A stretch of DNA of 64,000 nucleotides from Cryobacterium sp. Y11 (GTDB lineage Bacteria; Actinomycetota; Actinomycetes; Actinomycetales; Microbacteriaceae): positions 16,788 to 80,787 of the forward strand of contig NZ_PJJO01000048.1 of NCBI RefSeq assembly GCF_002929535.1, in the 5' to 3' direction. A model generated the notes under the pieces. It did no database searches. It saw only the letters and a program-made list of their open reading frames with translations, and was not told the DNA's origin. Position numbers and translations under genes: made by a program. The stretch's first letter is position 1. Each line of letters begins with the position of its first letter. This document shows positions 1 to 64,000 of this stretch, piece by piece.

Positions 1-1
1 G

Positions 2-733
2 TCGAACGCCGACTTTCAGGTGCTCGAGGGTACCAGCACCGGTGAAGTCACCTTGTCAATGAATAATGCCAGCGAGGCCTTCAGCGACGTTCGCGTGCGG
101 CAGGCAGTCATGTACGCCATCGATCGATCGGCCGTCATGGATACGGTGAGCAGCGGCTACGGTCTGTTGATCGGCTCCATGGTTGCGCCAACTGACCCCT
201 GGTACGACGCCAGCCTGGCCGACCTGTACCCCTATGATCCCGACAAGGCCACCGAACTGCTCGATGCGGCCGGAGTCCGTGACCTGAGTGTGGCGTTCAA
301 GATCCCCAACCTTCCGTACGCCGTCGCTGGCGCTCAGGTGGTCAAAGACCAGCTTGCCCAGGTGGGAATCACCGCCAACGTGACAACGCTGGAATTTCCC
401 GCGCTGTGGCTTGACGAGGTCTTCGCCCAGCACGACTACGACATGTCGCTCATCATGCACAGCGAGCCGCGCGACGTGACCGCCTTCGCCGCACGCAGCT
501 ACTACGCCGGCTACGATTCGCCCGAGGTGATGGCGCAATTCGCTCAAGCGGATGCTGCCGACCCGGCCACGTACATCGACCTCATGAAGCAGGCCACGAC
601 AACCATGGCCGAAGAAGCCGCCGCCGATTGGCTCTACCTGCAGCCGGCCATCTCCATCGGCGAGGCGGATCTACTCGGCGTGCCGAAGAATACCCCGAGC
701 CTGGCGCTGGATCTGTCCAACATCTCCCGGTAG
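2..733 (+). CDS. ABC transporter substrate-binding protein, family 5 (partial, C-terminal part)
   Basis: The 5' end lies outside the window; the reading frame is open from base 2. The visible 243 residues match the C-terminal lobe of extracytoplasmic solute-binding proteins of the dipeptide/oligopeptide/nickel class (SBP_bac_5). The family hallmark 'SDVRVRQAVMYAIDR' lies about 25 residues from the left edge, followed by the block 'YPYDPDKATELLDAAGV'. The protein would capture a peptide-like substrate outside the membrane and hand it to the two permeases encoded directly downstream. It is the first visible gene of a four-gene operon with close or overlapping junctions. The substrate cannot be told from sequence alone. 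Confidence 0.9.
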   Translation, partial: SNADFQVLEGTSTGEVTLSMNNASEAFSDVRVRQAVMYAIDRSAVMDTVSSGYGLLIGSMVAPTDPWYDASLADLYPYDPDKATELLDAAGVRDLSVAFKIPNLPYAVAGAQVVKDQLAQVGITANVTTLEFPALWLDEVFAQHDYDMSLIMHSEPRDVTAFAARSYYAGYDSPEVMAQFAQADAADPATYIDLMKQATTTMAEEAAADWLYLQPAISIGEADLLGVPKNTPSLALDLSNISR

Positions 734-801
734 CGCCGGTGAGCGCCGGTACCGGTACGGTGGTCTTCGATCGGTCGAATCAGTCAGTGGAAAGTCCGGG
801 T

Positions 802-1749
802 ATGGTCCTTGTGGTTCTGCGCCGCGTCGGCGTCTTCGCAGCCACGGTGATCGTGGCCTCGATCGTGACCTTTCTGATGCTGTCGATCCTGCCCGGCAAC
901 GCCGCACGCATCGCCCTGGGCGTGCACGCAACCGAAGCGGATGTCGCGGCACAGGCCACGGCCATGGGTCTCGATCGCCCGGCGATCGTGCGCTATCTGG
1001 CTTGGTTCGGACATGTACTCGTCGGTGATTTCGGCACCTCCACCGTGTCGCGTCAACCGATCGGACCCGACATAGCGGATGCCCTCGGCATCACGGTGAT
1101 CCTGGTACTGACCAGCGTCGTGCTGGCCCTTGTCTTCGCGATCCCGTTTGGAATATTGACCGCGGTCAGGCAGCGAAAGCCCGACGGCGCGATTCTGTCT
1201 GGTATCAGCCAGATCGGCGTCGCCGTGCCGGGATTTCTGGCCGGAATGCTTCTCGTCACCGTCTTCGCCGTGACCCTGCGCTGGCTTCCGGCGGGCGGCT
1301 GGGTTGACCCGGCCGAGGACTTCGGCGGGTTCCTCGAGCACCTCATTTTGCCAGCGATCGCCCTCGGCAGCGTGCAGGGCGCCGTGCTCAGCCGCTACGT
1401 GCGCGCGTCGGTGCTGGAGGTTATGCGGGACGACTTCATTCGCACGGCCAGGGCCAAGGGCCTCGGTGCTGGCCGGGCGCTATTTCGGCACGGACTGCGG
1501 AACGCGGCCGTTCCGGTGATGACCGTGCTCGGCCTGCAGATCGCCACACTTTTGGTCGGCGCCGTCGTGATCGAGCGGGTGTTTAGCATTCCGGGTCTCG
1601 GCAGCTTGCTGCTCGACAAGGTTGCCCTGCGCGACCTGCCGGCCGTGCAGGGCATCGTGCTGGTACTTGTCGTGTTCGTGCTGCTGCTGAACTTTCTCGT
1701 CGACCTCGCATTCACGGTTATCGATCCGCGACTGCGGAGCGCAGCATGA
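802..1749 (+). CDS. ABC transporter permease, DppB/OppB type
   Basis: Integral membrane permease of a peptide-type importer, about 315 residues with six predicted membrane segments. The N-terminal segment after 'VLRRVGVFAATVIVAS' and the conserved EAA loop ('DDFIRTARAKGLG', with 'FRHGLRNAAVPVMT' following) are typical of DppB. The open frame extends further upstream inside the binding-protein gene. I chose ATG 802 because a purine-rich stretch (GGAAAG) lies about 8 bases before it and the membrane domain begins at once; GTG 739 is the alternative and would add 21 residues. The stop overlaps the next start (ATGA). It should form the pore with the following permease. Confidence 0.88.
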   Translation: MVLVVLRRVGVFAATVIVASIVTFLMLSILPGNAARIALGVHATEADVAAQATAMGLDRPAIVRYLAWFGHVLVGDFGTSTVSRQPIGPDIADALGITVILVLTSVVLALVFAIPFGILTAVRQRKPDGAILSGISQIGVAVPGFLAGMLLVTVFAVTLRWLPAGGWVDPAEDFGGFLEHLILPAIALGSVQGAVLSRYVRASVLEVMRDDFIRTARAKGLGAGRALFRHGLRNAAVPVMTVLGLQIATLLVGAVVIERVFSIPGLGSLLLDKVALRDLPAVQGIVLVLVVFVLLLNFLVDLAFTVIDPRLRSAA

Positions 1750-2600
1750 CGGCTATCAAGCCCAGGCCGGGTCGTGTCGTCGGTCGTGGTGGGGGCGCAA
1801 CGCTGTGGGCTGGCGTCGTGCTGATTGGGCTGGTCGTGCTGGCCGCCGTCGTGTCAGTGTGGTGGACCCCGTTCGACCCGGAAGGGGTCTTCTCTGATTC
1901 GATCCTGCTCCCGCCGGGATCAGAGCACCTGCTCGGCACCGATAGTTTCGGGCGGGATGTCTTCAGCTCCCTCCTGCGTGGCGCGCAAATCTCACTGCTC
2001 GTTGGCACCGTTGCGGTCGGGATCGCGGCCGTGCTCGGCGTGCCGTTCGGTATCGTGGCCGGCATGAGTCCGGGCCGGCTGGACACGTTCATGATGCGCA
2101 GCAACGACATCTCGCTCGCCTTCCCCGCCTTGCTGCTCGCGATTATTTTCGGTGCCATCTTCGGTGCCGGCACGGTCACCGCGATGGTGGCGCTTGGCAT
2201 CGGCACGGCGCCAGCGTTCGCACTCATCGCCCGCAGCGGCACCAGGCAGATCATGAGCCGGGAGTACGTACAGGCCGCGCGGGCATCCGGTAAGAGCGGC
2301 CTGTTCATTGGGGCACGGCACGTTCTGCCCAATATCAGCGGCATGCTCATCGTGCAGGCCTCGGTCTCGTTCGGCATCGCGGTTTTGGCCGAGGCAGCCC
2401 TGTCATACCTGGGGCTTGGCACCCCGCCGCCGACGCCGTCCTGGGGGCGAATGCTGCAGGATGCCCAGGGTTACCTGTTCATCGAGCCGCTGCTCATCGT
2501 CTGGCCAGGAATCGCCATTGCCAGTGCCGTGCTCGGCTTCAACCTGCTCGGTGACGGCCTCCGCGATCGCCTGGACCCCCGAATGCAGGTGAAACGATGA
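1746..2600 (+). CDS. ABC transporter permease, DppC/OppC type
   Basis: Second membrane subunit of the importer, 284 residues. It shows the DppC signature 'HLLGTDSFGRDVFSSLLRGAQISL' (given here in parts: HLLGTDSFGRD, then VFSSLLRGA) near residue 60 and the EAA loop 'SREYVQAARASGKS' near residue 170, which docks onto the ATPase. It starts inside the stop of the upstream permease gene (ATGA overlap) and its own stop overlaps the ATPase start, so the three are surely translated together. Length and order are normal for the family. Confidence 0.92.
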   Translation: MTAIKPRPGRVVGRGGGATLWAGVVLIGLVVLAAVVSVWWTPFDPEGVFSDSILLPPGSEHLLGTDSFGRDVFSSLLRGAQISLLVGTVAVGIAAVLGVPFGIVAGMSPGRLDTFMMRSNDISLAFPALLLAIIFGAIFGAGTVTAMVALGIGTAPAFALIARSGTRQIMSREYVQAARASGKSGLFIGARHVLPNISGMLIVQASVSFGIAVLAEAALSYLGLGTPPPTPSWGRMLQDAQGYLFIEPLLIVWPGIAIASAVLGFNLLGDGLRDRLDPRMQVKR

Positions 2601-4363
2601 CCGCGCCAACGCTGCGCGTGCGTGACCTGCGGGTCGCTTCACCCTTTACCGAGCTGCTGCACGGCATCAGTTTCGACATTGCTCCCGGCGAGCGGGTCGG
2701 CCTCATTGGCGAGTCCGGGTCGGGAAAATCGCTCACCGCGACATCCGTTATGGGGCTGCTTCCGCAGACTCTGACGGCCACAGGGTCGGTACTGGTGAGC
2801 GGTATCGACACGAACCTGCTCGCCGCACCAGAGCGCCGCCTGAACAAGGTGCGTGGCAACACCATGGCGATGGTCTTTCAGGAGCCGATGACCGCCCTGA
2901 ACCCACTCATGCGCGTCGGCGCCCAGGTGGCCGAAATCATGACGATACATCGAACCGAACCCGGCCGACGCCAGGCCAGGGAGCGCGCCATCGACCTGCT
3001 GGAACAGGTCAAATTGCCAAGCCCCGCCCAGGTTGCTCTCGCCTTTCCGCACCAGCTTTCCGGCGGACAGCGCCAGCGCGTGCTGCTCGCGATGGCGATG
3101 GCGAACAACCCCCAGCTGCTGCTCTGCGATGAACCGACCACAGCGCTCGACGTGACCGTTCAGGCCGAGGTTCTAAAACTCATCAAAAATCTCGTGATCG
3201 ACCGGGGCTCCTCCCTGCTCCTGATCACCCACGACATTGCGGTGATCGCCGAGGTCTGCCAGCGGGTGCTCGTTCTGCATCAGGGCACGATCGTCGAAGA
3301 CGGTCCGGTGGGGCGCGTGTTGACGGCGCCGCAGCATCCGTATACCCAGAAACTCATCGCGGCCTCCAATCTCGCCGCAGTCGATCATCGTGGCCGCCTG
3401 CACACCCTCGCGCTCCCCGCGCCGGTACCCAGCTCACCTGTACCCAGCTCGGTTGTACCGAGCCGGGTCGAAACGGATGCCGCGGCGCCGCCGATCCTGC
3501 CGCCTTACCGCGCCGCCCACCAGAGCCTTGACCTGGGCGGCCTACCGACAATTTTTAACGAGGTGGCCGGTGTGCCCGTCATTTCGGTGCGGGGCCTCAG
3601 CCGGCAGTATCGGCGGCGCGGCGGCGGCCTGTTTTCCCCGGTACCGATCGTGCACGGCCTGCGGGAGGTGTCGTTCGACGTGGCCGAGGGCCAGCGGTTC
3701 GGCATCGTCGGCGAATCCGGTTCCGGCAAGTCCACCCTCCTGCGCATGCTCTGTGCCCTGGACCAGCCCAGTTCCGGCACGGTCGACGTGCTAGGGCAAC
3801 CGATCGCTGGTGCCGCGGAACGGCACCTGCGTGACTTTCGCAGCCAGGTGCAGATTGTCTTTCAGGACCCGATGGGGTCACTGGATCCCCGCATGAAGGT
3901 GCGCGATATCGTCGCAGAACCCCTGCATCACGTCGATCGCACCGAGGCCCTCGCCCGGGTCGAGGCCCAACTGGCCGCCGTCGGACTCGATGCCGACGCG
4001 ATGGACCGGCATCCGCATCAGTTCTCTGGCGGCCAACGGCAACGCATTTCGATTGCGCGAGCACTCATCACCCGGCCGCGGGTTTTGGTGGCCGACGAAG
4101 CGGTCAGCGCCCTCGACGTATTGGTACGGGCCCAGGTGCTCAACCTGCTCGCCGACCTGGTCGACGAATATCGGCTCACCCTCGTGTTTGTCTCCCACGA
4201 TCTCGGCGTCATCCGTCACCTCTGCGACACGGTCGCCGTCGTTTCCGGTGGACGCATCGTCGAGTGCGGGCCCACCGGCGACGTCTACGACCACCCGCTT
4301 CATCCGTACACGCGGCAGCTGGTCAGCGCGACACCCTCCATCCACGAACTAACCGGCGCGTAG
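2597..4363 (+). CDS. Fused double ATP-binding protein of peptide ABC importer (DppD-DppF fusion)
   Basis: A 588-residue protein with two complete ABC ATPase domains, powering the upstream permeases. Domain 1 has Walker A 'GESGSGKS' near residue 38, signature 'LSGGQRQR' and Walker B 'LLLCDEPTTALDVT'. Domain 2 has Walker A 'GESGSGKST' near residue 372, signature 'FSGGQRQR' and Walker B 'VLVADEAVSALDV', where Ala replaces the usual Pro after DE. Each domain ends with the oligopeptide/dipeptide C-terminal motif 'HPYTQKL' or 'HPYTRQL'. Fusion of the two ATPases is known in this transporter class. A Pro/Ser/Val-rich linker (PVPSSPVPSS) joins the halves around residue 280. ATGA overlap with the permease confirms the operon. 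Confidence 0.93.
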   Translation: MTAPTLRVRDLRVASPFTELLHGISFDIAPGERVGLIGESGSGKSLTATSVMGLLPQTLTATGSVLVSGIDTNLLAAPERRLNKVRGNTMAMVFQEPMTALNPLMRVGAQVAEIMTIHRTEPGRRQARERAIDLLEQVKLPSPAQVALAFPHQLSGGQRQRVLLAMAMANNPQLLLCDEPTTALDVTVQAEVLKLIKNLVIDRGSSLLLITHDIAVIAEVCQRVLVLHQGTIVEDGPVGRVLTAPQHPYTQKLIAASNLAAVDHRGRLHTLALPAPVPSSPVPSSVVPSRVETDAAAPPILPPYRAAHQSLDLGGLPTIFNEVAGVPVISVRGLSRQYRRRGGGLFSPVPIVHGLREVSFDVAEGQRFGIVGESGSGKSTLLRMLCALDQPSSGTVDVLGQPIAGAAERHLRDFRSQVQIVFQDPMGSLDPRMKVRDIVAEPLHHVDRTEALARVEAQLAAVGLDADAMDRHPHQFSGGQRQRISIARALITRPRVLVADEAVSALDVLVRAQVLNLLADLVDEYRLTLVFVSHDLGVIRHLCDTVAVVSGGRIVECGPTGDVYDHPLHPYTRQLVSATPSIHELTGA

Positions 4364-4460
4364 CCACCTAACGAGATGGCACCTCTGGTAGTAGCGCAGC
4401 GATGATCTTCGCTGCCGCGACCGGACCACCCACCCAAGACCTGTAACCTTGAACAGTCCC

Positions 4461-4533
4461 GCCCCCGTAGCTCAGTGGATAGAGCACCGGCCTTCTAATC
4501 CGATTGTCGTAGGTTCGATTCCTACCGGGGGCA
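4461..4533 (+). tRNA. tRNA-Arg (anticodon TCT)
   Basis: Cloverleaf read directly: acceptor stem GCCCCCG pairs with CGGGGGC, D stem GCTC/GAGC, anticodon loop CTTCTAA giving TCT (reads AGA), and T arm GTAGG-TTCGATT-CCTAC. The discriminator base is A and CCA is not encoded. The anticodon stem is imperfect: 27C/43A and 31C/39T do not pair, leaving three G-C pairs. It stands alone between the ABC operon and nadE. Confidence 0.93.
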
Positions 4534-4594
4534 CAGCAGACGCGTCTCGATGGATGCTGGCAGCGCACTTTCTCGAGGATTGCTAGATTCAAGT

Positions 4595-5416
4595 ATGCGA
4601 GAACAACAGGTGCGAATCATCAAGGAACTCAACGTTTCACCCACCATTGACCCGGCCACCGAGGTTCGCCGCCGGGTAAAATTTCTCAAGGACTACCTCA
4701 AGCACACCGGCGCTGCGGGCCTGGCGCTCGGTATCAGCGGAGGTCAGGACTCCACTCTCGCCGGCCGGCTCTGCGCGCTCGCGATCGATGAACTGGTCGC
4801 CGAGGGGTATCCGGTTACGTTTGTGGCCATGCGCCTGCCGTACGCGGTGCAACGCGACGAAGTGGATGCCCAACTCGCGTTAAAATTCATCCGCCCGCAG
4901 TCGCAGGCCTCCTTCAACATCGAGCTCGCCGTCGACGGCTTCGAAAGCGAGTTTCTAGCGAGCCTGGACGTGGCGATGACCGACTTCACCAAGGGCAACG
5001 TCAAGGCACGTTCGCGCATGATCGCGCAGTACGCCCTGGCCGGTCAACTGGGTCTGCTCGTGGTCGGCACCGACCATGCGGCTGAAGCCGTCACCGGATT
5101 CTTCACCAAGTACGGCGATGGCGGCTCCGATATTCTGCCGCTCACCGGTCTGACCAAGCGCCAGGGGCGCGCCCTGTTGGTGGAACTGGGAGCCCCCGAA
5201 CAGCTCTACTTGAAGGACCCCACCGCCGACCTGCTCGACCATGCGCCGGGCCAGACCGACGAGGCCAACCTGGGGCTGCAGTACGAGCACATCGACGACT
5301 TTCTCGAGGGCCGACCGGTCGAAGACGAAGTAGCCGAGGCGATCGAAGCGCGCTACCGCAATACCGAGCACAAGCGCCGAGTTCCGGCCTCGCTGTTCGA
5401 TGACTGGTGGAAGTAA
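4595..5416 (+). CDS. nadE: Ammonia-dependent NAD+ synthetase
   Basis: Last step of NAD biosynthesis: amidation of nicotinic acid adenine dinucleotide with ammonia and ATP, in the cytoplasm. The 273-residue protein has the P-loop '[15 protein letters not shown]' near residue 47 and the family motifs '[20 protein letters not shown]' and '[15 protein letters not shown]'. It lacks the glutaminase domain of glutamine-dependent enzymes, so it is the E. coli type. The frame is open from ATG 4550, but I chose ATG 4595 because '[16 protein letters not shown]' aligns with the E. coli start (MTLQQQIIKAL). It is a single gene with no close partner. Confidence 0.95.
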
Positions 5417-5449
5417 GCGCTTGGCGATCGTGCAGCCCGGCGCTGTCAA

Positions 5450-5494
5450 AAGTTAAAAAGATAAACCGGTCAGCGCTGCACTAGCGCCGACCGG
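5450..5494 (-). terminator. Rho-independent terminator for the 5512-6276 gene
   Basis: Stem CCGGTC-a-GCGC pairs with GCGC-c-GACCGG around a 7-base loop at 5466-5494. On the minus strand it is followed by a T-rich tail (TTTATCTTTTTAAC), so it ends transcription of the minus-strand membrane protein gene. It may also slow read-through from nadE. Confidence 0.75.
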
Positions 5495-5511
5495 CTCGTT
5501 CGTGATGTGGG

Positions 5512-6276
5512 CTAGAGCGTCGGGTCCGCCGAGGAGCGCGTGAGCGGATCGCTGCTGCGCACCTCGAGCTTGTTCACGTCGTCGAGCAGGCGCTGCGTCT
5601 CCGTTGACGGAGACGCCGGCGAACTAGCCGACGCCGATCCGGGAGCACGGTTGACAGCTGCGGGAGTCAGCGGCGCAGCCCGCACCGGTGTGGGCGCGGA
5701 ATCGGCCGGCTGGTACTGGTCGTGGTGCTGCTGAGCGACCCACGCTTCTTGCTCGGCGAGCAGGCTCTTCTCCGTCGACGAATTCTGGGTCTTCCAGCGG
5801 TCCAGATCGCCCTGAAAAATCTTGCGGGCCCGCGCCGGCTTGTTCTGCCATTCAACCAGACGGTCGCGAAACTCCACCAGCGCCGGTTCCAGCTGGTAGC
5901 CGAACGTGGCGGAGGTGCGCTTGAGTTCGTACAGCTCATGGGCGGCCCAGTTCGCGGCGATGCCCGATCCGCGAATGGGAAGCAGCCGAACCTGAATATC
6001 GGCCTGCCCGACGGCACGGTCGCTCATGACCTGTTCCTGTGGCGTGAGCGAGTTCCAGACGGATGCCTCGGTGGCGGCATCGACCAGGGTCGCGATCGCG
6101 GCCACCTTGATCTCGCGATCACGCTGGGTAATGAGCCGCTTGACGGCCCCGCGGGAGATCAACGCCGTCAGCACGCTGGCCACGATGATCGCACCGATAA
6201 AGACGACCGCACTGAAAACCACCGGTTCAGTACTGACATCTGTGAGCCAGGTCACGAAGTTATTCCACCATTCCAT
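5512..6276 (-). CDS. Membrane-anchored protein of unknown function
   Basis: 254 residues. The N-terminus 'MEWWNNFVTWLTDVS' is followed by one clear transmembrane segment (about residues 18-40), then a long soluble helical region to about residue 165, and a Pro/Ala/Ser-rich tail after residue 175. ATG at 6276 is used; there is no good Shine-Dalgarno sequence, so the mRNA may be leaderless. The frame stays open about 20 codons upstream without adding recognisable sequence. I recall similar proteins in Microbacteriaceae but know no function. The gene ends just before a strong intrinsic terminator. Confidence 0.7.
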   Translation of the reverse strand: MEWWNNFVTWLTDVSTEPVVFSAVVFIGAIIVASVLTALISRGAVKRLITQRDREIKVAAIATLVDAATEASVWNSLTPQEQVMSDRAVGQADIQVRLLPIRGSGIAANWAAHELYELKRTSATFGYQLEPALVEFRDRLVEWQNKPARARKIFQGDLDRWKTQNSSTEKSLLAEQEAWVAQQHHDQYQPADSAPTPVRAAPLTPAAVNRAPGSASASSPASPSTETQRLLDDVNKLEVRSSDPLTRSSADPTL

Positions 6277-6402
6277 GTGGAGGATTTTATCCGCGCACTT
6301 TCTGTTCTGCGGGACCAGCCTCGGCGTGCCTCCACCCAATTGGCACCAATGGGTGCAGCGCTAGCGACAACAAACTAGCGAAAGCACGCTATCGAAAACA
6401 CG

Positions 6403-6678
6403 CTATCGAAAACAATCGACGGCGTCTTCGATGCGGCAGAACACGCCGAGGTCGCGGGTTCGGGTCGCAAAGACAACCCGGCGAGCACTGAACCGGTCGC
6501 CGTCGACGCCAGCGTGACGCTCGAGATAGCCGATCACCACCCCGGCCGGATCGACGATGCGCCACAGACCGTCGCGCACGAGAATAAAAGTGCGGCCGCG
6601 AATGGTGGGAATTGCTGGGCCGCGCCGTTCTGGAAGGACTGCGGGCGGGACGGGAATCGGTGCGATGAGAGTGGTCAT
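6403..6678 (-). CDS. Conserved small protein of unknown function
   Basis: 91 residues starting 'MTTLIAPIPVPPAVLPERRG'. The core 'RTFILVRDGLWRIVDPAGVVIGYLER' looks like a small beta-rich fold (five short strands), followed by 'RFSARRVVFATRTRDLGVFCRIEDAVDCFR'; both are quoted only to show the protein is compact and not low-complexity. There is no signal peptide. The stop lies next to a short direct repeat (CACGCTATCGAAAA twice at about 6386-6412). Function unknown; probably a real gene because the other frames here give nothing coherent. Confidence 0.6.
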   Translation of the reverse strand: MTTLIAPIPVPPAVLPERRGPAIPTIRGRTFILVRDGLWRIVDPAGVVIGYLERHAGVDGDRFSARRVVFATRTRDLGVFCRIEDAVDCFR

Positions 6679-6835
6679 TCGCGCTCCTCATATGGTCAGC
6701 CGCCTGAGAAACTCAGCTGGCCGCGGGTGTTTCTTTTACCGTATGGGTGACCACCGACATCCGCTTTGGGCGAACATTTGGCAGCGTTGCTGGATCTGCC
6801 CGTGGCAGGGGGCAACGACGAGTTAGTGTGGAAGG

Positions 6836-7360
6836 GTGAATACTTTTGTGATCGCAGGTGGTTGTTTCTGGTGTCTCGATGCTGTCTATCGGGTGCTACG
6901 CGGAGTGAGCGAAGTGGTGTCGGGGTACACCGGCGGTACGACCTCCGACCCGGACTATGAGTCGGTCTGCACCGGACGCACCGGGCACGCCGAAGCCGTC
7001 GCGGTGACCTTCGACCCGGATGTTATTCCGGCTAGCGTCATTCTCGACGTGTTCTTCACCCTGCACGACCCCACCCAGGTGGGCCGTCAGGGCAACGACA
7101 TCGGTACCCAGTACCGGTCGGCCATGTTCTACACCGATGACGAGCAGAAGCAGATCTTTGAAACGGCTCGCGATCGAGCGAGCGAGTGGTGGGGGTCGGG
7201 AATTACGACCACGATCGAGCCGCTTGGCGACTACCACGAGGCCGAGGATTACCACCAAGACTTCTTCAACAAGAACCCCGGGCAGGGCTACTGCATGGCC
7301 GTTGCCGTGCCGAAGGTCAACAAGATTCGCAAGTCGTACTCCGAATACTTGATTAACTAA
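6836..7360 (+). CDS. msrA: Peptide methionine-S-sulfoxide reductase MsrA
   Basis: Repairs oxidised methionine (the S-diastereomer) in proteins, in the cytoplasm. 174 residues. The catalytic motif 'GGCFWC' sits at residues 8-13, followed by 'GYTGGTTSDPDYESVCTG', 'GHAEAV', 'FFTLHDPT' and 'GTQYRS', the full set of MsrA signatures. A C-terminal 'GYC' supplies a candidate resolving cysteine. The start is GTG 6836 with AAGGG just before it, giving 'MNTFVIAGGCFWC'. It stands alone; two hairpins lie downstream, before ssb. Confidence 0.95.
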   Translation: MNTFVIAGGCFWCLDAVYRVLRGVSEVVSGYTGGTTSDPDYESVCTGRTGHAEAVAVTFDPDVIPASVILDVFFTLHDPTQVGRQGNDIGTQYRSAMFYTDDEQKQIFETARDRASEWWGSGITTTIEPLGDYHEAEDYHQDFFNKNPGQGYCMAVAVPKVNKIRKSYSEYLIN

Positions 7361-7456
7361 CCGCTCCTCCACAGGTACGCATCACCGGAATACTCCACTG
7401 ATCCGCACCGCCTCGCACCACCTCGTCGTTCTGGGCCACACACTCTTTGTGTGCGA

Positions 7457-7497
7457 CCCGGGAACGACGAAGACTGGCACGAGTTGTCGTTCCCGGG
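7457..7497. repeat. Perfect 12-bp inverted repeat upstream of ssb
   Basis: Arms CCCGGGAACGAC and GTCGTTCCCGGG, separated by 17 bases, lie between msrA and ssb, just after a smaller hairpin (CACACA/TGTGTG at about 7437-7453). Possible roles are a terminator for msrA or an operator/mRNA structure in the ssb leader. There is no T-run, so the role is open. Confidence 0.55.
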
Positions 7498-7566
7498 CCG
7501 TGTGCGCGGGCTCTCTGCCTAGCGCCTCGTGATCGTGTTCTCACGAAAACCGTGCCGGGAGAGATT

Positions 7567-8097
7567 ATGAGTGAGCGCATCACGGTATTCGGGGTCATCG
7601 GCACCGATCCGCACACGAGCGTGGGTAAAAACGGGGCACCGATCACCTCGTTTCGGCTGGCATCGCGCCAGAGTCATTTTGACCAGGCGAAGAAAGAGTG
7701 GGTCGATGACCCGACCAGCTGGTTTTCGGTCTCGACGTTTCGTCGTCTAGCTCAAAACGCGGCGCAGTCGCTGCATAAGGGCGAGCATGTCATCGTCAGC
7801 GGCAAGTTATTGGTGCGCAACTGGAGCAACGCGGAACGTTCCGGAACGGATGTCGACATACTTGCTGACGTCGTCGGCCACGATCTGACGTGGTACACCA
7901 CGACGCCGGTGCGAAGCGCGCAGCCTTCCAAAGCCAACGCGAGTCCGGAGGCACCGGACCCGGTCGAATCAGCCGAATCCGTCGAGTCGGCCACAGCCTA
8001 TGAGTCGGACAGCGGGCACATCGACCGCTTTGATGATGGCTTTGTTCCCGCCCCGACCGGCGCTGACCAGGATACGTTTGCCCGTTTAGACTCGTAG
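7567..8097 (+). CDS. ssb: Single-stranded DNA-binding protein
   Basis: OB-fold SSB, about 176 residues. The first 110 residues form the single-stranded DNA-binding core ('ITVFGVIGTDPH', 'SFRLASRQ', 'SWFSVSTFRRLAQNA', 'GEHVIVSGKLLVRNW'). The acidic/Ser/Pro-rich tail lacks the classical DDDIPF tip, ending 'DQDTFARLDS'. This resembles an accessory actinobacterial SSB rather than the replicative one, which I infer from the tail. The frame is open from 7447, but ATG 7567 is preceded by GGGAGAG and begins the fold. It is followed at close distance by a lipoprotein gene and ettA. Confidence 0.9.
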   Translation: MSERITVFGVIGTDPHTSVGKNGAPITSFRLASRQSHFDQAKKEWVDDPTSWFSVSTFRRLAQNAAQSLHKGEHVIVSGKLLVRNWSNAERSGTDVDILADVVGHDLTWYTTTPVRSAQPSKANASPEAPDPVESAESVESATAYESDSGHIDRFDDGFVPAPTGADQDTFARLDS

Positions 8098-8140
8098 CAT
8101 CGTCCACGCGCGTGGACCGGGGGAGAGGTAGTTCGTCAGC

Positions 8141-8680
8141 GTGACAGAACCAATGCGACAGGATCAGAGTTCTTCGGTTCAGTGGCGCGCCCGCCGCTCG
8201 CGGTTGACCGTGGCTATGGTCGGCGCGGCGCTGCTGCTCGGCGTCACCATGACGGGTTGCGCGGGTGGTGTGGCGGAGCCCCCGGCTACCAGCGCAGCGC
8301 CGGCGCCCGTGGTCTCGGCGGAGCCCTCGGCCACACCAGCACCAGTAGCGACGCTGCTGCCCGAAGGTTCGGCCGGTGAGAACCTCGCATATTTCAACGT
8401 TCTGGCCGCCGCCGTTACCAAGGCCAACCCCGCGGCTGACGGCCGTGCCTACATCGATGCCCTCGTCGCGGGCGGATTCGACCGCGCCGCGATGGAAGTT
8501 ACCTTCGATCGCACCCAGGCCAATCTCGTGGCCGACTCCGTGCAGTTTTCGGTTCGCTTCGCCGAGGAATGCCTGATTGGTCAGATCGGCCCGGCTAGCG
8601 ACGGTTTCCACAGCGTGGTTGCACCGATTTTGTCGACCGGTTTGTGTCTCGTCGGGGTCACCCGGCAAATAGACTGGTAA
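8141..8680 (+). CDS. Putative lipoprotein of unknown function (between ssb and ettA)
   Basis: 179 residues from GTG 8141, with a strong GGGAGAGG ribosome site. Residues 22-40 are a hydrophobic export signal ending at 'TMTGC', a plausible though not ideal lipobox, so the protein is probably membrane-anchored outside. A Pro/Ala/Ser linker follows, then a compact domain from 'AGENLAYFNVLAAAV' to the end with two cysteines (ECLIG, GLCLVG). I believe this is an uncharacterised Microbacteriaceae family (perhaps DUF6993), but I cannot check that. The position between ssb and ettA fits a conserved block. Confidence 0.7.
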   Translation: MTEPMRQDQSSSVQWRARRSRLTVAMVGAALLLGVTMTGCAGGVAEPPATSAAPAPVVSAEPSATPAPVATLLPEGSAGENLAYFNVLAAAVTKANPAADGRAYIDALVAGGFDRAAMEVTFDRTQANLVADSVQFSVRFAEECLIGQIGPASDGFHSVVAPILSTGLCLVGVTRQIDW

Positions 8681-8685
8681 ACACT

Positions 8686-10368
8686 ATGGCCGAATTTATT
8701 TACTCAATGGTCCGCGCTCGCAAGGCGATCGGTGAAAAGCTGATTCTTGACGACGTCACCATGTCCTTCTTCCCCGGCGCCAAGATTGGAGTGGTCGGCC
8801 CGAACGGTGCCGGAAAGTCCACCATTCTTAAGATCATGGCGGGACTGGATACCCCCAGCAACGGCGAGGCGAGGCTGTCTCCCGGCTACACCGTTGGCAT
8901 CCTGATGCAGGAACCGCAGCTTGACGAGAGCAAGACCGTGCTCGAAAACGTGCAGGAGGGCGTGGGGCCGATCAAGGCCAAGGTCGACCGCTTCAACGAA
9001 ATCAGCCTCGCTCTCGGCGAACCCGACGCCGATTTTGACACCCTGCTCGCCGAAATGGGTATCCTGCAAGAAGCTATCGACGCAGCGGATGCCTGGGACC
9101 TCGACTCCCAGCTCGAACAGGCTATGGACGCCCTGCGTACCCCGCCGGGTGACTCCGAAGTCGCCAACCTCTCCGGTGGCGAGAAGCGCCGCGTTGCGCT
9201 GACCAAACTTCTGCTGCAGAAGCCCGACCTGCTCCTGCTCGATGAGCCCACTAACCACCTCGACGCCGAGAGCGTGCTGTGGCTCGAGCAGCACCTCGCC
9301 AAGTACCCCGGCGCCGTACTCGCCGTCACCCACGACCGGTACTTTCTCGACCACGTTGCCGAGTGGATCGCCGAGATCGACCGTGGACACCTGTATCCCT
9401 ATGAGGGCAACTACTCCACCTACCTGGAGAAGAAGCAGGAACGTCTGCTCGTGCAGGGCAAGAAGGATGCGAAGCTGTCGCGTCGTCTCGCCGACGAGCT
9501 GGAGTGGGTGCGCTCCAACGCCAAGGGCCGCCAGGTGAAGTCGAAGGCCCGCCTGGCCCGCTACGAAGAGATGGTCACCGCAGCCGAGAGCACCCGCAAG
9601 CTCGACTTCGAAGAAATCGTGATCCCGGTTGGCCCGCGCCTCGGAGCTCAGGTTATCGACGCGACCAAGCTCAACAAGGGTTTCGATGGGCGTGTGCTCA
9701 TCGACAATCTCAGCTTCACCCTGCCGCGCAACGGCATCGTCGGCATCATCGGCCCGAACGGCGTGGGAAAGAGCACCCTGTTCAAAACCATTGTCGGCCA
9801 GGAGCCGCTCGATGGCGGTGAGCTCAAGATTGGCGAAACGGTTGATATTTCCTACGTCGACCAGGACCGCGGCGGCATTGACCCGAACAAAACGCTGTGG
9901 GAGGTTGTCTCCGACGGTCAGGACTACATTCAGGTCGGCAAGACCGAGATTCCCTCGCGCGCCTACGTATCGACCTTCGGGTTCAAGGGCCCGGACCAGC
10001 AGAAGAAGGCCGGAGTGCTCTCCGGTGGTGAGCGCAACCGCCTCAACCTGGCCCTCACCCTGAAACAGGGCGGAAACCTGCTCCTGCTCGACGAACCGAC
10101 TAACGACCTCGACGTGGAAACCCTCGGTTCGCTCGAGAACGCGCTGCTTGAGTTTCCCGGCTGCGCCGTGGTGATCACCCACGATCGGTGGTTCCTTGAC
10201 CGGGTGGCCACGCACATCCTCTCGTATGAAGGCACCGACGATAACCCAGCCAACTGGTACTGGTTCGAGGGCAACTTCGAATCGTATGAGCAGAACAAGA
10301 TCGAGCGTCTCGGCCCTGACGCGGCCAAGCCGCACCGTTCCGCCTACCGCAAGCTCACTCGCGATTAG
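8686..10368 (+). CDS. ettA: Energy-dependent translational throttle protein EttA (ABC-F ATPase)
   Basis: A soluble ABC-F protein of 560 residues that binds the ribosomal E site and gates the first peptide bond according to ATP level. Two ABC domains: Walker A 'GPNGAGKST' and signature 'LSGGEKRR' in the first, 'GPNGVGKST' and 'LSGGERNR' in the second, with Walker B 'LLLLDEPTNHLD' and 'LLLLDEPTNDLD'. The linker region with basic residues (KDAKLSRRLADELEWVRS) matches the P-site tRNA interaction motif, and the conserved 'SNAKGRQVKSKARLARYEE' block is present. ATG 8686 is used because it gives 'MAEFIYSM', the usual start. A thioesterase gene follows after 12 bases. Confidence 0.95.
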   Translation: MAEFIYSMVRARKAIGEKLILDDVTMSFFPGAKIGVVGPNGAGKSTILKIMAGLDTPSNGEARLSPGYTVGILMQEPQLDESKTVLENVQEGVGPIKAKVDRFNEISLALGEPDADFDTLLAEMGILQEAIDAADAWDLDSQLEQAMDALRTPPGDSEVANLSGGEKRRVALTKLLLQKPDLLLLDEPTNHLDAESVLWLEQHLAKYPGAVLAVTHDRYFLDHVAEWIAEIDRGHLYPYEGNYSTYLEKKQERLLVQGKKDAKLSRRLADELEWVRSNAKGRQVKSKARLARYEEMVTAAESTRKLDFEEIVIPVGPRLGAQVIDATKLNKGFDGRVLIDNLSFTLPRNGIVGIIGPNGVGKSTLFKTIVGQEPLDGGELKIGETVDISYVDQDRGGIDPNKTLWEVVSDGQDYIQVGKTEIPSRAYVSTFGFKGPDQQKKAGVLSGGERNRLNLALTLKQGGNLLLLDEPTNDLDVETLGSLENALLEFPGCAVVITHDRWFLDRVATHILSYEGTDDNPANWYWFEGNFESYEQNKIERLGPDAAKPHRSAYRKLTRD

Positions 10369-10380
10369 GTAGTTAGACAG

Positions 10381-10851
10381 GTGAAGCTGCATGTACCGAT
10401 CCGCCTGCGCTGGTCAGACCTCGATGCCTACGGTCACGTCAACAATTCCGAGATGCTGCGCCTGCTCGAAGAGGCGCGCATCCTGGCATTCTGGGTGACC
10501 GAAGACAGTGGGGCGGTCGGTGCGAGCACCGCGGTGCTCGACGGGCGCCCGGGCGCCGACACGTTGACGCTCATTGCGCGGCAGGAGATCGAGTACCTGG
10601 CGCCGGTGCCGTACCTGCGTCAGCCGCTCGACGTGCGGCTTTGGCTCGGCAAGCTGGGTGGTGCGAGCCTCGACGTCTGCTACGAGGTCTACAGCCCCGA
10701 GGGTGTCGCGCCGGAGGTGCTCTACGCCAGGGCGAATGCCACCATCGTGCTCGTCGATGCGGCAAGCGAACGTCCGCGCCGCATCAACGACACGGAACGT
10801 GCGGCCTGGACTCCGTATCTCGATGACCCGATCGTGTTCGCCCGGCGATAA
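10381..10851 (+). CDS. Acyl-CoA thioesterase, hot-dog fold (4HBT/YbgC-like)
   Basis: 156 residues with the hot-dog signature 'LRWSDLDAYGHVNNSEMLRLLEEAR' (catalytic Asp in the SDLDAYGHVNN motif near residues 12-22) and 'ANATIVLVDA' near the end. It probably hydrolyses short- or medium-chain acyl-CoA in the cytoplasm. The GTG start at 10381 lies just after ettA, so it is likely co-transcribed; the same pairing is common in actinobacteria. It converges with a second thioesterase (tesB) on the other strand. Confidence 0.88.
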   Translation: MKLHVPIRLRWSDLDAYGHVNNSEMLRLLEEARILAFWVTEDSGAVGASTAVLDGRPGADTLTLIARQEIEYLAPVPYLRQPLDVRLWLGKLGGASLDVCYEVYSPEGVAPEVLYARANATIVLVDAASERPRRINDTERAAWTPYLDDPIVFARR

Positions 10852-10857
10852 TCCGAG

Positions 10858-11733
10858 CTACTCAAGCACGATGGGCACGCGCAGCATGCCCTCCTGTGCA
10901 ACGGTGGCCAAGAGCACGCCGTCGCGGCTAAAGATGCTGCCCGTGGCGAGGCCGCGACCGCCCTGGGCGCTCGGCGAATCCTGCACGTAGAGTAGCCATT
11001 CGTCGACCCGGCCGAAGCGGTGCCACCACATGGCGTGGTCAAGGCTTGCGACCTTGAGGCCCGGCGAGGACCAGGCGATACCGTGCCGGCGCATGATGGG
11101 TTCCATGATCGAGTAATCGCTCGCGTAGGCCAGCGCAGCGCGGTGCAGGTCGGGATCGTCGGGCAGCGGTGAAAAAGTTTTCATCCACACGGCCTGCCGT
11201 GAGGTGTGCTCGCCATTGACCTTGAGATAAATGGGGGAGGGTACGTGACGCATGTCGAACGGGCGTTCGCTGGCCCAGTACCGCGCCACTGAATGGTCGA
11301 TGTGCGAGAGCGAATCGGATGCCGTCGGCAGGCTTTCCGGGTCGGGAATGCCGGTCGGCATGTCAATGTGGTGCTCTAGGCCTTCGTCGGCGTCCTGGAA
11401 CGAGGCGATCATCGACAGGATCGGCACGCCGTCCTGGTAACACTGGGTGCGGCGGGTGGAGAATGAGCGGCCGTCATGGATGCGTTCGACCGAGAAAGTG
11501 ATCGGCTGGTTGACATCACCGGGGCGCAGAAAGTAACCGTGCATGGAGTGCACGCTGCGTTCGTCCGGCACCGTGCGCATGGCTGCGACGAGCGACTGGG
11601 CGAGCACCTGCCCGCCGAACACGCGGCCGAGCGGCATCCACTGGGATGGCCCGGTAAAGATGTCCTCGTTGGTTCGAGCACCGGTGTCGGTCAGATCGAG
11701 GGCGGCCAGGAGGCCTTCCGTCGGCTTGTGCAT
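10858..11733 (-). CDS. tesB: Acyl-CoA thioesterase II
   Basis: A double hot-dog thioesterase of 291 residues. Family blocks are visible: 'FGGQVLAQSLVAAMRTVP' near residue 38, 'HSMHGYFLRPGD', 'RTQCYQDGVPI', 'WMKTFSPLPDD' and 'LDHAMWWHRFGRVDEWLLY', the last containing the catalytic Asp in SLDHAMWWH. It hydrolyses medium- and long-chain acyl-CoA. The start at 11733 is chosen for the GAGGAG ribosome site five bases upstream; six extra residues would be possible. Convergent with the preceding thioesterase, divergent from the next gene. Confidence 0.93.
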   Translation of the reverse strand: MHKPTEGLLAALDLTDTGARTNEDIFTGPSQWMPLGRVFGGQVLAQSLVAAMRTVPDERSVHSMHGYFLRPGDVNQPITFSVERIHDGRSFSTRRTQCYQDGVPILSMIASFQDADEGLEHHIDMPTGIPDPESLPTASDSLSHIDHSVARYWASERPFDMRHVPSPIYLKVNGEHTSRQAVWMKTFSPLPDDPDLHRAALAYASDYSIMEPIMRRHGIAWSSPGLKVASLDHAMWWHRFGRVDEWLLYVQDSPSAQGGRGLATGSIFSRDGVLLATVAQEGMLRVPIVLE

Positions 11734-11800
11734 GATGTCTCCTCGGCACATTCGCTTCCGCGGCCTGCGGTCGTGGCGTACCTTGATAGTTTAGAAGGTG

Positions 11801-12481
11801 ATGAGCCAGTCATTTACTCTTACAGATTCCCAGTCCCTCAGCGACCTTGTGGTCTTTCTTTCGCGGTCGCGGCGTGTGCTTGACGGTTCAGCCCGACTGA
11901 TTGCGGCCGACGGCGTGCTGGCGGTGTACACCGCGATTCTCTACCCGCGGGGCCTGCTCGACACGAGCCCGACCGTGCTCGGGCTGCGCACCTTCGCCCT
12001 GACCGAGGCGGTCGAGCTCGACAAAGTCGTGCCGGTGCGTTCCCTGATCGAGCGTCTCAAACGCCTTGAATCCACCGCGCACGATGCAACCGTGCCCGTC
12101 ACGGTGACCGTTCCCCTCGAGGTGAACACCGTGACCTGGGCCGGTATCTCGCCACCGAAGGGCGGCTGGGAGCCGAACGGACAGACCTCGGCCGCACGGC
12201 TGGAGGAGGCGGCCCGGCAAGGAATCGACGAGGTGGCCGCGACCATTCCGCAGGGTACCGGGGAAATGATCGTCGAGCGCGTGCGCGCCGAAGTCTGGGG
12301 TCGCACGGTTGGTGGCCTGGAGTTTGTGCCGGCCGGTGCCGGTTTCGCGGCGTTCAGCCTCGGTTTTCTCTCCGACGACGAGCCGGTGCGGCTTTACGAG
12401 TCTGGGCTCTGGGCTCGGCTCAGCACGAGCCGGGGCCATGTTCTTGTGCGGCGTAAGCCGTGGACCCTGCAGGCGAAGTAG
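11801..12481 (+). CDS. Conserved protein of unknown function
   Basis: 226 residues; no signal peptide or membrane segment. It opens 'MSQSFTLTDSQSLSDLVVFLSRSRRV' and has a regular alpha/beta composition throughout, with a tryptophan-rich 'VTWAGISPPKGGWEP' in the middle and a basic C-terminus (RRKPWTLQAK). A GTG directly before the ATG is an alternative start. There is little space for a ribosome site, so the transcript may be leaderless, starting in the 60-bp region shared with tesB. I recall actinobacterial homologues without a function. It converges on the PucR gene with a 3-base gap. Confidence 0.7.
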   Translation: MSQSFTLTDSQSLSDLVVFLSRSRRVLDGSARLIAADGVLAVYTAILYPRGLLDTSPTVLGLRTFALTEAVELDKVVPVRSLIERLKRLESTAHDATVPVTVTVPLEVNTVTWAGISPPKGGWEPNGQTSAARLEEAARQGIDEVAATIPQGTGEMIVERVRAEVWGRTVGGLEFVPAGAGFAAFSLGFLSDDEPVRLYESGLWARLSTSRGHVLVRRKPWTLQAK

Positions 12482-12484
12482 CCC

Positions 12485-14017
12485 TCACGCGGCCGAATCG
12501 GTGGCCAGCAGGGCGGCCCACACATCGGCGCGGGCCGGAAACGAGCCAAGATCGCGGGCAAGCAGGTGCTCTGCCTGCTGAATGCGGGTGCGCACCGTGT
12601 GACGGTGTACGCCCAGCTGATCGGCGGTGGCACCGAAATGGCCGTTGCTCTGAAGCCAGACCCGCAGCGTCGCGAGCAGTTCGGTGCCGTGCGACAGATC
12701 GTAGCTGAGCACCGGCGCGAGAGTGGCCAGGCCGACCTCGCGGGCATCCGTTCTCGCCAGGAGCGCTAGCACGCCCTGCTGGGCAACATCGGCAAAGGCC
12801 GTGACCCCCGGTGCGCTCTCCCGAGATCGAGCCAGCGCCTGCTGCCCCTGGTTGAGGGCACGCGGCAGCTGGCGGTACTCGGTCGGCTCGGAGAGTCCAG
12901 CGTGCACCTGAAACAATGCGCACAGATCCGAGAGGATGCCGTGGGCCGACCGGTCGAGACACAGTACGACGGTGTCCTCCTGGCGGGCAAAAAACAGCTG
13001 CCCGGGGGAATCCTCGACGCGAAGTTCCAGATACTCGGTGATGGCGTCCCGGCGGAGGGCGGGAGCATCGACGACGGCCACCAGCACCGGCGCCTCCGGG
13101 AGCGCACCCCACATTTGCCGGGAGATCTGGTCGACCAGTTTCTGGTCGCCGCCGAGCAGGGTGTGCATCAGGCCGGATCGCAGCAGCCCCTGCGCCCGGT
13201 CAAGGGCGTTGTTTTGTTCGAGGGCGAGACCGGCCAGGGCGATCACGCTCGTGACAACCTCGGTGCTGGCCTGGTCGAGGGCACGCGGACCGCCGAGGGC
13301 GAGCACGCCGCGCAGGTGATCGTGGCCGCCGAGGGTTTGCAAGGTGAGCGTCTCGCCGCCGACGTCGACGGTGCTGCTCGAACGCTGTCCGCGCGCCAGC
13401 AAGCGCCGAGATTCCTGCTGCACTGTGCGCAGCGTGTCGGGGGCGGCAGCGAAGGTGGCGGCGGGAAAGACCCGATCGAGAGTGCCGCTGGCGTCGAAAA
13501 GGGCAACCCAGTGGCCCAACTGGTTGGAGAGCTCGGCCAGGGTGGCACTCAAGCCGTCTGGACGAAGGGCGGCGAGCGCGATAGCACGCTGGGCCCGCAA
13601 TGCCCAGGTGGCGCGCGCGAAACGATCCTCGGCCACGAGGTCGCCGGCCACCCTCGCCACGGCAATGAACGGGGTGCGATAGGGCACCTCGAAAAGGGGC
13701 AGTCCGAGTAGTTGGCAGGCCGCGAGCAGTGCGTCGGGCGTGCCGTGTCGAATAACCTCTGTACCGAAACCAAGTGCGGTGATGCCGTGGTGACGCAGAC
13801 GCTGGACGTAGGCGAGGAAGTCGGCATCCGTTGTCACATTGAACTGGGTGCCGGTCGTGAGCAGCACCTGATCGGCGGAGAGAAACGGGGTCGGGTCGAC
13901 CAGATCGGAGCTGTGCACCCACTCCACTGGTGCATCGAGCGCGGCCGGGTCGATGTCGCCGCGCAGGGTGAGGGCGAGGTTCGGATCGGCGAGGAGGCGG
14001 CGCAGGGTGGGAAGCAC
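12485..14017 (-). CDS. PucR-family transcriptional regulator
   Basis: 510 residues: N-terminal PucR sensory domain (from 'VLPTLRRLLADPNLALTLRGD', with 'VEWVHSSDLVDPTPFLSADQVLLTTGT'), a GGDEF-like middle region, and a C-terminal PucR-type helix-turn-helix ('LRVWLQSNGHFGATADQLGVHRHTVRTRI', read here as LQSNGHFGATADQLG then VHRHTVRTRI). The frame stays open to 14821, but I chose GTG 14017 because it starts the family domain. It is divergent from gabT, with about 150 bp between containing a palindrome, so it very probably controls the GABA/putrescine genes. Whether it activates or represses is unknown. Confidence 0.9.
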   Translation of the reverse strand: MLPTLRRLLADPNLALTLRGDIDPAALDAPVEWVHSSDLVDPTPFLSADQVLLTTGTQFNVTTDADFLAYVQRLRHHGITALGFGTEVIRHGTPDALLAACQLLGLPLFEVPYRTPFIAVARVAGDLVAEDRFARATWALRAQRAIALAALRPDGLSATLAELSNQLGHWVALFDASGTLDRVFPAATFAAAPDTLRTVQQESRRLLARGQRSSSTVDVGGETLTLQTLGGHDHLRGVLALGGPRALDQASTEVVTSVIALAGLALEQNNALDRAQGLLRSGLMHTLLGGDQKLVDQISRQMWGALPEAPVLVAVVDAPALRRDAITEYLELRVEDSPGQLFFARQEDTVVLCLDRSAHGILSDLCALFQVHAGLSEPTEYRQLPRALNQGQQALARSRESAPGVTAFADVAQQGVLALLARTDAREVGLATLAPVLSYDLSHGTELLATLRVWLQSNGHFGATADQLGVHRHTVRTRIQQAEHLLARDLGSFPARADVWAALLATDSAA

Positions 14018-14106
14018 GGGGTACCTATACAGATTGTCTAAGAATGTACGCGCCACTATACCGCTGGGACATGGTGTCGCGCGCCGGTTCTGCCTAGCCT
14101 TGCCCA

Positions 14107-14121
14107 GTGTTGAATCAACAC
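14107..14121. promoter_or_regulatory. Candidate operator between pucR and gabT
   Basis: Inverted repeat GTGTTG-AAT-CAACAC in the divergent intergenic region, about 50 bases before the gabT start. Its position suggests a site for the PucR regulator; this is inference only. Confidence 0.4.
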
Positions 14122-14170
14122 AGCGGCATCGTGGCCGCGATACCGCACGTCGCATCGAACGGAAACTCTT

Positions 14171-15538
14171 ATGACACTCGTTGATACTGCTCCCTCCACC
14201 GGTATACCGCTGGGTGGCCCAACCCTGGCGCAGGAACGCACACTGGTGACGAGCATTCCCGGACCGAAGTCGCGGGCACTGAGTGAACGCAAGGCGCGAG
14301 CCGTGTCGGCGGGCGTCGGCATCACGCTGCCGGTCTACGTGGTGGCCGCCGGCGGAGGCGTTCTGGTCGACGTTGACGGTAACTCGCTGATCGACCTTGG
14401 TTCTGGCATCGCCGTCACCGGTGTCGGCAATAGCGCTCCGCGGGTGGTTGCGGCCGTCGCCGCCCAGCTCGCCCAGTTCACCCACACTTGCTTCACCGTA
14501 GCCCCTTACGACTCCTACATCGAGGTAGCCGAAGCCCTGAACCGGCTCACCCCTGGTGACCACGAGAAGCGCAGCGTGTTGTTCAACTCCGGCGCCGAGG
14601 CGGTGGAGAACGCCGTTAAGATTGCTCGTCACTTCACCGGCAGGCAGGCCGTCGTGGCCTTCGATCACGCGTACCACGGCCGGACCAACCTGACCATGGG
14701 CCTGACGGCCAAGAACCAGCCATACAAGAACGGTTTCGGGCCCTTCGCTCCCGAGGTGTACCGGGCGCCCATGTCGTACCCGTTGCGTGATGGTCGACTT
14801 GACGGTGTCGTGGCAGCACACCGGGCCATCTCCCAGATCGAGAAGCAGATCGGCGCCAGCAACCTCGCCGCCATCATCATCGAACCCATCCAGGGCGAGG
14901 GCGGCTTCATCGTTCCAGCTCCGGGCTTTCTGGCCACCCTGCTCGCCTGGTGCCGCGTCAACGAGGTCGTGTTCATTGCCGACGAGATTCAGACCGGATT
15001 CGCCCGCACCGGACAGATGTTTGCCTGCGAATACGAGGGCATCGTTCCCGACCTCATCTGCACGGCCAAGGGCATCGCTGGCGGCCTACCGCTATCGGCC
15101 GTCACCGGACGCGCCGACATTATGGACGCGCCGCAGGCCGGCGGGCTCGGCGGCACCTACGGCGGCAACCCGCTCGCCTGCGCCGCAGCCCTCGCCACCA
15201 TCGACAGCTATGAGAGCGACCACTTGGTTGAACGGGCCGCCGCCATTGGCCAGATCATGGGCGAGCGCCTCGGCGCGCTCGCCGCAGCCGACAGCCGCAT
15301 CGCCGAGGTGCGCGGCCGCGGAGCCATGATGGCCATCGAACTCGTCGACCCCGCCACCGGGGAGCCGGATGCCGCGCTGACCGGCCGGGTCATCGCGGCC
15401 GTCCACGCCCAGGGCGTCATTCTGCTCGGCTGCGGAACCTACGGCAACGTCATCCGCTTTCTGCCGCCGCTGAGCATCTCCGACCACCTGCTGCTCGAGG
15501 GCCTGCAAGTTCTCGCCGACGCCCTGGCCGGCGCATGA
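14171..15538 (+). CDS. gabT: 4-aminobutyrate aminotransferase
   Basis: PLP-dependent class III aminotransferase, 455 residues, converting GABA and 2-oxoglutarate to succinate semialdehyde and glutamate. Visible features are 'NSGAEAVENAVKIAR' (PLP phosphate contact), 'FDHAYHGRTN', 'IIIEPIQGEGGF', 'FIADEIQTGFARTG' and 'CTAKGIAGGLPLSAV', where the Lys of TAKG is the Schiff-base lysine. It is the first gene of a cluster with an amine oxidase and an amine permease, divergent from PucR. The next gene of the pathway, gabD, is present only as a remnant. Confidence 0.94.
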   Translation: MTLVDTAPSTGIPLGGPTLAQERTLVTSIPGPKSRALSERKARAVSAGVGITLPVYVVAAGGGVLVDVDGNSLIDLGSGIAVTGVGNSAPRVVAAVAAQLAQFTHTCFTVAPYDSYIEVAEALNRLTPGDHEKRSVLFNSGAEAVENAVKIARHFTGRQAVVAFDHAYHGRTNLTMGLTAKNQPYKNGFGPFAPEVYRAPMSYPLRDGRLDGVVAAHRAISQIEKQIGASNLAAIIIEPIQGEGGFIVPAPGFLATLLAWCRVNEVVFIADEIQTGFARTGQMFACEYEGIVPDLICTAKGIAGGLPLSAVTGRADIMDAPQAGGLGGTYGGNPLACAAALATIDSYESDHLVERAAAIGQIMGERLGALAAADSRIAEVRGRGAMMAIELVDPATGEPDAALTGRVIAAVHAQGVILLGCGTYGNVIRFLPPLSISDHLLLEGLQVLADALAGA

Positions 15539-15579
15539 GCGCCGTAGCCCTCACCGGCTAGTCGGTAGCGCTGCTCGCC

Positions 15580-15923
15580 GCGTTCCCGACCAGCTTTACA
15601 TCAACGGCCAGTGGGTGAACGCAACCGGGGAGCCGTTCGTGGTGACCGCCCGACAATCGGACGGAAACAGACGAAGAGACCATTCAAATGGTAAATGACA
15701 CCGAATATGATCTGACAGGTTACGTTTGTACCACTGATATCACCCGTGGCACCGTATGATCGGCAGTATCAATACCGGAATGATGGGGCTGAACACCGGC
15801 CTGGTTTCTAATGCCGCAGCGCCATTCGGCGGTGTCAAGCAGTCGGGCCGGGGTCGTGAGGTCGGTCGTGAGGGCATCAACGCATACCTCTCGGCCACGT
15901 GCACCCTCATTCCCGCGTCCTAA
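15580..15923 (+). pseudogene. Deleted succinate-semialdehyde dehydrogenase (gabD remnant)
   Basis: Only the two ends of an aldehyde dehydrogenase survive. Near 15587 one frame reads 'DQLYINGQWVNATGEPFVV', the usual N-terminal start of these enzymes. From about 15690 pieces read 'NDTEYDLTGYV', and from about 15766 another frame reads 'GSINTGMMGLNTGLVSN' then 'AAPFGGVKQSGRGREVG', the conserved C-terminus, ending at TAA 15921-15923. The central roughly 380 residues, including the catalytic Cys and Glu, are missing, and frameshifts and stops separate the pieces. The gene sits exactly where a functional gabD would follow gabT. Confidence 0.88.
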
Positions 15924-15948
15924 TTCACCACTCAACACAGGAGCAACC

Positions 15949-17310
15949 ATGACCACGATTGATCGTGACGTCGTCATTATCGGCGCGGGGGCATCCGGTC
16001 TCACCGCAGCCACCGCACTGCAGAAGGCCGGCCTGACCGTTGCCGTGCTTGAAGCCCGCGACCGCGTCGGCGGGCGGCTGTGGACCGACCAGATCGAGGG
16101 TGCCATGCTCGAGATTGGTGGCCAGTGGGTCTCACCCGACCAACACGCCCTCAAGAACACGCTGACCGAGCTAGGCCTGGCCACCTACCCGCGCTACCGG
16201 GCCGGTCGGAACGTCTACATCAACGGCGCCGGCGTTGTGAGCCGGTTCGACGGCGAAATCTTTCCCGTTCCGGCCGGCACCGAGGCGCAAATCGTCGGCC
16301 TGATCGAGAAACTTGACGCCCTCGTGGCCGAAATCAACCCGGATTGCCCGTGGGAGCATCCGCTCGCTAAAGAACTCGACGAGGTGTCGTTCAGCCGTTG
16401 GCTCGAGACGCAAACCGACGACCAGGAAGCCCGCGACAACATTGGCATGTTTATTGCCGGGGCCATGCTCACCAAGCCGGCTCACGCCTTCTCGGCCTTG
16501 CAAGCCCTGCTGATGGCCGCCAGTGCCGGCTCGTTCAGCAACCTCGTCGACGCCGACTTCATTCTTGACGAGCGTGTGATTGGCGGGCTGCAGCAGGTAC
16601 CGCTGTTGCTGGCCGAAAAACTCGGCAGCGACGTTTACCTGGGGCAGCCGGTGCGCAGCCTGGCCTGGGACGAGGCCGGAGTCACGGTCGTCGCGGACGG
16701 TATGACGGTGACCGCCCGGCACGCCATCGTGGCCGTTCCGCCGCCCCTGATCAGCCGGATCAGCTTCAATCCGCCGCTGCCGCGCCGGCAGCAGCAGCTG
16801 CACCAGCACCTGTCCATGGGCTTCGTAATCAAGGTGCATGCCGTTTACGAGACGCCGTTCTGGCGGGCCGACGACCTCTCCGGCACCGCGTTTAGTCCCT
16901 ACGAGCTCGTGCACGAGGCCTATGACAACACCAACTTCGACGACCCGCGCGGCACCCTGGTGGGTTTCGTCTCCGATGAAGAAGCGGATGCCGTCTTCGC
17001 TCTGACGGCCGACGAGCGCAAGAAGCGAATCCTCGCGTCGTTGTCGCATTATTACGGCGAGCAGGCGCTGCACCCCGTCGTCTATTACGAAAGCGACTGG
17101 GGCTCCGAAGAATGGACCCGCGGAGCCTACGCCGCAAGTTTCGACATGGGCGGATTGGCCCGGTACGGCGCCGAACTGCGCAGCCCCGTCGGCCCGATCT
17201 CCTTCTCGTGCAGCGACATGGCAGGTAAGGGCTACCAGCACGTTGACGGCGCCATCCGGGTTGGACAGGACACCGCAGCGGCGATCCTCGAGGCCCGGGT
17301 GAGTGTGTGA
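15949..17310 (+). CDS. FAD-dependent amine oxidase (putrescine oxidase-like)
   Basis: 453 residues. The N-terminal dinucleotide fold 'DVVIIGAGASGLTAATALQKAG' (seen as VVIIGAGASGLTAA) is followed by 'EARDRVGGRLWT', the FAD-binding motif of flavin monoamine oxidases, and 'LEIGGQWVSPDQ'. The C-terminal 'GYQHVDGAIRVGQDTA' closes the FAD site. In this context (gabT, APC permease, PucR) it probably oxidises putrescine to 4-aminobutanal, feeding GABA breakdown; closest known relatives would be Kocuria/Rhodococcus-type putrescine oxidases. The frame is open upstream through the gabD remnant, but ATG 15949 has an AGGAG ribosome site. It overlaps the next gene by 4 bases. Confidence 0.88.
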   Translation: MTTIDRDVVIIGAGASGLTAATALQKAGLTVAVLEARDRVGGRLWTDQIEGAMLEIGGQWVSPDQHALKNTLTELGLATYPRYRAGRNVYINGAGVVSRFDGEIFPVPAGTEAQIVGLIEKLDALVAEINPDCPWEHPLAKELDEVSFSRWLETQTDDQEARDNIGMFIAGAMLTKPAHAFSALQALLMAASAGSFSNLVDADFILDERVIGGLQQVPLLLAEKLGSDVYLGQPVRSLAWDEAGVTVVADGMTVTARHAIVAVPPPLISRISFNPPLPRRQQQLHQHLSMGFVIKVHAVYETPFWRADDLSGTAFSPYELVHEAYDNTNFDDPRGTLVGFVSDEEADAVFALTADERKKRILASLSHYYGEQALHPVVYYESDWGSEEWTRGAYAASFDMGGLARYGAELRSPVGPISFSCSDMAGKGYQHVDGAIRVGQDTAAAILEARVSV

Positions 17311-18179
17311 GGTTTCTGGTCGGATACACCGCGACGCCAGCGGGCGCGGATGCCCTCGCCCTCGGCGTGCGCCTCGCTCGCGCGCCCGGCGCCGAACTCG
17401 ATATCGTGCTCGTGCTCAACGGGGGAGAGCGCGCCACGCTGACACCGACCGATCCCGGCTACGACCGGCTGCTGCTGGAAACGGCCGAGGGCTGGCTGGC
17501 CGAGGCGCTCACCCTGGTACCCGCGGGCATGTCGGTGCACACGCATCTCGAGCACGCCGACTCGTTTACCCAGGGGCTGCTCCATGCTGCCGCCCGGTTG
17601 CACTCGAACCTGATCGTGGTCGGCGCGGCCACTCACGGCCTGCTTGGGCGATTCGCGATCGGCAGCGTCGCCAGCGGCCTGTTGCACTCCTCTCCGGTTC
17701 CCGTGGCGCTCGCGCCGGAGGGTACCCGAGTCATGGGCACCGACGAAACGATCGGCCGGGTCACCTGCGCCGTTGGCACCAAGCCGGGCGCCGACGGACT
17801 GCTGGCGGCCGGCATCCGCTTGGCGCGCAGAATGGATGCCCAGCTTCGGCTGGTCTCCCTCGTCGCGATCGATCACCCCGGCGCCGACGAGCACACCGTA
17901 GCTCTGGCCGCCGACCACGCCCAGGCGGTTCTTGACTTTGCCACCGAGAACCTGATGGACGGGCTGGAGGTGACGGCCAGCGTCGCCTCCGGCAGTAGCA
18001 TCGAGCAGGCCGTGCGCGGTCTGCACTGGGATCCGACCGAGGTAGCCCTCGTCGGCTCCAGCCGGCTGGCGCAACCTCATCGACTTTTTCTGGGTTCGAT
18101 CGCGGCCAAGATGTTGCGCGAACTGCCCGTGCCACTCATTGTGGTGCCGCGAGATTTTGCCCTCACAGTGGAGGAATAA
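17307..18179 (+). CDS. Universal stress protein, two tandem Usp domains
   Basis: 290 residues from GTG 17307, overlapping the amine oxidase stop by four bases. The first Usp domain covers about residues 1-135 and the second about 140-285. The ATP-binding G-2X-G-9X-G(S/T) pattern is visible in 'VGAATHGLLGRFAIGSVASG' and in the second half around 'VGSSRLAQPHRLFLGSIAAK'. Such proteins are often found beside amino-acid permeases and may modulate transport; the operon here ends in an APC permease. The specific role is not known. Confidence 0.85.
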   Translation: MRFLVGYTATPAGADALALGVRLARAPGAELDIVLVLNGGERATLTPTDPGYDRLLLETAEGWLAEALTLVPAGMSVHTHLEHADSFTQGLLHAAARLHSNLIVVGAATHGLLGRFAIGSVASGLLHSSPVPVALAPEGTRVMGTDETIGRVTCAVGTKPGADGLLAAGIRLARRMDAQLRLVSLVAIDHPGADEHTVALAADHAQAVLDFATENLMDGLEVTASVASGSSIEQAVRGLHWDPTEVALVGSSRLAQPHRLFLGSIAAKMLRELPVPLIVVPRDFALTVEE

Positions 18180-18185
18180 GAGAAC

Positions 18186-19730
18186 ATGACTCAACAAATC
18201 AACGCCAGAGTAGTCGTTGACCAGAAGGCCGGAGGCATCTCCACGAAGGGCCTCAGCGCCGGCTCGGTCGGGCTGGTCGGGGCCGTCATTATTGGCATCT
18301 CCTGCATCGCCCCGGCATACACACTGACCGGAGCGCTCGGCCCCACAGTTGCCGAGGTGGGGTTGCAGTTGCCGGCGATCTTCGTGGCCGGGTTCATCCC
18401 GATGCTGCTGGTCGCCCTCGGCTACCGAGAGCTGAACAAGGCCATGCCAGACAGCGGAACCAGCTTCACCTGGGCGACACGGGCCTTCGGGCCGTGGATT
18501 GGCTGGATGGCCGGCTGGGGCTTGATCGCCGCGACCGTCGTGGTGCTCAGTAACCTGGCCGGTATCGCGGTTGATTTCTTCTATCTGATGCTCTCGCAGA
18601 TCTTTGGCAATAGTGCCGAGATTGCGGGACTCGCCGGCAATCCCTTCATCAACGTCGGTACCTGTCTGGTATTTATTTTAATTGCCACCTGGATTAGCTA
18701 CCGGGACATGCAGACCACCCAAAAGGTGCAGTACTGGCTGGTCGGGTTTCAACTGATCGTGCTGGTCGGCTTTGGCATCATGGCCTTCGTGCATATTGCC
18801 AACGGTTCCGCGTTCGATCCGACGCCGGTCTCGCTGTCGTGGTTCAACCCCTTCGCCGTCACCTCTTTCTCCGCCTTTGCGGCCGGACTGAGCCTGTCGA
18901 TCTTCATCTTTTGGGGCTGGGACGTCACCCTGACCATGTCGGAGGAGACCAAGGGCTCCCGCTCGACGCCGGGGCGGGCCGCGACCCTGACCGTGATCAT
19001 CGTCATGGTGCTCTACCTGTTCGTCGCCATCGCGGCCGTCTCCTTCGCCGGCGTCGGCGGTGTGGGCGTAGGCCTCGGCAACCCGGAGATTCAGGGCAAC
19101 GTGTTCTTCGCCCTGGCCGGCCCGGCGCTCGGCCCCTTCGCGGTGCTCATGTCGATCGCCGTGCTCTCCAGCTCGGCCGCCTCGCTGCAGTCCACCTTCG
19201 TCTCGCCAGCTCGCACCCTCCTCGCAATGGGCCACTACGGCGCATTGCCGCCGGCCTACGCCAAGGTCAGCCCGCGCTTCTTCACCCCCGGCTATGCGAC
19301 CATCGCGTCAGCGGTCGTCGCAGCCGGGTTCTACACGATCATGCGGTTCGTCAGCGAAGACGTGCTGTGGGACACCATCACGACCCTCGGCATGATGATC
19401 TGCTTCTATTACGCGCTGACCGCGTTCGCTTGCGTCTGGTACTTTCGGCTCCAGTGGTTCGCTACCGTGCGCAACGCCTTCTTCACCTTTGTGTTTCCGC
19501 TGATCGGCGGCATTATTTTGACGGTGCTGTTCTGCACCACCCTGGTCGACAGCATGGATCCGAACTACGGCAGCGGCTCCGAGATCTTCGGCTTGGGTCT
19601 GGTCTTCGTGCTGGGCATGGCGATTCTGCTGATTGGTGTTGTCATCATGATCGTGCAGTCCCAGGTGCGCCCTGCGTTCTTTCGCGGCGAGACGCTCAGC
19701 CTGGCCGCGCCGCGCTACGGCGAGGAGTAG
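18186..19730 (+). CDS. APC-family amino acid/polyamine permease
   Basis: 514 residues with about 12 transmembrane helices. The start 'KGLSAGSVGLVGAVIIGISCIAP' (here as GLSAGSVGLVGAVIIG) and 'GTSFTWATRAFGPWIGWMAGW' are characteristic of the APC superfamily. The gene lies 6 bases after the universal stress gene in the GABA/putrescine cluster, so I infer uptake of putrescine, GABA or a related amine. A perfect hairpin directly after the stop ends the operon. Confidence 0.88.
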   Translation: MTQQINARVVVDQKAGGISTKGLSAGSVGLVGAVIIGISCIAPAYTLTGALGPTVAEVGLQLPAIFVAGFIPMLLVALGYRELNKAMPDSGTSFTWATRAFGPWIGWMAGWGLIAATVVVLSNLAGIAVDFFYLMLSQIFGNSAEIAGLAGNPFINVGTCLVFILIATWISYRDMQTTQKVQYWLVGFQLIVLVGFGIMAFVHIANGSAFDPTPVSLSWFNPFAVTSFSAFAAGLSLSIFIFWGWDVTLTMSEETKGSRSTPGRAATLTVIIVMVLYLFVAIAAVSFAGVGGVGVGLGNPEIQGNVFFALAGPALGPFAVLMSIAVLSSSAASLQSTFVSPARTLLAMGHYGALPPAYAKVSPRFFTPGYATIASAVVAAGFYTIMRFVSEDVLWDTITTLGMMICFYYALTAFACVWYFRLQWFATVRNAFFTFVFPLIGGIILTVLFCTTLVDSMDPNYGSGSEIFGLGLVFVLGMAILLIGVVIMIVQSQVRPAFFRGETLSLAAPRYGEE

Positions 19731-19737
19731 CCGAGTT

Positions 19738-19768
19738 GCGGCATCCGCTTGTTGAAAGCGGATGCCGC
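19738..19768 (+). terminator. Hairpin terminator after the amine-catabolism operon
   Basis: Perfect 13-bp arms GCGGCATCCGCTT and AAGCGGATGCCGC around the 5-base loop GTTGA start 7 bases after the permease stop. There is no clear T-run, as is common for high-GC actinobacterial terminators. Confidence 0.75.
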
Positions 19769-19819
19769 CGCCACGACGGCGACACGAGTGGGCACACTCG
19801 CTGCCTCTAGGCTGTGGGC

Positions 19820-20467
19820 ATGCCCACACTGTTGCATCTTGACTCGTCCGCCGACCTGACGACCTCGCGCTCGCGCGCGATTACCGCTACCTTCGCCGAT
19901 GCCTGGCGCAGCCTCGGCGCCGACCACACCGTCATTCACCGTGACCTGCATCGCGAGCCGCTGCCCCACCTGACGGATGCCGCGCTGCACTTTCCGCCCC
20001 GGCTGCGCCCGGAGGGTGCCAGTCCCAGCGCTGAGCAGGAAGCGCTGCAGCAGCAACTCATCGCAGAACTCGTCGCGGCCGATGTGCTAGTGATCGGTGT
20101 CCCGCTCTACAACTACTCGATGCCATCGACCTTGAAGGCGTGGATCGACTACATCCACCTGCCGGCAGTGACCGCTTCATTTGACGATCCCGCCACACAG
20201 CAGCCGCTGGCCGCACGCCCGGCCGTGCTGATCTCGACCCGCGGCGGGGTCTATGACTCGGGAACCGCCACCGAGTTCGACGACCACGCGCTTCCCGCGC
20301 TTCGCCTCATTCTGGGCAACGCCCTTGGAATGACGGTCGAAACCATCGTGGCCACCCGCACACTCAGCGAACGATTCGGTGCCCCCGCCGACGAGGTCGC
20401 CAAGCAACACGCCGAACTGGCCGCCGCCCACGAATCCGCGGCCCAGACCGCCCGCCGCCTGGGCTGA
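19820..20467 (+). CDS. azoR: FMN-dependent NADH-azoreductase / flavodoxin-like NAD(P)H quinone reductase
   Basis: 215 residues with the flavodoxin-like fold. 'LHLDSSADLTTSRSRAIT' holds the FMN-phosphate loop, 'VPLYNYSMPSTLKAWIDYI' (as PLYNYSMPSTLKAWID) is the AzoR signature contacting the isoalloxazine ring, and 'STRGGVYDSGTA' follows. It would reduce quinones or azo compounds with NADH in the cytoplasm. ATG 19820 is used; GTG 19814 would add two residues. It stands alone. Confidence 0.88.
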   Translation: MPTLLHLDSSADLTTSRSRAITATFADAWRSLGADHTVIHRDLHREPLPHLTDAALHFPPRLRPEGASPSAEQEALQQQLIAELVAADVLVIGVPLYNYSMPSTLKAWIDYIHLPAVTASFDDPATQQPLAARPAVLISTRGGVYDSGTATEFDDHALPALRLILGNALGMTVETIVATRTLSERFGAPADEVAKQHAELAAAHESAAQTARRLG

Positions 20468-20516
20468 TTCGATCTCAAACGGCAGACCGCTGGATGCGGT
20501 GGACGGAACGCCGACT

Positions 20517-21638
20517 TCATTCCAAAGCGGATGCGACGTGCCCGGCTAGCTCCAGTACCTGGTCCCGGTCGGGGGCTTCAATCGGCCGTTGGCCGTTGAT
20601 GAACGTGCCCAGTCGCACCCAATCATCGCCGACAATGAAGTCGACCGCGCAGGCCGAGACCGCACCGATCGGGCACAAAAGGTAGGCCGGTTCGGTGACT
20701 CCCGCGACGCTCACAACCTCGTGGTTCTTCCATACGCCGCTCTGCACCTGGGCGGGATCAAAGGCCCACGCACCGTGCGGCAGCATTTCCAGGTTGGCAA
20801 GGGACACGTCCGAACCGGCCGGGCCCACGATGCAGCGCGTCACACCAGCGAGTGTTGCCGCTCCGGTCATGACGCCCCAGCCGCCGCTGTGATAGGTGGT
20901 GTACACGGGCAGCTCGGCCGACCGGAAGACGGACTGCACGGTCGCAGCGGGCAGGATTATGTCGCAGTCGGTGCGTGCAGCGACTGCGACAACGGCTGGC
21001 GCAGTGTTCGAGGCCGCGGCGGTGGAGACCCGTTCGGCGACCGTGTTCAATATCGGCGAGACGAGCGCCAGAACGTCGGCGTCGGATGCCGGATCGGCAA
21101 CGTTCGCCCCCTGCAGAAACACCTCGATCCAGGCCTCACCGACGACGATGTTAGAGGTGCACAGGCTGGCGTGCGCGAAACAGGTCGTGCCGGACGAGTC
21201 TCCAAACGGCTGGGCGTCACCGAGCGGATGATCCCCGACATGCAATTCGATCTGCGCGGCCGTGGCATCGGGCAGTACCTGTACGGTCAGTTCGTCATAT
21301 GCCGGATTGGGAATGCCAGCGACGGGCGCGTCGTCATTGCCCCAGGTGCAGTTCACCCCACCGGTGTTTTGCACGGCATATTTCACCGGGGACACGGATG
21401 GCGCCCAGTTCGATCGCGGTTCGTAGTCGTTCGCACCGAAAAGAGTCTCCAGCTCGACGCTCGACACCAAGTCGGCGCAGGTCACGTCGAACCGCGAAGC
21501 GGGCGCTGACGAGAGCTCGGCTGCTGGTGCTGTCGTCGATGGCGTTGGCTCCGAGGCGGCTGGCGTTGCCGGGCTCGAACACCCCGTCAGCGCAAGGATT
21601 AAGGCAACGGTAATCGGAACGACGCTTTTTTTCCCCAT
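20517..21638 (-). CDS. Large secreted lipoprotein of unknown function
   Basis: 373 residues. The start at 21638 (MGKKSVVPITVALILALTGC) gives a textbook lipoprotein signal with lipobox 'LTGC' at residue 20; the open frame extends 39 codons upstream without adding anything. The mature part begins with a Ser/Thr/Pro-rich linker and has two halves with similar motifs ('FDVTCADLVSSVELETLFG' and 'TDCDIILPAATVQSVF'), which suggests an internal duplication of a roughly 150-residue domain with paired cysteines (for example GVNCTWG and TRCIVG). Function unknown; probably surface-exposed. Confidence 0.75.
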   Translation of the reverse strand: MGKKSVVPITVALILALTGCSSPATPAASEPTPSTTAPAAELSSAPASRFDVTCADLVSSVELETLFGANDYEPRSNWAPSVSPVKYAVQNTGGVNCTWGNDDAPVAGIPNPAYDELTVQVLPDATAAQIELHVGDHPLGDAQPFGDSSGTTCFAHASLCTSNIVVGEAWIEVFLQGANVADPASDADVLALVSPILNTVAERVSTAAASNTAPAVVAVAARTDCDIILPAATVQSVFRSAELPVYTTYHSGGWGVMTGAATLAGVTRCIVGPAGSDVSLANLEMLPHGAWAFDPAQVQSGVWKNHEVVSVAGVTEPAYLLCPIGAVSACAVDFIVGDDWVRLGTFINGQRPIEAPDRDQVLELAGHVASALE

Positions 21639-22004
21639 GCTGGCAACGTACCAACACGTGCGGACATACCGCCAATCAGCGGCCGGCAGCCCGAGCTCAA
21701 GGCGAGCCGCATCTGGGATATTGCCGCTGGACTTTGAACGGGAGAGTGGCGGCATCCGCTGTTTTGTCGAGGGCTCGCCTGCGACACAGGTTCCATGAGT
21801 AGGAGCAACGGTTGGGGAGCATTCGTGACGAAGAATCGCTCACTTCTTCGAAAGCGCACGCAGGACATCAAACCGTTGTGGCCGTGAAACGGCTTGTGCT
21901 GTCGAGGGGAAGCGACAGCGAAGTTGACGAAAATTGAACCAGTCAGTCAATTTTGTTCCCGAAAATCTCTCTGAGCATCTCTCGCTTTTATATTCGATTT
22001 CCGG

Positions 22005-22024
22005 TAGAATCGTTGTGAAGGAGG
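22005..22024 (+). promoter_or_regulatory. Promoter -10 and ribosome site of the HNH endonuclease gene
   Basis: TAGAAT at 22005-22010 is a good -10 box, and AGGAGG at 22019-22024 is a near-perfect Shine-Dalgarno sequence. Both argue that the open frame starting at 21934 is not translated from its first codon and that the gene begins at 22027 or 22036. Confidence 0.5.
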
Positions 22025-22035
22025 CAATGGCGCCC

Positions 22036-23934
22036 ATGTTCATGGAAAACCCCGGTGAGGCCAGTTCGAACCCCGTCATTGTGGCGGTGGAGCAGGCTCG
22101 GGATGCGTTGTTGGCGGCGTTGGGTGGGGTGTCATTCGGGTCGCTGGGCGATGAAGAATCTCTGAGCATGTTGCTCGCGCTAGAGAGTGTCGGCCGGGTT
22201 GTCGATGGGGCCCGGGTAGTCTCCACGACGGATGTGCTGCGCCGCTCCGAATATTTCGATGTGGCCATGGCGAAAGCTACTGCCAAGGAGGTCGCCGCAG
22301 AGAAATTCACGGCGAAGACTGCTGCGGCGACGTTTCCGGCGGTGATGAGCACCGAGCAGGGTGATGCGGCCGCGGCGGGTGCGGTGTCGCTGGCGCGCCG
22401 GCTCGGCTGCCGCAGTGGCCTCGTGCTGGTCTGCACCCTGGCGCGGTTGTCGCGCAGTGAGGTGCGGCAGCGTGCGAGCCTGGGCAAGACTGCGGGTGAG
22501 CGGATGCTGCTCGGCCGGCCCCTCGCGCCGACCTACCCCGTCGTCGGTGAGGCATTGCAGGGCGGGGAGCTCGGTGTAGAGCAGGCCCGGGTAATCGTGA
22601 AGGTTCTCGACGAACTGCGCCCCTCCGTCCTGGTCGATGACCTCGACCGCGTGGAACGTTCCCTGGTGGCGAGTGGGTCCGGGGCCATCACGCCCGAAAC
22701 CGAAGCACTCCCCGGCGCCGGCATTGCCTTCGCGCCAGAGCTGCTGCGGCAGCAAGGCATTGCGTGGCAGGCGCGCCTCGCGCCCGACGGGTGCGCGCCC
22801 GGCGAGTCCACCGCCGAACGACGCAGCTGGTTCGCCTTCGGTGGGCTGGCGAACGGCGGCTACAGCCTGAACGGCTGGATGACTACCCTTGACCGCGCCA
22901 TTATCGGCACGGTTTTCGACGCGTACCTCTCCTCCGCTGCCGCAAACCCGGTTCCCGGAGCCGCTCCGCGTGCTACGGTCGCGTTTCGCGAGACCGAGCC
23001 GTGCGAACGGTCCGATGCGGACAGCACGGACAGCACGAACAGCACCGGCAGCCATGACTCCGATGGCAGCCATGGCAGTGCCAGCGACGTCCTCGCGACT
23101 GGCGCCAACGCTGACGGTGGCGAGCAGGCCGCAAACGACGCTCAGGCCGAGCGCTGCGAAAGTGGCGAGCAGGCCGAGGGACAGCACGCCCAGAACGAGC
23201 AGGCCGACGGCCAGAAAGGCCAGAAAGGCCAGAAAGGCCAGAACGGCCAGAACATCCAGAACGAAGGCTGCGACGAGCAGACCGGAGCAAACGCGGGCCA
23301 GGTACTCAGCCCCTGCCCGCAGGAACCGGGCGACACTCGATCGATCGGTGAGAAGCAGGCAGGCATCCTCCGCGCGGTGTTCGAAGCGGCTGCCCGGCAG
23401 CCAGGCACCCCGACGATGGGCGGGGCGGCACCGACGGTGCTGGTGCACATCAATATCAACGACCTGCTCGCTGGGCGCGGAGCCGGCTGGATCGACGGCA
23501 TCGACGGTCCCCTCACCGTGAAACAAGTCGATGAACTCATCTGCGCCGGCGGGTATCAACCCATACTGTTCGGCCACAACGGCAAAATTCTGCACCTCGG
23601 CAGCACCAATCGATTCTTCAACGCCACCCAACGCCGAGCATTGGCCGCCCGCGATGGCGGCTGCATCATCCCTGGCTGCACCGTGCCACCCCAATTCACA
23701 CAGGTACATCACCTGAAAGGCTGGCGCCAGGGCGGACCCACCGATATCGACAACGCCGTTCTCCTCTGCAACCCAGCGCATGCCAGTATCGAAACCTCGG
23801 GCTGGGACATCGACATGAAAGACGGCCGCCCCTGGGTCCGCGGCCCCCTCATCTTCGACCCCACCCAAACGTGGCGGCCCGGCGGTCAAAACCGCGCCGC
23901 CACACCCGCCGAGAAACCAAACTGGGAAAAGTAG
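22036..23934 (+). CDS. DUF222 / HNH endonuclease domain protein with low-complexity insert
   Basis: About 632 residues. An N-terminal DUF222 domain of about 300 residues is followed by an unusual insert (roughly 24 to 430 codons before the end) rich in Ser, Asp, Gly, Gln and Asn, including repeated 'GQKGQKGQKGQNGQN', and a C-terminal HNH nuclease ('RDGGCIIPGCTVPP', 'QVHHLKGWRQGG', 'NAVLLCNPAH'). This family is abundant, often in many copies, in actinobacteria; its role (mobile or defence related) is unsettled. AGGAGG at 22019-22024 is 11 bases before ATG 22036 and only 2 before ATG 22027, so I prefer 22036. It is monocistronic. Confidence 0.85.
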   Translation: MFMENPGEASSNPVIVAVEQARDALLAALGGVSFGSLGDEESLSMLLALESVGRVVDGARVVSTTDVLRRSEYFDVAMAKATAKEVAAEKFTAKTAAATFPAVMSTEQGDAAAAGAVSLARRLGCRSGLVLVCTLARLSRSEVRQRASLGKTAGERMLLGRPLAPTYPVVGEALQGGELGVEQARVIVKVLDELRPSVLVDDLDRVERSLVASGSGAITPETEALPGAGIAFAPELLRQQGIAWQARLAPDGCAPGESTAERRSWFAFGGLANGGYSLNGWMTTLDRAIIGTVFDAYLSSAAANPVPGAAPRATVAFRETEPCERSDADSTDSTNSTGSHDSDGSHGSASDVLATGANADGGEQAANDAQAERCESGEQAEGQHAQNEQADGQKGQKGQKGQNGQNIQNEGCDEQTGANAGQVLSPCPQEPGDTRSIGEKQAGILRAVFEAAARQPGTPTMGGAAPTVLVHININDLLAGRGAGWIDGIDGPLTVKQVDELICAGGYQPILFGHNGKILHLGSTNRFFNATQRRALAARDGGCIIPGCTVPPQFTQVHHLKGWRQGGPTDIDNAVLLCNPAHASIETSGWDIDMKDGRPWVRGPLIFDPTQTWRPGGQNRAATPAEKPNWEK

Positions 23935-24014
23935 GTCCACCCCGAGCTGGCGGGTCGATCGCTCGTTCCTCGCGCCTCGACCAGCGAGTGGCTGTTTGCG
24001 CTTGACTGGGTGCC

Positions 24015-24599
24015 ATGACTGGCACACTGATTCTTGGCGGGACGGGCTGGCTCGGTCGCGAGATCGCCGAGCAGCTGGTGGCGCACGGCGACGACGTGAC
24101 CTGCCTGGCCCGAGGCGAGTCAGGAGCTGTCCCCGACGGCGTGACGTTTATCCGATTTGACCGGCGAACACCCGGCGCCTACGACCTGGCCGCCTGGCTA
24201 ATCGGTGCCGGAAATCGAGGCCTCACCGGCATCTACAACGCCGTTGGCAGCGAACATGATCTCTCCACGGTTCTGCTGGCGGCCGCCAAGGTGGCCGGCC
24301 ATACTGGCAACCTCATCTCGGTCGACGATGACTGGCTGATCGAACACAACGTCAACTATTGGGCCGGACCCCGCTCGCTGCCCTTATGGCTTCCCCGTAG
24401 TGACTCCGCCTTTGCGCAGCGCAGCCGCAGTCGATTCGTCGCCGCTGGAGGAACCGAGCGAAACCTGAAGGAAGTCCTTGAGGACGTTCTTGCTGACGAA
24501 CGAAAGCGCGGACTCGACCGGCAGCGCCGATCAGGCGTCACTCGAGAAGAAGAGAACCTTCTTCTGAATGAAATCGCACGGCAGATAGCGAGTGACTAG
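24015..24599 (+). pseudogene. NAD(P)-dependent epimerase/reductase with internal deletion
   Basis: The 194-residue frame starts with an intact Rossmann motif 'GGTGWLGREIAEQLVAHGDDV' (seen as ILGGTGWLGREIAEQ) but passes at about residue 55, from 'DRRTPGAYD', straight into what is normally the last third of the protein ('LAAWLIGAGNRGLTGIYNAVG'). Family members are about 320-340 residues; the missing part holds the S/T-Y-K catalytic segment. The frame is kept, so a protein could be made, but it should be inactive as a reductase. I call it a likely pseudogene, or a protein with reduced function. Confidence 0.65.
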
Positions 24600-24710
24600 A
24601 GCGGCGTTGGTGATCGGTCACTGCAGTCTCAAGTCGATACTGGGCCTGGCACAAATCGATAGGGGCCAGTTCGCGGTTTCTTCCAATCGTGATCGAATCG
24701 TGCGTGACGG

Positions 24711-25691
24711 TTAGTCGCGCTTGAGCTGTCCCAGCTCTGCCCCGCCTGCATCCAGTAGCCGCAGCACTCCGTCGTCGAGGCTGGCCAATCGGGCCTGCGC
24801 CACCCACGATGGCACTGGCGCGCCCTCGCACGCCATCAAGGTCGAGGCGCCAGCCGTGGCCAGGAGCGCTCCCTGCCCGTCGACGGCCCAGCGGCCCTGG
24901 CCGCCATTGCAGCCATCGGAGCCGGCCCAGGTACCGTCCGCTGCGAAAAGTACGTGCGGATCGGTTGTGCTGCTGGCTGAAACCGGGACCCACCGCCCGA
25001 CCAGGTCGTCGGACGTTGCCGGGGTGAGCTCTGGCGCCAGGGAGACTGGTTGTCGCAACGTCTCGCGCATCGCCGCGGTGATGACGGGTGGCTGGGTGTA
25101 GAGCTCTGCCGCAGTCGGGATCGCCTCGGGATTGCCATCGATGGTGAGGGTAGCGACTACCGCACCGTTCGCATCGGTGAGTTCCCAGCCCGCACCGGCG
25201 GCCCGATACCCGGTGACGGATTCGAGCCAGGCCACTCGCGGCAGGGTCGCTCCCGTGACGCACTCACCGCTGGCGGCGTACGTCGAAGCAAGAAACAGGG
25301 TTTCGCTCGCCCGCCACGAACCGTCGATCATTCCGCAGTCTCGCCAGAGCTGGAACTCCGGTGCGTCCAACCGCAACCAGGTGTCGGGTTTTTCGTCTGC
25401 TGCGCCCGAGACGCGCCAGATGTTGACCAATCCAATCGCGGCAGATTCCGCGCTGGTGGGAGGGCTGGCCGGGGGTGGTGAATCTAGCGTGGGACCAATG
25501 TCCCCACGTGGGGCCGGCGCGCAGGCCGTCAGCGTGAGGACCAACACGGCCGCCAGGCTTGCAACCACACGCCCGCGTCGCCGTTTGGTTGCGTACCAAG
25601 TCGACCAAAACCGCTCTCGCCCTCGACTGGTCGCCCCCGTCAAGGCGGTTCCGTTCGCAATTTTTAACCTAGTCCCCATGTGTTTGATCAT
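24711..25691 (-). CDS. Lipoprotein with C-terminal META/HslJ-like domain
   Basis: 326 residues at most. An unusually long basic N-terminus precedes the hydrophobic signal 'VVASLAAVLVLTLTAC', whose lipobox cysteine marks export and lipid anchoring. The last 100 residues ('GRWVPVSASSTTDPHVLFAADGTW', 'GSDGCNGGQGRWAVDGQG', 'MACEGAPVPSWV') match the META/HslJ pattern of a beta-barrel with the typical 'SDGCN' turn. Starts at 25691, 25679 or nearer the signal are all possible. Function unknown; META proteins elsewhere are linked to motility or novobiocin tolerance. Confidence 0.72.
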   Translation of the reverse strand: MIKHMGTRLKIANGTALTGATSRGRERFWSTWYATKRRRGRVVASLAAVLVLTLTACAPAPRGDIGPTLDSPPPASPPTSAESAAIGLVNIWRVSGAADEKPDTWLRLDAPEFQLWRDCGMIDGSWRASETLFLASTYAASGECVTGATLPRVAWLESVTGYRAAGAGWELTDANGAVVATLTIDGNPEAIPTAAELYTQPPVITAAMRETLRQPVSLAPELTPATSDDLVGRWVPVSASSTTDPHVLFAADGTWAGSDGCNGGQGRWAVDGQGALLATAGASTLMACEGAPVPSWVAQARLASLDDGVLRLLDAGGAELGQLKRD

Positions 25692-25816
25692 GGCCGAGTG
25701 TCAGCGGGATTGTCCAATGCAGCAGATGCTCCTACCGGACGTGAAAAGAAACCTCTCCTGCCTGCGTGTATCCGTTGCATCAGATAAGACTGCTCCTCAA
25801 ACAGTTCGATGTATAG

Positions 25817-25842
25817 ATGTCGAGTGTGTATATACTCGACAT
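25817..25842. promoter_or_regulatory. PadR-type operator palindrome
   Basis: Perfect 9-bp arms ATGTCGAGT and ACTCGACAT with an 8-base spacer, 33 bases before the PadR start. This is the ATGT-N-ACAT plan typical of PadR operators. A TATACT sequence that could be the -10 box lies inside it (25831-25836), so binding would block transcription: autorepression of padR and the exporter genes. Confidence 0.7.
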
Positions 25843-25875
25843 GCAAACACCGCGTAGGTGAATAGAGGAGTTGTC

Positions 25876-26514
25876 GTGTCGGTACGTCAGAGCATTCTTG
25901 CCATTCTTGATCAAGGGTCGAGCTATGGGTATCGGCTGCGCGCCGAGTTCGAGCGACGCACCGGCTCGACTTGGCCGATCAATGTCGGTCAGATCTACAA
26001 CACGTTGGAGCGCCTGGAACGCGACGGCCTGATCGTGAAGGGTGACACCGACACCGACGGGCACGTGTTCTACTCAATCACCGGTGCGGGCCACGCCGAG
26101 GTGATTGCGTGGCTGCGTTCCCCGGTGCCGCGCCCGGCGACGACTCGAGACGAACTCGCGATCAAGCTGGCTGTTGCCGTGACCCTGCCGGGTGTTGATA
26201 TTGCTGAAATCGTTCGGGTGCAGCGGATGTCCACGATGACGACCCTGCAGCAGCTCACCCGGGCGAAGAACAGCGGCGATGACCCCGAATCCACCGACGA
26301 ACTCGCCTGGCTGCTCGTGATCGACTCGTTGATCTTTCAAGCTGAGGCGGAGATTCGCTGGCTGGACCACTCCAGCTCCCGGCTAGCCCAGGCAAAATCC
26401 CGGGGATTGGCGGCGAGCGAACCGCTCGCCGAGCCGCGCAGGCGTGGTCGGCCAGCGCGAACCGACTTGCCCACGACTGCCCAAGCTGCGGCTGACGGGG
26501 CGGCCGTGCGATGA
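25876..26514 (+). CDS. PadR-family transcriptional regulator
   Basis: 212 residues. The PadR winged helix covers residues 1-85 ('SILAILDQGSSYGYRLRAEFERR', 'QIYNTLERLERDGLI', 'YSITGAGHAEVIAWL'), followed by the C-terminal dimerisation helices, and a basic tail. GTG 25876 is chosen because GAGGAG lies five bases upstream; GTG 25858 would add six residues. It overlaps the following ABC ATPase start by four bases, and the strong palindrome upstream suggests that it represses its own exporter operon until an effector releases it. Confidence 0.9.
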   Translation: MSVRQSILAILDQGSSYGYRLRAEFERRTGSTWPINVGQIYNTLERLERDGLIVKGDTDTDGHVFYSITGAGHAEVIAWLRSPVPRPATTRDELAIKLAVAVTLPGVDIAEIVRVQRMSTMTTLQQLTRAKNSGDDPESTDELAWLLVIDSLIFQAEAEIRWLDHSSSRLAQAKSRGLAASEPLAEPRRRGRPARTDLPTTAQAAADGAAVR

Positions 26515-27230
26515 GCGCCGAGCTGTTGCGCCTCGACGGTGTGTCGCGTCAATACGGACACGGCGAAACCGCCGTCACCGCGCTGGCCGGAATCGATTTG
26601 ACCATCGTGCCGGGCGAGATGGTGGCCGTGATGGGTTCCTCGGGCTCGGGTAAATCGACCCTGCTCACCATCGCGGGCGGCCTGACCACACCGACCTCGG
26701 GTGAGGTCGTCATTGATGGCCAATGGATCAGCGCCATGACCGCCAAGCAGCTCGCGGTTCTGCGCCGCCGCACCCTGGGCTTCGTCTTTCAGGATTTCAA
26801 TCTGATTCCCGCCCTGACCGCCCTCGAAAACGTCACGCTGCCCCTGGAACTGGACAGTTGGCGCAGCCGCGACTCGCGACGCGCCGGTCTCGACGCCCTC
26901 GCCTCCGTCGACCTGGCAAGCCGGGCCGGGAACTACCCTGATGATCTCTCGGGAGGCCAGCAGCAACGCGTCGCGATTGCCCGCGCCATCGTCGGCACGC
27001 GCAAGCTGATCCTGGCCGATGAACCCACCGGCGCCCTGGACAGCCACACCGGCGAAGTCGTGCTGCGGATGCTGCGGCACCGTGTCGACGCCGGTGCCGG
27101 CGCGATTTTGGTCACCCACGATGCCCGGCACGCCGCCTGGGCCGATCGCATCGTCTACCTCGAAGACGGTCGCATCGTGGGCCAAACGTCGACCGGATCA
27201 GCCGAAGAGCTCCTCGAAGCTGGCCGCTAA
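26511..27230 (+). CDS. ABC transporter ATP-binding protein, MacB/LolD type
   Basis: 239 residues: Walker A '[11 protein letters not shown]' near residue 41, Q-loop '[18 protein letters not shown]', signature '[14 protein letters not shown]', Walker B '[12 protein letters not shown]' and H-loop '[20 protein letters not shown]'. The 'LTALENV' and 'GALDSHTGE' features place it with the FtsX-type export ATPases. It partners the large permease that starts in its stop codon (TAATG). Regulated by PadR upstream. Confidence 0.92.
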
Positions 27231-30022
27231 TGCCCGGCCGTATGAGGGGTCGCAGCCGCATCGCGCCGTTTCGTGCCGCCCTGAGATTCGCCCGGCGCGA
27301 TGCGTGGGCCGCGAAGGGGCGCAGCGCACTGATCATTGCCATGGTCGCCATTCCCGTCGCCGGTCTCAGCGGCGTTGCCCTGGTTGGGTTGAGCATGGTG
27401 CCCACCGCCGACGAGACGATAGCCGCCGCGCTCGGCCAGGCCGACGCTCGCATTAATATCGTCAGCAGCCCCGATCCGTCGATGATTCAGAGCCCCTCGC
27501 GGCCCGACTGGTATCAGGTCGACCTGGACTCGTCCGGCGTGCCGGTCAACTCGCAGCCGGATGGTGCCCTGGTCGATCCGGCCACCCTAGTTTCAGCTGA
27601 TTCGACTCTCATCGCCCTGCGTTCGGCCGACGTGACGATAGAAACCGCGACCGGTATCACCGGGATGCCCGCAGTCGAGGGCGAGACCTGGAACGCCGGT
27701 TTCGAACCCAAGTACGTTCTCCTCGACGGGCGCGCGCCCGAGGCCAACGATGAAATCCTGGTCACTGCTGCCGCCCTTGACCGGCTCGGCGTGCGAATCG
27801 GCGACGGGGCAACCTTGCTCGATCCAGAACGCTCAGTCACCGTGGTCGGTGTGCAGGATGCCGCGGAATTTCCCGACTCCCAACCTGTCGTCTTCGGCCG
27901 TCTCGGTGCGTTCACGGGCGACACCGAGCAACGAGTGAGCCAGGACGATTTCTACCTCTTCGGCCACGTTCTGGATTGGCCGGCCGTGCAGCAGCTGAAC
28001 CAGTCGGGGGCCGTCGTTCTGTCGCGGTCGGTGCTGCTGAAGCCTCCGCCAGCTGGCAGCTACCAGCTGCAGACATCCACTGAATTGCAGGGGGTTGCGA
28101 CCACGGTCGTGACGCTGACGGCAGCGGGCGTTGCCTTTGCCGTACTGGAGGTTGTACTGCTGGCCGGCGCAGCCTTCACCGTCGGTGCCCGGCAACAGCA
28201 GCGCATGCTGGCGACCGTCGCGAGCGTCGGCGGCCACCGGCGCACCCTCTTTCATATTGTTACCGCGAGTGGTCTCGTGCTCGGATTCGCCGGAGGTATT
28301 GTCGGTGCCGCGATCGGCGTTCTCGCTGGCTCGCTGTTCATGGCGATCACCGGTGACGGCAGCGCCGTGCAGTACTGGGGCTACCACCTGTCGATCCCCA
28401 TTCTGGTCGGCATCGCCCTCTTCGCGATGGTGATCGGCTGGATCGCCGCGCTGCTACCGGCCTGGAGGGCATCGCGCATGGACGTGCTGGCCGCGCTGCG
28501 CGGAGCACGGCGTGCCCAGACCGTGCGCCACACCGGGCGACGCTGGATCGGACTATCGATCATTGTGGCCGGAGTCGCCATGACAGCGGGCGGCGCGCTC
28601 GCGGGGGCTGCGAGTTTTGCCGCGCCCGGCAAGATCGGTAACAGTTCGCTTTATCAACTGTCCATCATGCTCGTGCTGGCCGGTCCGGTGCTGGCGCAGG
28701 TGGGGGCGCTCCTTGTGGCGCCGCGCATCCTCGCGGTTGTCGCTGCCCTCGTGGCTCGCCTCGGCATGGGGGCTCGGCTGGCCGCCCGTGATTCCGTGCG
28801 CAACCGGTCCCGCTCGTTGCCCGTACTCGCGGCGATCATGACCACGGTATTTCTCGGCACTATGCTGCTGGCCTTCTTCGGTGGCGCCGATGAATCCAAC
28901 AGGGCAACCTACGAACGGTGGAACGCCGAGGGTCAGATCATGGTGGACCTGAACGGCTGGACGGACGAGAATACGCAGGTCATCTATCCGATTGCACCCG
29001 AAGTGACGAGGATGCTCCGTGCGCAGTTCGGCGCGGAGAAAATCAGCGTCCTGTCCGGTGTGCGGCCGGCGTCACCCGGAGTAACGGACACCTCACCCAA
29101 GCCGCTACTCGCATTGCGCCCCGAGGTTCGGTGTGAACTCGTGAGCGGTTCGAACCCGGCCGGCGCCTGCGACGCACCATTCTGGTTGTTCTCGAACGGA
29201 ACTGAACCCCAGATATGGACCGGAACCGTCGACGACCTTGCACTGATTCTTGATAAGAAAGTCTCCGCAGACGCCCAGCGTGCGTTGCGCGCTGGGGGAG
29301 CGGTCTCCCTCTACTCCGAGTATGTGCAGGATGACGGGACTATCCAGATCGAGTGGATGTCGGCATCCACTTCTATCGGCGCAAACCAAGAGGCGACGCC
29401 CCTGTCGACCACGACGATCGATGCTGTGGTGCAGGAGCCGGCGCATCCGATTCATTTCAGTGTCTTCATGCTGGAATCAACCGCGACAGCGCACGGCCTG
29501 GAGCCAGTCACATACCGAGTGCTCGCCTCCCTGTCCGCGCCTATAAAAGACGCAGATTACGGCCAGCTGTGGGGATCCCTGCGCTCTCTCACGGGCGGCA
29601 CCGACCTCCTAGCCCGCTACGAGGCGGGGCCAGGTAGCACGATTGGAACCGCAGGATGGGCGTTGGTGGCTGTCGCTGCACTGGTCGCCTTCGGCGCGGC
29701 AGCTGTCGCGCTGGGACTCGCCCGGGTCGATGGCCGGCGCGATGACGTGACCCTGAGCGCGGTGGGCGCCCATCCGGGCCTGCGCCGCAGCGTCGCGTTC
29801 TGGCAAGCCGTGTTGCTCACCGGCACCGGAGCTGTTCTGGGCGGAATCCTCGGCTTGCTGGGTCCCACGATGCTGGGGCTGGTCGGCCTGCTGCCCTTTG
29901 CACCACCGTGGCCACAGGTAGCCTTGCTCGTTCTTGGGCTTCCCGTGATCATCGCGGTCGGCAGCTGGCTCATGACTCGCCCGGCGTACTTCGACGAACG
30001 CCTGCAACGCACGCTCGCCTAA
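27230..30022 (+). CDS. FtsX-like ABC permease, large
   Basis: 930 residues with two FtsX units: an N-terminal segment (about residues 30-55), a first large extracellular domain, three to four helices around residues 290-410, further helices at about 440-560, a second extracellular domain (about 560-790), and three final helices. This is the usual 'DUF214/FtsX' actinobacterial plan of two FtsX cores in one chain. With the ATPase it should export, or mechanically release, a toxic compound or lipid/antibiotic; PadR control suggests induction by the substrate. The substrate is unknown. Confidence 0.88.
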   Translation: MPGRMRGRSRIAPFRAALRFARRDAWAAKGRSALIIAMVAIPVAGLSGVALVGLSMVPTADETIAAALGQADARINIVSSPDPSMIQSPSRPDWYQVDLDSSGVPVNSQPDGALVDPATLVSADSTLIALRSADVTIETATGITGMPAVEGETWNAGFEPKYVLLDGRAPEANDEILVTAAALDRLGVRIGDGATLLDPERSVTVVGVQDAAEFPDSQPVVFGRLGAFTGDTEQRVSQDDFYLFGHVLDWPAVQQLNQSGAVVLSRSVLLKPPPAGSYQLQTSTELQGVATTVVTLTAAGVAFAVLEVVLLAGAAFTVGARQQQRMLATVASVGGHRRTLFHIVTASGLVLGFAGGIVGAAIGVLAGSLFMAITGDGSAVQYWGYHLSIPILVGIALFAMVIGWIAALLPAWRASRMDVLAALRGARRAQTVRHTGRRWIGLSIIVAGVAMTAGGALAGAASFAAPGKIGNSSLYQLSIMLVLAGPVLAQVGALLVAPRILAVVAALVARLGMGARLAARDSVRNRSRSLPVLAAIMTTVFLGTMLLAFFGGADESNRATYERWNAEGQIMVDLNGWTDENTQVIYPIAPEVTRMLRAQFGAEKISVLSGVRPASPGVTDTSPKPLLALRPEVRCELVSGSNPAGACDAPFWLFSNGTEPQIWTGTVDDLALILDKKVSADAQRALRAGGAVSLYSEYVQDDGTIQIEWMSASTSIGANQEATPLSTTTIDAVVQEPAHPIHFSVFMLESTATAHGLEPVTYRVLASLSAPIKDADYGQLWGSLRSLTGGTDLLARYEAGPGSTIGTAGWALVAVAALVAFGAAAVALGLARVDGRRDDVTLSAVGAHPGLRRSVAFWQAVLLTGTGAVLGGILGLLGPTMLGLVGLLPFAPPWPQVALLVLGLPVIIAVGSWLMTRPAYFDERLQRTLA

Positions 30023-30068
30023 CCGCAGTAAAGGTGGACACTGCGAGCGGGCTGAGTACGCTGGGACC

Positions 30069-30743
30069 ATGGTCGACACAAAGACGTTGAGTGGCCCTGA
30101 AACGGATGCCCCACTCACCTGGTTCATCGGGGGAGCGTTGCTGCTTGCAACGGTGATCGTCGGCGTGGTCCAGCCAGCGATTTCCCAGATCGTCTTCGGG
30201 GGCAGCATCCGAACGGTGTTGTTCAGTGTGGCCCTGCTGTTCTTCGCCTGGGGAATTCACCGTTCGGGCAGCGTCACGGCCCGCCGCCCACTCGGGACCA
30301 CCGCGCTGACGGCGCTCGCCGCCTGGCTGCTTTTGGGATCGGTGTTTGAGGGCGTCATCGCCGAAAGCTTTTCGAACGATCCCGCGCCGGGGGCACTGCA
30401 GGTCTTTAGCTACCTTGACTCGTTCGTGCGATTCGCCTTGGCGTTCGTCGCCGTCATGCAGATCGCTCGCGCTGGCGTCGTGCCGGCGCCGTGGAACTGG
30501 GCGCCGGCGTGGGTCGTGGGGGCAGCATCCGCTTCGTGGCTGGTGATGGCCATCGTGGCCGTTGGTACTTCCCAGGACTACGTCATCTTCACGATGCTCT
30601 TATTAAGTGTGGACGGGCTCGTGCGCGTCGGCGGCACCGTGTTGCTTGGGGTGCTCGCGATTGTGCTCGCGGATCGAGCACGTCGCCCGAAGACTGTCAC
30701 GGCGGCACGGGTTGCCAACCCGTTGCGGGCGGACGCCGAGTAA
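30069..30743 (+). CDS. Membrane protein of unknown function, about 6 TM
   Basis: 224 residues with about six hydrophobic segments, starting 'MVDTKTLSGPETDAPLTWFIGGALL'. It lies 46 bases after the permease and may be transcribed with it. There is no motif I recognise. The short cytoplasmic tail is basic (RARRPKTVTAAR). Start ATG 30069. Confidence 0.72.
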   Translation: MVDTKTLSGPETDAPLTWFIGGALLLATVIVGVVQPAISQIVFGGSIRTVLFSVALLFFAWGIHRSGSVTARRPLGTTALTALAAWLLLGSVFEGVIAESFSNDPAPGALQVFSYLDSFVRFALAFVAVMQIARAGVVPAPWNWAPAWVVGAASASWLVMAIVAVGTSQDYVIFTMLLLSVDGLVRVGGTVLLGVLAIVLADRARRPKTVTAARVANPLRADAE

Positions 30744-30825
30744 TCTCCCATGCCGTTTCATGGATGAGGTGGCTTGGACGCTTGGGCCGTGAGCCAGGCG
30801 GACCGGTCGCGGTGTGATCACTGAC

Positions 30826-31503
30826 CTAGGTGAGCGAGAAGAGAAAAATCGGCGCGACGATCCGGGTGATATCGCTTGACCCCTGATCGGATTGGGCAAT
30901 GACGCCGTAAGGCAATTCCATCCCGACGTCGGCGATGATGCCCGGGAATGACGTTGGCAGGTCGAGCGCCACGGAGCGCTGGCCGAACGCATCGTCAACG
31001 TGCACGCGGTTCGCATCTTGCCCGCTCGCGACAAAATCAAACGAATCTCCGACGCTTGTGCCGTCGACCGAGGCGATGGCGAGGCCGCCGTCTGTGGTGG
31101 CCGCCGTCACCCAAACGCTGAATGCGGGCTTATAGAGGCTTACCGCCCCGGTGGGCATTGCCTCGCTCGAGTACCGGTTTACCACGATGTCGAACCCACC
31201 CCACGACGTCCCCTCCATCTCGGGGTAGTGATTCGAGCCGTCTTGGTGATGCGTGGTCAGGGGCTCGCCGAGTATCTCGATGGCGGCAGCAACGGCTTCG
31301 TCACCGTTCTCGGAATATCGAAGCGCGAGAAGCACGGTGCCGTTCTCATCGACGACGTCGGTCGTCTCCGCTCCAAGACGGATGCTGGTGGGCTCGGCTG
31401 GTGCCGTCGCTTCGGACGAAACCGGGTTGACAGATGGGGGAGTAACGGGCGGCGTGCCCGCGCAGGCAGACAATGAAGCCACCAAAACGATCATGGAGAT
31501 CAC
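30826..31503 (-). CDS. Putative lipoprotein of unknown function
   Basis: 225 residues from GTG 31503, or 222 from ATG 31494. The hydrophobic start 'MIVLVASLSAC' gives lipobox 'LSAC' followed by a Thr/Pro/Ser linker, so the mature part is outside. The globular domain contains 'YSENGDEAVAAAIEILGEPLT' and 'EMEGTSWGGFDIVVNRY', resembling small secreted actinobacterial proteins. Homology unknown. The signal is short, so the true start may be somewhat upstream at a non-standard codon. Confidence 0.6.
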   Translation of the reverse strand: MISMIVLVASLSACAGTPPVTPPSVNPVSSEATAPAEPTSIRLGAETTDVVDENGTVLLALRYSENGDEAVAAAIEILGEPLTTHHQDGSNHYPEMEGTSWGGFDIVVNRYSSEAMPTGAVSLYKPAFSVWVTAATTDGGLAIASVDGTSVGDSFDFVASGQDANRVHVDDAFGQRSVALDLPTSFPGIIADVGMELPYGVIAQSDQGSSDITRIVAPIFLFSLT

Positions 31504-31685
31504 AGCGAGTGGTTTACGGATAGCGTCCCCCCAAAATAGTCAAGGTGAACAAATTCTCCTCACCCACGACTCACGCTATCGTGCTGTGAAGAAATCCATA
31601 TCGTTTGCGCCCCACTCGGGACCGGCGCCAAACGAGGCGACTATCGTCACGATCCACACGGCCAACGGCCGCGCCGGCAACCGGA

Positions 31686-32339
31686 TTACCGTTCGACGTC
31701 GACCCATTCGTGGCCGAGAGACTCCAATTCCGCAGTTCCGGCCGTGACGTGGGCGACGATCGCGGCGAGCCGCGTGGCGTCGTCATCGGCAATCTGCAAC
31801 ACCGCCTCACGCCCATAGTCCGTGCGCAGGACGAGCACCCCACGCTGGCGCAACTCGGCCTCGATGCGGCCGGCATTCGCGTGGGCCAGGGCCAGCGTGA
31901 ACAGTTCACGGCGTTCGCGCTCCACGACTAGTCTCTGGGAATGAGCAGCGTCGATCGCGGTCAGAACGGCCTCCGAGTATGCGCGCACGAGGCCGCCGGC
32001 CCCGAGAAGCGTGCCACCGAAATAGCGGGTGACGACGGCCACGCAGTCGACGAAGCCGCGCCCGGACAGCGCCTCGAGCATGGGTCGACCCGCAGTTCCC
32101 GACGGTTCACCATCGTCATTGGTACGCCGCACCTGATCGGGAGTTCCGGTCGGTCCGAGTACGAATGCCGAGCAGTGGTGGCGAGCGCTGAAGTGCTCCT
32201 TACGGGCATCGTCAATCGCAGCCCGCGCAGCATTCTCTGTCTCGGTTCTAACTAGGCGGCAGAGAAATTTGGATCGTTTTACTTCGATCTCGGCGTCAAC
32301 GCGGCTGCCGACGCCGCCGTACAAGGTGAGATCGGCCAT
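31686..32339 (-). CDS. IMPACT/YigZ family protein
   Basis: 217 residues. The N-terminal UPF0029/Impact domain shows 'EIEVKRSKFLCRLVRTET', 'HHCSAFVLG', 'RTNDDGEPSGTAGRPML' and 'VAVVTRYFGGTLLGAGGLVRAYSEAV' (as VVTRYFGGTLLGAGGLVRAY), the family signature; a C-terminal DUF1949-like domain follows. Bacterial members are associated with translation or RNA-related roles but have no settled reaction. ATG 32339 starts the family domain; the open frame continues upstream without similarity. It is the last ordinary chromosomal gene before the cassette-like region. Confidence 0.9.
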   Translation of the reverse strand: MADLTLYGGVGSRVDAEIEVKRSKFLCRLVRTETENAARAAIDDARKEHFSARHHCSAFVLGPTGTPDQVRRTNDDGEPSGTAGRPMLEALSGRGFVDCVAVVTRYFGGTLLGAGGLVRAYSEAVLTAIDAAHSQRLVVERERRELFTLALAHANAGRIEAELRQRGVLVLRTDYGREAVLQIADDDATRLAAIVAHVTAGTAELESLGHEWVDVER

Positions 32340-32561
32340 ACGTCTAGTCTCGCGCATCCGTCCGCAGGCACCTGCGCTAACGCTGGGCTGGGCAGGGGAG
32401 TGGGGTGGAGTTCCTATCTCCGCTCGCGAGGACGTTGGCGCATCGGTGGTCGCTTTCGCTGACGCGCCCGAGCACCCAATTCCACCGTCGGCAGCATACT
32501 TATGGCCATCATTCTGTGTACCATTTATCCCCCCTTCACCGGGCATTTTCTCGGGCGGGTG
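32340..32561. other. Non-coding junction at the left edge of the cassette region
   Basis: About 220 bases between the IMPACT gene and the first repeat site. It must hold the IMPACT promoter; beyond that I see no coherent frame. This is where an attI-like primary site, or a chromosome/array junction, would be expected. Confidence 0.4.
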
Positions 32562-32652
32562 TTATGGGAATCGAGCGTTCCCGGAACTATGTGGAACGTC
32601 TTCGATGCTCCGTCAGTGTTCGGGTGTCTCGGTGGTTGTCCGGCTTGCGGGC
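32562..32652 (+). repeat. Cassette-boundary site 1 (composite, degenerate left half)
   Basis: A left half with 'GAGCGTTCCC' near 32573 and a clear right half ending 'GTCCGGCTTGCGGGCT' at 32625-32652. First member of the repeat family from the left. Same orientation as all others. Confidence 0.6.
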
Positions 32653-32719
32653 TGCAGGGCTACGCGAAAAGCTCCGCTGTTCTTGCTGGATGAAAGCAGT
32701 CCGGTGGGTGTATCCGAAT

Positions 32720-33394
32720 TTATCGTCTTCCGTGTGCGGCAAGGAAAAACCGAACGCCTTCGGCGACGTGACTGTGGAGCTGGGCTGTGTTCGGTATAGC
32801 TGCATCACCGAGCAGCATGGCCTCGTTGAGCGGCGCGGACATTATCAGCCAGTTGAACTGTGATGCGGTGACGGACGGGTCGTCAATCTCGAGCAGGCCG
32901 CGATCGGCCAGGCGCTCGAAAACCATTGCGAGTGCTGACGTTGCCCGCTGTGGCCCGCTCTCGTAGAGTGCCGTTGCTAGTGCGGGAAACCTGCCGACCT
33001 CGCCGATGACGAGCCGCCGAAGCTGCAGCAGCCGCGGGGTCATGACGATGGCAAGCTGCCGTTCGGCGTAGCTCTGGAGATAGTTCGCTAGTTCCGTCTC
33101 ATCTGCAGGATCGGGGACCTCGTTGTGCACGCGGTCACCCGCCTCGTTTGTCATGGTCGTCACTAGCTCGACGAATAGCGCCTCTTTGCTGCCGAAGTGT
33201 TTATAGACAGTCTGTTTCGACACCCCGGACTGAGCGGCCAATTCGTCCATGTTTGTACCGAGGTAGCCACCCTTGAGGAATGCATCCTCCGCTGCGCCAA
33301 GGATCGCTTGACGCTTAAGCGCCGATCGTTGGCCACCCTCGGGCGCACCCGACGCAAGGTTCCGTGCGGTGGCCTGTGCCATGGACAATCCCAT
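32720..33394 (-). CDS. TetR-family transcriptional regulator
   Basis: 224 residues. The N-terminal helix-turn-helix 'ILGAAEDAFLKGGYLGTNMDELA' with 'AQSGVSKQTVYKHFGSKEALF' lies at about residues 30-75; the rest resembles the AefR-like TetR_C domain ('LRRLVIGEVGRFPALATALYESG'). Start 33394 or the internal ATG 33382. It is divergent from a small DUF1905 gene, and the region between has two direct operator-like repeats, so it probably represses itself and the DUF1905/hydrolase genes. Confidence 0.9.
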   Translation of the reverse strand: MGLSMAQATARNLASGAPEGGQRSALKRQAILGAAEDAFLKGGYLGTNMDELAAQSGVSKQTVYKHFGSKEALFVELVTTMTNEAGDRVHNEVPDPADETELANYLQSYAERQLAIVMTPRLLQLRRLVIGEVGRFPALATALYESGPQRATSALAMVFERLADRGLLEIDDPSVTASQFNWLIMSAPLNEAMLLGDAAIPNTAQLHSHVAEGVRFFLAAHGRR

Positions 33395-33423
33395 TCAGGG
33401 TCGGGTATTGCTTGATTTCGCGT

Positions 33424-33468
33424 ACTGCACAGTCTAGTCTTTGCCTATAGTACTGAACGGTCTAGTCT
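33424..33468. promoter_or_regulatory. Direct-repeat operator for the TetR regulator
   Basis: Two 17-bp copies, ACTGCACAGTCTAGTCT and ACTGAACGGTCTAGTCT (15 of 17 identical), exactly 28 bases apart in the divergent promoter region. GACCGTTCAGT on the other strand resembles operators of TetR proteins that sense toxic compounds. Confidence 0.6.
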
Positions 33469-33497
33469 GATCAGCGGTTTAGGGAGTATTGACTATC

Positions 33498-33794
33498 GTG
33501 ATTGCTTCAGAAGATTCCTCCCGGCACATCGACGCTGTGTTCAGCGCTGTGATTCGCAGGAATATCGGTCCTAGCGGCTGGACCATCGTGGTCATGCTGG
33601 ACTCAGGCGAGTTCTTCGGTACCCGGAAGCCGGTCAAGGTAGCCGGCACCATGGACGGTCATGCCTTTCACGCGACACTGCTGCCTGTGGGAGCTGGCAC
33701 GCACATGGTGCCGATCAAAGCTGAGCTGCGAAAAGTCGTCGGCAAAGACGAGGGTGATCAGGTGATCGTGCACCTACGACAGCGACTGAGCTGA
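33498..33794 (+). CDS. DUF1905 family protein
   Basis: 98 residues (101 if TTG 33489 is used). It matches the DUF1905 beta-barrel: 'FSAVIRRNIGPSGWTIVVML', 'GTRKPVKVAGTMDGHAF', 'LPVGAGTHMVPIKAELRKVVGKDEGD', 'VIVHLRQRL'. The AGGGAG ribosome site at 33481 fits GTG 33498 better than TTG 33489. Function unknown; members are often next to YdeI-like proteins. It precedes an alpha/beta hydrolase and is probably in the TetR regulon. Confidence 0.8.
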   Translation: MIASEDSSRHIDAVFSAVIRRNIGPSGWTIVVMLDSGEFFGTRKPVKVAGTMDGHAFHATLLPVGAGTHMVPIKAELRKVVGKDEGDQVIVHLRQRLS

Positions 33795-33836
33795 CAATGA
33801 CAACCGATAGGGCACACACAGACAAGGAACATTCGC

Positions 33837-34625
33837 ATGAGTGAATTCGTAACAACATCCGAGGGCGATCGGGTCGCCTTCGACCGACGGGGATCCGGTC
33901 CCGCGCTGATCTTTATTGCCGGAGCCGGACCCTTCCGGGCCATCGACCCGTCAACAACGACGACCGAGGAGTTGGCGGCACAGTTAGGCATCAGGACGAT
34001 CGTCTATGACCGCTTGGGTCGCGGCGAAAGCATGGTTGACGGGCGGATCGACCTCGAGCGGGAACTTGCTGCTGTTGTGGCGCTTCTCGAAATCGCTGGC
34101 GGAAGTGCTGTATTGTGTGGGCACTCCTCCGGCTGCTCGATCGCTTTGGCGGCTGCCGTATCAGGCCTGCCGGTCGACGGACTTGTCCTCTGGGAGGCAC
34201 CGCTTGGGCCACAGGACGGCGAGGCGCGGGAGTGGGCCGACGAAGTGGACCGACGAATCTCCGCAGGTGACCTTGAGGGTGCCTTGATCCACTACATGAA
34301 AGACATGCCGCCGGAGTTCCTCGCCGGTGTGCGCACCTCTCCGATGTGGCCGGGCCTGGTTGCCCAAGTTGGTAGCCTCCGCCCCGACGGGGAATCGCTC
34401 GCGTGGGCCGAGTCTGCGCCGCTCCCAGAATTGTTTGCCAGCATCAGGGTTCCCGTTGAGGTGCTGATTGGTGAGGAGACTTTCCCGGTGATGATCACGG
34501 CGGCCGACGCGATCGTCGCGGCGATACCCGGTGCGACACAGAAGCGGATGGCAGGCGCCAACCACTCGTGGGAGCCCGGGCCGATGGCCGTCGAACTTGC
34601 CGCGTTCGTCACATCGTCGAAATGA
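33837..34625 (+). CDS. Alpha/beta hydrolase
   Basis: 262 residues. The nucleophile elbow is 'GHSSGCS' (Ser about residue 97) and the likely catalytic His is in 'GANHSWEPG' near residue 246. The N-terminal 'DRRGSGPALIFIAGAGPFRAID' supplies the oxyanion-hole loop. Fold as in small esterases and haloperoxidase-like hydrolases; substrate unknown. It follows DUF1905 by 42 bases, with a likely shared promoter. Confidence 0.85.
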   Translation: MSEFVTTSEGDRVAFDRRGSGPALIFIAGAGPFRAIDPSTTTTEELAAQLGIRTIVYDRLGRGESMVDGRIDLERELAAVVALLEIAGGSAVLCGHSSGCSIALAAAVSGLPVDGLVLWEAPLGPQDGEAREWADEVDRRISAGDLEGALIHYMKDMPPEFLAGVRTSPMWPGLVAQVGSLRPDGESLAWAESAPLPELFASIRVPVEVLIGEETFPVMITAADAIVAAIPGATQKRMAGANHSWEPGPMAVELAAFVTSSK

Positions 34626-34671
34626 CATCCATGCACGTTGAGATAAGCCACCGTATCGAAGGAGAGGTCCA

Positions 34672-35000
34672 TTGATATTTCCTGCTGACGCTTTACAACA
34701 ATGCCAACACGATAGCAGCCATCGAAGGTCCTGATCGGGAGGAGTTCCGAAAGGTTCACGACGACACCCAGAAAGAGCTCACGGCCGAGGGAGCGCTCAT
34801 CGACAACAGCGAGTTGAGCGTGGTCGAGGCAACGGTCGTCCGCACACACGAAGGAGCGACGACCCGCACCGATGGCCCATTCACGGAAGGCCAGGACTTT
34901 GTCGGTGGCTACTACCTGATCGAGTGCGGTCATCTTGAGCGAGCCGCCGAACTCGCCGGTCGATTCGTCGAGGCGAGGTTCGCACCGATAAAGTGCGCGC
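34672..35000 (+). pseudogene. YCII/DGPF-domain protein with broken start and lost C-terminus
   Basis: A frame reading 'YFLLTLYNNANTIAAIEG', 'EGALIDNSELSVVEATVV', 'TRTDGPFTEGQDFVGGYYLIE' and 'AARFAPIK'-like matches the DGPF/YCII family of about 120 residues. The expected ATG-AAA before TATTTC is replaced by TTGA, which puts a TGA directly in frame, so no normal start exists. After about 34992 the similarity stops and the frame runs on through unrelated sequence and a repeat site. I read it as a frameshifted, truncated gene. Confidence 0.65.
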
Positions 35001-35042
35001 CCCCGTGCATGGCTGATCGAAAACCACTTCGTCCTCAGCACC

Positions 35043-35070
35043 GCCCGCTCAGGGTTCGGCTTATGGGACG
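35043..35070 (+). repeat. Cassette-boundary site 2
   Basis: 28 bp starting GCCCGCTCAGGGTTCGG and ending CTTATGGGACG, following the broken DGPF gene. Centre GTTC as in the other copies. Confidence 0.6.
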
Positions 35071-35156
35071 ATGCGGTGGCAGGGTCAGGTCGTTCAGCTG
35101 GGAAGGCCAGGCAGCGTTGAGCCCTCAGTACCCGCGGGGTCCACGGGACGAACACC

Positions 35157-35600
35157 TTAGGGAAGCGTTATCTCCCGAAGCTGCTGGCCTACTGCCTTCC
35201 AGCCGCCCAGTTGCTGCTGAGTGATAGGACGTTCCGGGCTCGTAGCCCAGTCTTCGACGTCCCTTCCGCCGATAGATTTCGCCAAATACCTTATGACGCC
35301 CTTCTTCGACTCGGTGGACATCGCAGCACCCGTCTGCTCAGCGCCTGGAACGTCGGCGATTTCCGTGAGGTACGCCTGGGCGAACCAGTCAGCGGCTTCA
35401 GCACGTAAGTACGCGCTCGTCAGTGAGGTGTACCAGCGAGAGATAAATTCTCCGTAGGGTGCTGAATTCGTCATGAAACCGTCGCCGCTGAAGAGGAGTT
35501 CCCGGACTCTTTTAGGGGTTAGCCCTCTCGCTGCAAGGAGGGCGCCGTCGATATCTCCTCGGTCTACGAGTTTACCAAGTTCGTTGCTCATCACACCCAT
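35157..35600 (-). CDS. Hypothetical protein
   Basis: 147 residues (144 from the internal ATG 35591). A predicted soluble helical protein: 'MSNELGKLVDRGDIDGALLAARG' then 'ELLFSGDGFMTNSAPYGEFIS' and 'RWYTSLTSAYLRAEAADWFAQAYL'. No signal and no family recognised. The stop lies just right of a weak repeat-like GGGGTCCACGGGACG (about 35135), fitting a cassette gene in minus orientation. Confidence 0.55.
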   Translation of the reverse strand: MGVMSNELGKLVDRGDIDGALLAARGLTPKRVRELLFSGDGFMTNSAPYGEFISRWYTSLTSAYLRAEAADWFAQAYLTEIADVPGAEQTGAAMSTESKKGVIRYLAKSIGGRDVEDWATSPERPITQQQLGGWKAVGQQLREITLP

Positions 35601-35750
35601 CCGTTACTGATACGGCCACCCGAAGACGTCGGCACGGCGACGGTCCCCCCTTGTCTACCCACGTGAGTTGCTGCGGGCATTTCGAACAGCGGAATTAGTG
35701 GACTCTTCCGCGTTGCCAATGTTGGCTGTTGATAACCATAGTGGACGTCA

Positions 35751-36040
35751 CTAAAGTCGGCGGTAACCCGGCGCGGAGTGCCGGCGTCGGCTGTTGTCGA
35801 AGCCTTCTACATACCGGATGACATCGCTGCGGGCCTGTGATTTCGTCGCGTATGCGGTGCGGTAAACGCGTTCGTTCTTGAGCATCGAGAAAAACTTTCG
35901 GCCAAACTGTTGTCCCAACACGCCGGGCGGCCCATCGAGGAGCGCAACCGGAGGCTGGTCACCAGCGCCCGGAACTCGGCCGACGTGAAAACGCTGCCGC
36001 GGTCCTGACCGCGTCGGCAATTTCCGTGTGTACGGTGCGG
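35751..36040 (-). mobile_element. IS3-family transposase remnant (C-terminal end of OrfB)
   Basis: One minus-strand frame reads 'FSMLKNERVYRTAYATKSQARSD' and 'VIRYVEGFDNSRRRHSAPGYRRL', the typical end of IS3 OrfB. Upstream pieces 'GSVFTSAEFRALVTSLRLRSSMGRP' and 'CWDNSLAESF' are in another frame, so at least one frameshift separates them. No N-terminal part or inverted repeats are visible. Dead. Confidence 0.8.
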
Positions 36041-36128
36041 CGCAGTGGCTGCGGGAGAGCTTCTGGGCCGCGACAGGAATTGTGCCCCGCGACCCCAACA
36101 AATCCACCCGAAGGTGCATCTAGCACGC

Positions 36129-36193
36129 GATCCCGTAGGACGTTCCCTATAAGATGCGGCTGCGAGTCTCACTGGAGGTGTCGCTACCGGTTC
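36129..36193 (+). repeat. Cassette-boundary site 3 (composite, short)
   Basis: Left half GATCCCGTAGGACGTTCCC at 36129; right half GTCTCACTGGAGGTGTCGC at 36166, similar to the right halves of the 98-bp sites. Confidence 0.55.
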
Positions 36194-36219
36194 AATCCGA
36201 TACTGGATACTCTGAGCCC

Positions 36220-36627
36220 ATGTCGCCCAAGGTTGCCGGTTGGTTCGGAATGGCTGCCGCCGCCGTGATTGCAGCTGCCGCGGGGTTCCTGATCGCCAAC
36301 GCGGCGACGAGTATTCTTGGTGCGTTGGTTCTGGTCGGCGCCACCATCTTCTTTTCCATCGCTGCGGTGTGGACGCTGCGGAAGACTTGGGCCGACACAG
36401 TGTGGCCACCGGGAGTGCCCACCAGCGCGTCCCGGCTTCGACGCAGACAGCGCATCGGGGCCATCGTTCAGTGCGTTCTGTCACCACTCATGATTGCCTT
36501 AAGCGTCGTCCTCATCGTCGCTGGGAGCACCTGGGCGGTCGTCTACATTCTCCTCGGGGTGATAAATGGTGTGATAGCGCTGTGGACCCTCAAGGTTTTG
36601 CGCGACTCCGCGCCGAGATCTGAGTGA
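36220..36627 (+). CDS. Small membrane protein, 4 TM
   Basis: 135 residues from ATG 36220 (the open frame begins 66 bases earlier inside the repeat). Four hydrophobic stretches: about 8-25, 28-48, 85-107 and 108-125. No motif recognised. The next gene overlaps its stop (GTGA), so the two are probably translated together. Confidence 0.6.
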   Translation: MSPKVAGWFGMAAAAVIAAAAGFLIANAATSILGALVLVGATIFFSIAAVWTLRKTWADTVWPPGVPTSASRLRRRQRIGAIVQCVLSPLMIALSVVLIVAGSTWAVVYILLGVINGVIALWTLKVLRDSAPRSE

Positions 36628-36962
36628 TCACAGATCTCGAGGCGGACCCGCATATTGAAGACCGGGCTCGCGAGGCACTCGTAAGTGGCCGGTGTACAGT
36701 CCAAGCCATGTCCTCGCTCATTCAGCAGAGAATGGCAATAGAGCGTATCCGCACCCCCGCCATCGCGTGGACGCTATTCGGCGGGATTTGGGGGCTGCTT
36801 GCACTCGCCCAAGTGGTCGTGGGAACGGAGCCGACGCGAGCGGCCGTGTTCTTCGGTATCACGGGAGGGATAATCATCGTCGGGTTCGTCAAATTGAGGC
36901 GGTACCGTCGGGCAATTGCAGCGTTTACCGCCGAGAACGGCGTAGAGGCTGGCAAGCGCTGA
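36624..36962 (+). CDS. Small membrane protein, 2 TM (intact copy of a duplicated cassette gene)
   Basis: 112 residues; two hydrophobic segments ('TPAIAWTLFGGIWGLLALAQV' and 'AAVFFGITGGIIIVGFV') then a basic 'KLRRYRRAIAAF'. GTG 36624 overlaps the upstream stop; ATG 36708 is an alternative. From about 36712 to the repeat at 37003 it is closely similar to 41605-41896, where the second copy carries a stop codon. Function unknown. Confidence 0.65.
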   Translation: MITDLEADPHIEDRAREALVSGRCTVQAMSSLIQQRMAIERIRTPAIAWTLFGGIWGLLALAQVVVGTEPTRAAVFFGITGGIIIVGFVKLRRYRRAIAAFTAENGVEAGKR

Positions 36963-36975
36963 CGGACCCCCGGCC

Positions 36976-37003
36976 GTCCCATTAGGCGTTCGGCTAACGG
37001 GCG
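36976..37003 (+). repeat. Cassette-boundary site 4
   Basis: 28 bp: GTCCCATTAGGCGTTC followed by GGCTAACGGGCG. The related site at 41869 follows the second copy of the same gene. The stop codon of the minus-strand GNAT gene lies inside. Confidence 0.75.
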
Positions 37004-37512
37004 CTCAACCCATGTAAATCGAGGACATACGCCTGGGTCGGGCGTCTCAACAGAGAATGCTGGAATGGTTCACCCAGCTGTCTCCATCCCATTTTCTCGT
37101 AGAGGTGCACCGCCGCATGGTGATCGGCGAGTACGTGGAGTACGGATTGGTCGTAGCCCCGTAGGGCTAGCTGGGTGGTGAGAGCCATGAGCAGACTTGC
37201 ACCGAGCCTGCGACCTTGAGCGTCCGGAGCGACGGCGAGGAGGCCGACCACCGGCGCGGCCGGCGGATCACCCACCAGACCGCTGCCCGGTTTTGTGGCG
37301 AGCCCGAATCCGACGATTCCTGTGGATGTGTCCTCGGCCACGATCCAACACTCTGAGTCGTCGAATTTCGGTCGCGCGCGCTCTGCTACGCCGACGACTG
37401 CCGCGCCGTCGCGCGCGAGGCAAGCTGCGACCCACAGTGAAAGACATTCCTCTGTATCCGCCTCATCCCCGTCGCGATATTCAATCTTGCTCATTGCGCC
37501 CGGATTCTTCAT
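36994..37512 (-). CDS. GNAT-family N-acetyltransferase
   Basis: 172 residues (166 from ATG 37494). The acetyl-CoA site is 'VVGLLAVAPDAQGRRLGASLL' (V-x-P-x-x-Q/R-x-x-G-x-G/A pattern), followed by 'VLHVLADHHAAVHLYEKMGW', the normal beta5/alpha4 end of GNATs. Substrate unknown. Its last codons and its stop are formed by the repeat site 36976-37003. Confidence 0.85.
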   Translation of the reverse strand: MKNPGAMSKIEYRDGDEADTEECLSLWVAACLARDGAAVVGVAERARPKFDDSECWIVAEDTSTGIVGFGLATKPGSGLVGDPPAAPVVGLLAVAPDAQGRRLGASLLMALTTQLALRGYDQSVLHVLADHHAAVHLYEKMGWRQLGEPFQHSLLRRPTQAYVLDLHGLSAR

Positions 37513-37564
37513 GCGTCGAGTTTCTCACCCGGTTTGGTAACGGAAGAATCGCGTCTCGTTCCAA

Positions 37565-37662
37565 TTCCCGTATGGGGTTCCGCTTACGGGCAACTCGCCC
37601 CGCCAATCGACTTGAGCGGAATCACGTTTCAACGGGCCCGCTGGAGGTCCGGCTTGCGGGCA
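37565..37662 (+). repeat. Cassette-boundary site 5 (98-bp composite)
   Basis: Left 28-mer TTCCCGTATGGGGTTCC...TTACGGGCA at 37565-37592 and right 28-mer GGCCCGCTGGAGGTCC...TTGCGGGCA at 37635-37662. From 'GCTGGAGGTCC' onward the sequence is shared with the copy at about 56420. Confidence 0.8.
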
Positions 37663-37752
37663 TCAGATCGCGTGGATGATCACGGCCGACGCAGAGTTCG
37701 TACCGAAGACAGCTACACCTCATGGGTGCGTTGCTTCCTTCCCTCCGCCCGG

Positions 37753-38382
37753 TCAGTGCAGCGGCGATGTCGAACCGCTGATGGAGATGGTGTTGCCCCC
37801 GCGCTCGCCCCTGAATCGGTACTCGCCCCAGCGGATCGATTGCGACTGCTCGTGCTCGACTGCGGCCCAATCCCATCCGGTAATAGCAGGCGAGTCGGCG
37901 CCGCATTGGGGCGGGTAGGACTCCATGATCGTCGTGCAGAACACCGGTCCGTCTCCGTCATCGAGCACCATGCCGGCGAACGATTCCTCGGCGGGGCCGC
38001 TCAACGCGATCAGCAGCGCGAGGATCGCGAGCGCGAGGGCGACCGGTGTCATCGCATACCGCTCCGGTTTGGACCGGGAGATCGCATTCATCAGCACGCC
38101 GAGGGTGAGGTATCCAAAGACCACCCAGATCCCCACTGTCGAGAACGCGTTCGGAAACACGTCAGCGACACCCGCCCGGTCGAGGGCGAGCAGGGCGATG
38201 AACCCGTAGATCAGGATGGAGACGCCGGAGGCGATCCGATACCCGAGCGGCAGCACGCCGGGATGCTGCCCGCCCCACGCGAATCGTCCCCACGGCGCAC
38301 CGAAGGCGAGGGAAAGCTGGAAGAGAATCAGCAGTCCAATCAGTGTGACGAAGGCGATGGCGGCGATCACGGATGCAAGCAT
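37753..38382 (-). CDS. Membrane protein of unknown function, copy A of a duplicated cassette
   Basis: 209 residues from ATG 38382. Four membrane segments (about residues 3-24, 45-65, 75-95 and 110-130) are followed by an extracytoplasmic domain of about 75 residues with a cysteine pair ('VFCTTIMESYPPQCGADSP') and 'GWDWAAVEHEQSQ'. A near-identical protein lies at 56533-57162. Function not recognised. Confidence 0.75.
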   Translation of the reverse strand: MLASVIAAIAFVTLIGLLILFQLSLAFGAPWGRFAWGGQHPGVLPLGYRIASGVSILIYGFIALLALDRAGVADVFPNAFSTVGIWVVFGYLTLGVLMNAISRSKPERYAMTPVALALAILALLIALSGPAEESFAGMVLDDGDGPVFCTTIMESYPPQCGADSPAITGWDWAAVEHEQSQSIRWGEYRFRGERGGNTISISGSTSPLH

Positions 38383-38607
38383 ACGGGGCGCGCAGGTCAA
38401 CCCACCCTTGCCAGCAGGGAGCACCTCTGCCGCGCTGTGCTTGGGTGCGCTGCCAATATGCACGCAACTGATCAACCGAAGGGACCCCAGCAGAGCCGAG
38501 ATCGATCAGCTAACTAATGCGTGGCGAGAAGAGGGCGCCCACTCTATGGCGGTGCGATTGAGCACTACGCTGACGCGATCATCGTCCCACTGTTGTCACC
38601 AGCGTTC

Positions 38608-38686
38608 GTCCCGGTGAGCGTTCCCAACTGACACGGCATCGGTTCCTCTTTCCACCGCCCGCCTCGTTCCGTGCAACGCACTATCG
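38608..38686 (+). repeat. Cassette-boundary site 6
   Basis: Left half GTCCCGGTGAGCGTTCCC at 38608-38635; weak right half near 38660-38686. The same left half ends the duplicated copy at 57398. Confidence 0.7.
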
Positions 38687-38699
38687 ACTCTGGGCCCTT

Positions 38700-39287
38700 T
38701 TAATCGACGAACCCAGCCCATAGATCCTTCGTGATGGCGTAGTCGACGTTGCCTTGATCGGAACCGGGAATCGGGCCAGCAATTCCCTCGCGCCGAGTGC
38801 CTAAATAGGTCAGGCCCAGTCGACTCATTACCGCTCGAGATCCTGCGTTGACCGCCATCGTTTCGGCGAAAATTTGGGTCAGCCCCATGTCGTCGAAGCC
38901 GTATGCGAGCAGTGCGGCGGCACCTTCAGAGGCCAATCCTTGGCGCCAGAAATCCGGTAACAGTCGATACCCCAGTTCTGCTTGTCCTCGCTCGTCATTG
39001 TCCTCCAGCGTGAGGAGCCACCAGCCGACGAAGTCTGCTCCAGCAAAACCTGCCCAGAAACCGAGACCGTTTCGCGCTTCGTCGATACGTTCTTGATGGT
39101 GTTTCTCAACTTCCAATCGCTCCCGCGGTTCGCCAGTACCGAGGTAACGCATGACGTCGGGATGTGCGTCCAGGGTGACCTCGAATTCGAGGTGCTCCTC
39201 TCCCAAGGGAACAAGAGTCAACCGTTTGGTCTGAAGAGTGCGTTGGATCATCTCCTGACTATTGCAGCCAGGCATGTCCAGGGCCAA
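38700..39287 (-). CDS. GNAT acetyltransferase, RimJ/RimL type
   Basis: 195 residues. It starts around 'MIQRTLQTKRLTLVPLGEEHLEF' and has 'AELGYRLLPDFWRQGLASEGAAALL' (the acetyl-CoA loop RQGLASEG) and 'ETMAVNAGSRAVMSRLGLTYLG', the standard RimL series. It probably acetylates a small molecule or an N-terminal amine. ATG 39251 is an alternative start, giving 'MIQRTL'. Confidence 0.85.
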   Translation of the reverse strand: MALDMPGCNSQEMIQRTLQTKRLTLVPLGEEHLEFEVTLDAHPDVMRYLGTGEPRERLEVEKHHQERIDEARNGLGFWAGFAGADFVGWWLLTLEDNDERGQAELGYRLLPDFWRQGLASEGAAALLAYGFDDMGLTQIFAETMAVNAGSRAVMSRLGLTYLGTRREGIAGPIPGSDQGNVDYAITKDLWAGFVD

Positions 39288-39356
39288 TCTGACCGCGGGC
39301 GGCCAACGTAAACGCCCGCGATGGCCACCAACTGCTCGTTCATTTTGGCCAGCAAC

Positions 39357-39405
39357 GTCCCGTTGAGGGTTGGCGGACTCAGTCGGTCGTTCCCCCTGCG
39401 GTCAC
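39357..39405 (+). repeat. Cassette-boundary site 7
   Basis: Left half GTCCCGTTGAGGGTTGG at 39357 and right-half-like GTCGTTCCCCCTGCGGTCAC ending about 39405. Confidence 0.55.
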
Positions 39406-39448
39406 ATCTGGGATTGAATTCAGAACACGTTCGGAATAGAGTGACTCT

Positions 39449-39916
39449 ATGACGACAACACTCAACCTCGCGGGGCAACGCATCGTGCAATCCTCAGAGC
39501 TGTCCCGCAACTCGGCAGCAGTTTTCGCTGCCGCGGAGGAAGCGCCTGTCGAAGTCTCTCGGCGTGATGGCGAATCCCTGATCCTCACGACCAAGCGGGA
39601 GGCAGCTGCCCACGAGCGGATCCTCGAGATCGCCGCGCAGCTAATCGCTGTGTCGCTGGACGACAACGGCACGTTGGAGGACCGCCTCGCACGCCCTTTC
39701 CCATGGATTAAACTTCTCAGCGTTCAGGATCAGCGCACATGCGCAAGGGACATCATCGACACTGCCCGCGGTGCCTTCGTCGTCAATCAGCCCGGGCGGA
39801 TACTCACGGAGATCAAGGCCTGGCAGAACACTGCGGAAGCGGTCGCTGCCGGCTGGGGCCAGGATAAACCAGAGTGGCTGCGCGAACCGGTGACGGTCAC
39901 GAAGCCCCGCCTCTAG
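39449..39916 (+). CDS. Type II antitoxin, Phd/YefM-like
   Basis: 155 residues. The first 70 look like a Phd/YefM DNA-binding fold ('IVQSSELSRNSAAVFAAAEEAPV', then 'RRDGESLILTTKREAAAHERI'); the rest is an extra helical domain that would bind the toxin. It overlaps the toxin gene by one base. It probably represses its own operon. Confidence 0.75.
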   Translation: MTTTLNLAGQRIVQSSELSRNSAAVFAAAEEAPVEVSRRDGESLILTTKREAAAHERILEIAAQLIAVSLDDNGTLEDRLARPFPWIKLLSVQDQRTCARDIIDTARGAFVVNQPGRILTEIKAWQNTAEAVAAGWGQDKPEWLREPVTVTKPRL

Positions 39917-40254
39917 TGCCTCCGAAGAAGGGTTTTGTTGCTCGGCCACTCAAATCGACAGAATTCGTGATCGAGCACGCCACGAGTCAAGCTGCCGCTG
40001 GATGGCGCGACATCGTCGCAACGCAGAAAAGCTCCGCCGCGGATGCCTGGGACCGGCTCACGAAGGCCCCCAACCAATCAGATCCCAAGTGCCACCAGCT
40101 CAAGGGCCAACTGGCAACTGTTGTTCGCGACGGCACCGCCCACGATCAATGGCAGTACGAACTCTCGGGTGGGGCACGCATCTGGTTCTACATTGATGGC
40201 AAAACAGTAAAGATTGTCAACGTGTTCACGAAGCACCCCAACCAAACGAAGTAG
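39916..40254 (+). CDS. Type II toxin, RelE/ParE-like
   Basis: 112 residues from GTG 39916, which shares its G with the antitoxin stop TAG. The pattern 'GWRDIVATQKSSAADAWDRLTKAP' followed by 'CHQLKGQLATVVRDGTAHDQWQYEL' and 'ARIWFYIDGKTVKIVNVFTKHPNQTK' is the RelE/ParE-like ribonuclease fold. A stabilising TA module, as often found in cassette arrays. Confidence 0.78.
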   Translation: MPPKKGFVARPLKSTEFVIEHATSQAAAGWRDIVATQKSSAADAWDRLTKAPNQSDPKCHQLKGQLATVVRDGTAHDQWQYELSGGARIWFYIDGKTVKIVNVFTKHPNQTK

Positions 40255-40298
40255 GTGCCGGCGTTCACGACCGCCACCTCAACAACTTTCCATCACCC

Positions 40299-40326
40299 GT
40301 CCCGTGAGAGGTTCCCCATGCGGACG
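40299..40326 (+). repeat. Cassette-boundary site 8
   Basis: 28 bp GTCCCGTGAGAGGTTCC...ATGCGGACG, 45 bases after the toxin stop; a degenerate right half may end near 40390. Confidence 0.7.
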
Positions 40327-40432
40327 TCCCGTCTGTCGCGAACATTGCGTTCCCTGCAGACGATCTCCGACCGTTCTCTGCGTTCACGCGTCTTCACTAG
40401 AGTGAGCATGACCACCGGGAGAAGGGGCAACG

Positions 40433-41065
40433 ATGCAATACACCGTGTCGCGTCATCGCTGGCTCGCGCTGGCCGCAATAGGGCTGTGCGCGGCGGTCGC
40501 GTTGAGTGGCTGCGCGGCACCTGTTCCACTCTCGGATGGGTCGCAGATCGAGGCGGAGATGCTGCCGCTAAAGGATTCTTTGGTAATCGACGAGCAGTTG
40601 CGGGAGGAGTTAGCGTTGCCTCCAGTCGATTTAAAGACGAGGCAATGGCTCGATCGACTGCAGGGTGAACTGATGGGGGACGCGAACTTTGGTTCTCCGG
40701 CGATTTCGCCGGATCGAAGCACGGTCACTATTGTTTGGTACGGCGCGCCCAGTGCGCGGCTTAGAGAGTTGGTCGCTGAGGCCCCGGAGAAGCTGACCGT
40801 GGTCATCCAGCCAGCCGTGTTTCGGCCGGCCGAGTTGAACGAACTCGCCCAGAGGGCAGTGACCACTCAAGGGCTGGTTCCGGGCGTGCAAGTAGCTATG
40901 AGCAGTGCCGCCCCGGACGCGGCCGGGGTAACGATCGGAATCGTCGAGCTTCCCGCTGGGCGCACCCTCGATCAACTCGGCACTGCGTACGGGCAGGCAT
41001 TGAAGCGACTTGATGTCCCGATTACCGTGGAAGTCAGTGGCATGCTTGTGCCATTCAACAGCTGA
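40433..41065 (+). CDS. Lipoprotein of unknown function
   Basis: 210 residues: signal 'RHRWLALAAIGLCAAVALSGC' (as LALAAIGLCAAVALSGC) with lipobox 'LSGC', then a domain containing 'SPDRSTVTIVWYGAPSARLREL' and 'VVIQPAVFRPAELNELAQRAV'. No family recognised. One of at least six lipoproteins in the cassette region. Confidence 0.75.
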   Translation: MQYTVSRHRWLALAAIGLCAAVALSGCAAPVPLSDGSQIEAEMLPLKDSLVIDEQLREELALPPVDLKTRQWLDRLQGELMGDANFGSPAISPDRSTVTIVWYGAPSARLRELVAEAPEKLTVVIQPAVFRPAELNELAQRAVTTQGLVPGVQVAMSSAAPDAAGVTIGIVELPAGRTLDQLGTAYGQALKRLDVPITVEVSGMLVPFNS

Positions 41066-41107
41066 GCAACAAGGGTTCCCCAGCGATCGTTCGGTTTCTT
41101 ACGTCAG
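41064..41107 (+). repeat. Cassette-boundary site 9 (degenerate)
   Basis: AAGGGTTCCCCAGCGATCG with a right-half-like GTTCGGTTTCTTACGTCAG directly after it, starting at the stop of the preceding gene. Confidence 0.45.
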
Positions 41108-41135
41108 CGCAATCACCGTGCTTGAGAAGAGAACC

Positions 41136-41393
41136 TCAACGCGAGACTGCCCGTCGCAAGAATCGATGTGCGAAGTAGGCCAGAGCGAAGAGGCTGAGGA
41201 TCCCCAACGCCCACGTCCCCGGGTATCCCAGGAAAGGGCCGCTGACACAGGTGCTCACCGCACCCGATTCCGCTGCGTAGTCCTTGCACTCGCCTACGGT
41301 AAGTCCGAAGAGCAAGACGTTGACCACGACGACAAGCAGGCTCGCGATGACCCATCGCGTCCTCGGCTCAGGTTTCCGCAGCGTTGTCGACAT
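41136..41393 (-). CDS. Small membrane protein, 2 TM
   Basis: 85 residues: helix 1 'WVIASLLVVVVNVLLFGLTV', an outside loop with two cysteines ('GECKDYAAESGAVSTC'), and helix 2 'TWALGILSLFALAYFAHRF' ending in Arg residues. No family recognised. Confidence 0.6.
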   Translation of the reverse strand: MSTTLRKPEPRTRWVIASLLVVVVNVLLFGLTVGECKDYAAESGAVSTCVSGPFLGYPGTWALGILSLFALAYFAHRFLRRAVSR

Positions 41394-41604
41394 GCCGAAA
41401 GACTAGTCCCCGCTCTGCCCAGATGCCCGCCGTTAGGGCATCGAGACCGAATTGTGCGTCGCGGAAAGACGAGGTGGAGTACCCCGGTTCCGGCGACACT
41501 CCCTGACAGTTTCGTGTAGTGCTGCGACGGGAAGGCGCCGCGGCCGAGCGCGCGACGTGAGCAACGCAACGTCGAGCGAACGTGGCTCGACGCGGCAAGA
41601 GTCG

Positions 41605-41856
41605 TCATTCAGCAGAAAATGGCAATCGACCGTATCCGCACGTCCGCGATTGTGTAGGCGCTGTTCGGCGGGTTAGGGGCACTGCTTGCAATCGCCAATC
41701 GCCAATGGGTTGTGGGAACGGAGCCGACCCGAGCGGCCGTGTACTTCGGCGTCGCGGGAGGGTTGATTATCGTCGGGCTCGTCAAATTGAGGCGATATCG
41801 TCGGGCACTGGCGGCGTTTACCGTCGAGAACGGCGTAGATGCTGGCGAGCGTTGAT
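41605..41856 (+). pseudogene. Decayed copy of the 36624-36962 membrane protein gene
   Basis: The sequence follows 36712-36962 closely (for example ATGGCAATCGACCGTATCC against ATGGCAATAGAGCGTATCC), but the sense frame has TAG at about 41656 ('TSAIV*') and a short insertion duplicating AATCGCCAATCGCCAATG. It ends 'NGVDAGER' like the intact copy and is followed by the equivalent repeat site. Confidence 0.85.
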
Positions 41857-41868
41857 GGAATTCCGGTC

Positions 41869-41896
41869 GTCCCATTGGGGGTTCCTCTTGTGGATG
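41869..41896 (+). repeat. Cassette-boundary site 10
   Basis: GTCCCATTGGGGGTTCC...TGTGGATG. It shares the GTCCCATT start with site 4, at the same distance after the duplicated gene. Confidence 0.7.
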
Positions 41897-42058
41897 TTTG
41901 TACAACGGTCACGACAGCGCCGAGAAGCCTGAATCAGCAGCCTCGTTGGGAGGGATTGGCTCTCGAACGAGCCGGCTGGAAAGAGGCAGTCCCGCGATCG
42001 ATGAACGTGGCCGCCATACCCACGATGCGACCGCCAATAAGAATGGGGCGCCGCCGGA

Positions 42059-42541
42059 TTACTTCGATTCGAAGAAGGGCGAATCTGCCGGCCAAAGTTC
42101 TCCGCCCATATCCGTCTGGGCCGTCAGGAGATCTTTGGGGTTTTCGCTTCCAACAACCCACAGGTCACCGACGAGGAAAAGGCCAGTCTCGGGGCTGGCC
42201 GCGTTGAGTTGCAGGAGACCGTCCAAATCGGCTTGAGTAGCGAAAGTATTCAGACCGTTTTCACTGTTGCGGCACACGCCCGATTCAAACGAACCGGACA
42301 TGACGTTCTCCGTGACTACCCATTCACAGGGCAGACCCGTAGCGATGTAGGCCTCGTGCAGTTCATCCAAGGTGAGCGTCCCTTTAGGAGCGACAGTATC
42401 CGGCGCTGTCGTTTGGGTTTCTGGCGTTGCTACGGCGGTCTCGGATGATTCCGGCAGTGACGACGCTGTGCAGCCTGCGAGAGCGGCGACGACGATCGTT
42501 ATAACGGCTAACGCAAGTGACGTGCGGATGGTGACCCCCAG
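42059..42541 (-). CDS. Lipoprotein with non-canonical start
   Basis: From ATG 42370 only 103 residues would be made, without a signal. Reading upstream in frame gives 'TIRTSLALAVITIVVAALAGC', a clear lipoprotein signal with lipobox 'LAGC', then a Thr/Ser/Pro linker joining the domain 'LDELHEAYIATGLPCEWVV'. No ATG, GTG or TTG precedes it; candidates are CTG 42541 or GTC 42535 (a mutated GTG?). The real gene therefore either uses CTG or has lost its start. The globular domain has one cysteine pair. Confidence 0.55.
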   Translation of the reverse strand: MGVTIRTSLALAVITIVVAALAGCTASSLPESSETAVATPETQTTAPDTVAPKGTLTLDELHEAYIATGLPCEWVVTENVMSGSFESGVCRNSENGLNTFATQADLDGLLQLNAASPETGLFLVGDLWVVGSENPKDLLTAQTDMGGELWPADSPFFESK

Positions 42542-42668
42542 AGCAGATGAGGACGCCTTGAGCGCCCGACTCAGTTAAGACACTATCGCGCCATCAATGT
42601 TGGCGGCGCTGCGGTGGCGACATTGTCGCCGCGGGTTAGCCAGCTCCGACTGACTAGAGGCGAACCAT

Positions 42669-42754
42669 GTCCCGTAGAGCGTTCCCCAAACGAAACGGAT
42701 GAAAGTCGCCGATCGACCGTTTGCGTGTCCCACTCGCCGTCCGGCTTGCGGGAC
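42669..42754 (+). repeat. Cassette-boundary site 11 (86-bp composite)
   Basis: Left half GTCCCGTAGAGCGTTCCCC at 42669-42696; right 28-mer GTCCCACTCGCCGTCC...CTTGCGGGAC at 42727-42754. Confidence 0.8.
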
Positions 42755-43127
42755 GCGCAAAACGGATCACCTGACAGCACCATGCCTAAGCAGCTATGTC
42801 GTCAAACGCTCATTCATTTCGGGCGAAGGTCCCAGACCGAGGCTGACGAATAATTTTCCACGTTTGTGGGGTAAACCGGATACTGAGGCGCCTCGGCGCA
42901 CGTTCGCTGAAAGTGCTGATCTTGGGTTGCAGGCTGGTAACGCTGATTTATCCACGGTGGAGAAATGCGAGGAGGACATTTCGCTCGATCTCGGGCGGTC
43001 TCAGTTAGGGCTTGGACATCGGTCAACAGCCTGTCACCGCGCACAGTGGCCTCAAGGTTCGGATTCGCTGCCGAAGGGATCGAACGGCAACAGCTTCGCT
43101 ACAGAAGCGTGCGCTTACGCGCGCCGG
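42755..43127 (+). other. No gene recognised
   Basis: About 370 bases between a repeat site and the LysM-like lipoprotein gene, without a coherent frame. Possibly a decayed cassette. Confidence 0.4.
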
Positions 43128-43505
43128 TCAGCGTGGCTTTTCGTCGGTAGTGGGAATGACGACTACGCCAACGCCTAGGATCGTGTGGCAGTCGAATCCG
43201 GCGTTGTTCTCTTCCCGGTCGAGCTGCCAGTAGGCTCGGCCGAACCGGTCGCAAATGAGGCCGCCCACGTCGCCTGCGACCGTCGTATAGCGGATAGTGC
43301 CCTCGGCATCCGTCTCGGTTTCCCCCATCGCTCCCTTTGCCGGCCCGGTGTCGATGATCGGGTCGGGCGTTGGCGTGGGGATCGGGACTGTCGTTGGGCT
43401 CGCTGGCGGCATGGCCGGCGGAGCAGTGGTGGGGAAGGTGCAGCCTGCCAAGAGAAGGGCGCCAATCAGCGCGACCCCCGCGACGCTCAGCTGACGGAGC
43501 GACAT
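43128..43505 (-). CDS. Small lipoprotein with LysM-like C-terminus
   Basis: 125 residues from ATG 43505 (133 from 43529). Signal 'VAGVALIGALLLAGC' with lipobox 'LAGC', then a Pro/Thr-rich linker 'PPAMPPASPTTVPIPTPTP'. The last 60 residues ('YTTVAGDVGGLICDRFGRAYWQL' ... 'ILGVGVVVIPT') fit the LysM pattern Y-V-x-GD-x-x-x-I-x-x-RF...L...G-x-x-L-x-IP, suggesting peptidoglycan binding. The start is uncertain because no good ribosome site is visible. Confidence 0.65.
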   Translation of the reverse strand: MSLRQLSVAGVALIGALLLAGCTFPTTAPPAMPPASPTTVPIPTPTPDPIIDTGPAKGAMGETETDAEGTIRYTTVAGDVGGLICDRFGRAYWQLDREENNAGFDCHTILGVGVVVIPTTDEKPR

Positions 43506-43701
43506 CGTGCAGGATGAGAGGCGAGGCATAGCACTTTCGTGTCTTGAGTAGTCATCAGAATAAGCCGTGACCGCTACGCAACCACGTACTCTCAGCTTGC
43601 CAAAGGACGCCGAGCAGCGCGAGTCGGCTGTTCGGAGGACACGGCCTCGTCATCGTCTTAAACCGCGATGGCCTGAGCCAGTTGAACGCGCTTTAACTGC
43701 A

Positions 43702-43730
43702 GGTGGGTACGTGGGGCGTTCCCAAGTGCG
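43702..43730 (+). repeat. Cassette-boundary site 12 (degenerate)
   Basis: GGTACGTGGGGCGTTCCC-type core immediately before the next small gene. Confidence 0.45.
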
Positions 43731-43747
43731 CAGTCTTTCTGGAAGTC

Positions 43748-44017
43748 ATGCCTTCCGAACGCGCCCCGGAAACTTCCCTAGCCCCCAATCAACGCCTTGA
43801 ACCCGTTCATATCCACGGCGTCTCGGACACGAGCCTGCACCTCTGCCTTCCAGCGTCACGAGGGAAGGAGCTCACCGCACAGGTGTGGGCGGAGCCACAC
43901 CCGTACGAGGATTTCGGAACAGAGTTCATGATCTACGGACCCCGCACCGAGGAAGAACTCGGCATTGTTCTTAGCATCGTCGACGAAAGCTTGGTTTTCG
44001 CGCGCACCGGTAACTAA
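43748..44017 (+). CDS. Small hypothetical protein
   Basis: 89 residues from ATG 43748. Soluble, mixed alpha/beta: 'EPVHIHGVSDTSLHLCLPAS', 'QVWAEPHPYEDFGTEFMIYGP', 'ELGIVLSIVDESLVFARTGN'. No family recognised, but the composition looks like a real protein. The site upstream overlaps the possible leader. Confidence 0.5.
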   Translation: MPSERAPETSLAPNQRLEPVHIHGVSDTSLHLCLPASRGKELTAQVWAEPHPYEDFGTEFMIYGPRTEEELGIVLSIVDESLVFARTGN

Positions 44018-44100
44018 GAGAGCATCGCCGTCGCCGATACGTCCCCGTCGAAGTGGCCATCGGGCCAGACGGCCATCAGCGATGAACTCGAAGTTTCAGC

Positions 44101-44128
44101 GTCCCGCACGACGTTCCCCTCGCGGGCG
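44101..44128 (+). repeat. Cassette-boundary site 13
   Basis: 28 bp GTCCCGCACGACGTTCC...TCGCGGGCG. Confidence 0.7.
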
Positions 44129-44159
44129 CGACGGTCTAAATGTGCAGGCGGCGGCGCGG

Positions 44160-44692
44160 ATCAAATTGTGTCCGTTGACGTCCGCCTCCTCGCCGAATGC
44201 GACGACCGGGACCGGCGCTCCTCCGTCCGCCGCGGGAAACCCCTCTGCCTCATCGGCGACTCCGGCACGGGGAAGTCCCACCTCCTCATCGGGCTCGGCA
44301 CCGCTGCGGCCGAGAAGGGGTTCCGGGTGAAATACACCCTCGCCCCGAGGCTTGTGAACGAGCTCGTGGAAGCCGCGGACGAGAAGAACCTCGCTCGCAC
44401 CATCGCCCGCTACGGCAGCGTCGACCTCCTCATGATCGACGAGCTCGGATACATGGAATTGGACCGCCGCGGCGCCGAGCTGCTCTTCCAGATTCTGACT
44501 GAGAGGGAGGAGAACAACTCCATCGCGATCGCCTCGAAACGAGTCCTTCTCCGGCTGGACGAAGACCTTCACCGACCCCAGACTGTGTGCTGCGATCGTG
44601 GACCGCCTCACGTTCAACGGCACCATCATCGAAACGGGACCGACTCCTACCGACTCGCCCACACCCGCCAGCAGCGGAGCAACAGCCTCTGA
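44160..44692 (+). mobile_element. IS21-family IstB remnant
   Basis: One frame reads 'VDVRLLAECDDRDRRSSVR' then, after an apparent internal deletion, 'RRGKPLCLIGDSGTGKSHLLIG' (Walker A) and 'DLLMIDELGYMELDRRGAEL', the IstB ATPase. Near 44540 the reading shifts to another frame ('[22 protein letters not shown]') and returns at the end ('[13 protein letters not shown]'). No istA is present. Dead. Confidence 0.85.
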
Positions 44693-44728
44693 TCTGAGAA
44701 GAAGTTGGCGGGTACATCAGTAACGAGA

Positions 44729-45331
44729 CTATTTACAGATGTTGGAATTGGTAGAGGTCGCGACCAATTCCTTCAACCCAGTAATCGATCCATCCGAAAC
44801 GAGAGCACCGCCGTCCGAGACGCTATAAGCCGCTTGGGTCGGATTTAGCGGGCTGGCTGGTACGGCATTCGGCCACACGTCGAGGAAGACAACACTTTGG
44901 CTACTGCGGCCAAAATCGAAAAAGTCCGCCTCATAGATCACGTCTTCCAGGACGCCTCCGGGCTGCCCGACCTCAAGCTCTGATCCAGGTTTAATGTCCC
45001 CCTTGAACACTGCATCCACGCGGACGGTAGTGATCGTTTGAACGATAAGCACGGGCGTCGGCTTACCTCCCCCAGCTGAGTCATCAACGCCCAAACTGGG
45101 GTTCTCCACCTCCGTGTCCCCAGCAGGTCCCGCGACATCGACCTCCCGGACGTCGCTGCCGAGCGGCGACACGAGAGCCACGATCTCCGCCTCATTGCAC
45201 AGATCCTCCACGCTCGAGTAAGACGGGTAATCACCCGCATACTCCACAACTTCTGGAGTATCGGTACTGCTGCAAGCCGTCAGCCCCACTGCGGCACACA
45301 TGATCATCAAAACCGGAGCGATCCTTTGCAT
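44729..45331 (-). CDS. Lipoprotein of unknown function
   Basis: 200 residues from ATG 45331. Signal 'MQRIAPVLMIMCAAVGLTAC' with lipobox 'LTAC'. The mature domain ('VEDLCNEAEIVALVSPLGSDV', 'TTVRVDAVFKGDIKPGSELEV', 'QSVVFLDVWP') has the beta-rich character of secreted proteins with an 'F-K-G-x-x-x-G-x-x-x-x-V' strand pattern seen in some surface proteins. It lies 11 bases after the protease-like gene, so the two form an operon. Confidence 0.72.
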   Translation of the reverse strand: MQRIAPVLMIMCAAVGLTACSSTDTPEVVEYAGDYPSYSSVEDLCNEAEIVALVSPLGSDVREVDVAGPAGDTEVENPSLGVDDSAGGGKPTPVLIVQTITTVRVDAVFKGDIKPGSELEVGQPGGVLEDVIYEADFFDFGRSSQSVVFLDVWPNAVPASPLNPTQAAYSVSDGGALVSDGSITGLKELVATSTNSNICK

Positions 45332-45342
45332 AATGACCTGTC

Positions 45343-45900
45343 TCAGAGGTAGTTGTTCGTCTCGTTGATGTCGTAGGTCCGCGGAGACCGCATAATCGTA
45401 GAATTCCGATCGCGGTCCCCACGCATGATTGAGCAGGAGCTGCAAACCGGCGGCTGGTCAGCATTGTAGAAAGCGTGCCCGAACTCATGCACCAAGACCG
45501 CAGTAATGCAGTTCGAAGCATTTGAGCAAGAACTCGAGATCTTCGTAGCGTTCAGATCAATCCTGAAGCTTGTGGAATAACGCGTGTAATACCCGTACCA
45601 GCTAGCGGAATTGGCCCCTGCTGCGACGACATTCCCACCGCCGATCTTCTGGATATCGGCAGGCGTCGGCGTCGCGTTCCAGTTCGCCACGGCCAGGTTC
45701 ATGGCAGGCTGATATGTCGTGTTGTAGCTGTAGCTGTAGCTGTAGTTGTTGATGTATAGGAGACCCGTGCCGAACCCACCTGAGTAGTAAGTGGCCTGGG
45801 CAGGGAGCGCTGTTCCTAGAACCAGGCCACCCGCGGCAAGCACCGCAAGGAACGCACGCTTCCGCCGTGGGCGCCGGTTACTAAGCGAGAACAGATTCAT
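45343..45900 (-). CDS. Small secreted zinc metalloprotease-like protein
   Basis: 185 residues. Signal peptide 'RKRAFLAVLAAGGLVLGTALPAQA' (as AFLAVLAAGGLVLGTALP) with an Ala-x-Ala cleavage site. A Tyr/Asn/Ser-rich region follows, then the zinc motif 'LVHEFGHAFYNAD' (HExxH, with a possible third ligand further on) and 'CSIMRGDRD', which could be a Met-turn. Disulfides likely (CSNASNC, CSSC). This is the plan of secreted metzincin/matrixin-like proteins, shorter than usual. First gene of a two-gene operon. Confidence 0.7.
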   Translation of the reverse strand: MNLFSLSNRRPRRKRAFLAVLAAGGLVLGTALPAQATYYSGGFGTGLLYINNYSYSYSYNTTYQPAMNLAVANWNATPTPADIQKIGGGNVVAAGANSASWYGYYTRYSTSFRIDLNATKISSSCSNASNCITAVLVHEFGHAFYNADQPPVCSSCSIMRGDRDRNSTIMRSPRTYDINETNNYL

Positions 45901-46236
45901 GAAATCTCTCTGTCGCCGACGGCCCCTTGAACCGTTCGAAAACTCATCACCAAGTTGGTGCCTCGGAACCTAGCACGGACTTCGGCACGCTGTCTACGAC
46001 AAATGTTCACGATGCCTCCGCATCCCCGCATTGGGTCAGTAACGAAAGCCACACTTCAAGTGCTCATCAGGGTCCTGCGGCTCTCCCGAGTCGAGGATGT
46101 AGTCGTGACCCCGCTCTCAGACCTCGAGCCAACTGAGGCCGATGCGATTTTTCAGGGTTGCCGATGCTGAGGGTCAAACCGAGGAGGTCGTATACGCCTC
46201 CTTCACAGCCTCATGTGGGTCCGGCTTAGATTGCCC
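45901..46236. other. No gene recognised
   Basis: About 335 bases upstream of the protease-like gene. A short plus-strand stretch (about 46012-46168, 'RIGSVTKATLQVLIRVLRL') recalls the start of a helix-turn-helix regulator but ends early. A minus-strand frame 46174-46470 is not trusted because a repeat site runs through it. Confidence 0.35.
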
Positions 46237-46242
46237 CAGTGG

Positions 46243-46270
46243 GTCCCATTGGGGTTGACATAGCGATCGA
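46243..46270 (+). repeat. Cassette-boundary site 14 (degenerate)
   Basis: GTCCCATTGGGGTTGAC, close to site 10. A right-half-like GGGTCCGGCTTAG precedes it at about 46217. Confidence 0.45.
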
Positions 46271-46666
46271 GTGGCACCTGGTGTTTTCTGGTCACGATAA
46301 ACGCACCCTGTCCCCAGTGAGAACTTGCTGATTGTGAGCTGTGCACCGTAGCCCCATATTAACCCAAGAGGCCCTGAGTGTTCTAGAAGACATGAATATC
46401 CTTCGTCGGGGACGTAGATGAAATTGTCAGGGCTACCATTTGCCGTCATCGGGCAGACAGACAACCGCAACTATTTGCTTTTGGACTCCGGCCATCACCA
46501 CGGTATCGGACACGTGTTGTGTCGATGATCCACCCCGGCGGCGTCACGGAGCGGCTGCCCACATCGGGCAACCGGTTCGACGGATGAGGAAGCCCGAGAA
46601 GCAGGAGACGTCGTGGGGAAGCATCGCTTTGGTCCTGTCCACACAGCCGACTCGCTGGCACACGTC

Positions 46667-46694
46667 GTCCCGCAAGGGGTTCCCTGACTGGGAC
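46667..46694 (+). repeat. Cassette-boundary site 15
   Basis: 28 bp with outer arms GTCCC...GGGAC: GTCCCGCAAGGGGTTCC then CTGACTGGGAC. Confidence 0.75.
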
Positions 46695-46769
46695 TGGAAA
46701 GCGCGCTGGATGACGCGGATGTGCCGATCGCGGACTAGCGTTTCAGACAGTTCCCGCTGCTCGTCCCCT

Positions 46770-47711
46770 TCATTTTGTAGTCGACACTCGTGACTCTTGG
46801 CGGTTGGGTGGGTTGACGTTGAGGCGGTGCCTTTGCTCGAGGGAGCGGCCCCACGTTGTTCCGGCGAGGATAAGGGCGATACCGAAATATCCGGCGGGGG
46901 CCACGCTGTCGTGAGCGATCATGATTCCGACGATTGCGGCCCAGATTGGCTCGGTTCCGAGGAGGAGGCTGACTCTGGATGGCGATGTGCGCCGGACCGC
47001 CCAGGTCTGTACGAGAAAAGCGAAAACTGTGCAGGCGAGTACGAGGTAGAGGAAGAGAACCGCACGTCCGGGGTCGAGCTGGGCAAGGAAGTGCGGGATC
47101 GAGTCGCCGTAGAACAGTGACGTCGCCGAGAAGAGCGTCGCGCAGGTGGCCAGTTGCACCGTGGTGAGGTGAAGCGAGTCCATCGGTCTGTTGATCGTGA
47201 GTTTGAACATCGTGGTGACGTGGACGGCGCGAACGATTGCCGCAACGAGGATGAGTAGGTCGCCAAGGCTCGGAGTTTGGAATGCGCCGTTGCCGGCGAG
47301 AAGTGCGACTCCAGTGATGGCAATCATGGCGGCGAAGAAAAACTTGCCGGGCAGCCGTCGACCGGATAACGCGGAATCGAGAATTGGGGTGAAGACGATC
47401 GTCAGGCTGATGATGAGTCCGGCATTTGTGGCTGACGTATGGGCTATCCCGAAAGTTTCGAAGGCAAACACAGCAGCCAACACAATCCCGAGGATCACCC
47501 CCACCCGCAGCTCTGCTGCGGTTACACGGTTCCGCCTGGCGGCCACGATTGCCGCCATGATGGCGGCGGCGAGCGTCATGCGTAGCGCGAGGAGTGCCAC
47601 CACGGAATTTGGCGTGACCAGTTCTTTGGCCACGAGGTATGTCGATCCCCACGAGGCGGCGACCAGGAGTAGGAGCAGGTCGACACGGAATCGGCTGAGT
47701 AGAACAGTCAT
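46770..47711 (-). CDS. DMT-superfamily (EamA) transporter
   Basis: 313 residues with about ten transmembrane helices in two EamA repeats ('WGSTYLVAKELVTPNSVVALLALR' near the start; 'GTEPIWAAIVGIMIAHDSVAP' near the end, with the conserved E-P of the second repeat). It exports or imports a small metabolite. Divergent from a LysR regulator 72 bp away, which presumably controls it. Both are bounded by repeat sites, so they form a two-gene cassette. Confidence 0.88.
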   Translation of the reverse strand: MTVLLSRFRVDLLLLLVAASWGSTYLVAKELVTPNSVVALLALRMTLAAAIMAAIVAARRNRVTAAELRVGVILGIVLAAVFAFETFGIAHTSATNAGLIISLTIVFTPILDSALSGRRLPGKFFFAAMIAITGVALLAGNGAFQTPSLGDLLILVAAIVRAVHVTTMFKLTINRPMDSLHLTTVQLATCATLFSATSLFYGDSIPHFLAQLDPGRAVLFLYLVLACTVFAFLVQTWAVRRTSPSRVSLLLGTEPIWAAIVGIMIAHDSVAPAGYFGIALILAGTTWGRSLEQRHRLNVNPPNRQESRVSTTK

Positions 47712-47783
47712 TCCTCCATCGTCCGGTTGGACCTCGCGTAAGACAAGAAAGGAGTTTTGTGACGAATGGTTTAGTTTGAACTT

Positions 47784-48701
47784 ATGGAACTGGGTCAGCT
47801 TCGCGCATTGAGAGAGTGTGGCGACCGGGGCAGTATTGCCGCCGTCGCTGCGGCGCTATACGTCACGCCGTCGTCGGTCTCGCAACAGATCAGTGCCTTG
47901 CAACGTCATTCGGCCGCCCCGTTGACGTTCAGGGACGGACGGCGGACGGCACTCACCGATGCCGGGCGCGCCCTGGCTGTGGCAGCGATCGATGTGGAAG
48001 TGGCGCTCGAACGCGCCGGACAGGCAGTAGCACGCTTTCAGGGCGACCCGTTGGGCACCGTTTCAGTGGCGGCCTTCCACAGTGCGGGCCTGGCGGTCTT
48101 CGGTCCGCTGATCACCGCCTTGAACAGCTCCGATCAGCCTGACGTCCGACTGAGCGATTTCGACGTGGCCCAGGAAAATTTCCCCCCTCTCACGGCCGAA
48201 CATGATCTCGTCCTCGCGCACCGGCTGGTCGGCAGCCCGTCATGGCCAGGGTCCGTGCGTGTGGAACCTCTCTTGTTCGAGCCTCTGGACATTGCCGTCC
48301 GGCGCGATCACCGACTAGCAGCGAAAGTTGCGATCGAACCCGCGGATCTCCACGACGAGGCATGGGTGGCAGTGCAGGAAGGCTTCCCGCTCGAGCAAGC
48401 TATCACCGTGATTGCGGGCATCGGCGGCAGCGAAGCACGCATCCTGCACCGCATCAACGAGTTCCTCGTTGCTGCCGCTGTTGTCGAAGCCAGCGGCTGC
48501 ATCGCCCTGATGCCACGGTACACAACCGACATCCGGGACCACCCGGACCTCGTCCTGCGTCCGCTCGCCCATCCCGGGCTGGGCCGGCACATCGACTGCC
48601 TCGCTCGACCCGAAACACTCGAGCGAAACAACGTGAAGGCAGTCCTCTCGCAGATCAGGACGATCGCCATGAGCCTCACCCGGCGGCCGCCTACCGTGTA
48701 G
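47784..48701 (+). CDS. LysR-family transcriptional regulator
   Basis: 305 residues. N-terminal winged helix 'LGQLRALRECGDRGSIAAVAAALYV' with 'TPSSVSQQISALQRH', followed by the substrate-binding domain ('GTVSVAAFHSAGLAVFGPLI', 'EPLDIAVRRDHRLA', 'VPALMPRY'-like). Linked head-to-head to the DMT transporter. The inducer is unknown. Confidence 0.9.
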   Translation: MELGQLRALRECGDRGSIAAVAAALYVTPSSVSQQISALQRHSAAPLTFRDGRRTALTDAGRALAVAAIDVEVALERAGQAVARFQGDPLGTVSVAAFHSAGLAVFGPLITALNSSDQPDVRLSDFDVAQENFPPLTAEHDLVLAHRLVGSPSWPGSVRVEPLLFEPLDIAVRRDHRLAAKVAIEPADLHDEAWVAVQEGFPLEQAITVIAGIGGSEARILHRINEFLVAAAVVEASGCIALMPRYTTDIRDHPDLVLRPLAHPGLGRHIDCLARPETLERNNVKAVLSQIRTIAMSLTRRPPTV

Positions 48702-48725
48702 CCGGATACGTCTTCAATCTCGGGC

Positions 48726-48753
48726 GTCCCGCAGAGGGTTCGTCTTACGGAAC
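48726..48753 (+). repeat. Cassette-boundary site 16
   Basis: 28 bp GTCCCGCAGAGGGTTCG...CTTACGGAAC. The TTA at 48745 is the stop codon (TAA) of the minus-strand hydrolase. Confidence 0.78.
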
Positions 48754-49401
48754 GATCACGGGACTCGAAGCGAGTAGAGTTCGGGACTGCCCAAATTCCT
48801 CCGGCTTAAGCCATTCGAGAAGTGGGGTCTGGATGATCGCGGCCAGCTGCTCGTAGCCGGCGGCGTCCGGATGATAGCCATCGCCCTCACGGACTTGGCG
48901 TCGCCAGACGGTGTTTGCAACTGTGCCGTCGAAACAGTCGAGATACGAAATTCCAAGTTCTATTGATTCATTCTGAAGGGCATTGCTGAGGTCTGAAATT
49001 CGCTCGTTCTGGTCGTCATCGTCGACAGCAGGCGGTCCGATGAACATCAACTCGGTAAGGCCACTGTCGACGCTAACGCTGCGAAGCGCAGCCACGCTGT
49101 CCACCCGGCTAACGCGCCTGTGCTCGTCTTCCACAGCCGTATCATTCACGCCGTATGAAACAACGATCCGCGGGAAGTCGGCGTCCGCGAGCCGTGGCGT
49201 GACTTCTCGCGGCAGCCGTTCGCAGATGAGAAGCGAAGTGTCGCGTCGAACGCCAAGGTTATATGTCGTCAATGGTAATCCGCGTCGGTGGGACTCATTA
49301 GCGATTCGACCAACCCACCCGAGACCGGTGGAGTCGCCGAGGCCAGCGACGAAGGAATCACCGACGAAACACACACGCACATCACAACTGGAAGTAGGCA
49401 T
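48745..49401 (-). CDS. SGNH/GDSL-family hydrolase
   Basis: 218 residues from ATG 49401 (the frame is open to 49500). Block I 'VCFVGDSFVAGLGD' (catalytic Ser in GDS), block III 'VVSYGVNDTAVED' (GxND) and block V 'DGYHPDAAGYEQLA' (D-x-x-H) are all present. An esterase or lipase-like enzyme, cytoplasmic as no signal is seen. The stop lies in the repeat site. Divergent from the arginase-like gene. Confidence 0.88.
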   Translation of the reverse strand: MPTSSCDVRVCFVGDSFVAGLGDSTGLGWVGRIANESHRRGLPLTTYNLGVRRDTSLLICERLPREVTPRLADADFPRIVVSYGVNDTAVEDEHRRVSRVDSVAALRSVSVDSGLTELMFIGPPAVDDDDQNERISDLSNALQNESIELGISYLDCFDGTVANTVWRRQVREGDGYHPDAAGYEQLAAIIQTPLLEWLKPEEFGQSRTLLASSPVIVP

Positions 49402-49502
49402 GACTTCAGTGTAGGAACCGTGCAAAATTCGTGCGCACATCGCATGCGGTAGCGTCGGGTCCACGTCCGCATCTGAGTGTGCTCGAATGGAATGGGTCAA
49501 AC

Positions 49503-50315
49503 ATGAGCCATAGTGTCCTCGTTTTTACCGGGCGCATCGGCGATCACAATGACCGAGGGATGAAGGGTGCTGCCGTCGTGGGAGCTGCCCTCGGCCGGCG
49601 GCTAGGGATTGAGCCGACTGTCATCGGGCATCCCGAACCTGCTCTTAACGGGAATTGGGACGTCGAGTTGGCCGCGGCACTACCGGGGCTCAAGTCCTTA
49701 CAAGCGGCTCACAGCGCCGCATTAAGTCTGGGTGGCAGTCCGGTCTTCGCCTGGCCGCGGTGCGCCGCGGCTATCGCCACTCTCCCCAACGTTGCCGCAC
49801 AACACCCTGACGCCATCGTCGTGTGGTTTGATGCCCATGCGGACCTCAACACTCCGGAGAACACCACCACTGGCTACCTTGGAGGGCTGGCCCTGAGCGC
49901 GTCCCTCGGCTGGTGGGATTCTGGACTTGGAGCCGGCCTCGACGCCCGAAACGTAGTTCTTGGAGGGACTCGCGATCTGGATCCAGCGGAGCAGGCGCAC
50001 GTCGACGGGGGCACGATCTCCCTAGCGGCAGGGCCCGACATGCTTAGCGATCTAGATCGGCTCATTTCGGACCGGCCGATCTATTTCCATCTCGATTGCG
50101 ACGTGCTCGATCCCGGGATCATGCCAACTGACTACAGCGTGCCTCGTGGTCTAACGCTCGATGATCTCACTGCCGTCGCCACACGCCTCGCTCAGAACCC
50201 TATTATTGGCGTCGAAATTGGTGAATTCGAGGACCACGGCGATGCGGAGCTTGCCCGCTCTCAGGCAGAGCGCCTTGTCTACGCACTTGGCCCGCTACTA
50301 AGCACCAATCGCTGA
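49503..50315 (+). CDS. Arginase/agmatinase-like protein with altered metal site
   Basis: 270 residues from ATG 49503. Two of the three ureohydrolase metal motifs are intact: 'WFDAHADLNTPE' (DAHxD) and 'HLDCDVLDPGIMP' (DxDxxDP). The first motif, normally GGDHS, reads 'GGSPVFAW', so the metal-A histidine is missing, and the later 'GNxHG' region reads 'GYLGGLA'. It may use a different metal arrangement, be a different amidinohydrolase-like enzyme, or be inactive. Flanked by repeat sites. Confidence 0.8.
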   Translation: MSHSVLVFTGRIGDHNDRGMKGAAVVGAALGRRLGIEPTVIGHPEPALNGNWDVELAAALPGLKSLQAAHSAALSLGGSPVFAWPRCAAAIATLPNVAAQHPDAIVVWFDAHADLNTPENTTTGYLGGLALSASLGWWDSGLGAGLDARNVVLGGTRDLDPAEQAHVDGGTISLAAGPDMLSDLDRLISDRPIYFHLDCDVLDPGIMPTDYSVPRGLTLDDLTAVATRLAQNPIIGVEIGEFEDHGDAELARSQAERLVYALGPLLSTNR

Positions 50316-50328
50316 CGACCGATACGCC

Positions 50329-50356
50329 GTCCCGTAGAGGGTTCTGCTTCTGATGG
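50329..50356 (+). repeat. Cassette-boundary site 17
   Basis: GTCCCGTAGAGGGTTC, right half poorly kept, 14 bases after the arginase-like stop. Confidence 0.7.
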
Positions 50357-50545
50357 TCACAAAACTTCAGCCTGCGGAATGTCCCACAGCTTGTTGGACA
50401 ATTGCGCGACGGCTCGACAGGCACGCCGACAGTACGTTTCTTCTGACCGTTCCCGCTGACCATTGGTGACTGATAAGCGGGCCGGATCAATACTTCGAGT
50501 AGTGCCGAGCAGCCCGTTTGATACCCGGGATGAGAGAGTTAGGGC

Positions 50546-50761
50546 ATGAACTCATCGACAGAAGCCGGCCAGGAAATCGAGAACTCAAGCGGTCGTTCGG
50601 TCACCTACTTGGCCGTGGTTTCGATTGTGTGTCTCCTTTCTGGCCTTCCAACTATGGTTCTGGAGGCCGGAACGGGGCACATTGGTGCCGTGCTCACAAT
50701 TTCCGGCGTGATATTCCTCTCGACCTATGAGGTCATCCGAGCGAGGTCTGTCCACTTGTAG
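50546..50761 (+). CDS. Small membrane protein, 2 TM
   Basis: 71 residues: a polar start 'MNSSTEAGQEIENSSGRS', helix 'VTYLAVVSIVCLLSGLPTMV', then 'GAVLTISGVIFLSTYEVI' and a basic end. No family recognised. Confidence 0.5.
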   Translation: MNSSTEAGQEIENSSGRSVTYLAVVSIVCLLSGLPTMVLEAGTGHIGAVLTISGVIFLSTYEVIRARSVHL

Positions 50762-50854
50762 AGTTCATCTACTTGATACGGGAACAGCAGTCGGCTCGCG
50801 AGCATATGAAGACCGATGCGTCTTCCTCGGAGGCACCCCGCTGTCAGGGAACAT

Positions 50855-50950
50855 GGCCACGCGAGGTTCCCGCTGCGGGCGACTTGCTCAACGAATCGAC
50901 TTGAGCGGAACCACGCTTCAACGCGCCCGTTGGTCGTTCGTCTTGCGGGG
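50855..50950 (+). repeat. Cassette-boundary site 18 (96-bp composite)
   Basis: Left half with GCGAGGTTCCCGCTGCGGGC and right half with GTCGTTCGTCTTGCGGGG. The interior 'AATCGACTTGAGCGGAA' is shared with site 5. Confidence 0.78.
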
Positions 50951-51085
50951 TGAGCGCGGTTGGCCTGGGCCTGCGATGGGACCACAAACTGGACCCTTGA
51001 TCAGGGCCTTTTACGGTGGTGCTGATCCTTGCACGCCGATCGTGGGCATTTGTGCGCTGGTGATCCATGGGGCTAGCCTGAGGCC

Positions 51086-51241
51086 ATGTTTACACTCGCA
51101 ACTATCCAGACGGGCATCATCGGAAACGTCGCCACGAGCGGTTATGTTCTGGGCGGTCTCGTAGTCCTCGGTCTTGTTGGGGTCCTCTTTCTTGGGTTGC
51201 GCCTCTTTCGAGGAAAGACAAACCACGGCCAAACAAAGTAG
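51086..51241 (+). CDS. Very small membrane protein (51 residues)
   Basis: ATG 51086 opens a 51-residue frame: 'MFTLATIQTGIIGNVATSG', one long hydrophobic helix 'YVLGGLVVLGLVGVLFLGL', and a basic tail 'RLFRGKTNHGQTK'. Size and layout resemble small single-helix virion or toxin-like proteins. No ribosome site stands out (AGGCC before ATG). A cassette site lies on each side at some distance. Confidence 0.45.
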   Translation: MFTLATIQTGIIGNVATSGYVLGGLVVLGLVGVLFLGLRLFRGKTNHGQTK

Positions 51242-51626
51242 TTCTCGCGGCAAAATTGACCGTAACGCCGACCGCGCCGACCGGTGGCGGTCAGGTGGCG
51301 ACCGTTCGCATTAGGCCGGGTGGGTCTGTGCATTCATGATTTACGCGCCGGCTGAGTCGCAGCGTGTGAGTCGGGCCTCGCTGCTACCGTAGCCATCGCT
51401 GCGTTCTTGTCGCTTCTGTCGATCGCTGGCGTGTCCGATATAAGTTTCGCAGGAATATCGGTGCTAGCTGCCGTGTCCGACGCGCTCACTTGGGGTGGAA
51501 TTCGCGCGATCCAGCGCACATCCAACACGTCACCTTCCGTCACGGAAGTTTGATTCCTCGAACCGCTCTGCGATCCAGCCGACCAATCTCTGACGTCTCC
51601 AATGCACATCCGTTAGGTCCAAGCAT
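51242..51626. other. No intact gene
   Basis: About 385 bases. A plus-strand frame (about 51385-51553) reads 'AFLSLLSIAGVSDISFAG' and on, hydrophobic and protein-like, but has no start codon and a stop upstream; it may be an eroded small membrane gene. Confidence 0.35.
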
Positions 51627-51654
51627 GACCCGCATGGGGTTGGTCTTGAGGGAC
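51627..51654 (+). repeat. Cassette-boundary site 19
   Basis: 28 bp GACCCGCATGGGGTTGG...CTTGAGGGAC. Confidence 0.65.
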
Positions 51655-51728
51655 GCGCTACGCCCTGATTCCGGTGAGCGGGAGGTACTCGTCAAGCCGA
51701 GAGTGCTTCCGTAGGGGATACTGCATTT

Positions 51729-51944
51729 ATGGGGAAGAGAAAAGAATCGCTCGCTTGGTGGTCAGTTATTGCGATCGCGGTCCCCGCCATGGGGTTTGGC
51801 GTATTTTTACTCGCACAGGCCTCGTCCATGCAGACCTTGGTGGGCGGAGGCGTTCTCGTCCTCATCGCACTGACCGCAGTTTTCAATGCAGTGCTGAGTC
51901 TGCGGAAGCTATCGCGACCGACCGGGTGGCGTTCTGCCCCGTGA
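51729..51944 (+). CDS. Small membrane protein, 2 TM
   Basis: 71 residues 'MGKRKESLAWWSVIAIAVPA...' with two helices (about 10-28 and 36-56) and a basic end 'LRKLSRPTGWRSAP'. Its stop overlaps the GTG start of the DJ-1 gene (GTGA), so they share a transcript. Confidence 0.55.
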   Translation: MGKRKESLAWWSVIAIAVPAMGFGVFLLAQASSMQTLVGGGVLVLIALTAVFNAVLSLRKLSRPTGWRSAP

Positions 51945-52606
51945 TAAAACCAGATACGGCTAACCGCTCGAGCTGTTTAGGTGACCGGGATGAATCTCAC
52001 CGGCGTGTCTCGATCGTCCTCTTCGACGGGTTCGAGCTACTCGACGTCTTTGGCCCGGTAGGCCTACTTGGAATGCTGTCGCAGGCGTTTTCTGTCGAAT
52101 TGGTCGGCCCCGCTTCAGGGCTTGTGAGGAGCAGTCAGGGTGCCGAGGTCGTGGCGACCGTTGGATATCGTGACGCGAAACGTCCCGACATTGTTCTTGT
52201 TCCTGGAGGACGAGGTACTCGCTCGCTCGTCAACGACGCAGGATTCCTCGAGTGGCTGGCAGCGTGGGCAAGCGAGGCACGACTGGTGACCTCGGTGTGC
52301 ACCGGGGCTGCTGTGCTCGCCGCGGCAGGGCTACTCGATGGGTTTCGAGCGACGACCAATAAGCGCGCGTACGGATGGGCGACGTCGCATGGTTCGTCCG
52401 TCGAATGGGTTGCTCAAGCACGGTGGGTAGAGGACCGCAGTCGATGGACGTCTTCAGGCGTCGCGGCAGGAATCGACATGACCGCCGCACTGGTCGCGCA
52501 TCTCTTCGGGCCAGAGACTGCTGCGGTGGCCGCTGCCGCTGCCGAGATAGAGATTCACACGGACCCGCACTGGGATCCCTTCGCTGCGGCAAACGGACTG
52601 TTCTGA
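51941..52606 (+). CDS. DJ-1/PfpI-family protein (GATase1-like)
   Basis: 221 residues from GTG 51941 (the open frame reaches back to 51674). 'VSIVLFDGFELLDVFGPVGLL' is the typical start, 'VLVPGGRGTRSLVND' follows, and 'LVTSVCTGAAVLAAAGLLDG' carries the nucleophile Cys in the C-T-G-A elbow. Then 'ATTNKRAYGWATSHG' and 'VAAGIDMTAALVAHLFG', as in transcription-factor-like or isonitrile hydratase-like members. The reaction is not predictable. Confidence 0.87.
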   Translation: MIKPDTANRSSCLGDRDESHRRVSIVLFDGFELLDVFGPVGLLGMLSQAFSVELVGPASGLVRSSQGAEVVATVGYRDAKRPDIVLVPGGRGTRSLVNDAGFLEWLAAWASEARLVTSVCTGAAVLAAAGLLDGFRATTNKRAYGWATSHGSSVEWVAQARWVEDRSRWTSSGVAAGIDMTAALVAHLFGPETAAVAAAAAEIEIHTDPHWDPFAAANGLF

Positions 52607-52614
52607 CCGGAGCA

Positions 52615-52642
52615 GTCCCGTAGGGGGTTCCCCCTACGGGAC
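52615..52642 (+). repeat. Cassette-boundary site 20 (perfect palindrome)
   Basis: 13-bp arms GTCCCGTAGGGGG and CCCCCTACGGGAC around a central TT, 28 bp in all, 8 bases after the DJ-1 stop. It is the most symmetric member and defines the unit length of the family. Confidence 0.9.
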
Positions 52643-52672
52643 GACAGCGGCGGTTCATGTCTGGAACGGCGT

Positions 52673-52834
52673 TCAGCCCCAGGGCGGCGGGACCGAGGCA
52701 CCGCCGCGCAGGGTGACGCTGAGGTTGAGGTCGTCGAGCGTGATGCCGAAGCGGTCGGCGATGTCGTTGAGTGTATGGCCTGCGTAGCGGAGGTTTGTGG
52801 CGACTACCAGTGCCGGGCTTCTTCGCACACTCAC
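52673..52834 (-). CDS. Small LysM/HTH-like fragment (53 residues)
   Basis: From GTG 52834: 'VSVRRSPALVVATNLRYAG' then 'HTLNDIADRFGITLDDLNLSV' and 'TLRGGASVPPPWG'. The middle could be a LysM or a helix-turn-helix ('DIADRFGITLDDL'). Probably the tail of a longer lost protein, or a real mini-gene; nothing coherent lies upstream. Confidence 0.35.
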   Translation of the reverse strand: MSVRRSPALVVATNLRYAGHTLNDIADRFGITLDDLNLSVTLRGGASVPPPWG

Positions 52835-53010
52835 CCGTAGCAAAGCGAATACGCAGCGTCTGGCTCCGGTGCTGTAGGTGCTCTGCCGGTCCTAGTTTAA
52901 GAACCGCGACGTGAACGCGAGTACGGCGTCTGCGCCGTGTAGTGCCGGCAACAGGACGGCAACAGGGCGGCGTCGATTGGCGTCGAGCATGTCACCTGTA
53001 CACAATCACG

Positions 53011-53049
53011 CAACTTGAGTTGCTTATTTTGATCAAGCAACTTAGGTTG
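53011..53049. promoter_or_regulatory. Operator repeats before the HTH/Clp_N operon
   Basis: CAACTTGAGTTG (53011) and CAACTTAGGTTG (53038), 27 bases apart; together with TTGCTT...AAGCAA between them they form a longer palindrome (arms AGTTGCTT/AAGCAACT, 53018-53042). The start codon GTG 53055 follows within 6 bases, so binding should control the operon. Confidence 0.65.
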
Positions 53050-53054
53050 ACAGA

Positions 53055-53300
53055 GTGGAGAATGACGACACGGCAGAGGCCGCGGCAGCCGGGGATGACC
53101 CGAAGAGCGGTTTGCGTGCTGTCGTCGCTCTCCGAGCCCACGCTGACGCGCTCGAGCTGCGAGAAGTGGAAGCTGCTCTCCGCGTCGGATTGAGCTGGTC
53201 TGAAATCGCCGCAGCTCTTGGCGTCACTCGGCAGGCTGTCCACAAGAAATATCACCGTCGTATCGATCCGACCATCCCCGTCCCGAGGAGAAACCCGTGA
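53055..53300 (+). CDS. Small HTH regulator
   Basis: 81 residues from GTG 53055. Acidic start, then 'ALELREVEAALRVGLSWSEIAAAL' and 'GVTRQAVHKKYHRRI', a classical helix-turn-helix (IAAALGVTRQAVHKKY). It overlaps the next start by four bases. It likely binds the repeats just upstream and autoregulates the Clp_N protein gene. Confidence 0.82.
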   Translation: MENDDTAEAAAAGDDPKSGLRAVVALRAHADALELREVEAALRVGLSWSEIAAALGVTRQAVHKKYHRRIDPTIPVPRRNP

Positions 53301-54286
53301 GCACATTCACGACTGCCGCCGCTACTATGCAGCAACTGTCGCAAGCAGGCATGGAAGAAGCCTCGCGGCATGGGCTGCGGGTGGGGGATTTGGAGCACCT
53401 CTTCGCGGCCCTGGTCCTCAATGACCAGCTCGCCGGACGAGCGCTCCGCGCGATCGGTCTCTCGCTCGAGGGCGTCCGCGATGCCACCCACAGGATGAAC
53501 GCTGCGCACCTGCAGCGTCTCCGCGTCACGACCATGACGGCAGAACCTCAGCGGATCGTTTTTCAGGAGACACGGGGCTACGAATGGACCCCTCGTGCGA
53601 TGGACGTGCTGACGGCTGCTGGCGGCAAGAACGCCGGCGACGCGGAAGCGGTGTTGCGCGCACTGCTGATCGAACCTAGCGGCCTGATGAATGACCTTCT
53701 CGCCCACCTCGACACGTCAGCGGACGCCGTGCGAACTGCGTTAGCAGCCGAAGCTGCGCAACCCACACCCCTCTCCAACGGCACGCTCAAGTCGCCTGAC
53801 AAAAGAGGCGTTCTCGTGGAGATCTTCGTGCCTGCCCCGTCGGCCGCAGTGTGGAGCCTGCTTGCCGACCCGGCCCGGCTCCCGGAATGGCACTACCTCA
53901 TCGGATCGGTCGAGGTCGACACAGCCGCAGAGATCGTCCCCGGTGTCATCTGGGCCGTCCTGGCCCCTACCCATCAACCCGACGGAACCCCGGTGCGGGT
54001 CAAGGAGCGGTTTCGTCGGCACCAGATGCAGCTACTCGTTATTGAGCAGCCCAATCGCATCAGCTGGCGGTCCAGTTACCCCGACTTCCCCCGGCGTCGC
54101 GCAATCGAACTGAGCATTCAAATCACGGCGGTAGCCGGAGGCTGCCAAGTGCGCGCGACGTCATCTGGCACACCAGGCCCGACGTGGAAGACCCTCCTAT
54201 TCTCGCCACTGCACCCCCTGAAACGATTCTTGGACTGGATCTCTCTCACTCAGATCACCGCAGGCATCAGCCGCGCCTTCCGGTAG
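53297..54286 (+). CDS. Clp N-terminal domain protein fused to SRPBCC domain
   Basis: 329 residues from GTG 53297. Residues about 1-150 hold two Clp_N repeats ('SQAGMEEASRHGLRVGDLEHLFAAL', 'AMDVLTAAGGKNAGDAEAVLRAL'), normally the substrate/adaptor module of ClpA/ClpC, here without any AAA+ domain. Residues about 170-329 are a polyketide-cyclase/SRPBCC ligand-binding fold ('VEIFVPAPSAAVWSLLADPARLPEW', 'ISWRSSYPDFPRR', 'ATSSGTPGPTWKTLL'). I infer a stress or adaptor protein that binds a hydrophobic ligand. Co-transcribed with the HTH regulator. Confidence 0.85.
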   Translation: MSTFTTAAATMQQLSQAGMEEASRHGLRVGDLEHLFAALVLNDQLAGRALRAIGLSLEGVRDATHRMNAAHLQRLRVTTMTAEPQRIVFQETRGYEWTPRAMDVLTAAGGKNAGDAEAVLRALLIEPSGLMNDLLAHLDTSADAVRTALAAEAAQPTPLSNGTLKSPDKRGVLVEIFVPAPSAAVWSLLADPARLPEWHYLIGSVEVDTAAEIVPGVIWAVLAPTHQPDGTPVRVKERFRRHQMQLLVIEQPNRISWRSSYPDFPRRRAIELSIQITAVAGGCQVRATSSGTPGPTWKTLLFSPLHPLKRFLDWISLTQITAGISRAFR

Positions 54287-54336
54287 CAATTCAGCGCAAA
54301 CCATCACGGTGACCACTATGCGCAGACATACCATCT

Positions 54337-54364
54337 GTCCCGTAGAGGGTTCCCATCTGACACT
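54337..54364 (+). repeat. Cassette-boundary site 21
   Basis: GTCCCGTAGAGGGTTCCC followed by ATCTGACACT; the latter resembles the GTGACACA inner box of sites 23 and 27. Confidence 0.72.
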
Positions 54365-54524
54365 CCGCGCCCATGTGGTCATCTGGTATTCGAGAAGCAG
54401 GACAATAACGCCCACGGTGTACTTTTCAAAGAGCGTCGACAAGCGATGCCGACTGTCGCGGTTCACCGTAAGGTGAAAGTACCGCTTGATGCCGAGGGCG
54501 GCGCTGGTTTGGTCGGGTGTCATC

Positions 54525-54753
54525 AGGGGTAACGCCGGTATCGAACAGCTTCGAAGCAGACACCTCCTCCGCGTAACCGAGCCGGGAGCGGACGAGCGCC
54601 CCAGCACGTCCGCTGCCGTGCGGTCTTTCGGCCCGGCTGAAATCCGAACGCGAGGCCTACCGGAGGGAACTGAGCCAGCTCCAACTCGCGCTGGCCAAGG
54701 CGCAGGGTGAGAACTTAGAGCTCAGACGGCGCCTCGCCGGCCACGAGGATTAG
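54525..54753 (+). pseudogene. DUF6262-like transposon-protein tail (remnant)
   Basis: One frame ends 'LKSEREAYRRELSQLQLALAK' and 'AQGENLELRRRLAGHED', a leucine-zipper-like tail, preceded in the same frame by 'RERTSAPARPLPCG', and in another frame by 'IEQLRSRH'. This looks like the end of the small coiled-coil protein that accompanies Tn554-type recombinases. No upstream part. Family assignment is from memory. Confidence 0.4.
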
Positions 54754-54806
54754 GGCTAGAGATATGAGGAGCGGCCCGGCAAGCGGCCGCATTCGGCGGA
54801 GTGGAA

Positions 54807-55451
54807 CTAACCACCCGGCCCGGTCGGATCGATCGGCGCACCGTCGCCATCCTCAGGTAGGTCTCCGCGCTCCACCGGTTCGCCCGGAGTCTTGGGAACG
54901 TCGGAGAAGAGCAGTTCGAGTTCCGCATCCGATGGCACGTGCACTTTCTTCGCGGCTGTCAGAAGATCTGCTGGCGACGCGTCGTTCATTCCGGATACCC
55001 AGATCAGCGCACCGTCTCGCACCGCGACGTACTCGTGGATGCCTCCAGCCGACCGATGCCAGACGCCATCCTCATTGGCACACGTCACCGCTCCGCCGGG
55101 CGCATCCCAAAGGGGTGTCGCAGCACACGACGCTTCCGTGAGTTCACCGGAATCGCTACGGATGGTCAACATCGCACCCGTGCTGCTGTTGAACCAGGTA
55201 GCCGACATCCCGTCTGCAGCACCCGGCCCGACCGACTGCGGTGCGAGATCGTACCCGTCCACCTCAGTCGTGTACACGAGTTCAGGAGCGATACCAACAG
55301 CTCTCGCGAGTTCGGCGATCGAATCCAGGCTCGCTGCATTCGCGCCCGTCATCGATGCGCATCCAGCGAGAGATACGCAGACGGACGCCACAGATGCAGC
55401 CACGGCTAATGTCCACGCCCTAGGGAAGCGACCAGTTCGACGCAAGAGCAC
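54807..55451 (-). CDS. Lipoprotein of unknown function
   Basis: 214 residues. Signal 'RAWTLAVAASVASVCVSLAGC' (as AVAASVASVCVSLAGC) with lipobox 'LAGC'. The mature domain has paired cysteines ('TEASCAATPLWDAPGGAVTC') and ends in a Pro/Gly/Asp-rich tail. No family recognised. Its promoter side abuts IS30 debris. Confidence 0.72.
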   Translation of the reverse strand: MLLRRTGRFPRAWTLAVAASVASVCVSLAGCASMTGANAASLDSIAELARAVGIAPELVYTTEVDGYDLAPQSVGPGAADGMSATWFNSSTGAMLTIRSDSGELTEASCAATPLWDAPGGAVTCANEDGVWHRSAGGIHEYVAVRDGALIWVSGMNDASPADLLTAAKKVHVPSDAELELLFSDVPKTPGEPVERGDLPEDGDGAPIDPTGPGG

Positions 55452-55599
55452 ACCCTCCTTCGGTCACGGCTGTCTTTGGCGACTCTGCCAATCGCCAGCT
55501 CGTACAGTGTGAGTCTACGGTCCGGCCTGCCCGGCCGGGCCGGGGCATGCGCCGACGACGCGCAACAGAAGAGAGCGCACAGGGGGGATACGGGGAGTC

Positions 55600-55735
55600 T
55601 GCACGCCCCATCACGAACCGTAATCGCGCCGTGGCCACCGGGGAAGTGGACCAGCATCGTGAACCGTGTCTGACGCTCCACCAACGTAGCGATCGCCGAC
55701 CCGCAGTGTGATCCAAGATCAGATCCCCTTCCTAA
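55600..55735 (-). mobile_element. IS30 transposase fragment, inverted piece
   Basis: The minus strand reads 'GSDLGSHCGSAIATLVERQTR' and 'FTMLVHFPGGHGAITVRDG', the middle of an IS30 transposase. The next part of the protein lies on the opposite strand at 55788, so an internal inversion has split the element. Confidence 0.7.
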
Positions 55736-55787
55736 TGCCCAGGCACGGCGCGGTCCGCCACCTCCGCCGGTCGCTCGCTCACTGATC

Positions 55788-55995
55788 ATGGCTCGCGATG
55801 GGCTGTTGGCCGCCATCAAGACTCTCCCCGAGCACTTGGTTAAGACTCTGACGTGGGATCAGGGAACCGAGCTGGCCCAGCACCGGCAGATCACGATGGC
55901 CACGACATGGCTATCTACTTCTGTGATCCGCATTCGCCGTGGCAGCGGGGCAGCAACGAGAACACCAACGGGCTGCTGCGCCAATATTTGAATAT
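55788..55995 (+). mobile_element. IS30 transposase fragment, plus-strand piece
   Basis: '[21 protein letters not shown]' and '[17 protein letters not shown]', then, after a frameshift, '[16 protein letters not shown]' (the out-of-frame reading of [14 protein letters not shown]). The same catalytic-core region is at the right edge of the window (63652-64000, minus). Confidence 0.8.
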
Positions 55996-56344
55996 TCGCT
56001 CTCCTGGGAGCAGGTGTTATTGACCTTCGGGGCCACTGATTGAAGGTGTAGGTAGCATGTTGTGGCGCCACCGGATATTTGTGTTGGGGGCCATCCTTGG
56101 TTCCGGGTTCACGCCGACGCGATCGTGGACGGCACCGAGCACAGTACCCTCCGCGCCGAGACCGGCGGCCACAATGTGGGCGAAATCACCGCCGGCCAAG
56201 TCGAGATACTGGCCCGTTGCGCGTTCGGATTGAGTCAGGCCGTAATGCTCCCCGGTCGGGGTTTTTGACCCCTAGCTTTCGCAACCCGGTCACCCTTCTT
56301 TCATGTTGACTCAGCTCGCGCGCGAACAGACGGGTTCTCGTGGC
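55996..56344. other. Debris, no intact gene
   Basis: About 350 bases between IS30 debris and a repeat site. A plus-strand frame (56062-56268) gives 'EHSTLRAETGGHNVGEITAGQ' and looks like a fragment of something unrelated; I cannot identify it. Confidence 0.35.
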
Positions 56345-56442
56345 GTCCCGTAGTGGGTTCCCAAGTGACACAGCATCTTCCCGCAACGCCGGTGGGTGGA
56401 TTGGTTGCAGACCTGTCGCGCTGGAGGTCCGGCTTGCGGGCT
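56345..56442 (+). repeat. Cassette-boundary site 23 (98-bp composite)
   Basis: Left 28-mer GTCCCGTAGTGGGTTCCC...GTGACACA at 56345-56372; right 28-mer GTCGCGCTGGAGGTCC...TTGCGGGCT at 56415-56442. It opens duplicated cassette copy B. Confidence 0.85.
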
Positions 56443-56532
56443 TCAGCGTGCGTAGATGATCACGGCCGACGCAGAGTTCGTACCAAAGACAGCTACACCT
56501 AATCAGTGCGTTCCTTCCTTCCCTCCGCCCGG

Positions 56533-57162
56533 TCAGTGCAGCGGCGATGGCGAACCGCTGATGGAGATGGTGTTGCCCGCGCGCTCGCCCCTGAATCGGT
56601 ACTCGCCCCAGCGGATGGTTTGCGACTGCTCGTGCTCGACCGCGGCCCAATCCCACCCGGTAATAGAAGGGGAGTCGGCGCCGCATTGGGGCGGGTAGGA
56701 CTCCATGATCGTCGTGCAGAACACCGGTCCGTCCCCGTCATCGAGCACCATGCCGGCGAACGATTCCTCAGCGGGGCCGCTCAACGCGATCAGCAGCGCG
56801 AGCAACGAGAGCGCGAGGGCGACCGGCGTCATCGCATACCGCTCCGGTTTGGACCGGGAGATCGCATTCATCACCACGCCGAGAGTGAGGTATCCCAAGA
56901 CCACCCAGATCCCCACTGTCGAGAACGCGTTCGGAAACACGTCAATGACACCCGCCCGGTCGAGGGCGAGCAGGGCGATGAACCCGTAGATCAGGATGGA
57001 GACGCCGGAGGCGATCCGATACCCGAACGGCAGCACGCCGGGATGCTGCCCGCCCCACGCGAATCGTCCCCACGGCGCGCCGAAGGCGAGGGAAAGCTGG
57101 AAGAGAACCAGCAGGCCAATCAGTGTGCCGAAGGCGATGGCGGCGATCATGGATGCAAGCAT
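56533..57162 (-). CDS. Membrane protein of unknown function, copy B of a duplicated cassette
   Basis: 209 residues from ATG 57162, nearly identical to 37753-38382 (differences such as SITGWDWAA for AITGWDWAA). Same four helices and the same extracytoplasmic cysteine pair. The similarity covers the flanks as well, from the right half of site 23 to the left half of site 24. Confidence 0.78.
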   Translation of the reverse strand: MLASMIAAIAFGTLIGLLVLFQLSLAFGAPWGRFAWGGQHPGVLPFGYRIASGVSILIYGFIALLALDRAGVIDVFPNAFSTVGIWVVLGYLTLGVVMNAISRSKPERYAMTPVALALSLLALLIALSGPAEESFAGMVLDDGDGPVFCTTIMESYPPQCGADSPSITGWDWAAVEHEQSQTIRWGEYRFRGERAGNTISISGSPSPLH

Positions 57163-57397
57163 ATGGGGCGCGCAGGTAACCCCCCTTGCTGGCAGGGAGC
57201 ACCTCTGACGTGCTGTGCTTGGTTGCGCTGCCAATGCCCGCAACTGATTAACCGCAGGGACCGCGGCAGAGACGAGATCGATCAGCTAACTTATGCCAAC
57301 TTACTAATGCGTGGCGAGAAAAGGGCACCCGCTCTAGGGCGGTGCGATTGAGCAATACGCCGACACGATCATCGTCCCACAGCGGTCACCAGCGTTT

Positions 57398-57425
57398 GTC
57401 CCGGTGAGGGTTCCTCTGCGGGCGA
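57398..57425 (+). repeat. Cassette-boundary site 24
   Basis: GTCCCGGTGAGGGTTCC then TCTGCGGGCGA; partner of site 6. Confidence 0.75.
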
Positions 57426-57580
57426 TGACAGGCTGTGATGATGATCATGACTCTGCACTTCACCGTTCCCACCTGGCTCCGAGCCTGAGCCATTCGAGCG
57501 GCGAAACCAGATGTTCACCAACACTCGATAGTGTCGCCACAGAACTGGTTTGGTACAACCGGGCCTGATTTGGGGGAAAA

Positions 57581-58252
57581 ATGCTCGCCATTATTAAGTC
57601 GCGTAAATCATGGGCGGCGCTGTTTGTACTGACGTCGTCCGCCCTCGTTTTCCTCTCGGGTTGTGCGAACGCCACCCCTGGCCCAGCGGCCTCAAGCTCG
57701 ACAGCCCCAGCGAGCTCGCTCGCGCTCACCCTCGACGTCGCGGGTCAAGAACAACTCGACTGGGAATGGGAGCGAGTGTTACGCGAATCGCCCGATGCGG
57801 TGCGACCGATGATCGACATCGTTCGCTTCGTTGACAACGATGACTGGGGAACGGCGAGGGAGAGTTGCATGCACGATTTGGGTTGGCCCGACGTGCGCGC
57901 CACTGCGGATGGCGGGCTGGAGTCCGGCATGATTCAAAACTCCCAGGCCGGAGCGCATGCTCTGGCCATGTACACGTGTAACGCGAAGTACCCGATGGAT
58001 CCGAAGTACAACGTGCCGCTCACCGATGAGCGCCTTGGCGAGCTGTTTGATTACTTCACAGATGAGCTCCAGCCCTGCTTAGCGACCGAAGGGTATGACA
58101 CTCCGGCTGCTCCGAGCCGGGAGACGTTCATCGATACCTACGCCGAGACCGGTGGTTGGAACCTCTACGAAGGCGTAGCGGGGAATGGACAATCTGAATG
58201 GAATGCGATCAACAAGAAGTGCCCGCAACTCCCCGTCGACTTCAATGAGTGA
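57581..58252 (+). CDS. Lipoprotein of unknown function upstream of an ABC exporter
   Basis: 223 residues. Signal 'WAALFVLTSSALVFLSGC' with lipobox 'LSGC'. The domain 'WERVLRESPDAVRPMIDIVRF', 'ESCMHDLGWPDVRA', 'YTCNAKYPMDPKYN' has four conserved-looking cysteines. It overlaps the membrane-fusion gene by 8 bases, so it is the first gene of a four-gene exporter operon and may be its accessory or substrate-related protein. Confidence 0.75.
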   Translation: MLAIIKSRKSWAALFVLTSSALVFLSGCANATPGPAASSSTAPASSLALTLDVAGQEQLDWEWERVLRESPDAVRPMIDIVRFVDNDDWGTARESCMHDLGWPDVRATADGGLESGMIQNSQAGAHALAMYTCNAKYPMDPKYNVPLTDERLGELFDYFTDELQPCLATEGYDTPAAPSRETFIDTYAETGGWNLYEGVAGNGQSEWNAINKKCPQLPVDFNE

Positions 58253-59324
58253 CACAGCAGCGGGTCGCTCACCGCGCTGGGCTCTCTGGGTCACCGGCCT
58301 GCTCGTCGCAGTCGGGGCTGGCGCCGGCGTGGGGTGGGCAGCGACGACAGCGCTGACACCCCCACGGGATGTTGTGGCCACAACCGCGTTCACCCTCGTC
58401 GAGGTTGTGCCCGGCGAGGTGGGGTCGAGCATCAACCTGAACACGGTGGCGCAGTGGACTCCGGTGCCCGCCGGATCAAACCAGGCAGTCGGCACCGTCA
58501 CCTCCGTGAATGTCACCGCGGGCCAAAGCGTCGCGGTCGGGGCGACGCTCTACACCGTGAACCTGCGACCGGTTGTGATCGCCCAGGGCCAGGTGCCGGC
58601 GTTCCGTGCGCTGGCGCAGGACGCCGAAGGAGCGGATGTCACGCAGCTGCAGCAGGCGCTCACCGACCTGGCGCTCTACACTGGCGCGGTCGATGGACAG
58701 TTCGGCCCCCGCACCACCACGGCGGTCAAGACGTGGCAGAAGTCTCTGGGCGTTCCCACCGACGGCGTCGTGCAGCCGGGCGACATCATCTTTGTCCCGA
58801 CGCTGCCGACCCAGGTAGCTCTCGATACCGAGATCGTCACGCGTGGGGCGCTCCTCACCGGCGGAGAAAACGTCGTGCGGGCGTTACCGGCCGCGCCCAT
58901 CTTCACCGTACCGGTCAGCGAATCCCAGGCCGCGTTGATGCCCACGGGTACCCGGGTAGAAATCACCAGCATCGACGGCGGCATTTGGGAAGGGTTCGTG
59001 GCCGACCAGGCCGCTGATGAGACCGGACTGATTGTCATCACCCTCGTGGGCAAAGACGGCGCGGTCATCTGCGCCGATGCCTGCGCGAGCATCCCCGTCA
59101 CGGAGCAGTCGCTGCTGTCATCACGGATCGTCACGGTGGAATCGATCGCCGGACTGATGGTCCCGAGTGCCGCGCTGCTCAGCGCGGCCGACGGCACCGC
59201 ATCCGTCATCGACAACGCCGGCACGAGTCATCCCGTGACGGTGGTCACCAGCGCCCGCGGAATGTCGATCATTGACGGCGTCGCCGACGGCACCTCGGTG
59301 CGCATCCCGGCGACGGCCGACTAG
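58245..59324 (+). CDS. Membrane-fusion-like exporter subunit with peptidoglycan-binding domain
   Basis: 359 residues from ATG 58245 (the open frame starts 60 bases earlier inside the lipoprotein gene). One N-terminal membrane anchor (about residues 12-34), an HlyD-like barrel ('GTVTSVNVTAGQSVAVGATLYTV'), then a PG_binding_1 domain ('DVTQLQQALTDLALYTGAVDGQFG' then 'PRTTTAVKTWQKSLG') and a second barrel part. The peptidoglycan-binding domain may couple the exporter to the cell wall, as known for similar actinobacterial proteins. The ATPase follows after 2 bases. Confidence 0.85.
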   Translation: MSDTAAGRSPRWALWVTGLLVAVGAGAGVGWAATTALTPPRDVVATTAFTLVEVVPGEVGSSINLNTVAQWTPVPAGSNQAVGTVTSVNVTAGQSVAVGATLYTVNLRPVVIAQGQVPAFRALAQDAEGADVTQLQQALTDLALYTGAVDGQFGPRTTTAVKTWQKSLGVPTDGVVQPGDIIFVPTLPTQVALDTEIVTRGALLTGGENVVRALPAAPIFTVPVSESQAALMPTGTRVEITSIDGGIWEGFVADQAADETGLIVITLVGKDGAVICADACASIPVTEQSLLSSRIVTVESIAGLMVPSAALLSAADGTASVIDNAGTSHPVTVVTSARGMSIIDGVADGTSVRIPATAD

Positions 59325-59326
59325 CC

Positions 59327-59974
59327 ATGGTCGATACCATCCGGCTGGCCGCCCGCGACATCACCTTCGGCTACGTGCCGACCGCGCCGATTCTCTCGGA
59401 GTGGAGCGCGGACTTCCATGCCGGAGAGGTGGTCGCCATTACCGGCCCGTCCGGGCGCGGCAAGTCCACCCTGCTCTACGTGCTCGGCCTCATGCTCAAA
59501 CCCACCGCCGGACAGGTGCAGATCGACGGGACGGATGCTGCGCACCGGCGCGACGCAGACCGCGCCGGTTTACGGGCGCATCAGTATGGCTTCGTCTTTC
59601 AAGACGCTGCCCTTGATGCCACCCGAACGGTGCTGGACAACATCATCGAGACCACCCTCTACCGTGGAACCCCCAGGAAGCCGGCCATTCCGCGCGCGCA
59701 CGAGCTGATGGACCAGTTCGGCGTCGCGCTGCGAGCGGGGGCGAAACCGGGTCAGGTGTCGGGCGGTCAGGCGCAACGCATCGCGCTCTGCCGTGCCCTA
59801 CTCAACGACCCGCAGATTCTGCTCGCGGACGAGCCCACCGGCAACCTCGATCCGGCCTCATCCGACCTCGTCGTCGATGCTCTGCACGCTCAGGCCCACC
59901 GCGGCGCGGCCGTCATCGTCGTCACCCACGACCCGGCACTGGTCGCCCGCTGCGACCGCCGACTCGAACTATGA
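59327..59974 (+). CDS. ABC exporter ATP-binding protein, MacB/LolD type
   Basis: 215 residues. Walker A reads 'GPSGRGKSTLL' (Arg in place of the usual Ser/Cys), Q-loop 'FVFQDAALDATRTVLDN', signature 'VSGGQAQRIALCRA', Walker B 'ILLADEPTGNLD', H-loop 'VVTHDPALVARCD'. Partner of the following FtsX permease (ATGA overlap). Export direction is inferred from the family. Confidence 0.9.
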   Translation: MVDTIRLAARDITFGYVPTAPILSEWSADFHAGEVVAITGPSGRGKSTLLYVLGLMLKPTAGQVQIDGTDAAHRRDADRAGLRAHQYGFVFQDAALDATRTVLDNIIETTLYRGTPRKPAIPRAHELMDQFGVALRAGAKPGQVSGGQAQRIALCRALLNDPQILLADEPTGNLDPASSDLVVDALHAQAHRGAAVIVVTHDPALVARCDRRLEL

Positions 59975-61077
59975 GCGCGCTGCGCCGGTGGGCTGCCGTG
60001 GTGCGGGAAGCGTTGGCGACGGCGTGGGCGCAACCCGTCGCATCCGTTGTCACCATCGTCATGGTCGCCGGTATGTGTGCCACGGTACTGCTGACGACTG
60101 GACGCACGGTCGGGGCGGAGCAGGCCGTGCTCGGCTCAATCGACTCGGAGGGGACGCGTTCCATCATCATTCGTGCCGACACCGACGCCGGGCTCGACGC
60201 CACAGTGCTGGACCGGCTGGCACACATCGACGGCATCCAATGGGCTGGAGCGTTCGGTATCGCCCAGGACGTCACCAACCTCCAATTTGCCGGCGCGACC
60301 AAGGTCCCCATGCGCTTGGCCTGGAGCAGCCAACTCAACCACCTCGGGATCACCACGCTGCCGCCAGTGAGCAACGCCTCGATCTGGGCATCACCGACTG
60401 CGCTGGCGGGCCTGGGAATGCCGGACGCCGTCGGGGCTGTCGTGGACGACTCCGGCGTCGACTTCGCCGTCACCGGGAGCCTGACCGTTCCGGACTTTCT
60501 CGCCTTCCTTGAACCCCTCGTCATCGCCCCGCAGACCGAAAACACCCCGGGAACGGTCGCCGTGCTCATTGTCATCGCCGACCGCCCCGACCTGGTCGCT
60601 CCCGTCTCCGACGCGGTGCGATCCGTCCTGGCGGTCACCGATCCCGCCAAAGTGACCCTGACCACGAGTGAAAACCTCGCCGCACTCCGTGGCCTGGTTG
60701 AAGGACAGCTGGATTCGTTCGGCCGCAGCCTCGTCGTCGTCGTTTTCGCACTGACCGCGGTGCTGGTGGCAGCGATTCTTTACGGCCTGGTGATGCTGCG
60801 TCGCAAGGACTTCGGGCGCCGCCGCGCCTTGGGCGCCTCCCAAGCCCTGATCATCTCGCTGCTCCTCACGCAAACCGGTGCCCTCGCCCTGGTCGGTGCC
60901 ACGATCGGCAGCATTGCAGCGTCGATCGGGCTGACCGCCTCCGGAGATCCACTCCCGGGCTGGGACTTCGTCGGCGCCGTCGCACTCCTGTCGACCACCA
61001 TCGGCGTGATCGCGGCCCTGGTACCCGCGCTGGCGGCCGCCCGCCGCGATCCGCTCAAAGAACTCCGCGTGCCGTAA
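59971..61077 (+). CDS. FtsX-like ABC permease
   Basis: 368 residues with the MacB plan: one N-terminal helix (about 20-42), a large extracytoplasmic domain, and three C-terminal helices ('SLVVVVFALTAVLVAAILYGLVM', 'ALIISLLLTQTGALALVGATIG', 'VGAVALLSTTIGVIAALVPALAA'), with 'RRKDFGRRRALGAS' as the FtsX loop contacting the ATPase. Last gene of the exporter operon. The operon is bounded by sites 24 and 25. Confidence 0.9.
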   Translation: MSALRRWAAVVREALATAWAQPVASVVTIVMVAGMCATVLLTTGRTVGAEQAVLGSIDSEGTRSIIIRADTDAGLDATVLDRLAHIDGIQWAGAFGIAQDVTNLQFAGATKVPMRLAWSSQLNHLGITTLPPVSNASIWASPTALAGLGMPDAVGAVVDDSGVDFAVTGSLTVPDFLAFLEPLVIAPQTENTPGTVAVLIVIADRPDLVAPVSDAVRSVLAVTDPAKVTLTTSENLAALRGLVEGQLDSFGRSLVVVVFALTAVLVAAILYGLVMLRRKDFGRRRALGASQALIISLLLTQTGALALVGATIGSIAASIGLTASGDPLPGWDFVGAVALLSTTIGVIAALVPALAAARRDPLKELRVP

Positions 61078-61168
61078 CCAACGGCGCACTGACCAATGTC
61101 AGGAAACGAACAGGGCGACATAGCTGATCCAGGATTAATCGCCTAGAGCAGACAGCTCGGCCAAATTG

Positions 61169-61196
61169 TCCCGTAGGGGGTTCACCTTGCGGCGAT
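61169..61196 (+). repeat. Cassette-boundary site 25
   Basis: GTCCCGTAGGGGGTTCACC then TTGCGGCGA, close to the perfect palindrome at 52615. Confidence 0.8.
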
Positions 61197-61251
61197 TGTC
61201 TCGGGTCCTTGATATGTGGCTAAGTTGGCGTTCCTGGCGCATACTGGAGAT

Positions 61252-61527
61252 ATGAGTACAGACACGGAGCTTTCTGTCAGCCAAGCGCGGGATCACTTTT
61301 CCGATGCCGTGAACCGGGCTGCGTTCGGTGGTGAGATCACCTACGTGACGCGCGGGCGAGGGCAGCAGCGGGCTGCTGCGATCGTGCCAGCCGAGTTCGT
61401 TGACCGGTACGAGGCGATGCTTGACAGCGAGGACGGTCGGATCGCGTTGGAGCGATTGGCCGATCTCGACGCCGGCCGCACCAAGACTGTCTCGGCTGAT
61501 GAGGTGGCCTTGGCACTGGGGCTGTGA
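61252..61527 (+). CDS. Type II antitoxin, Phd/YefM family
   Basis: 91 residues from ATG 61252 with GGAGA before it. 'LSVSQARDHFSDAVNRAAFG' and 'GEITYVTRGRGQQRAAAIVPA' are the Phd/YefM DNA-binding fold; the C-terminal tail would neutralise the toxin. Four-base overlap with the toxin gene. Confidence 0.88.
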   Translation: MSTDTELSVSQARDHFSDAVNRAAFGGEITYVTRGRGQQRAAAIVPAEFVDRYEAMLDSEDGRIALERLADLDAGRTKTVSADEVALALGL

Positions 61528-61799
61528 GTGCGCCTGGGTCGTTCGCTGTTGAATATGACCCGAAAGCGCTCAAGGAGTTGGCCAAGTTCGACAAGCCGGT
61601 GGTGCGCCGTGTCATCAAGGCCATCAACGCGTTGGGCGCCGACCCGCGTCCAAGCGGTGTTCGCCCTCTTGTTGGGTATCCAAATCTGTGGCGAATCCGC
61701 GTCGGCGAGTATCGCGTTGTTTACACGATCAAAGACGCTGAACTCGTGGTTCTCGCTTTACGGGTAGCCCACCGCAGCAGCGTCTATCGCGGCCTCTGA
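61524..61799 (+). CDS. Type II toxin, RelE/ParE family
   Basis: 91 residues from GTG 61524. 'FAVEYDPKALKELAKFDKPV', 'RPSGVRPLVGYPNLWRIRVGEYRV' and 'VYTIKDAELVVLALRVAHR' are the RelE fold with the typical 'W-R-I-R-V-G-x-Y-R-V-x-Y' core. It probably cleaves mRNA at the ribosome. TA pair complete. Confidence 0.9.
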   Translation: MSAPGSFAVEYDPKALKELAKFDKPVVRRVIKAINALGADPRPSGVRPLVGYPNLWRIRVGEYRVVYTIKDAELVVLALRVAHRSSVYRGL

Positions 61800-61826
61800 T
61801 GTTGGTGGAGTGCGGACCTCGCACCT

Positions 61827-61852
61827 GTCCGTAGGAGGTGGTCTTGCGGGAC
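61827..61852 (+). repeat. Cassette-boundary site 26
   Basis: GTCCGTAGGAGGTGG then TCTTGCGGGAC, 26 bp, 27 bases after the toxin stop. Confidence 0.65.
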
Positions 61853-62027
61853 AGCAGCGACAGGAGGTGCGGCGGCAGTGTGAGCGTGAGTGTGAATCGC
61901 ATTGATAGGTAGCCGTCCTGGCCGGCGCGACCTGGCCGAATTTGCTGGATTGGTACGTTCGCCCGGCGGTAATGAAGCACCGCGCTTGAGAACGTCTGAG
62001 TCTCAACAAACACAAGGGTCTTCGCAG

Positions 62028-62633
62028 CTAATCGCCCGAACTAACGGGCAGGATATCGCGCGCGTGCACGATCGACACGGTGTCCAGGCGTACGTCGTTC
62101 ACCAGGTGCCGGTAGACGTCGACATCCGCAGCAATGATCACCGAATCGGGATACAAGAATGTGCCCCACGCAAACCGGCCCTCGTCATCATTGGCAAACT
62201 CAGGTACGCGATCTTCTCGACTAGATTGAACGAACTTGCTGACTGGGAGGTCGTAGGGAACGAAATCTTCGTTGAGTCGCCGCGTCAACCCGCCTGAGCT
62301 GTTATAGGGCGCATATCCCGCCCAGCGCAGGCAATGAAGCACGGTGGTCGGACCAAGCTGATGCAGTGCTTCGTTGACTGCCTGCGCCGTTACCGCGTCG
62401 ATGTAGCCTCGAGACGGTTCTGGCGGGCTGGCAGACGCTCCCCGCTCATCCGCATACCGATCCCAGACCTCAAACCAACTGATGGAGCCGGTCAATTCGC
62501 TTTCATTGACGAGAAATGACGACCACCGCTGGGCACGCCCAGTTGCGTCAAAGAAGGGGAGGAACAGGCGCAACATGGGCAGCGCACGGTATTGCGGCGG
62601 CACGAGATCACGCGCCAGCATCGTTTCACTCAT
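62028..62633 (-). CDS. Hypothetical protein
   Basis: 201 residues, soluble: 'MSETMLARDLVPPQYRALPML', 'TGSISWFEVWDRYADERGA', 'TTVLHCLRWAGYAPYNSSGG', 'YPDSVIIAADVDVYRHLVND'. No family recognised; it has the regular look of an immunity-type or sensor protein. Its end contains a small hairpin (GCCCGAACTAACGGGC), similar to a site half. Confidence 0.65.
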   Translation of the reverse strand: MSETMLARDLVPPQYRALPMLRLFLPFFDATGRAQRWSSFLVNESELTGSISWFEVWDRYADERGASASPPEPSRGYIDAVTAQAVNEALHQLGPTTVLHCLRWAGYAPYNSSGGLTRRLNEDFVPYDLPVSKFVQSSREDRVPEFANDDEGRFAWGTFLYPDSVIIAADVDVYRHLVNDVRLDTVSIVHARDILPVSSGD

Positions 62634-62722
62634 TGAAGTCCCCCTCGCTCAGTAGCCGTGCCACTGACGCTATCGCTCCGAGACCGGTCGCCAATCTTTG
62701 AATGCTGCGAGGCCTCCGTCAA

Positions 62723-62820
62723 TTCCCGTAAGGGGTTCCCGTGTGACACAACGTCGGCGGACTCGGTCGCGGGGTGGTTTGGCCCCAGATCTGTCGCGCT
62801 CGACGTCCGGCTTGCGGGAC
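62723..62820 (+). repeat. Cassette-boundary site 27 (98-bp composite)
   Basis: Left 28-mer TTCCCGTAAGGGGTTCCC...GTGACACA; right 28-mer GTCGCGCTCGACGTCC...CTTGCGGGAC. Same total length and same inner boxes as site 23. Confidence 0.85.
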
Positions 62821-62851
62821 TGTTTGCAAGGGCTATGCAACACTTGTCACC

Positions 62852-63277
62852 ATGAGACGCTGGATTCGAAACCTTGCCGTTGGTCTGCCCTTGCGCGGCG
62901 AGCACGTTCTCGCTTCGCTTGGGGGTGACCGGTTGACGGGCGTCGAGTTCTGCCGCGCGATTGGCGGTGGAATCGATTTCGGTGAAACCTCTGACCAGGC
63001 TTTGCGCCGGGAGTTCCGGGAGGAGCTGGGCTTCGACGTGGAACCAACTCTTTTGCTCGGCGTCGTGGAGAACTTATTCGAGTTTGAGGGAATCCCCGGG
63101 CATGAGATTGTGCACGTCTATGCGGTTGAGTCACCTGATTTCGATGCGCTCAACCTCGATGCTGATCTCACGATTCTCGATGAAGGGAGTGCTGTTCGTT
63201 GGTATACCCGATCTCAGTTCAAAGCACGAAAGCCACCGTTATACCCCGAGGGAATCTTGGACCTACTGCCTGCCTGA
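62852..63277 (+). CDS. NUDIX hydrolase
   Basis: 141 residues from ATG 62852 (the open frame begins inside the repeat site). The Nudix box 'GGGIDFGETSDQALRREFREELGF' (given as GGGIDFGETSDQ then ALRREFREELGF) has the catalytic R-E-x-x-E-E. It hydrolyses a nucleoside diphosphate-linked compound; specificity unknown. A single-gene cassette between sites 27 and 28. Confidence 0.9.
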   Translation: MRRWIRNLAVGLPLRGEHVLASLGGDRLTGVEFCRAIGGGIDFGETSDQALRREFREELGFDVEPTLLLGVVENLFEFEGIPGHEIVHVYAVESPDFDALNLDADLTILDEGSAVRWYTRSQFKARKPPLYPEGILDLLPA

Positions 63278-63312
63278 CGTTCCGCTGCGACGAGACCTGC
63301 GGGTCGGAAATG

Positions 63313-63340
63313 TGGCTCTAAGCGTTCGGCTTACTGGTCA
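63313..63340 (+). repeat. Cassette-boundary site 28
   Basis: CTCTAAGCGTTCGG then CTTACTGGTC; it contains the stop codon (TTA at 63331) of the next minus-strand gene. Confidence 0.6.
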
Positions 63341-63591
63341 ATGCGATGCGTCTGATCCTTCGCCGTCTTTTTTGTCTTGGCAGTCAAAGCGATGACCGCG
63401 CTTGCAGCTGAGAGGACGGCTAGCAGCAGAGCGAGAACCAGACTAAAAACATGCCCTCCGTTGGTTCCCGTGTCTCCGCTCGCGATCGCAATTATCTGGA
63501 TCGTTGCGTTTGCAAGCCAGAGCACGACCATTGCGAGGCTGAGCCCGACCTGGTGCCTGCCGATCCACAAAAGCATCCGTCTGCCAGTCAT
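63331..63591 (-). CDS. Small membrane protein, 2 TM
   Basis: 86 residues: 'RHQVGLSLAMVVLWLANATIQIIA' (read GLSLAMVVLWLANATIQII), outside loop 'SGDTGTNGG', then 'FSLVLALLLAVLSAASAVIAL' and a basic end. Stop codon inside the repeat site, as for the GNAT and SGNH genes. Confidence 0.6.
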   Translation of the reverse strand: MTGRRMLLWIGRHQVGLSLAMVVLWLANATIQIIAIASGDTGTNGGHVFSLVLALLLAVLSAASAVIALTAKTKKTAKDQTHRIDQ

Positions 63592-63628
63592 GGTGTCAAT
63601 ATATCCGTGTGATCTTCCAATTCCTACG

Positions 63629-63656
63629 AGTCCGATAGGGGTTCGGCGAATTCAAC
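63629..63656 (+). repeat. Cassette-boundary site 29 (next to IS30)
   Basis: AGTCCGATAGGGGTTCGG, touching the end of the IS30 copy. The last visible member of the family. Confidence 0.5.
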
Positions 63657-64000
63657 CGGTCGTCGCAACGATGGGTTTTTCTGGCTCTGGCAATAGTCGT
63701 TGCATGGCTTGAGTGGGTGTGATGCCGCCGAGTGTTTTGCGGGGTCGATTGTTGAGTTCGGTAGCGACTTCGAGCAGCCGCTCTGGCGAATGAACGGATA
63801 AGTCGGTGCCTGTGGGAAATATTGGCGCAGCAGCCCGTTGGTGTTCTCGTTGGTGCCTCGTTGCCACGGCGAATGCGGATCACAGAAGTAGATATCCATC
63901 TTTGTGGCCAGCGTAATCTTCCGGTGCTGGGCCAGCTCGGTGCCCTGATCCCACGTCAAAGTCTTAGCCAAGTGTTTTGGCAGTGTCTTGATGGCTGCCA
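63652..64000 (-). mobile_element. IS30-family transposase, frameshifted and cut by the window edge
   Basis: The minus-strand upstream part reads '[21 protein letters not shown]', '[20 protein letters not shown]' and 'LLRQYFP'; the rest continues one frame over as '[21 protein letters not shown]', '[21 protein letters not shown]' and '[11 protein letters not shown]' to the stop at 63652. One base is missing near 63815. The catalytic E of 'NENTNG' is present. The N-terminus lies beyond 64000. Confidence 0.85.

What the first reader, a model, noticed from the sequence alone, without database searches (positions are those of the whole stretch)
32562..63656. Array of gene cassettes bounded by a 28-bp palindromic site family
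About 28 boundaries in 31 kb carry the same site: left form GTCCCGTAGRGGGTTCC, right form GTCCGGCTTGCGGGAC, centre GTTC, about 28 bp. All asymmetric copies point the same way although the genes do not. Between them lie mostly single, unrelated genes typical of cassette arrays (GNATs, TA pairs, lipoproteins, NUDIX, small TM proteins). This looks like a cluster of recombination sites without integrase (CALIN), or a cassette system of a different tyrosine recombinase. Dispersed REP-like elements would not be expected to keep one orientation.
Basis: partly seen in the sequence, partly recalled or inferred. Interest (0 to 1): 0.95.

Follow-up and report, generated by a model that had tools for sequence, protein, structure and literature searches.

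The report
Integron-like gene array using serine recombinase
In a bacterium of the genus Cryobacterium, a row of unrelated genes is divided by one short DNA site that always faces the same way, the same pieces turn up beside different neighbours in related species, and the row begins at the control region of a serine recombinase that likely does the shuffling, a job that integrons do with an unrelated enzyme.

Summary
From 32.5 kb to the contig end the window carries up to about 30 copies of a 28-bp site, the clear ones all on the + strand. It is a cassette array of the genus Cryobacterium, but not an integron or CALIN: the two site arms do not covary (no folded attC), and none of the three own-genome tyrosine recombinases that I classified is an integron integrase. 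In 220 distinct sites, 57 pairs share only the left flank, 85 only the right, none both; breakpoints map to the central GTTC. Sites with centres TT and TC hardly mix, as a 2-bp overlap requires. The left end (32508-32653) matches the control region of a small serine recombinase (PF00239) whose gene is lost here; two intact copies with that region sit elsewhere in the genome. Of 17 such platforms in the genus, 11 have sites in reach: 51 downstream, all one way; none upstream that way. The recombinase subfamily is in 15 of 18 site-rich and 0 of 15 site-poor genomes. In 7 of 16 plasmid relatives the same site arms lie 122-161 bp upstream of the gene. Best reading: cassettes shuffled by a serine resolvase, an integron analogue from another enzyme family. 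Recombination itself is inferred.

The parts
32508..32653 (+). Platform: res-like control region of the serine recombinase (type 2), ending in its GTCC-centred site (32626-32653); the recombinase gene that should lie to its left is missing
   Evidence: nhmmer E 1.5e-31 to the upstream regions of 6 recombinase genes with whole frames; 58-68% identity to the six in an alignment that includes flanks
31686..32546 (-). Chromosomal UPF0029 gene abutting the platform; the start of the frame is read from platform-side DNA
   Evidence: Pfam PF01205; most relatives align only from about residue 50-65 on
35042..35069 (+). weak site, GTTC, right half good
36130..36157 (+). site, GTTC, left half good
36976..37003 (+). 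site, GTTC
37565..37592 (+). site, GTTC (first of a 70-bp pair)
37635..37662 (+). site, GTCC (second of the pair)
38608..38635 (+). site, GTTC, left half only
39357..39384 (+). weak site, GTTG
40299..40326 (+). site, GTTC
41869..41896 (+). site, GTTC
42669..42696 (+). site, GTTC (first of a 58-bp pair)
42677..42754 (+). partial platform-like stretch inside the array, ending in the GTCC site 42727-42754
   Evidence: nhmmer, profile positions 70-150, E 4.3e-6
44101..44128 (+). site, GTTC
46667..46694 (+). site, GTTC
48726..48753 (+). site, GTTC
50329..50356 (+). site, GTTC
50854..50951 (+). weak pair of GTTC right halves 70 bp apart
51627..51654 (+). weak site, GTTG
52615..52642 (+). site, GTTC, perfect palindrome
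54337..54364 (+). site, GTTC
56345..56372 (+). site, GTTC (first of a 70-bp pair)
56415..56442 (+). site, GTCC
57398..57425 (+). site, GTTC
61168..61195 (+). site, GTTC
62723..62750 (+). site, GTTC (first of a 70-bp pair)
62793..62820 (+). site, GTCC
63312..63339 (+). weak site, GTTC, right half only
37639..38624 (.). cassette, copy 1 of a duplicated cassette
   Evidence: 92% identity over about 1 kb with 56419-57414; the shared stretch ends at the GTTCC centre
56419..57414 (.). cassette, copy 2, with different neighbours
36994..37512 (-). cassette gene, GNAT acetyltransferase
38700..39287 (-). cassette gene, GNAT acetyltransferase
46770..48701 (.). cassette with EamA transporter (-) and LysR regulator (+)
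48745..50315 (.). cassette with GDSL lipase (-) and arginase-family gene (+)
51674..52606 (+). cassette gene, DJ-1/PfpI
53297..54286 (+). cassette gene, polyketide cyclase/AHSA1
58185..61077 (+). cassette with peptidoglycan-binding protein, ABC ATPase and FtsX permease
61216..61799 (+). cassette with ParE-type toxin and a Phd/YefM-like antitoxin (the latter below Pfam's cut-off)
62774..63277 (+). cassette gene, NUDIX

Best explanation
This is an array of gene cassettes separated by 28-bp sites whose arms match the site in front of a small serine recombinase (resolvase type), an enzyme that likely moves the cassettes by cutting and rejoining two bases at the site centre. Shown in sequence: the sites, their single direction, the reassortment of cassettes at the GTTC centre, the platform at the left end, and recombinase genes that face away from the sites in related arrays. 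Inferred: the enzyme binds the arms as a dimer, pairs two sites with the same central dinucleotide, makes a 2-base staggered cut and swaps half-sites, so that a cassette between two like sites would be cut out as a circle or joined elsewhere. The copy in the window has lost its own recombinase gene and would depend on the two intact copies elsewhere in the genome.
For: (1) Reassortment with a fixed breakpoint: 220 distinct sites; 57 pairs share the left flank only, 85 the right only, 0 both (shared = 80% or more of 30 bases, not shared = under 50%; other pairs not counted). Agreement with the left partner is back at background from position 18 and at 10-12 is little above it; agreement with the right partner is above background from 16 on (position 11 is raised in both groups, 17 slightly in the left one). 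(2) Left and right arms pair about as often as independent draws (131 sites; largest excess 64 against 55.0). (3) TT and TC centres form two groups that hardly mix: of 38 right-flank families with 2 or more partners 1 is mixed against 7.8 expected, of 50 left-flank families 2 against 20.8, 0 of 5000 deals as low (pairs). PMC11607074 (passages) states that serine recombinase sites with mismatched 2-bp overlaps make no more than traces of recombinants. (4) Sites that exchanged partners differ at position 17 in 35% and at 12 in 19% of pairs, against an overlap of 6 or more bp. (5) Platform: window 32508-32653 matches the upstream region of 6 recombinase genes (E 1.5e-31). (6) 17 distinct platforms in Cryobacterium, 11 with sites in reach: 51 downstream sites in the platform's direction, 0 opposite downstream, 0 same-direction upstream, 1 opposite upstream (a recount without named double copies; some platforms have little sequence on the upstream side). 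(7) Recombinase subfamily at 195 bits or more, whole or broken, in 15 of 18 genomes with 15 or more sites, 11 of 24 with 3-12, 0 of 15 with 0-2 (grouped by hand; Fisher 1e-6 for the outer groups). (8) Plasmid relatives: 9 of 16 score above the 95% level of 379 control pieces, P 5.5e-7; 7 of these 9 have the site 122-161 bp upstream of the gene, with centres GTTC, GATC, GTGT, GGTC or GACC. (9) PF00239 plus resolvase HTH in 6 of 6; nearest solved structures a DNA invertase (4m6f) and gamma-delta resolvase. (10) Nearest site opposite in direction to the recombinase gene in 18 of 19 (9 of 28 had no site in reach).
Against: No recombination was observed. Three site-rich genomes (G010, G019, G036) lack the subfamily. 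The six type-2 platforms and most type-1 sites have a GTCC centre while cassette sites are mostly GTTC, and the two hardly mix, so insertion at the platform, the core of the integron analogy, is not supported. Only 9 of 17 platforms have a recombinase frame, whole or broken, in the expected place, and in two with identical sequence (L172, L215) the platform lies at the 3' end of another serine recombinase gene. 7 of 16 plasmid homologues show no site above the control level, and the seven well-placed ones come from Arthrobacter, Pseudarthrobacter and Pseudonocardia only. Accessory sites II and III are suggested by conservation alone. The family is widespread on plasmids (6,628 proteins at E <= 1e-60 among 7,999 scored), where the plain job is probably dimer resolution. 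Locus L203 is in 9 of the 10 mixed pairs. The window's platform shows that this array once had such a gene, not that it works today.
Confidence: 0.8

Rival explanations
1. A cassette array driven by a tyrosine recombinase: an unusual integron or CALIN, or XerC/XerD acting on dif-like 28-bp sites as in Acinetobacter dif modules.
For: 28 bp is also the length of a Xer site (recalled); every genome has at least two strong tyrosine recombinase matches of XerC/XerD type (by score and place; one was classified as XerC-like); dif modules of Acinetobacter shuffle in a similar way (abstract of PMC13141974).
Against: Both arms are one motif inverted and do not covary; exchange despite differences at positions 12 and 17. 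Of 8 own-genome matches three were classified and none reaches the integron-integrase cut-off. G010 (33 sites) has besides XerC/XerD only short or broken tyrosine recombinases. Platforms match the control region of a serine recombinase. Xer binding was not tested.
Confidence: 0.1
2. The sites are spread by insertions of plasmids or transposons that carry the recombinase (many res copies left behind), and the mosaic comes from homologous recombination and decay, not from cassette movement.
For: The recombinase family is common on plasmids; a partial platform lies inside the window's array (42677-42754); transposase-like genes sit in the G072 array (by eye).
Against: Flank sharing stops at the centre from both sides and no pair shares both flanks; a 28-bp site is very short for homologous recombination to break there each time; TT/TC segregation.
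Confidence: 0.07
3. REP-like or terminator palindromes between genes.
For: Palindromic arms; many sites lie between genes.
Against: One direction irrespective of gene direction (160 to 3), arms do not covary, clustered rather than dispersed, linked to a recombinase control region.
Confidence: 0.02

Closest known systems
Integron and CALIN (IntI, attI, attC)
   Same: Rows of accessory genes, one-way sites, recombinase gene facing away from the array, platform between gene and cassettes, arrays that have lost the recombinase
   Different: Serine instead of tyrosine recombinase; 28-bp site without a conserved fold instead of attC; sites sorted by central dinucleotide; no sign of insertion at the platform. 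[quoted passage not shown]
Acinetobacter dif modules (pdif sites, XerC/XerD)
   Same: Short sites around movable genes; [quoted passage not shown]
   Different: Host Xer enzymes and, as recalled, alternating site orientation; here one orientation and a serine recombinase
Tn3 and gamma-delta resolvase with res (sites I, II, III)
   Same: Protein family; a control region of similar length (res of 114 bp in PMC9943657, passages; about 150 bp here); crossover site at the end away from the gene (for Tn3 recalled)
   Different: Known res serves resolution of cointegrates, one copy per transposon; here crossover sites bound dozens of unrelated genes
Multiple DNA inversion systems of serine invertases (Min of p15B, recalled, no call)
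   Same: Several 26-28-bp sites, small serine recombinase
   Different: They invert segments of one locus; here sites point one way and bound whole genes
SCC elements with Ccr serine recombinases (recalled; Ccr models match weakly)
   Same: Serine recombinase moving gene cargo
   Different: Large serine recombinase, one insertion site, no array

Membership tests
Integron | IntI tyrosine integrase | tested here: not met
   Eight PF00589 matches in the own genome; three proteins scanned against NCBIfam: TIGR02249 scores 101.7 and 39.7 and no match, cut-off 265; the match on C39 (taken as XerD from its neighbours), the three on C43 and a fragment on C53 were not scanned
Integron | attC sites with conserved secondary structure | tested here: not met
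   Arm pairing within 9 of 131 sites of the independent expectation at every pair; IntegronFinder's own covariance model was not available
Integron | recombinase gene divergent from a platform site that starts the array | tested here: met
   11 of 17 platforms have sites in reach, 51 of 51 downstream sites one way; gene in place in 9 of 17, lost in the window; functional analogue only
Integron | cassette insertion at the platform site | tested here: inconclusive
   Platform centres of the six type-2 copies are GTCC, cassette centres mostly GTTC, and they hardly mix
Small serine recombinase with res | resolvase catalytic domain and HTH | tested here: met
   PF00239 and PF02796 above cut-off in 6 of 6 proteins
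Small serine recombinase with res | 28-bp crossover site upstream of the gene with the arms of the array site | tested here: met
   Cryobacterium copies; 9 of 16 plasmid relatives above the control level, 7 of these at -122 to -161
Small serine recombinase with res | strand exchange over the central 2 bp, needing identity | tested here: met
   In silico only: TT/TC segregation, breakpoints at about positions 11-16
Small serine recombinase with res | accessory sites II and III bound by the enzyme | not testable with these tools
   A conserved stretch lies between site and start codon; binding unknown
dif modules | sites in alternating orientation (recalled) | tested here: not met
   Neighbouring pairs 160 same to 3 opposite
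dif modules | XerC- and XerD-binding arms | not tested
   The two arms are one motif inverted; the genome's dif site was not looked for
REP elements | dispersed, both orientations | tested here: not met

The most novel reading that the evidence does not exclude
A serine-recombinase integron: a plasmid resolvase whose crossover site became a cassette site, giving arrays of up to dozens of one-way gene cassettes in Cryobacterium, with the central dinucleotide acting as an address code (TT, TC; AT in a Pseudarthrobacter plasmid) that decides which cassettes can join. It would be an independent invention of the integron by an unrelated enzyme class.
Probability: 0.6. Interest if true: 0.97.

Novelty: categorically new. 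Interest (0 to 1): 0.93.

Why it matters
The integrons known to me use a tyrosine recombinase that acts on folded single-stranded sites; a serine-recombinase version would show that gene-cassette capture arose at least twice, and would show how Actinobacteria, in which PMC9024848 found no complete integron (passages), can hold large movable gene stores. It also suggests a sortable cassette tool: same arms, address set by two bases. Searches of the held paper library (listings only) showed no paper on such a system; preprints and most subscription papers are not held.

Tried and rejected
Rejected: long sites as folded attC with R''-L''-L'-R' boxes. The 58/70-bp pairs looked like attC, but the same cassette start occurs directly after a GTTC site without the intervening stretch (L203 14603, against window 56427), and arms do not covary. 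Rejected: tyrosine recombinases near arrays. Fragments in G010 C13 and G078 C6 and the genes in G010 C3 and G035 C11 look, by eye, like phage integrases or remnants. Rejected: a shared gene at the point where two arrays diverge (L201, L208); only L208 holds a recombinase there. Led nowhere: the exact pattern outside Cryobacterium; the Marinomonas and Kushneria matches are tRNA genes (by eye); the 27 viral matches were not followed up. Outside the genus the model R1 matched 20 genomes among 398 searched in the family, one to five matches each, at E <= 0.01, about four of which chance would give. Weak test: sites upstream of the UPF0029 gene in 29 other genomes; its threshold also missed the window's own platform site. 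The platform profile run over the same 30 loci (0.5-1.6 kb upstream held) found the platform in the own genome only. Recounted: one search held a named double copy and had dropped the window as a double of L315; one search replaces it. One search read the wrong files and found nothing; one search replaced it.
Full report
What is there. The window is G000 C28 16788-80787, and the contig ends with the window. From 32.5 kb to the end it carries a 28-bp site of two inverted 12-bp arms around GTTC, less often GTCC: 18 left-half matches, all on +, 19 matches to a joint two-half score and none in the first 32 kb, none in the reversed window; about 30 with weak one-sided matches, some of which may be noise. 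Genes between the sites run both ways, one to a few per cassette, and are unrelated accessory genes: GNATs, EamA with LysR, GDSL lipase, arginase family, DJ-1/PfpI, a polyketide cyclase-like protein, ABC/FtsX genes, a ParE-type pair, NUDIX (16 of the 30 frames scanned had no family at E 0.001, and some of those frames may not be genes).

Whose genome. The genus is Cryobacterium. The exact pattern is absent from the 23 genomes of 21 other genera sampled (17 of 60 genomes matched, all of this genus). A sequence-only model of the site (R1) finds 53 matches in the own genome and at least one in 51 of 57 Cryobacterium genomes; 18 hold 17-67 (E <= 0.5 per genome, so one or two matches can be chance). 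In the own genome they cluster on a few contigs, all in one direction on C22, C28 and C33. In the family, 20 genomes of other genera among 398 searched had one to five matches at E <= 0.01 (chance would give about four).

It shuffles. Among 220 distinct sites (sites with less than 60 bases of flank and repeats of the same stretch were dropped; the regions were fetched because they hold sites or recombinases), 57 pairs share only the left flank and 85 only the right; none share both (pairs are not independent, since families recur). The switch lies at about positions 11-16, around the GTTC centre at 13-16. A duplicated cassette in the window shows the same thing: about 1 kb at 92% identity, ending at GTTCC, with different neighbours. 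Left and right arms of a site pair about as often as independent draws (131 sites; at most 9 above expectation), as expected if they come from different cassettes. Distinct neighbouring sites point the same way 160 times and the opposite way 3 times.

The enzyme. No tyrosine recombinase was seen to track the arrays (one search's listing was cut). A 194-aa serine recombinase does. A subfamily scoring 195 bits or more, whole or broken, is in 15 of 18 genomes with at least 15 sites, 11 of 24 with 3-12 (three more of these hold short fragments) and 0 of 15 with 0-2 (grouping by hand). Domain scans give PF00239 and the resolvase HTH in 6 of 6. The best solved relatives are a DNA invertase (4m6f, E 4e-32) and gamma-delta resolvase. 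Its gene runs against the nearest site in 18 of 19 cases; the exception, L208, has an opposite array on its other side; 9 of 28 copies had no site within 8 kb.

The platform. Upstream of six type-2 copies lies a conserved stretch of about 150 bases that ends in a GTCC-centred site. The same stretch is the left end of the window's array, 32508-32653, E 1.5e-31, with the gene gone and a UPF0029 gene beside it. That locus in 29 other Cryobacterium genomes has no platform in the 0.5-1.6 kb held (loci, profile). I count 17 distinct platforms in Cryobacterium; 11 have sites in reach, with 51 downstream sites all in the platform's direction, none opposite, no same-direction site upstream and one opposite site upstream; several have under 3 kb on the upstream side. 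Nine of the 17 have a recombinase frame, whole or broken, in the expected place, eight do not, the window among them. In L172 and L215, whose platforms are identical, the platform lies at the 3' end of a different serine recombinase gene. Two more platforms, L284 and L293, come from another genus and have a recombinase gene beside them. The own genome keeps two whole type-2 genes with platforms, C50 12346 and C23 7668.

Independent link between enzyme and site. I looked at 16 relatives on plasmids of Arthrobacter, Pseudarthrobacter, Pseudonocardia, Curtobacterium, Frondihabitans, Kocuria and Rhodococcus. In the 260 bases before the start codon 9 of 16 score above the 95% level of 379 random pieces (P 5.5e-7). 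Seven of the nine sit at -122 to -161: four in Arthrobacter, one in Pseudarthrobacter, two in Pseudonocardia; the other two (Rhodococcus -27, Frondihabitans -210) are weak and elsewhere. Centres of the seven are GTTC, GATC, GTGT, GGTC or GACC. Pseudarthrobacter psychrotolerans plasmid NZ_CP047899.1 has GATC-centred matches at six places in 30 kb, all between annotated genes (15 matches with any centre, 7 in the reversed control).

Address code. Sites with centre TT and TC keep apart: of 38 right-flank families with at least two partners, 34 are TT only, 3 TC only and 1 mixed (7.8 expected); of 50 left-flank families, 42, 6 and 2 (20.8 expected) (346 junctions, only GTTC and GTCC centres were taken). 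Nine of ten mixed pairs involve one locus, L203. PMC11607074 (passages) says that sites differing in the central two bases make no more than traces of recombinants. Differences at positions 12 and 17 do not bar exchange. This fits a 2-bp overlap and argues against the 6-8 bp of tyrosine recombinases (that length is recalled).

Open points. The type-2 platforms carry TC, cassettes mostly TT, so how a cassette would enter at the platform is unclear; TC sites may serve exchange of whole arrays, TT sites that of single cassettes. G010, G019 and G036 are rich in sites but lack the subfamily; either they have lost the enzyme, or this counts against the model. Type-1 genes (for example L252, L254) have a hairpin and a GTTC site behind them and a site that ends some 40 bases before the start, so they look like cassettes themselves. 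Nothing here shows recombination at work.

Verdict. A cassette array of resolvase-type crossover sites. It works like an integron and is not a member of that family. No paper on such a system came up (search listings; open-licence papers only).

Noticed in passing
L299 (NZ_CP047899.1 29650-60213): Pseudarthrobacter psychrotolerans plasmid carries GATC-centred sites with similar arms at six places between genes; the palindromic AT centre would allow inversion as well as deletion.
   Followed up: partly
window 31686-32546: The frame called UPF0029 starts in platform-side DNA; most homologues begin near residue 50-65, so the longest-frame start is probably wrong.
   Followed up: partly
G000 C43 2338-5559 (L012): Three tandem tyrosine recombinase genes, like recombinase-in-trio elements (name recalled).
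   Followed up: no
L041, L085, L093, L101: Matches of the site pattern in Marinomonas and Kushneria are tRNA genes by eye, a trap for pattern searches.
   Followed up: partly
window 55807-55989 and 63817-64000: Inverted repeat of about 180 bp at 88-95% between two places of the array; may be what broke the assembly at the contig end.
   Followed up: no
L019 2053-2508, L230 11967-12590, L168 13549-13806: Broken or altered recombinase copies inside or beside arrays; some arrays seem to have lost an active gene.
   Followed up: partly
L022 11826-14696: A different serine resolvase beside transposase-like genes (by eye) sits between array sites on C48, same direction as the sites; looks like an inserted transposon.
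   Followed up: no
L172 8490-9274, L215 6665-7449: The same platform sequence at the 3' end of another, 241-aa serine recombinase in two genomes; unexplained.
   Followed up: no
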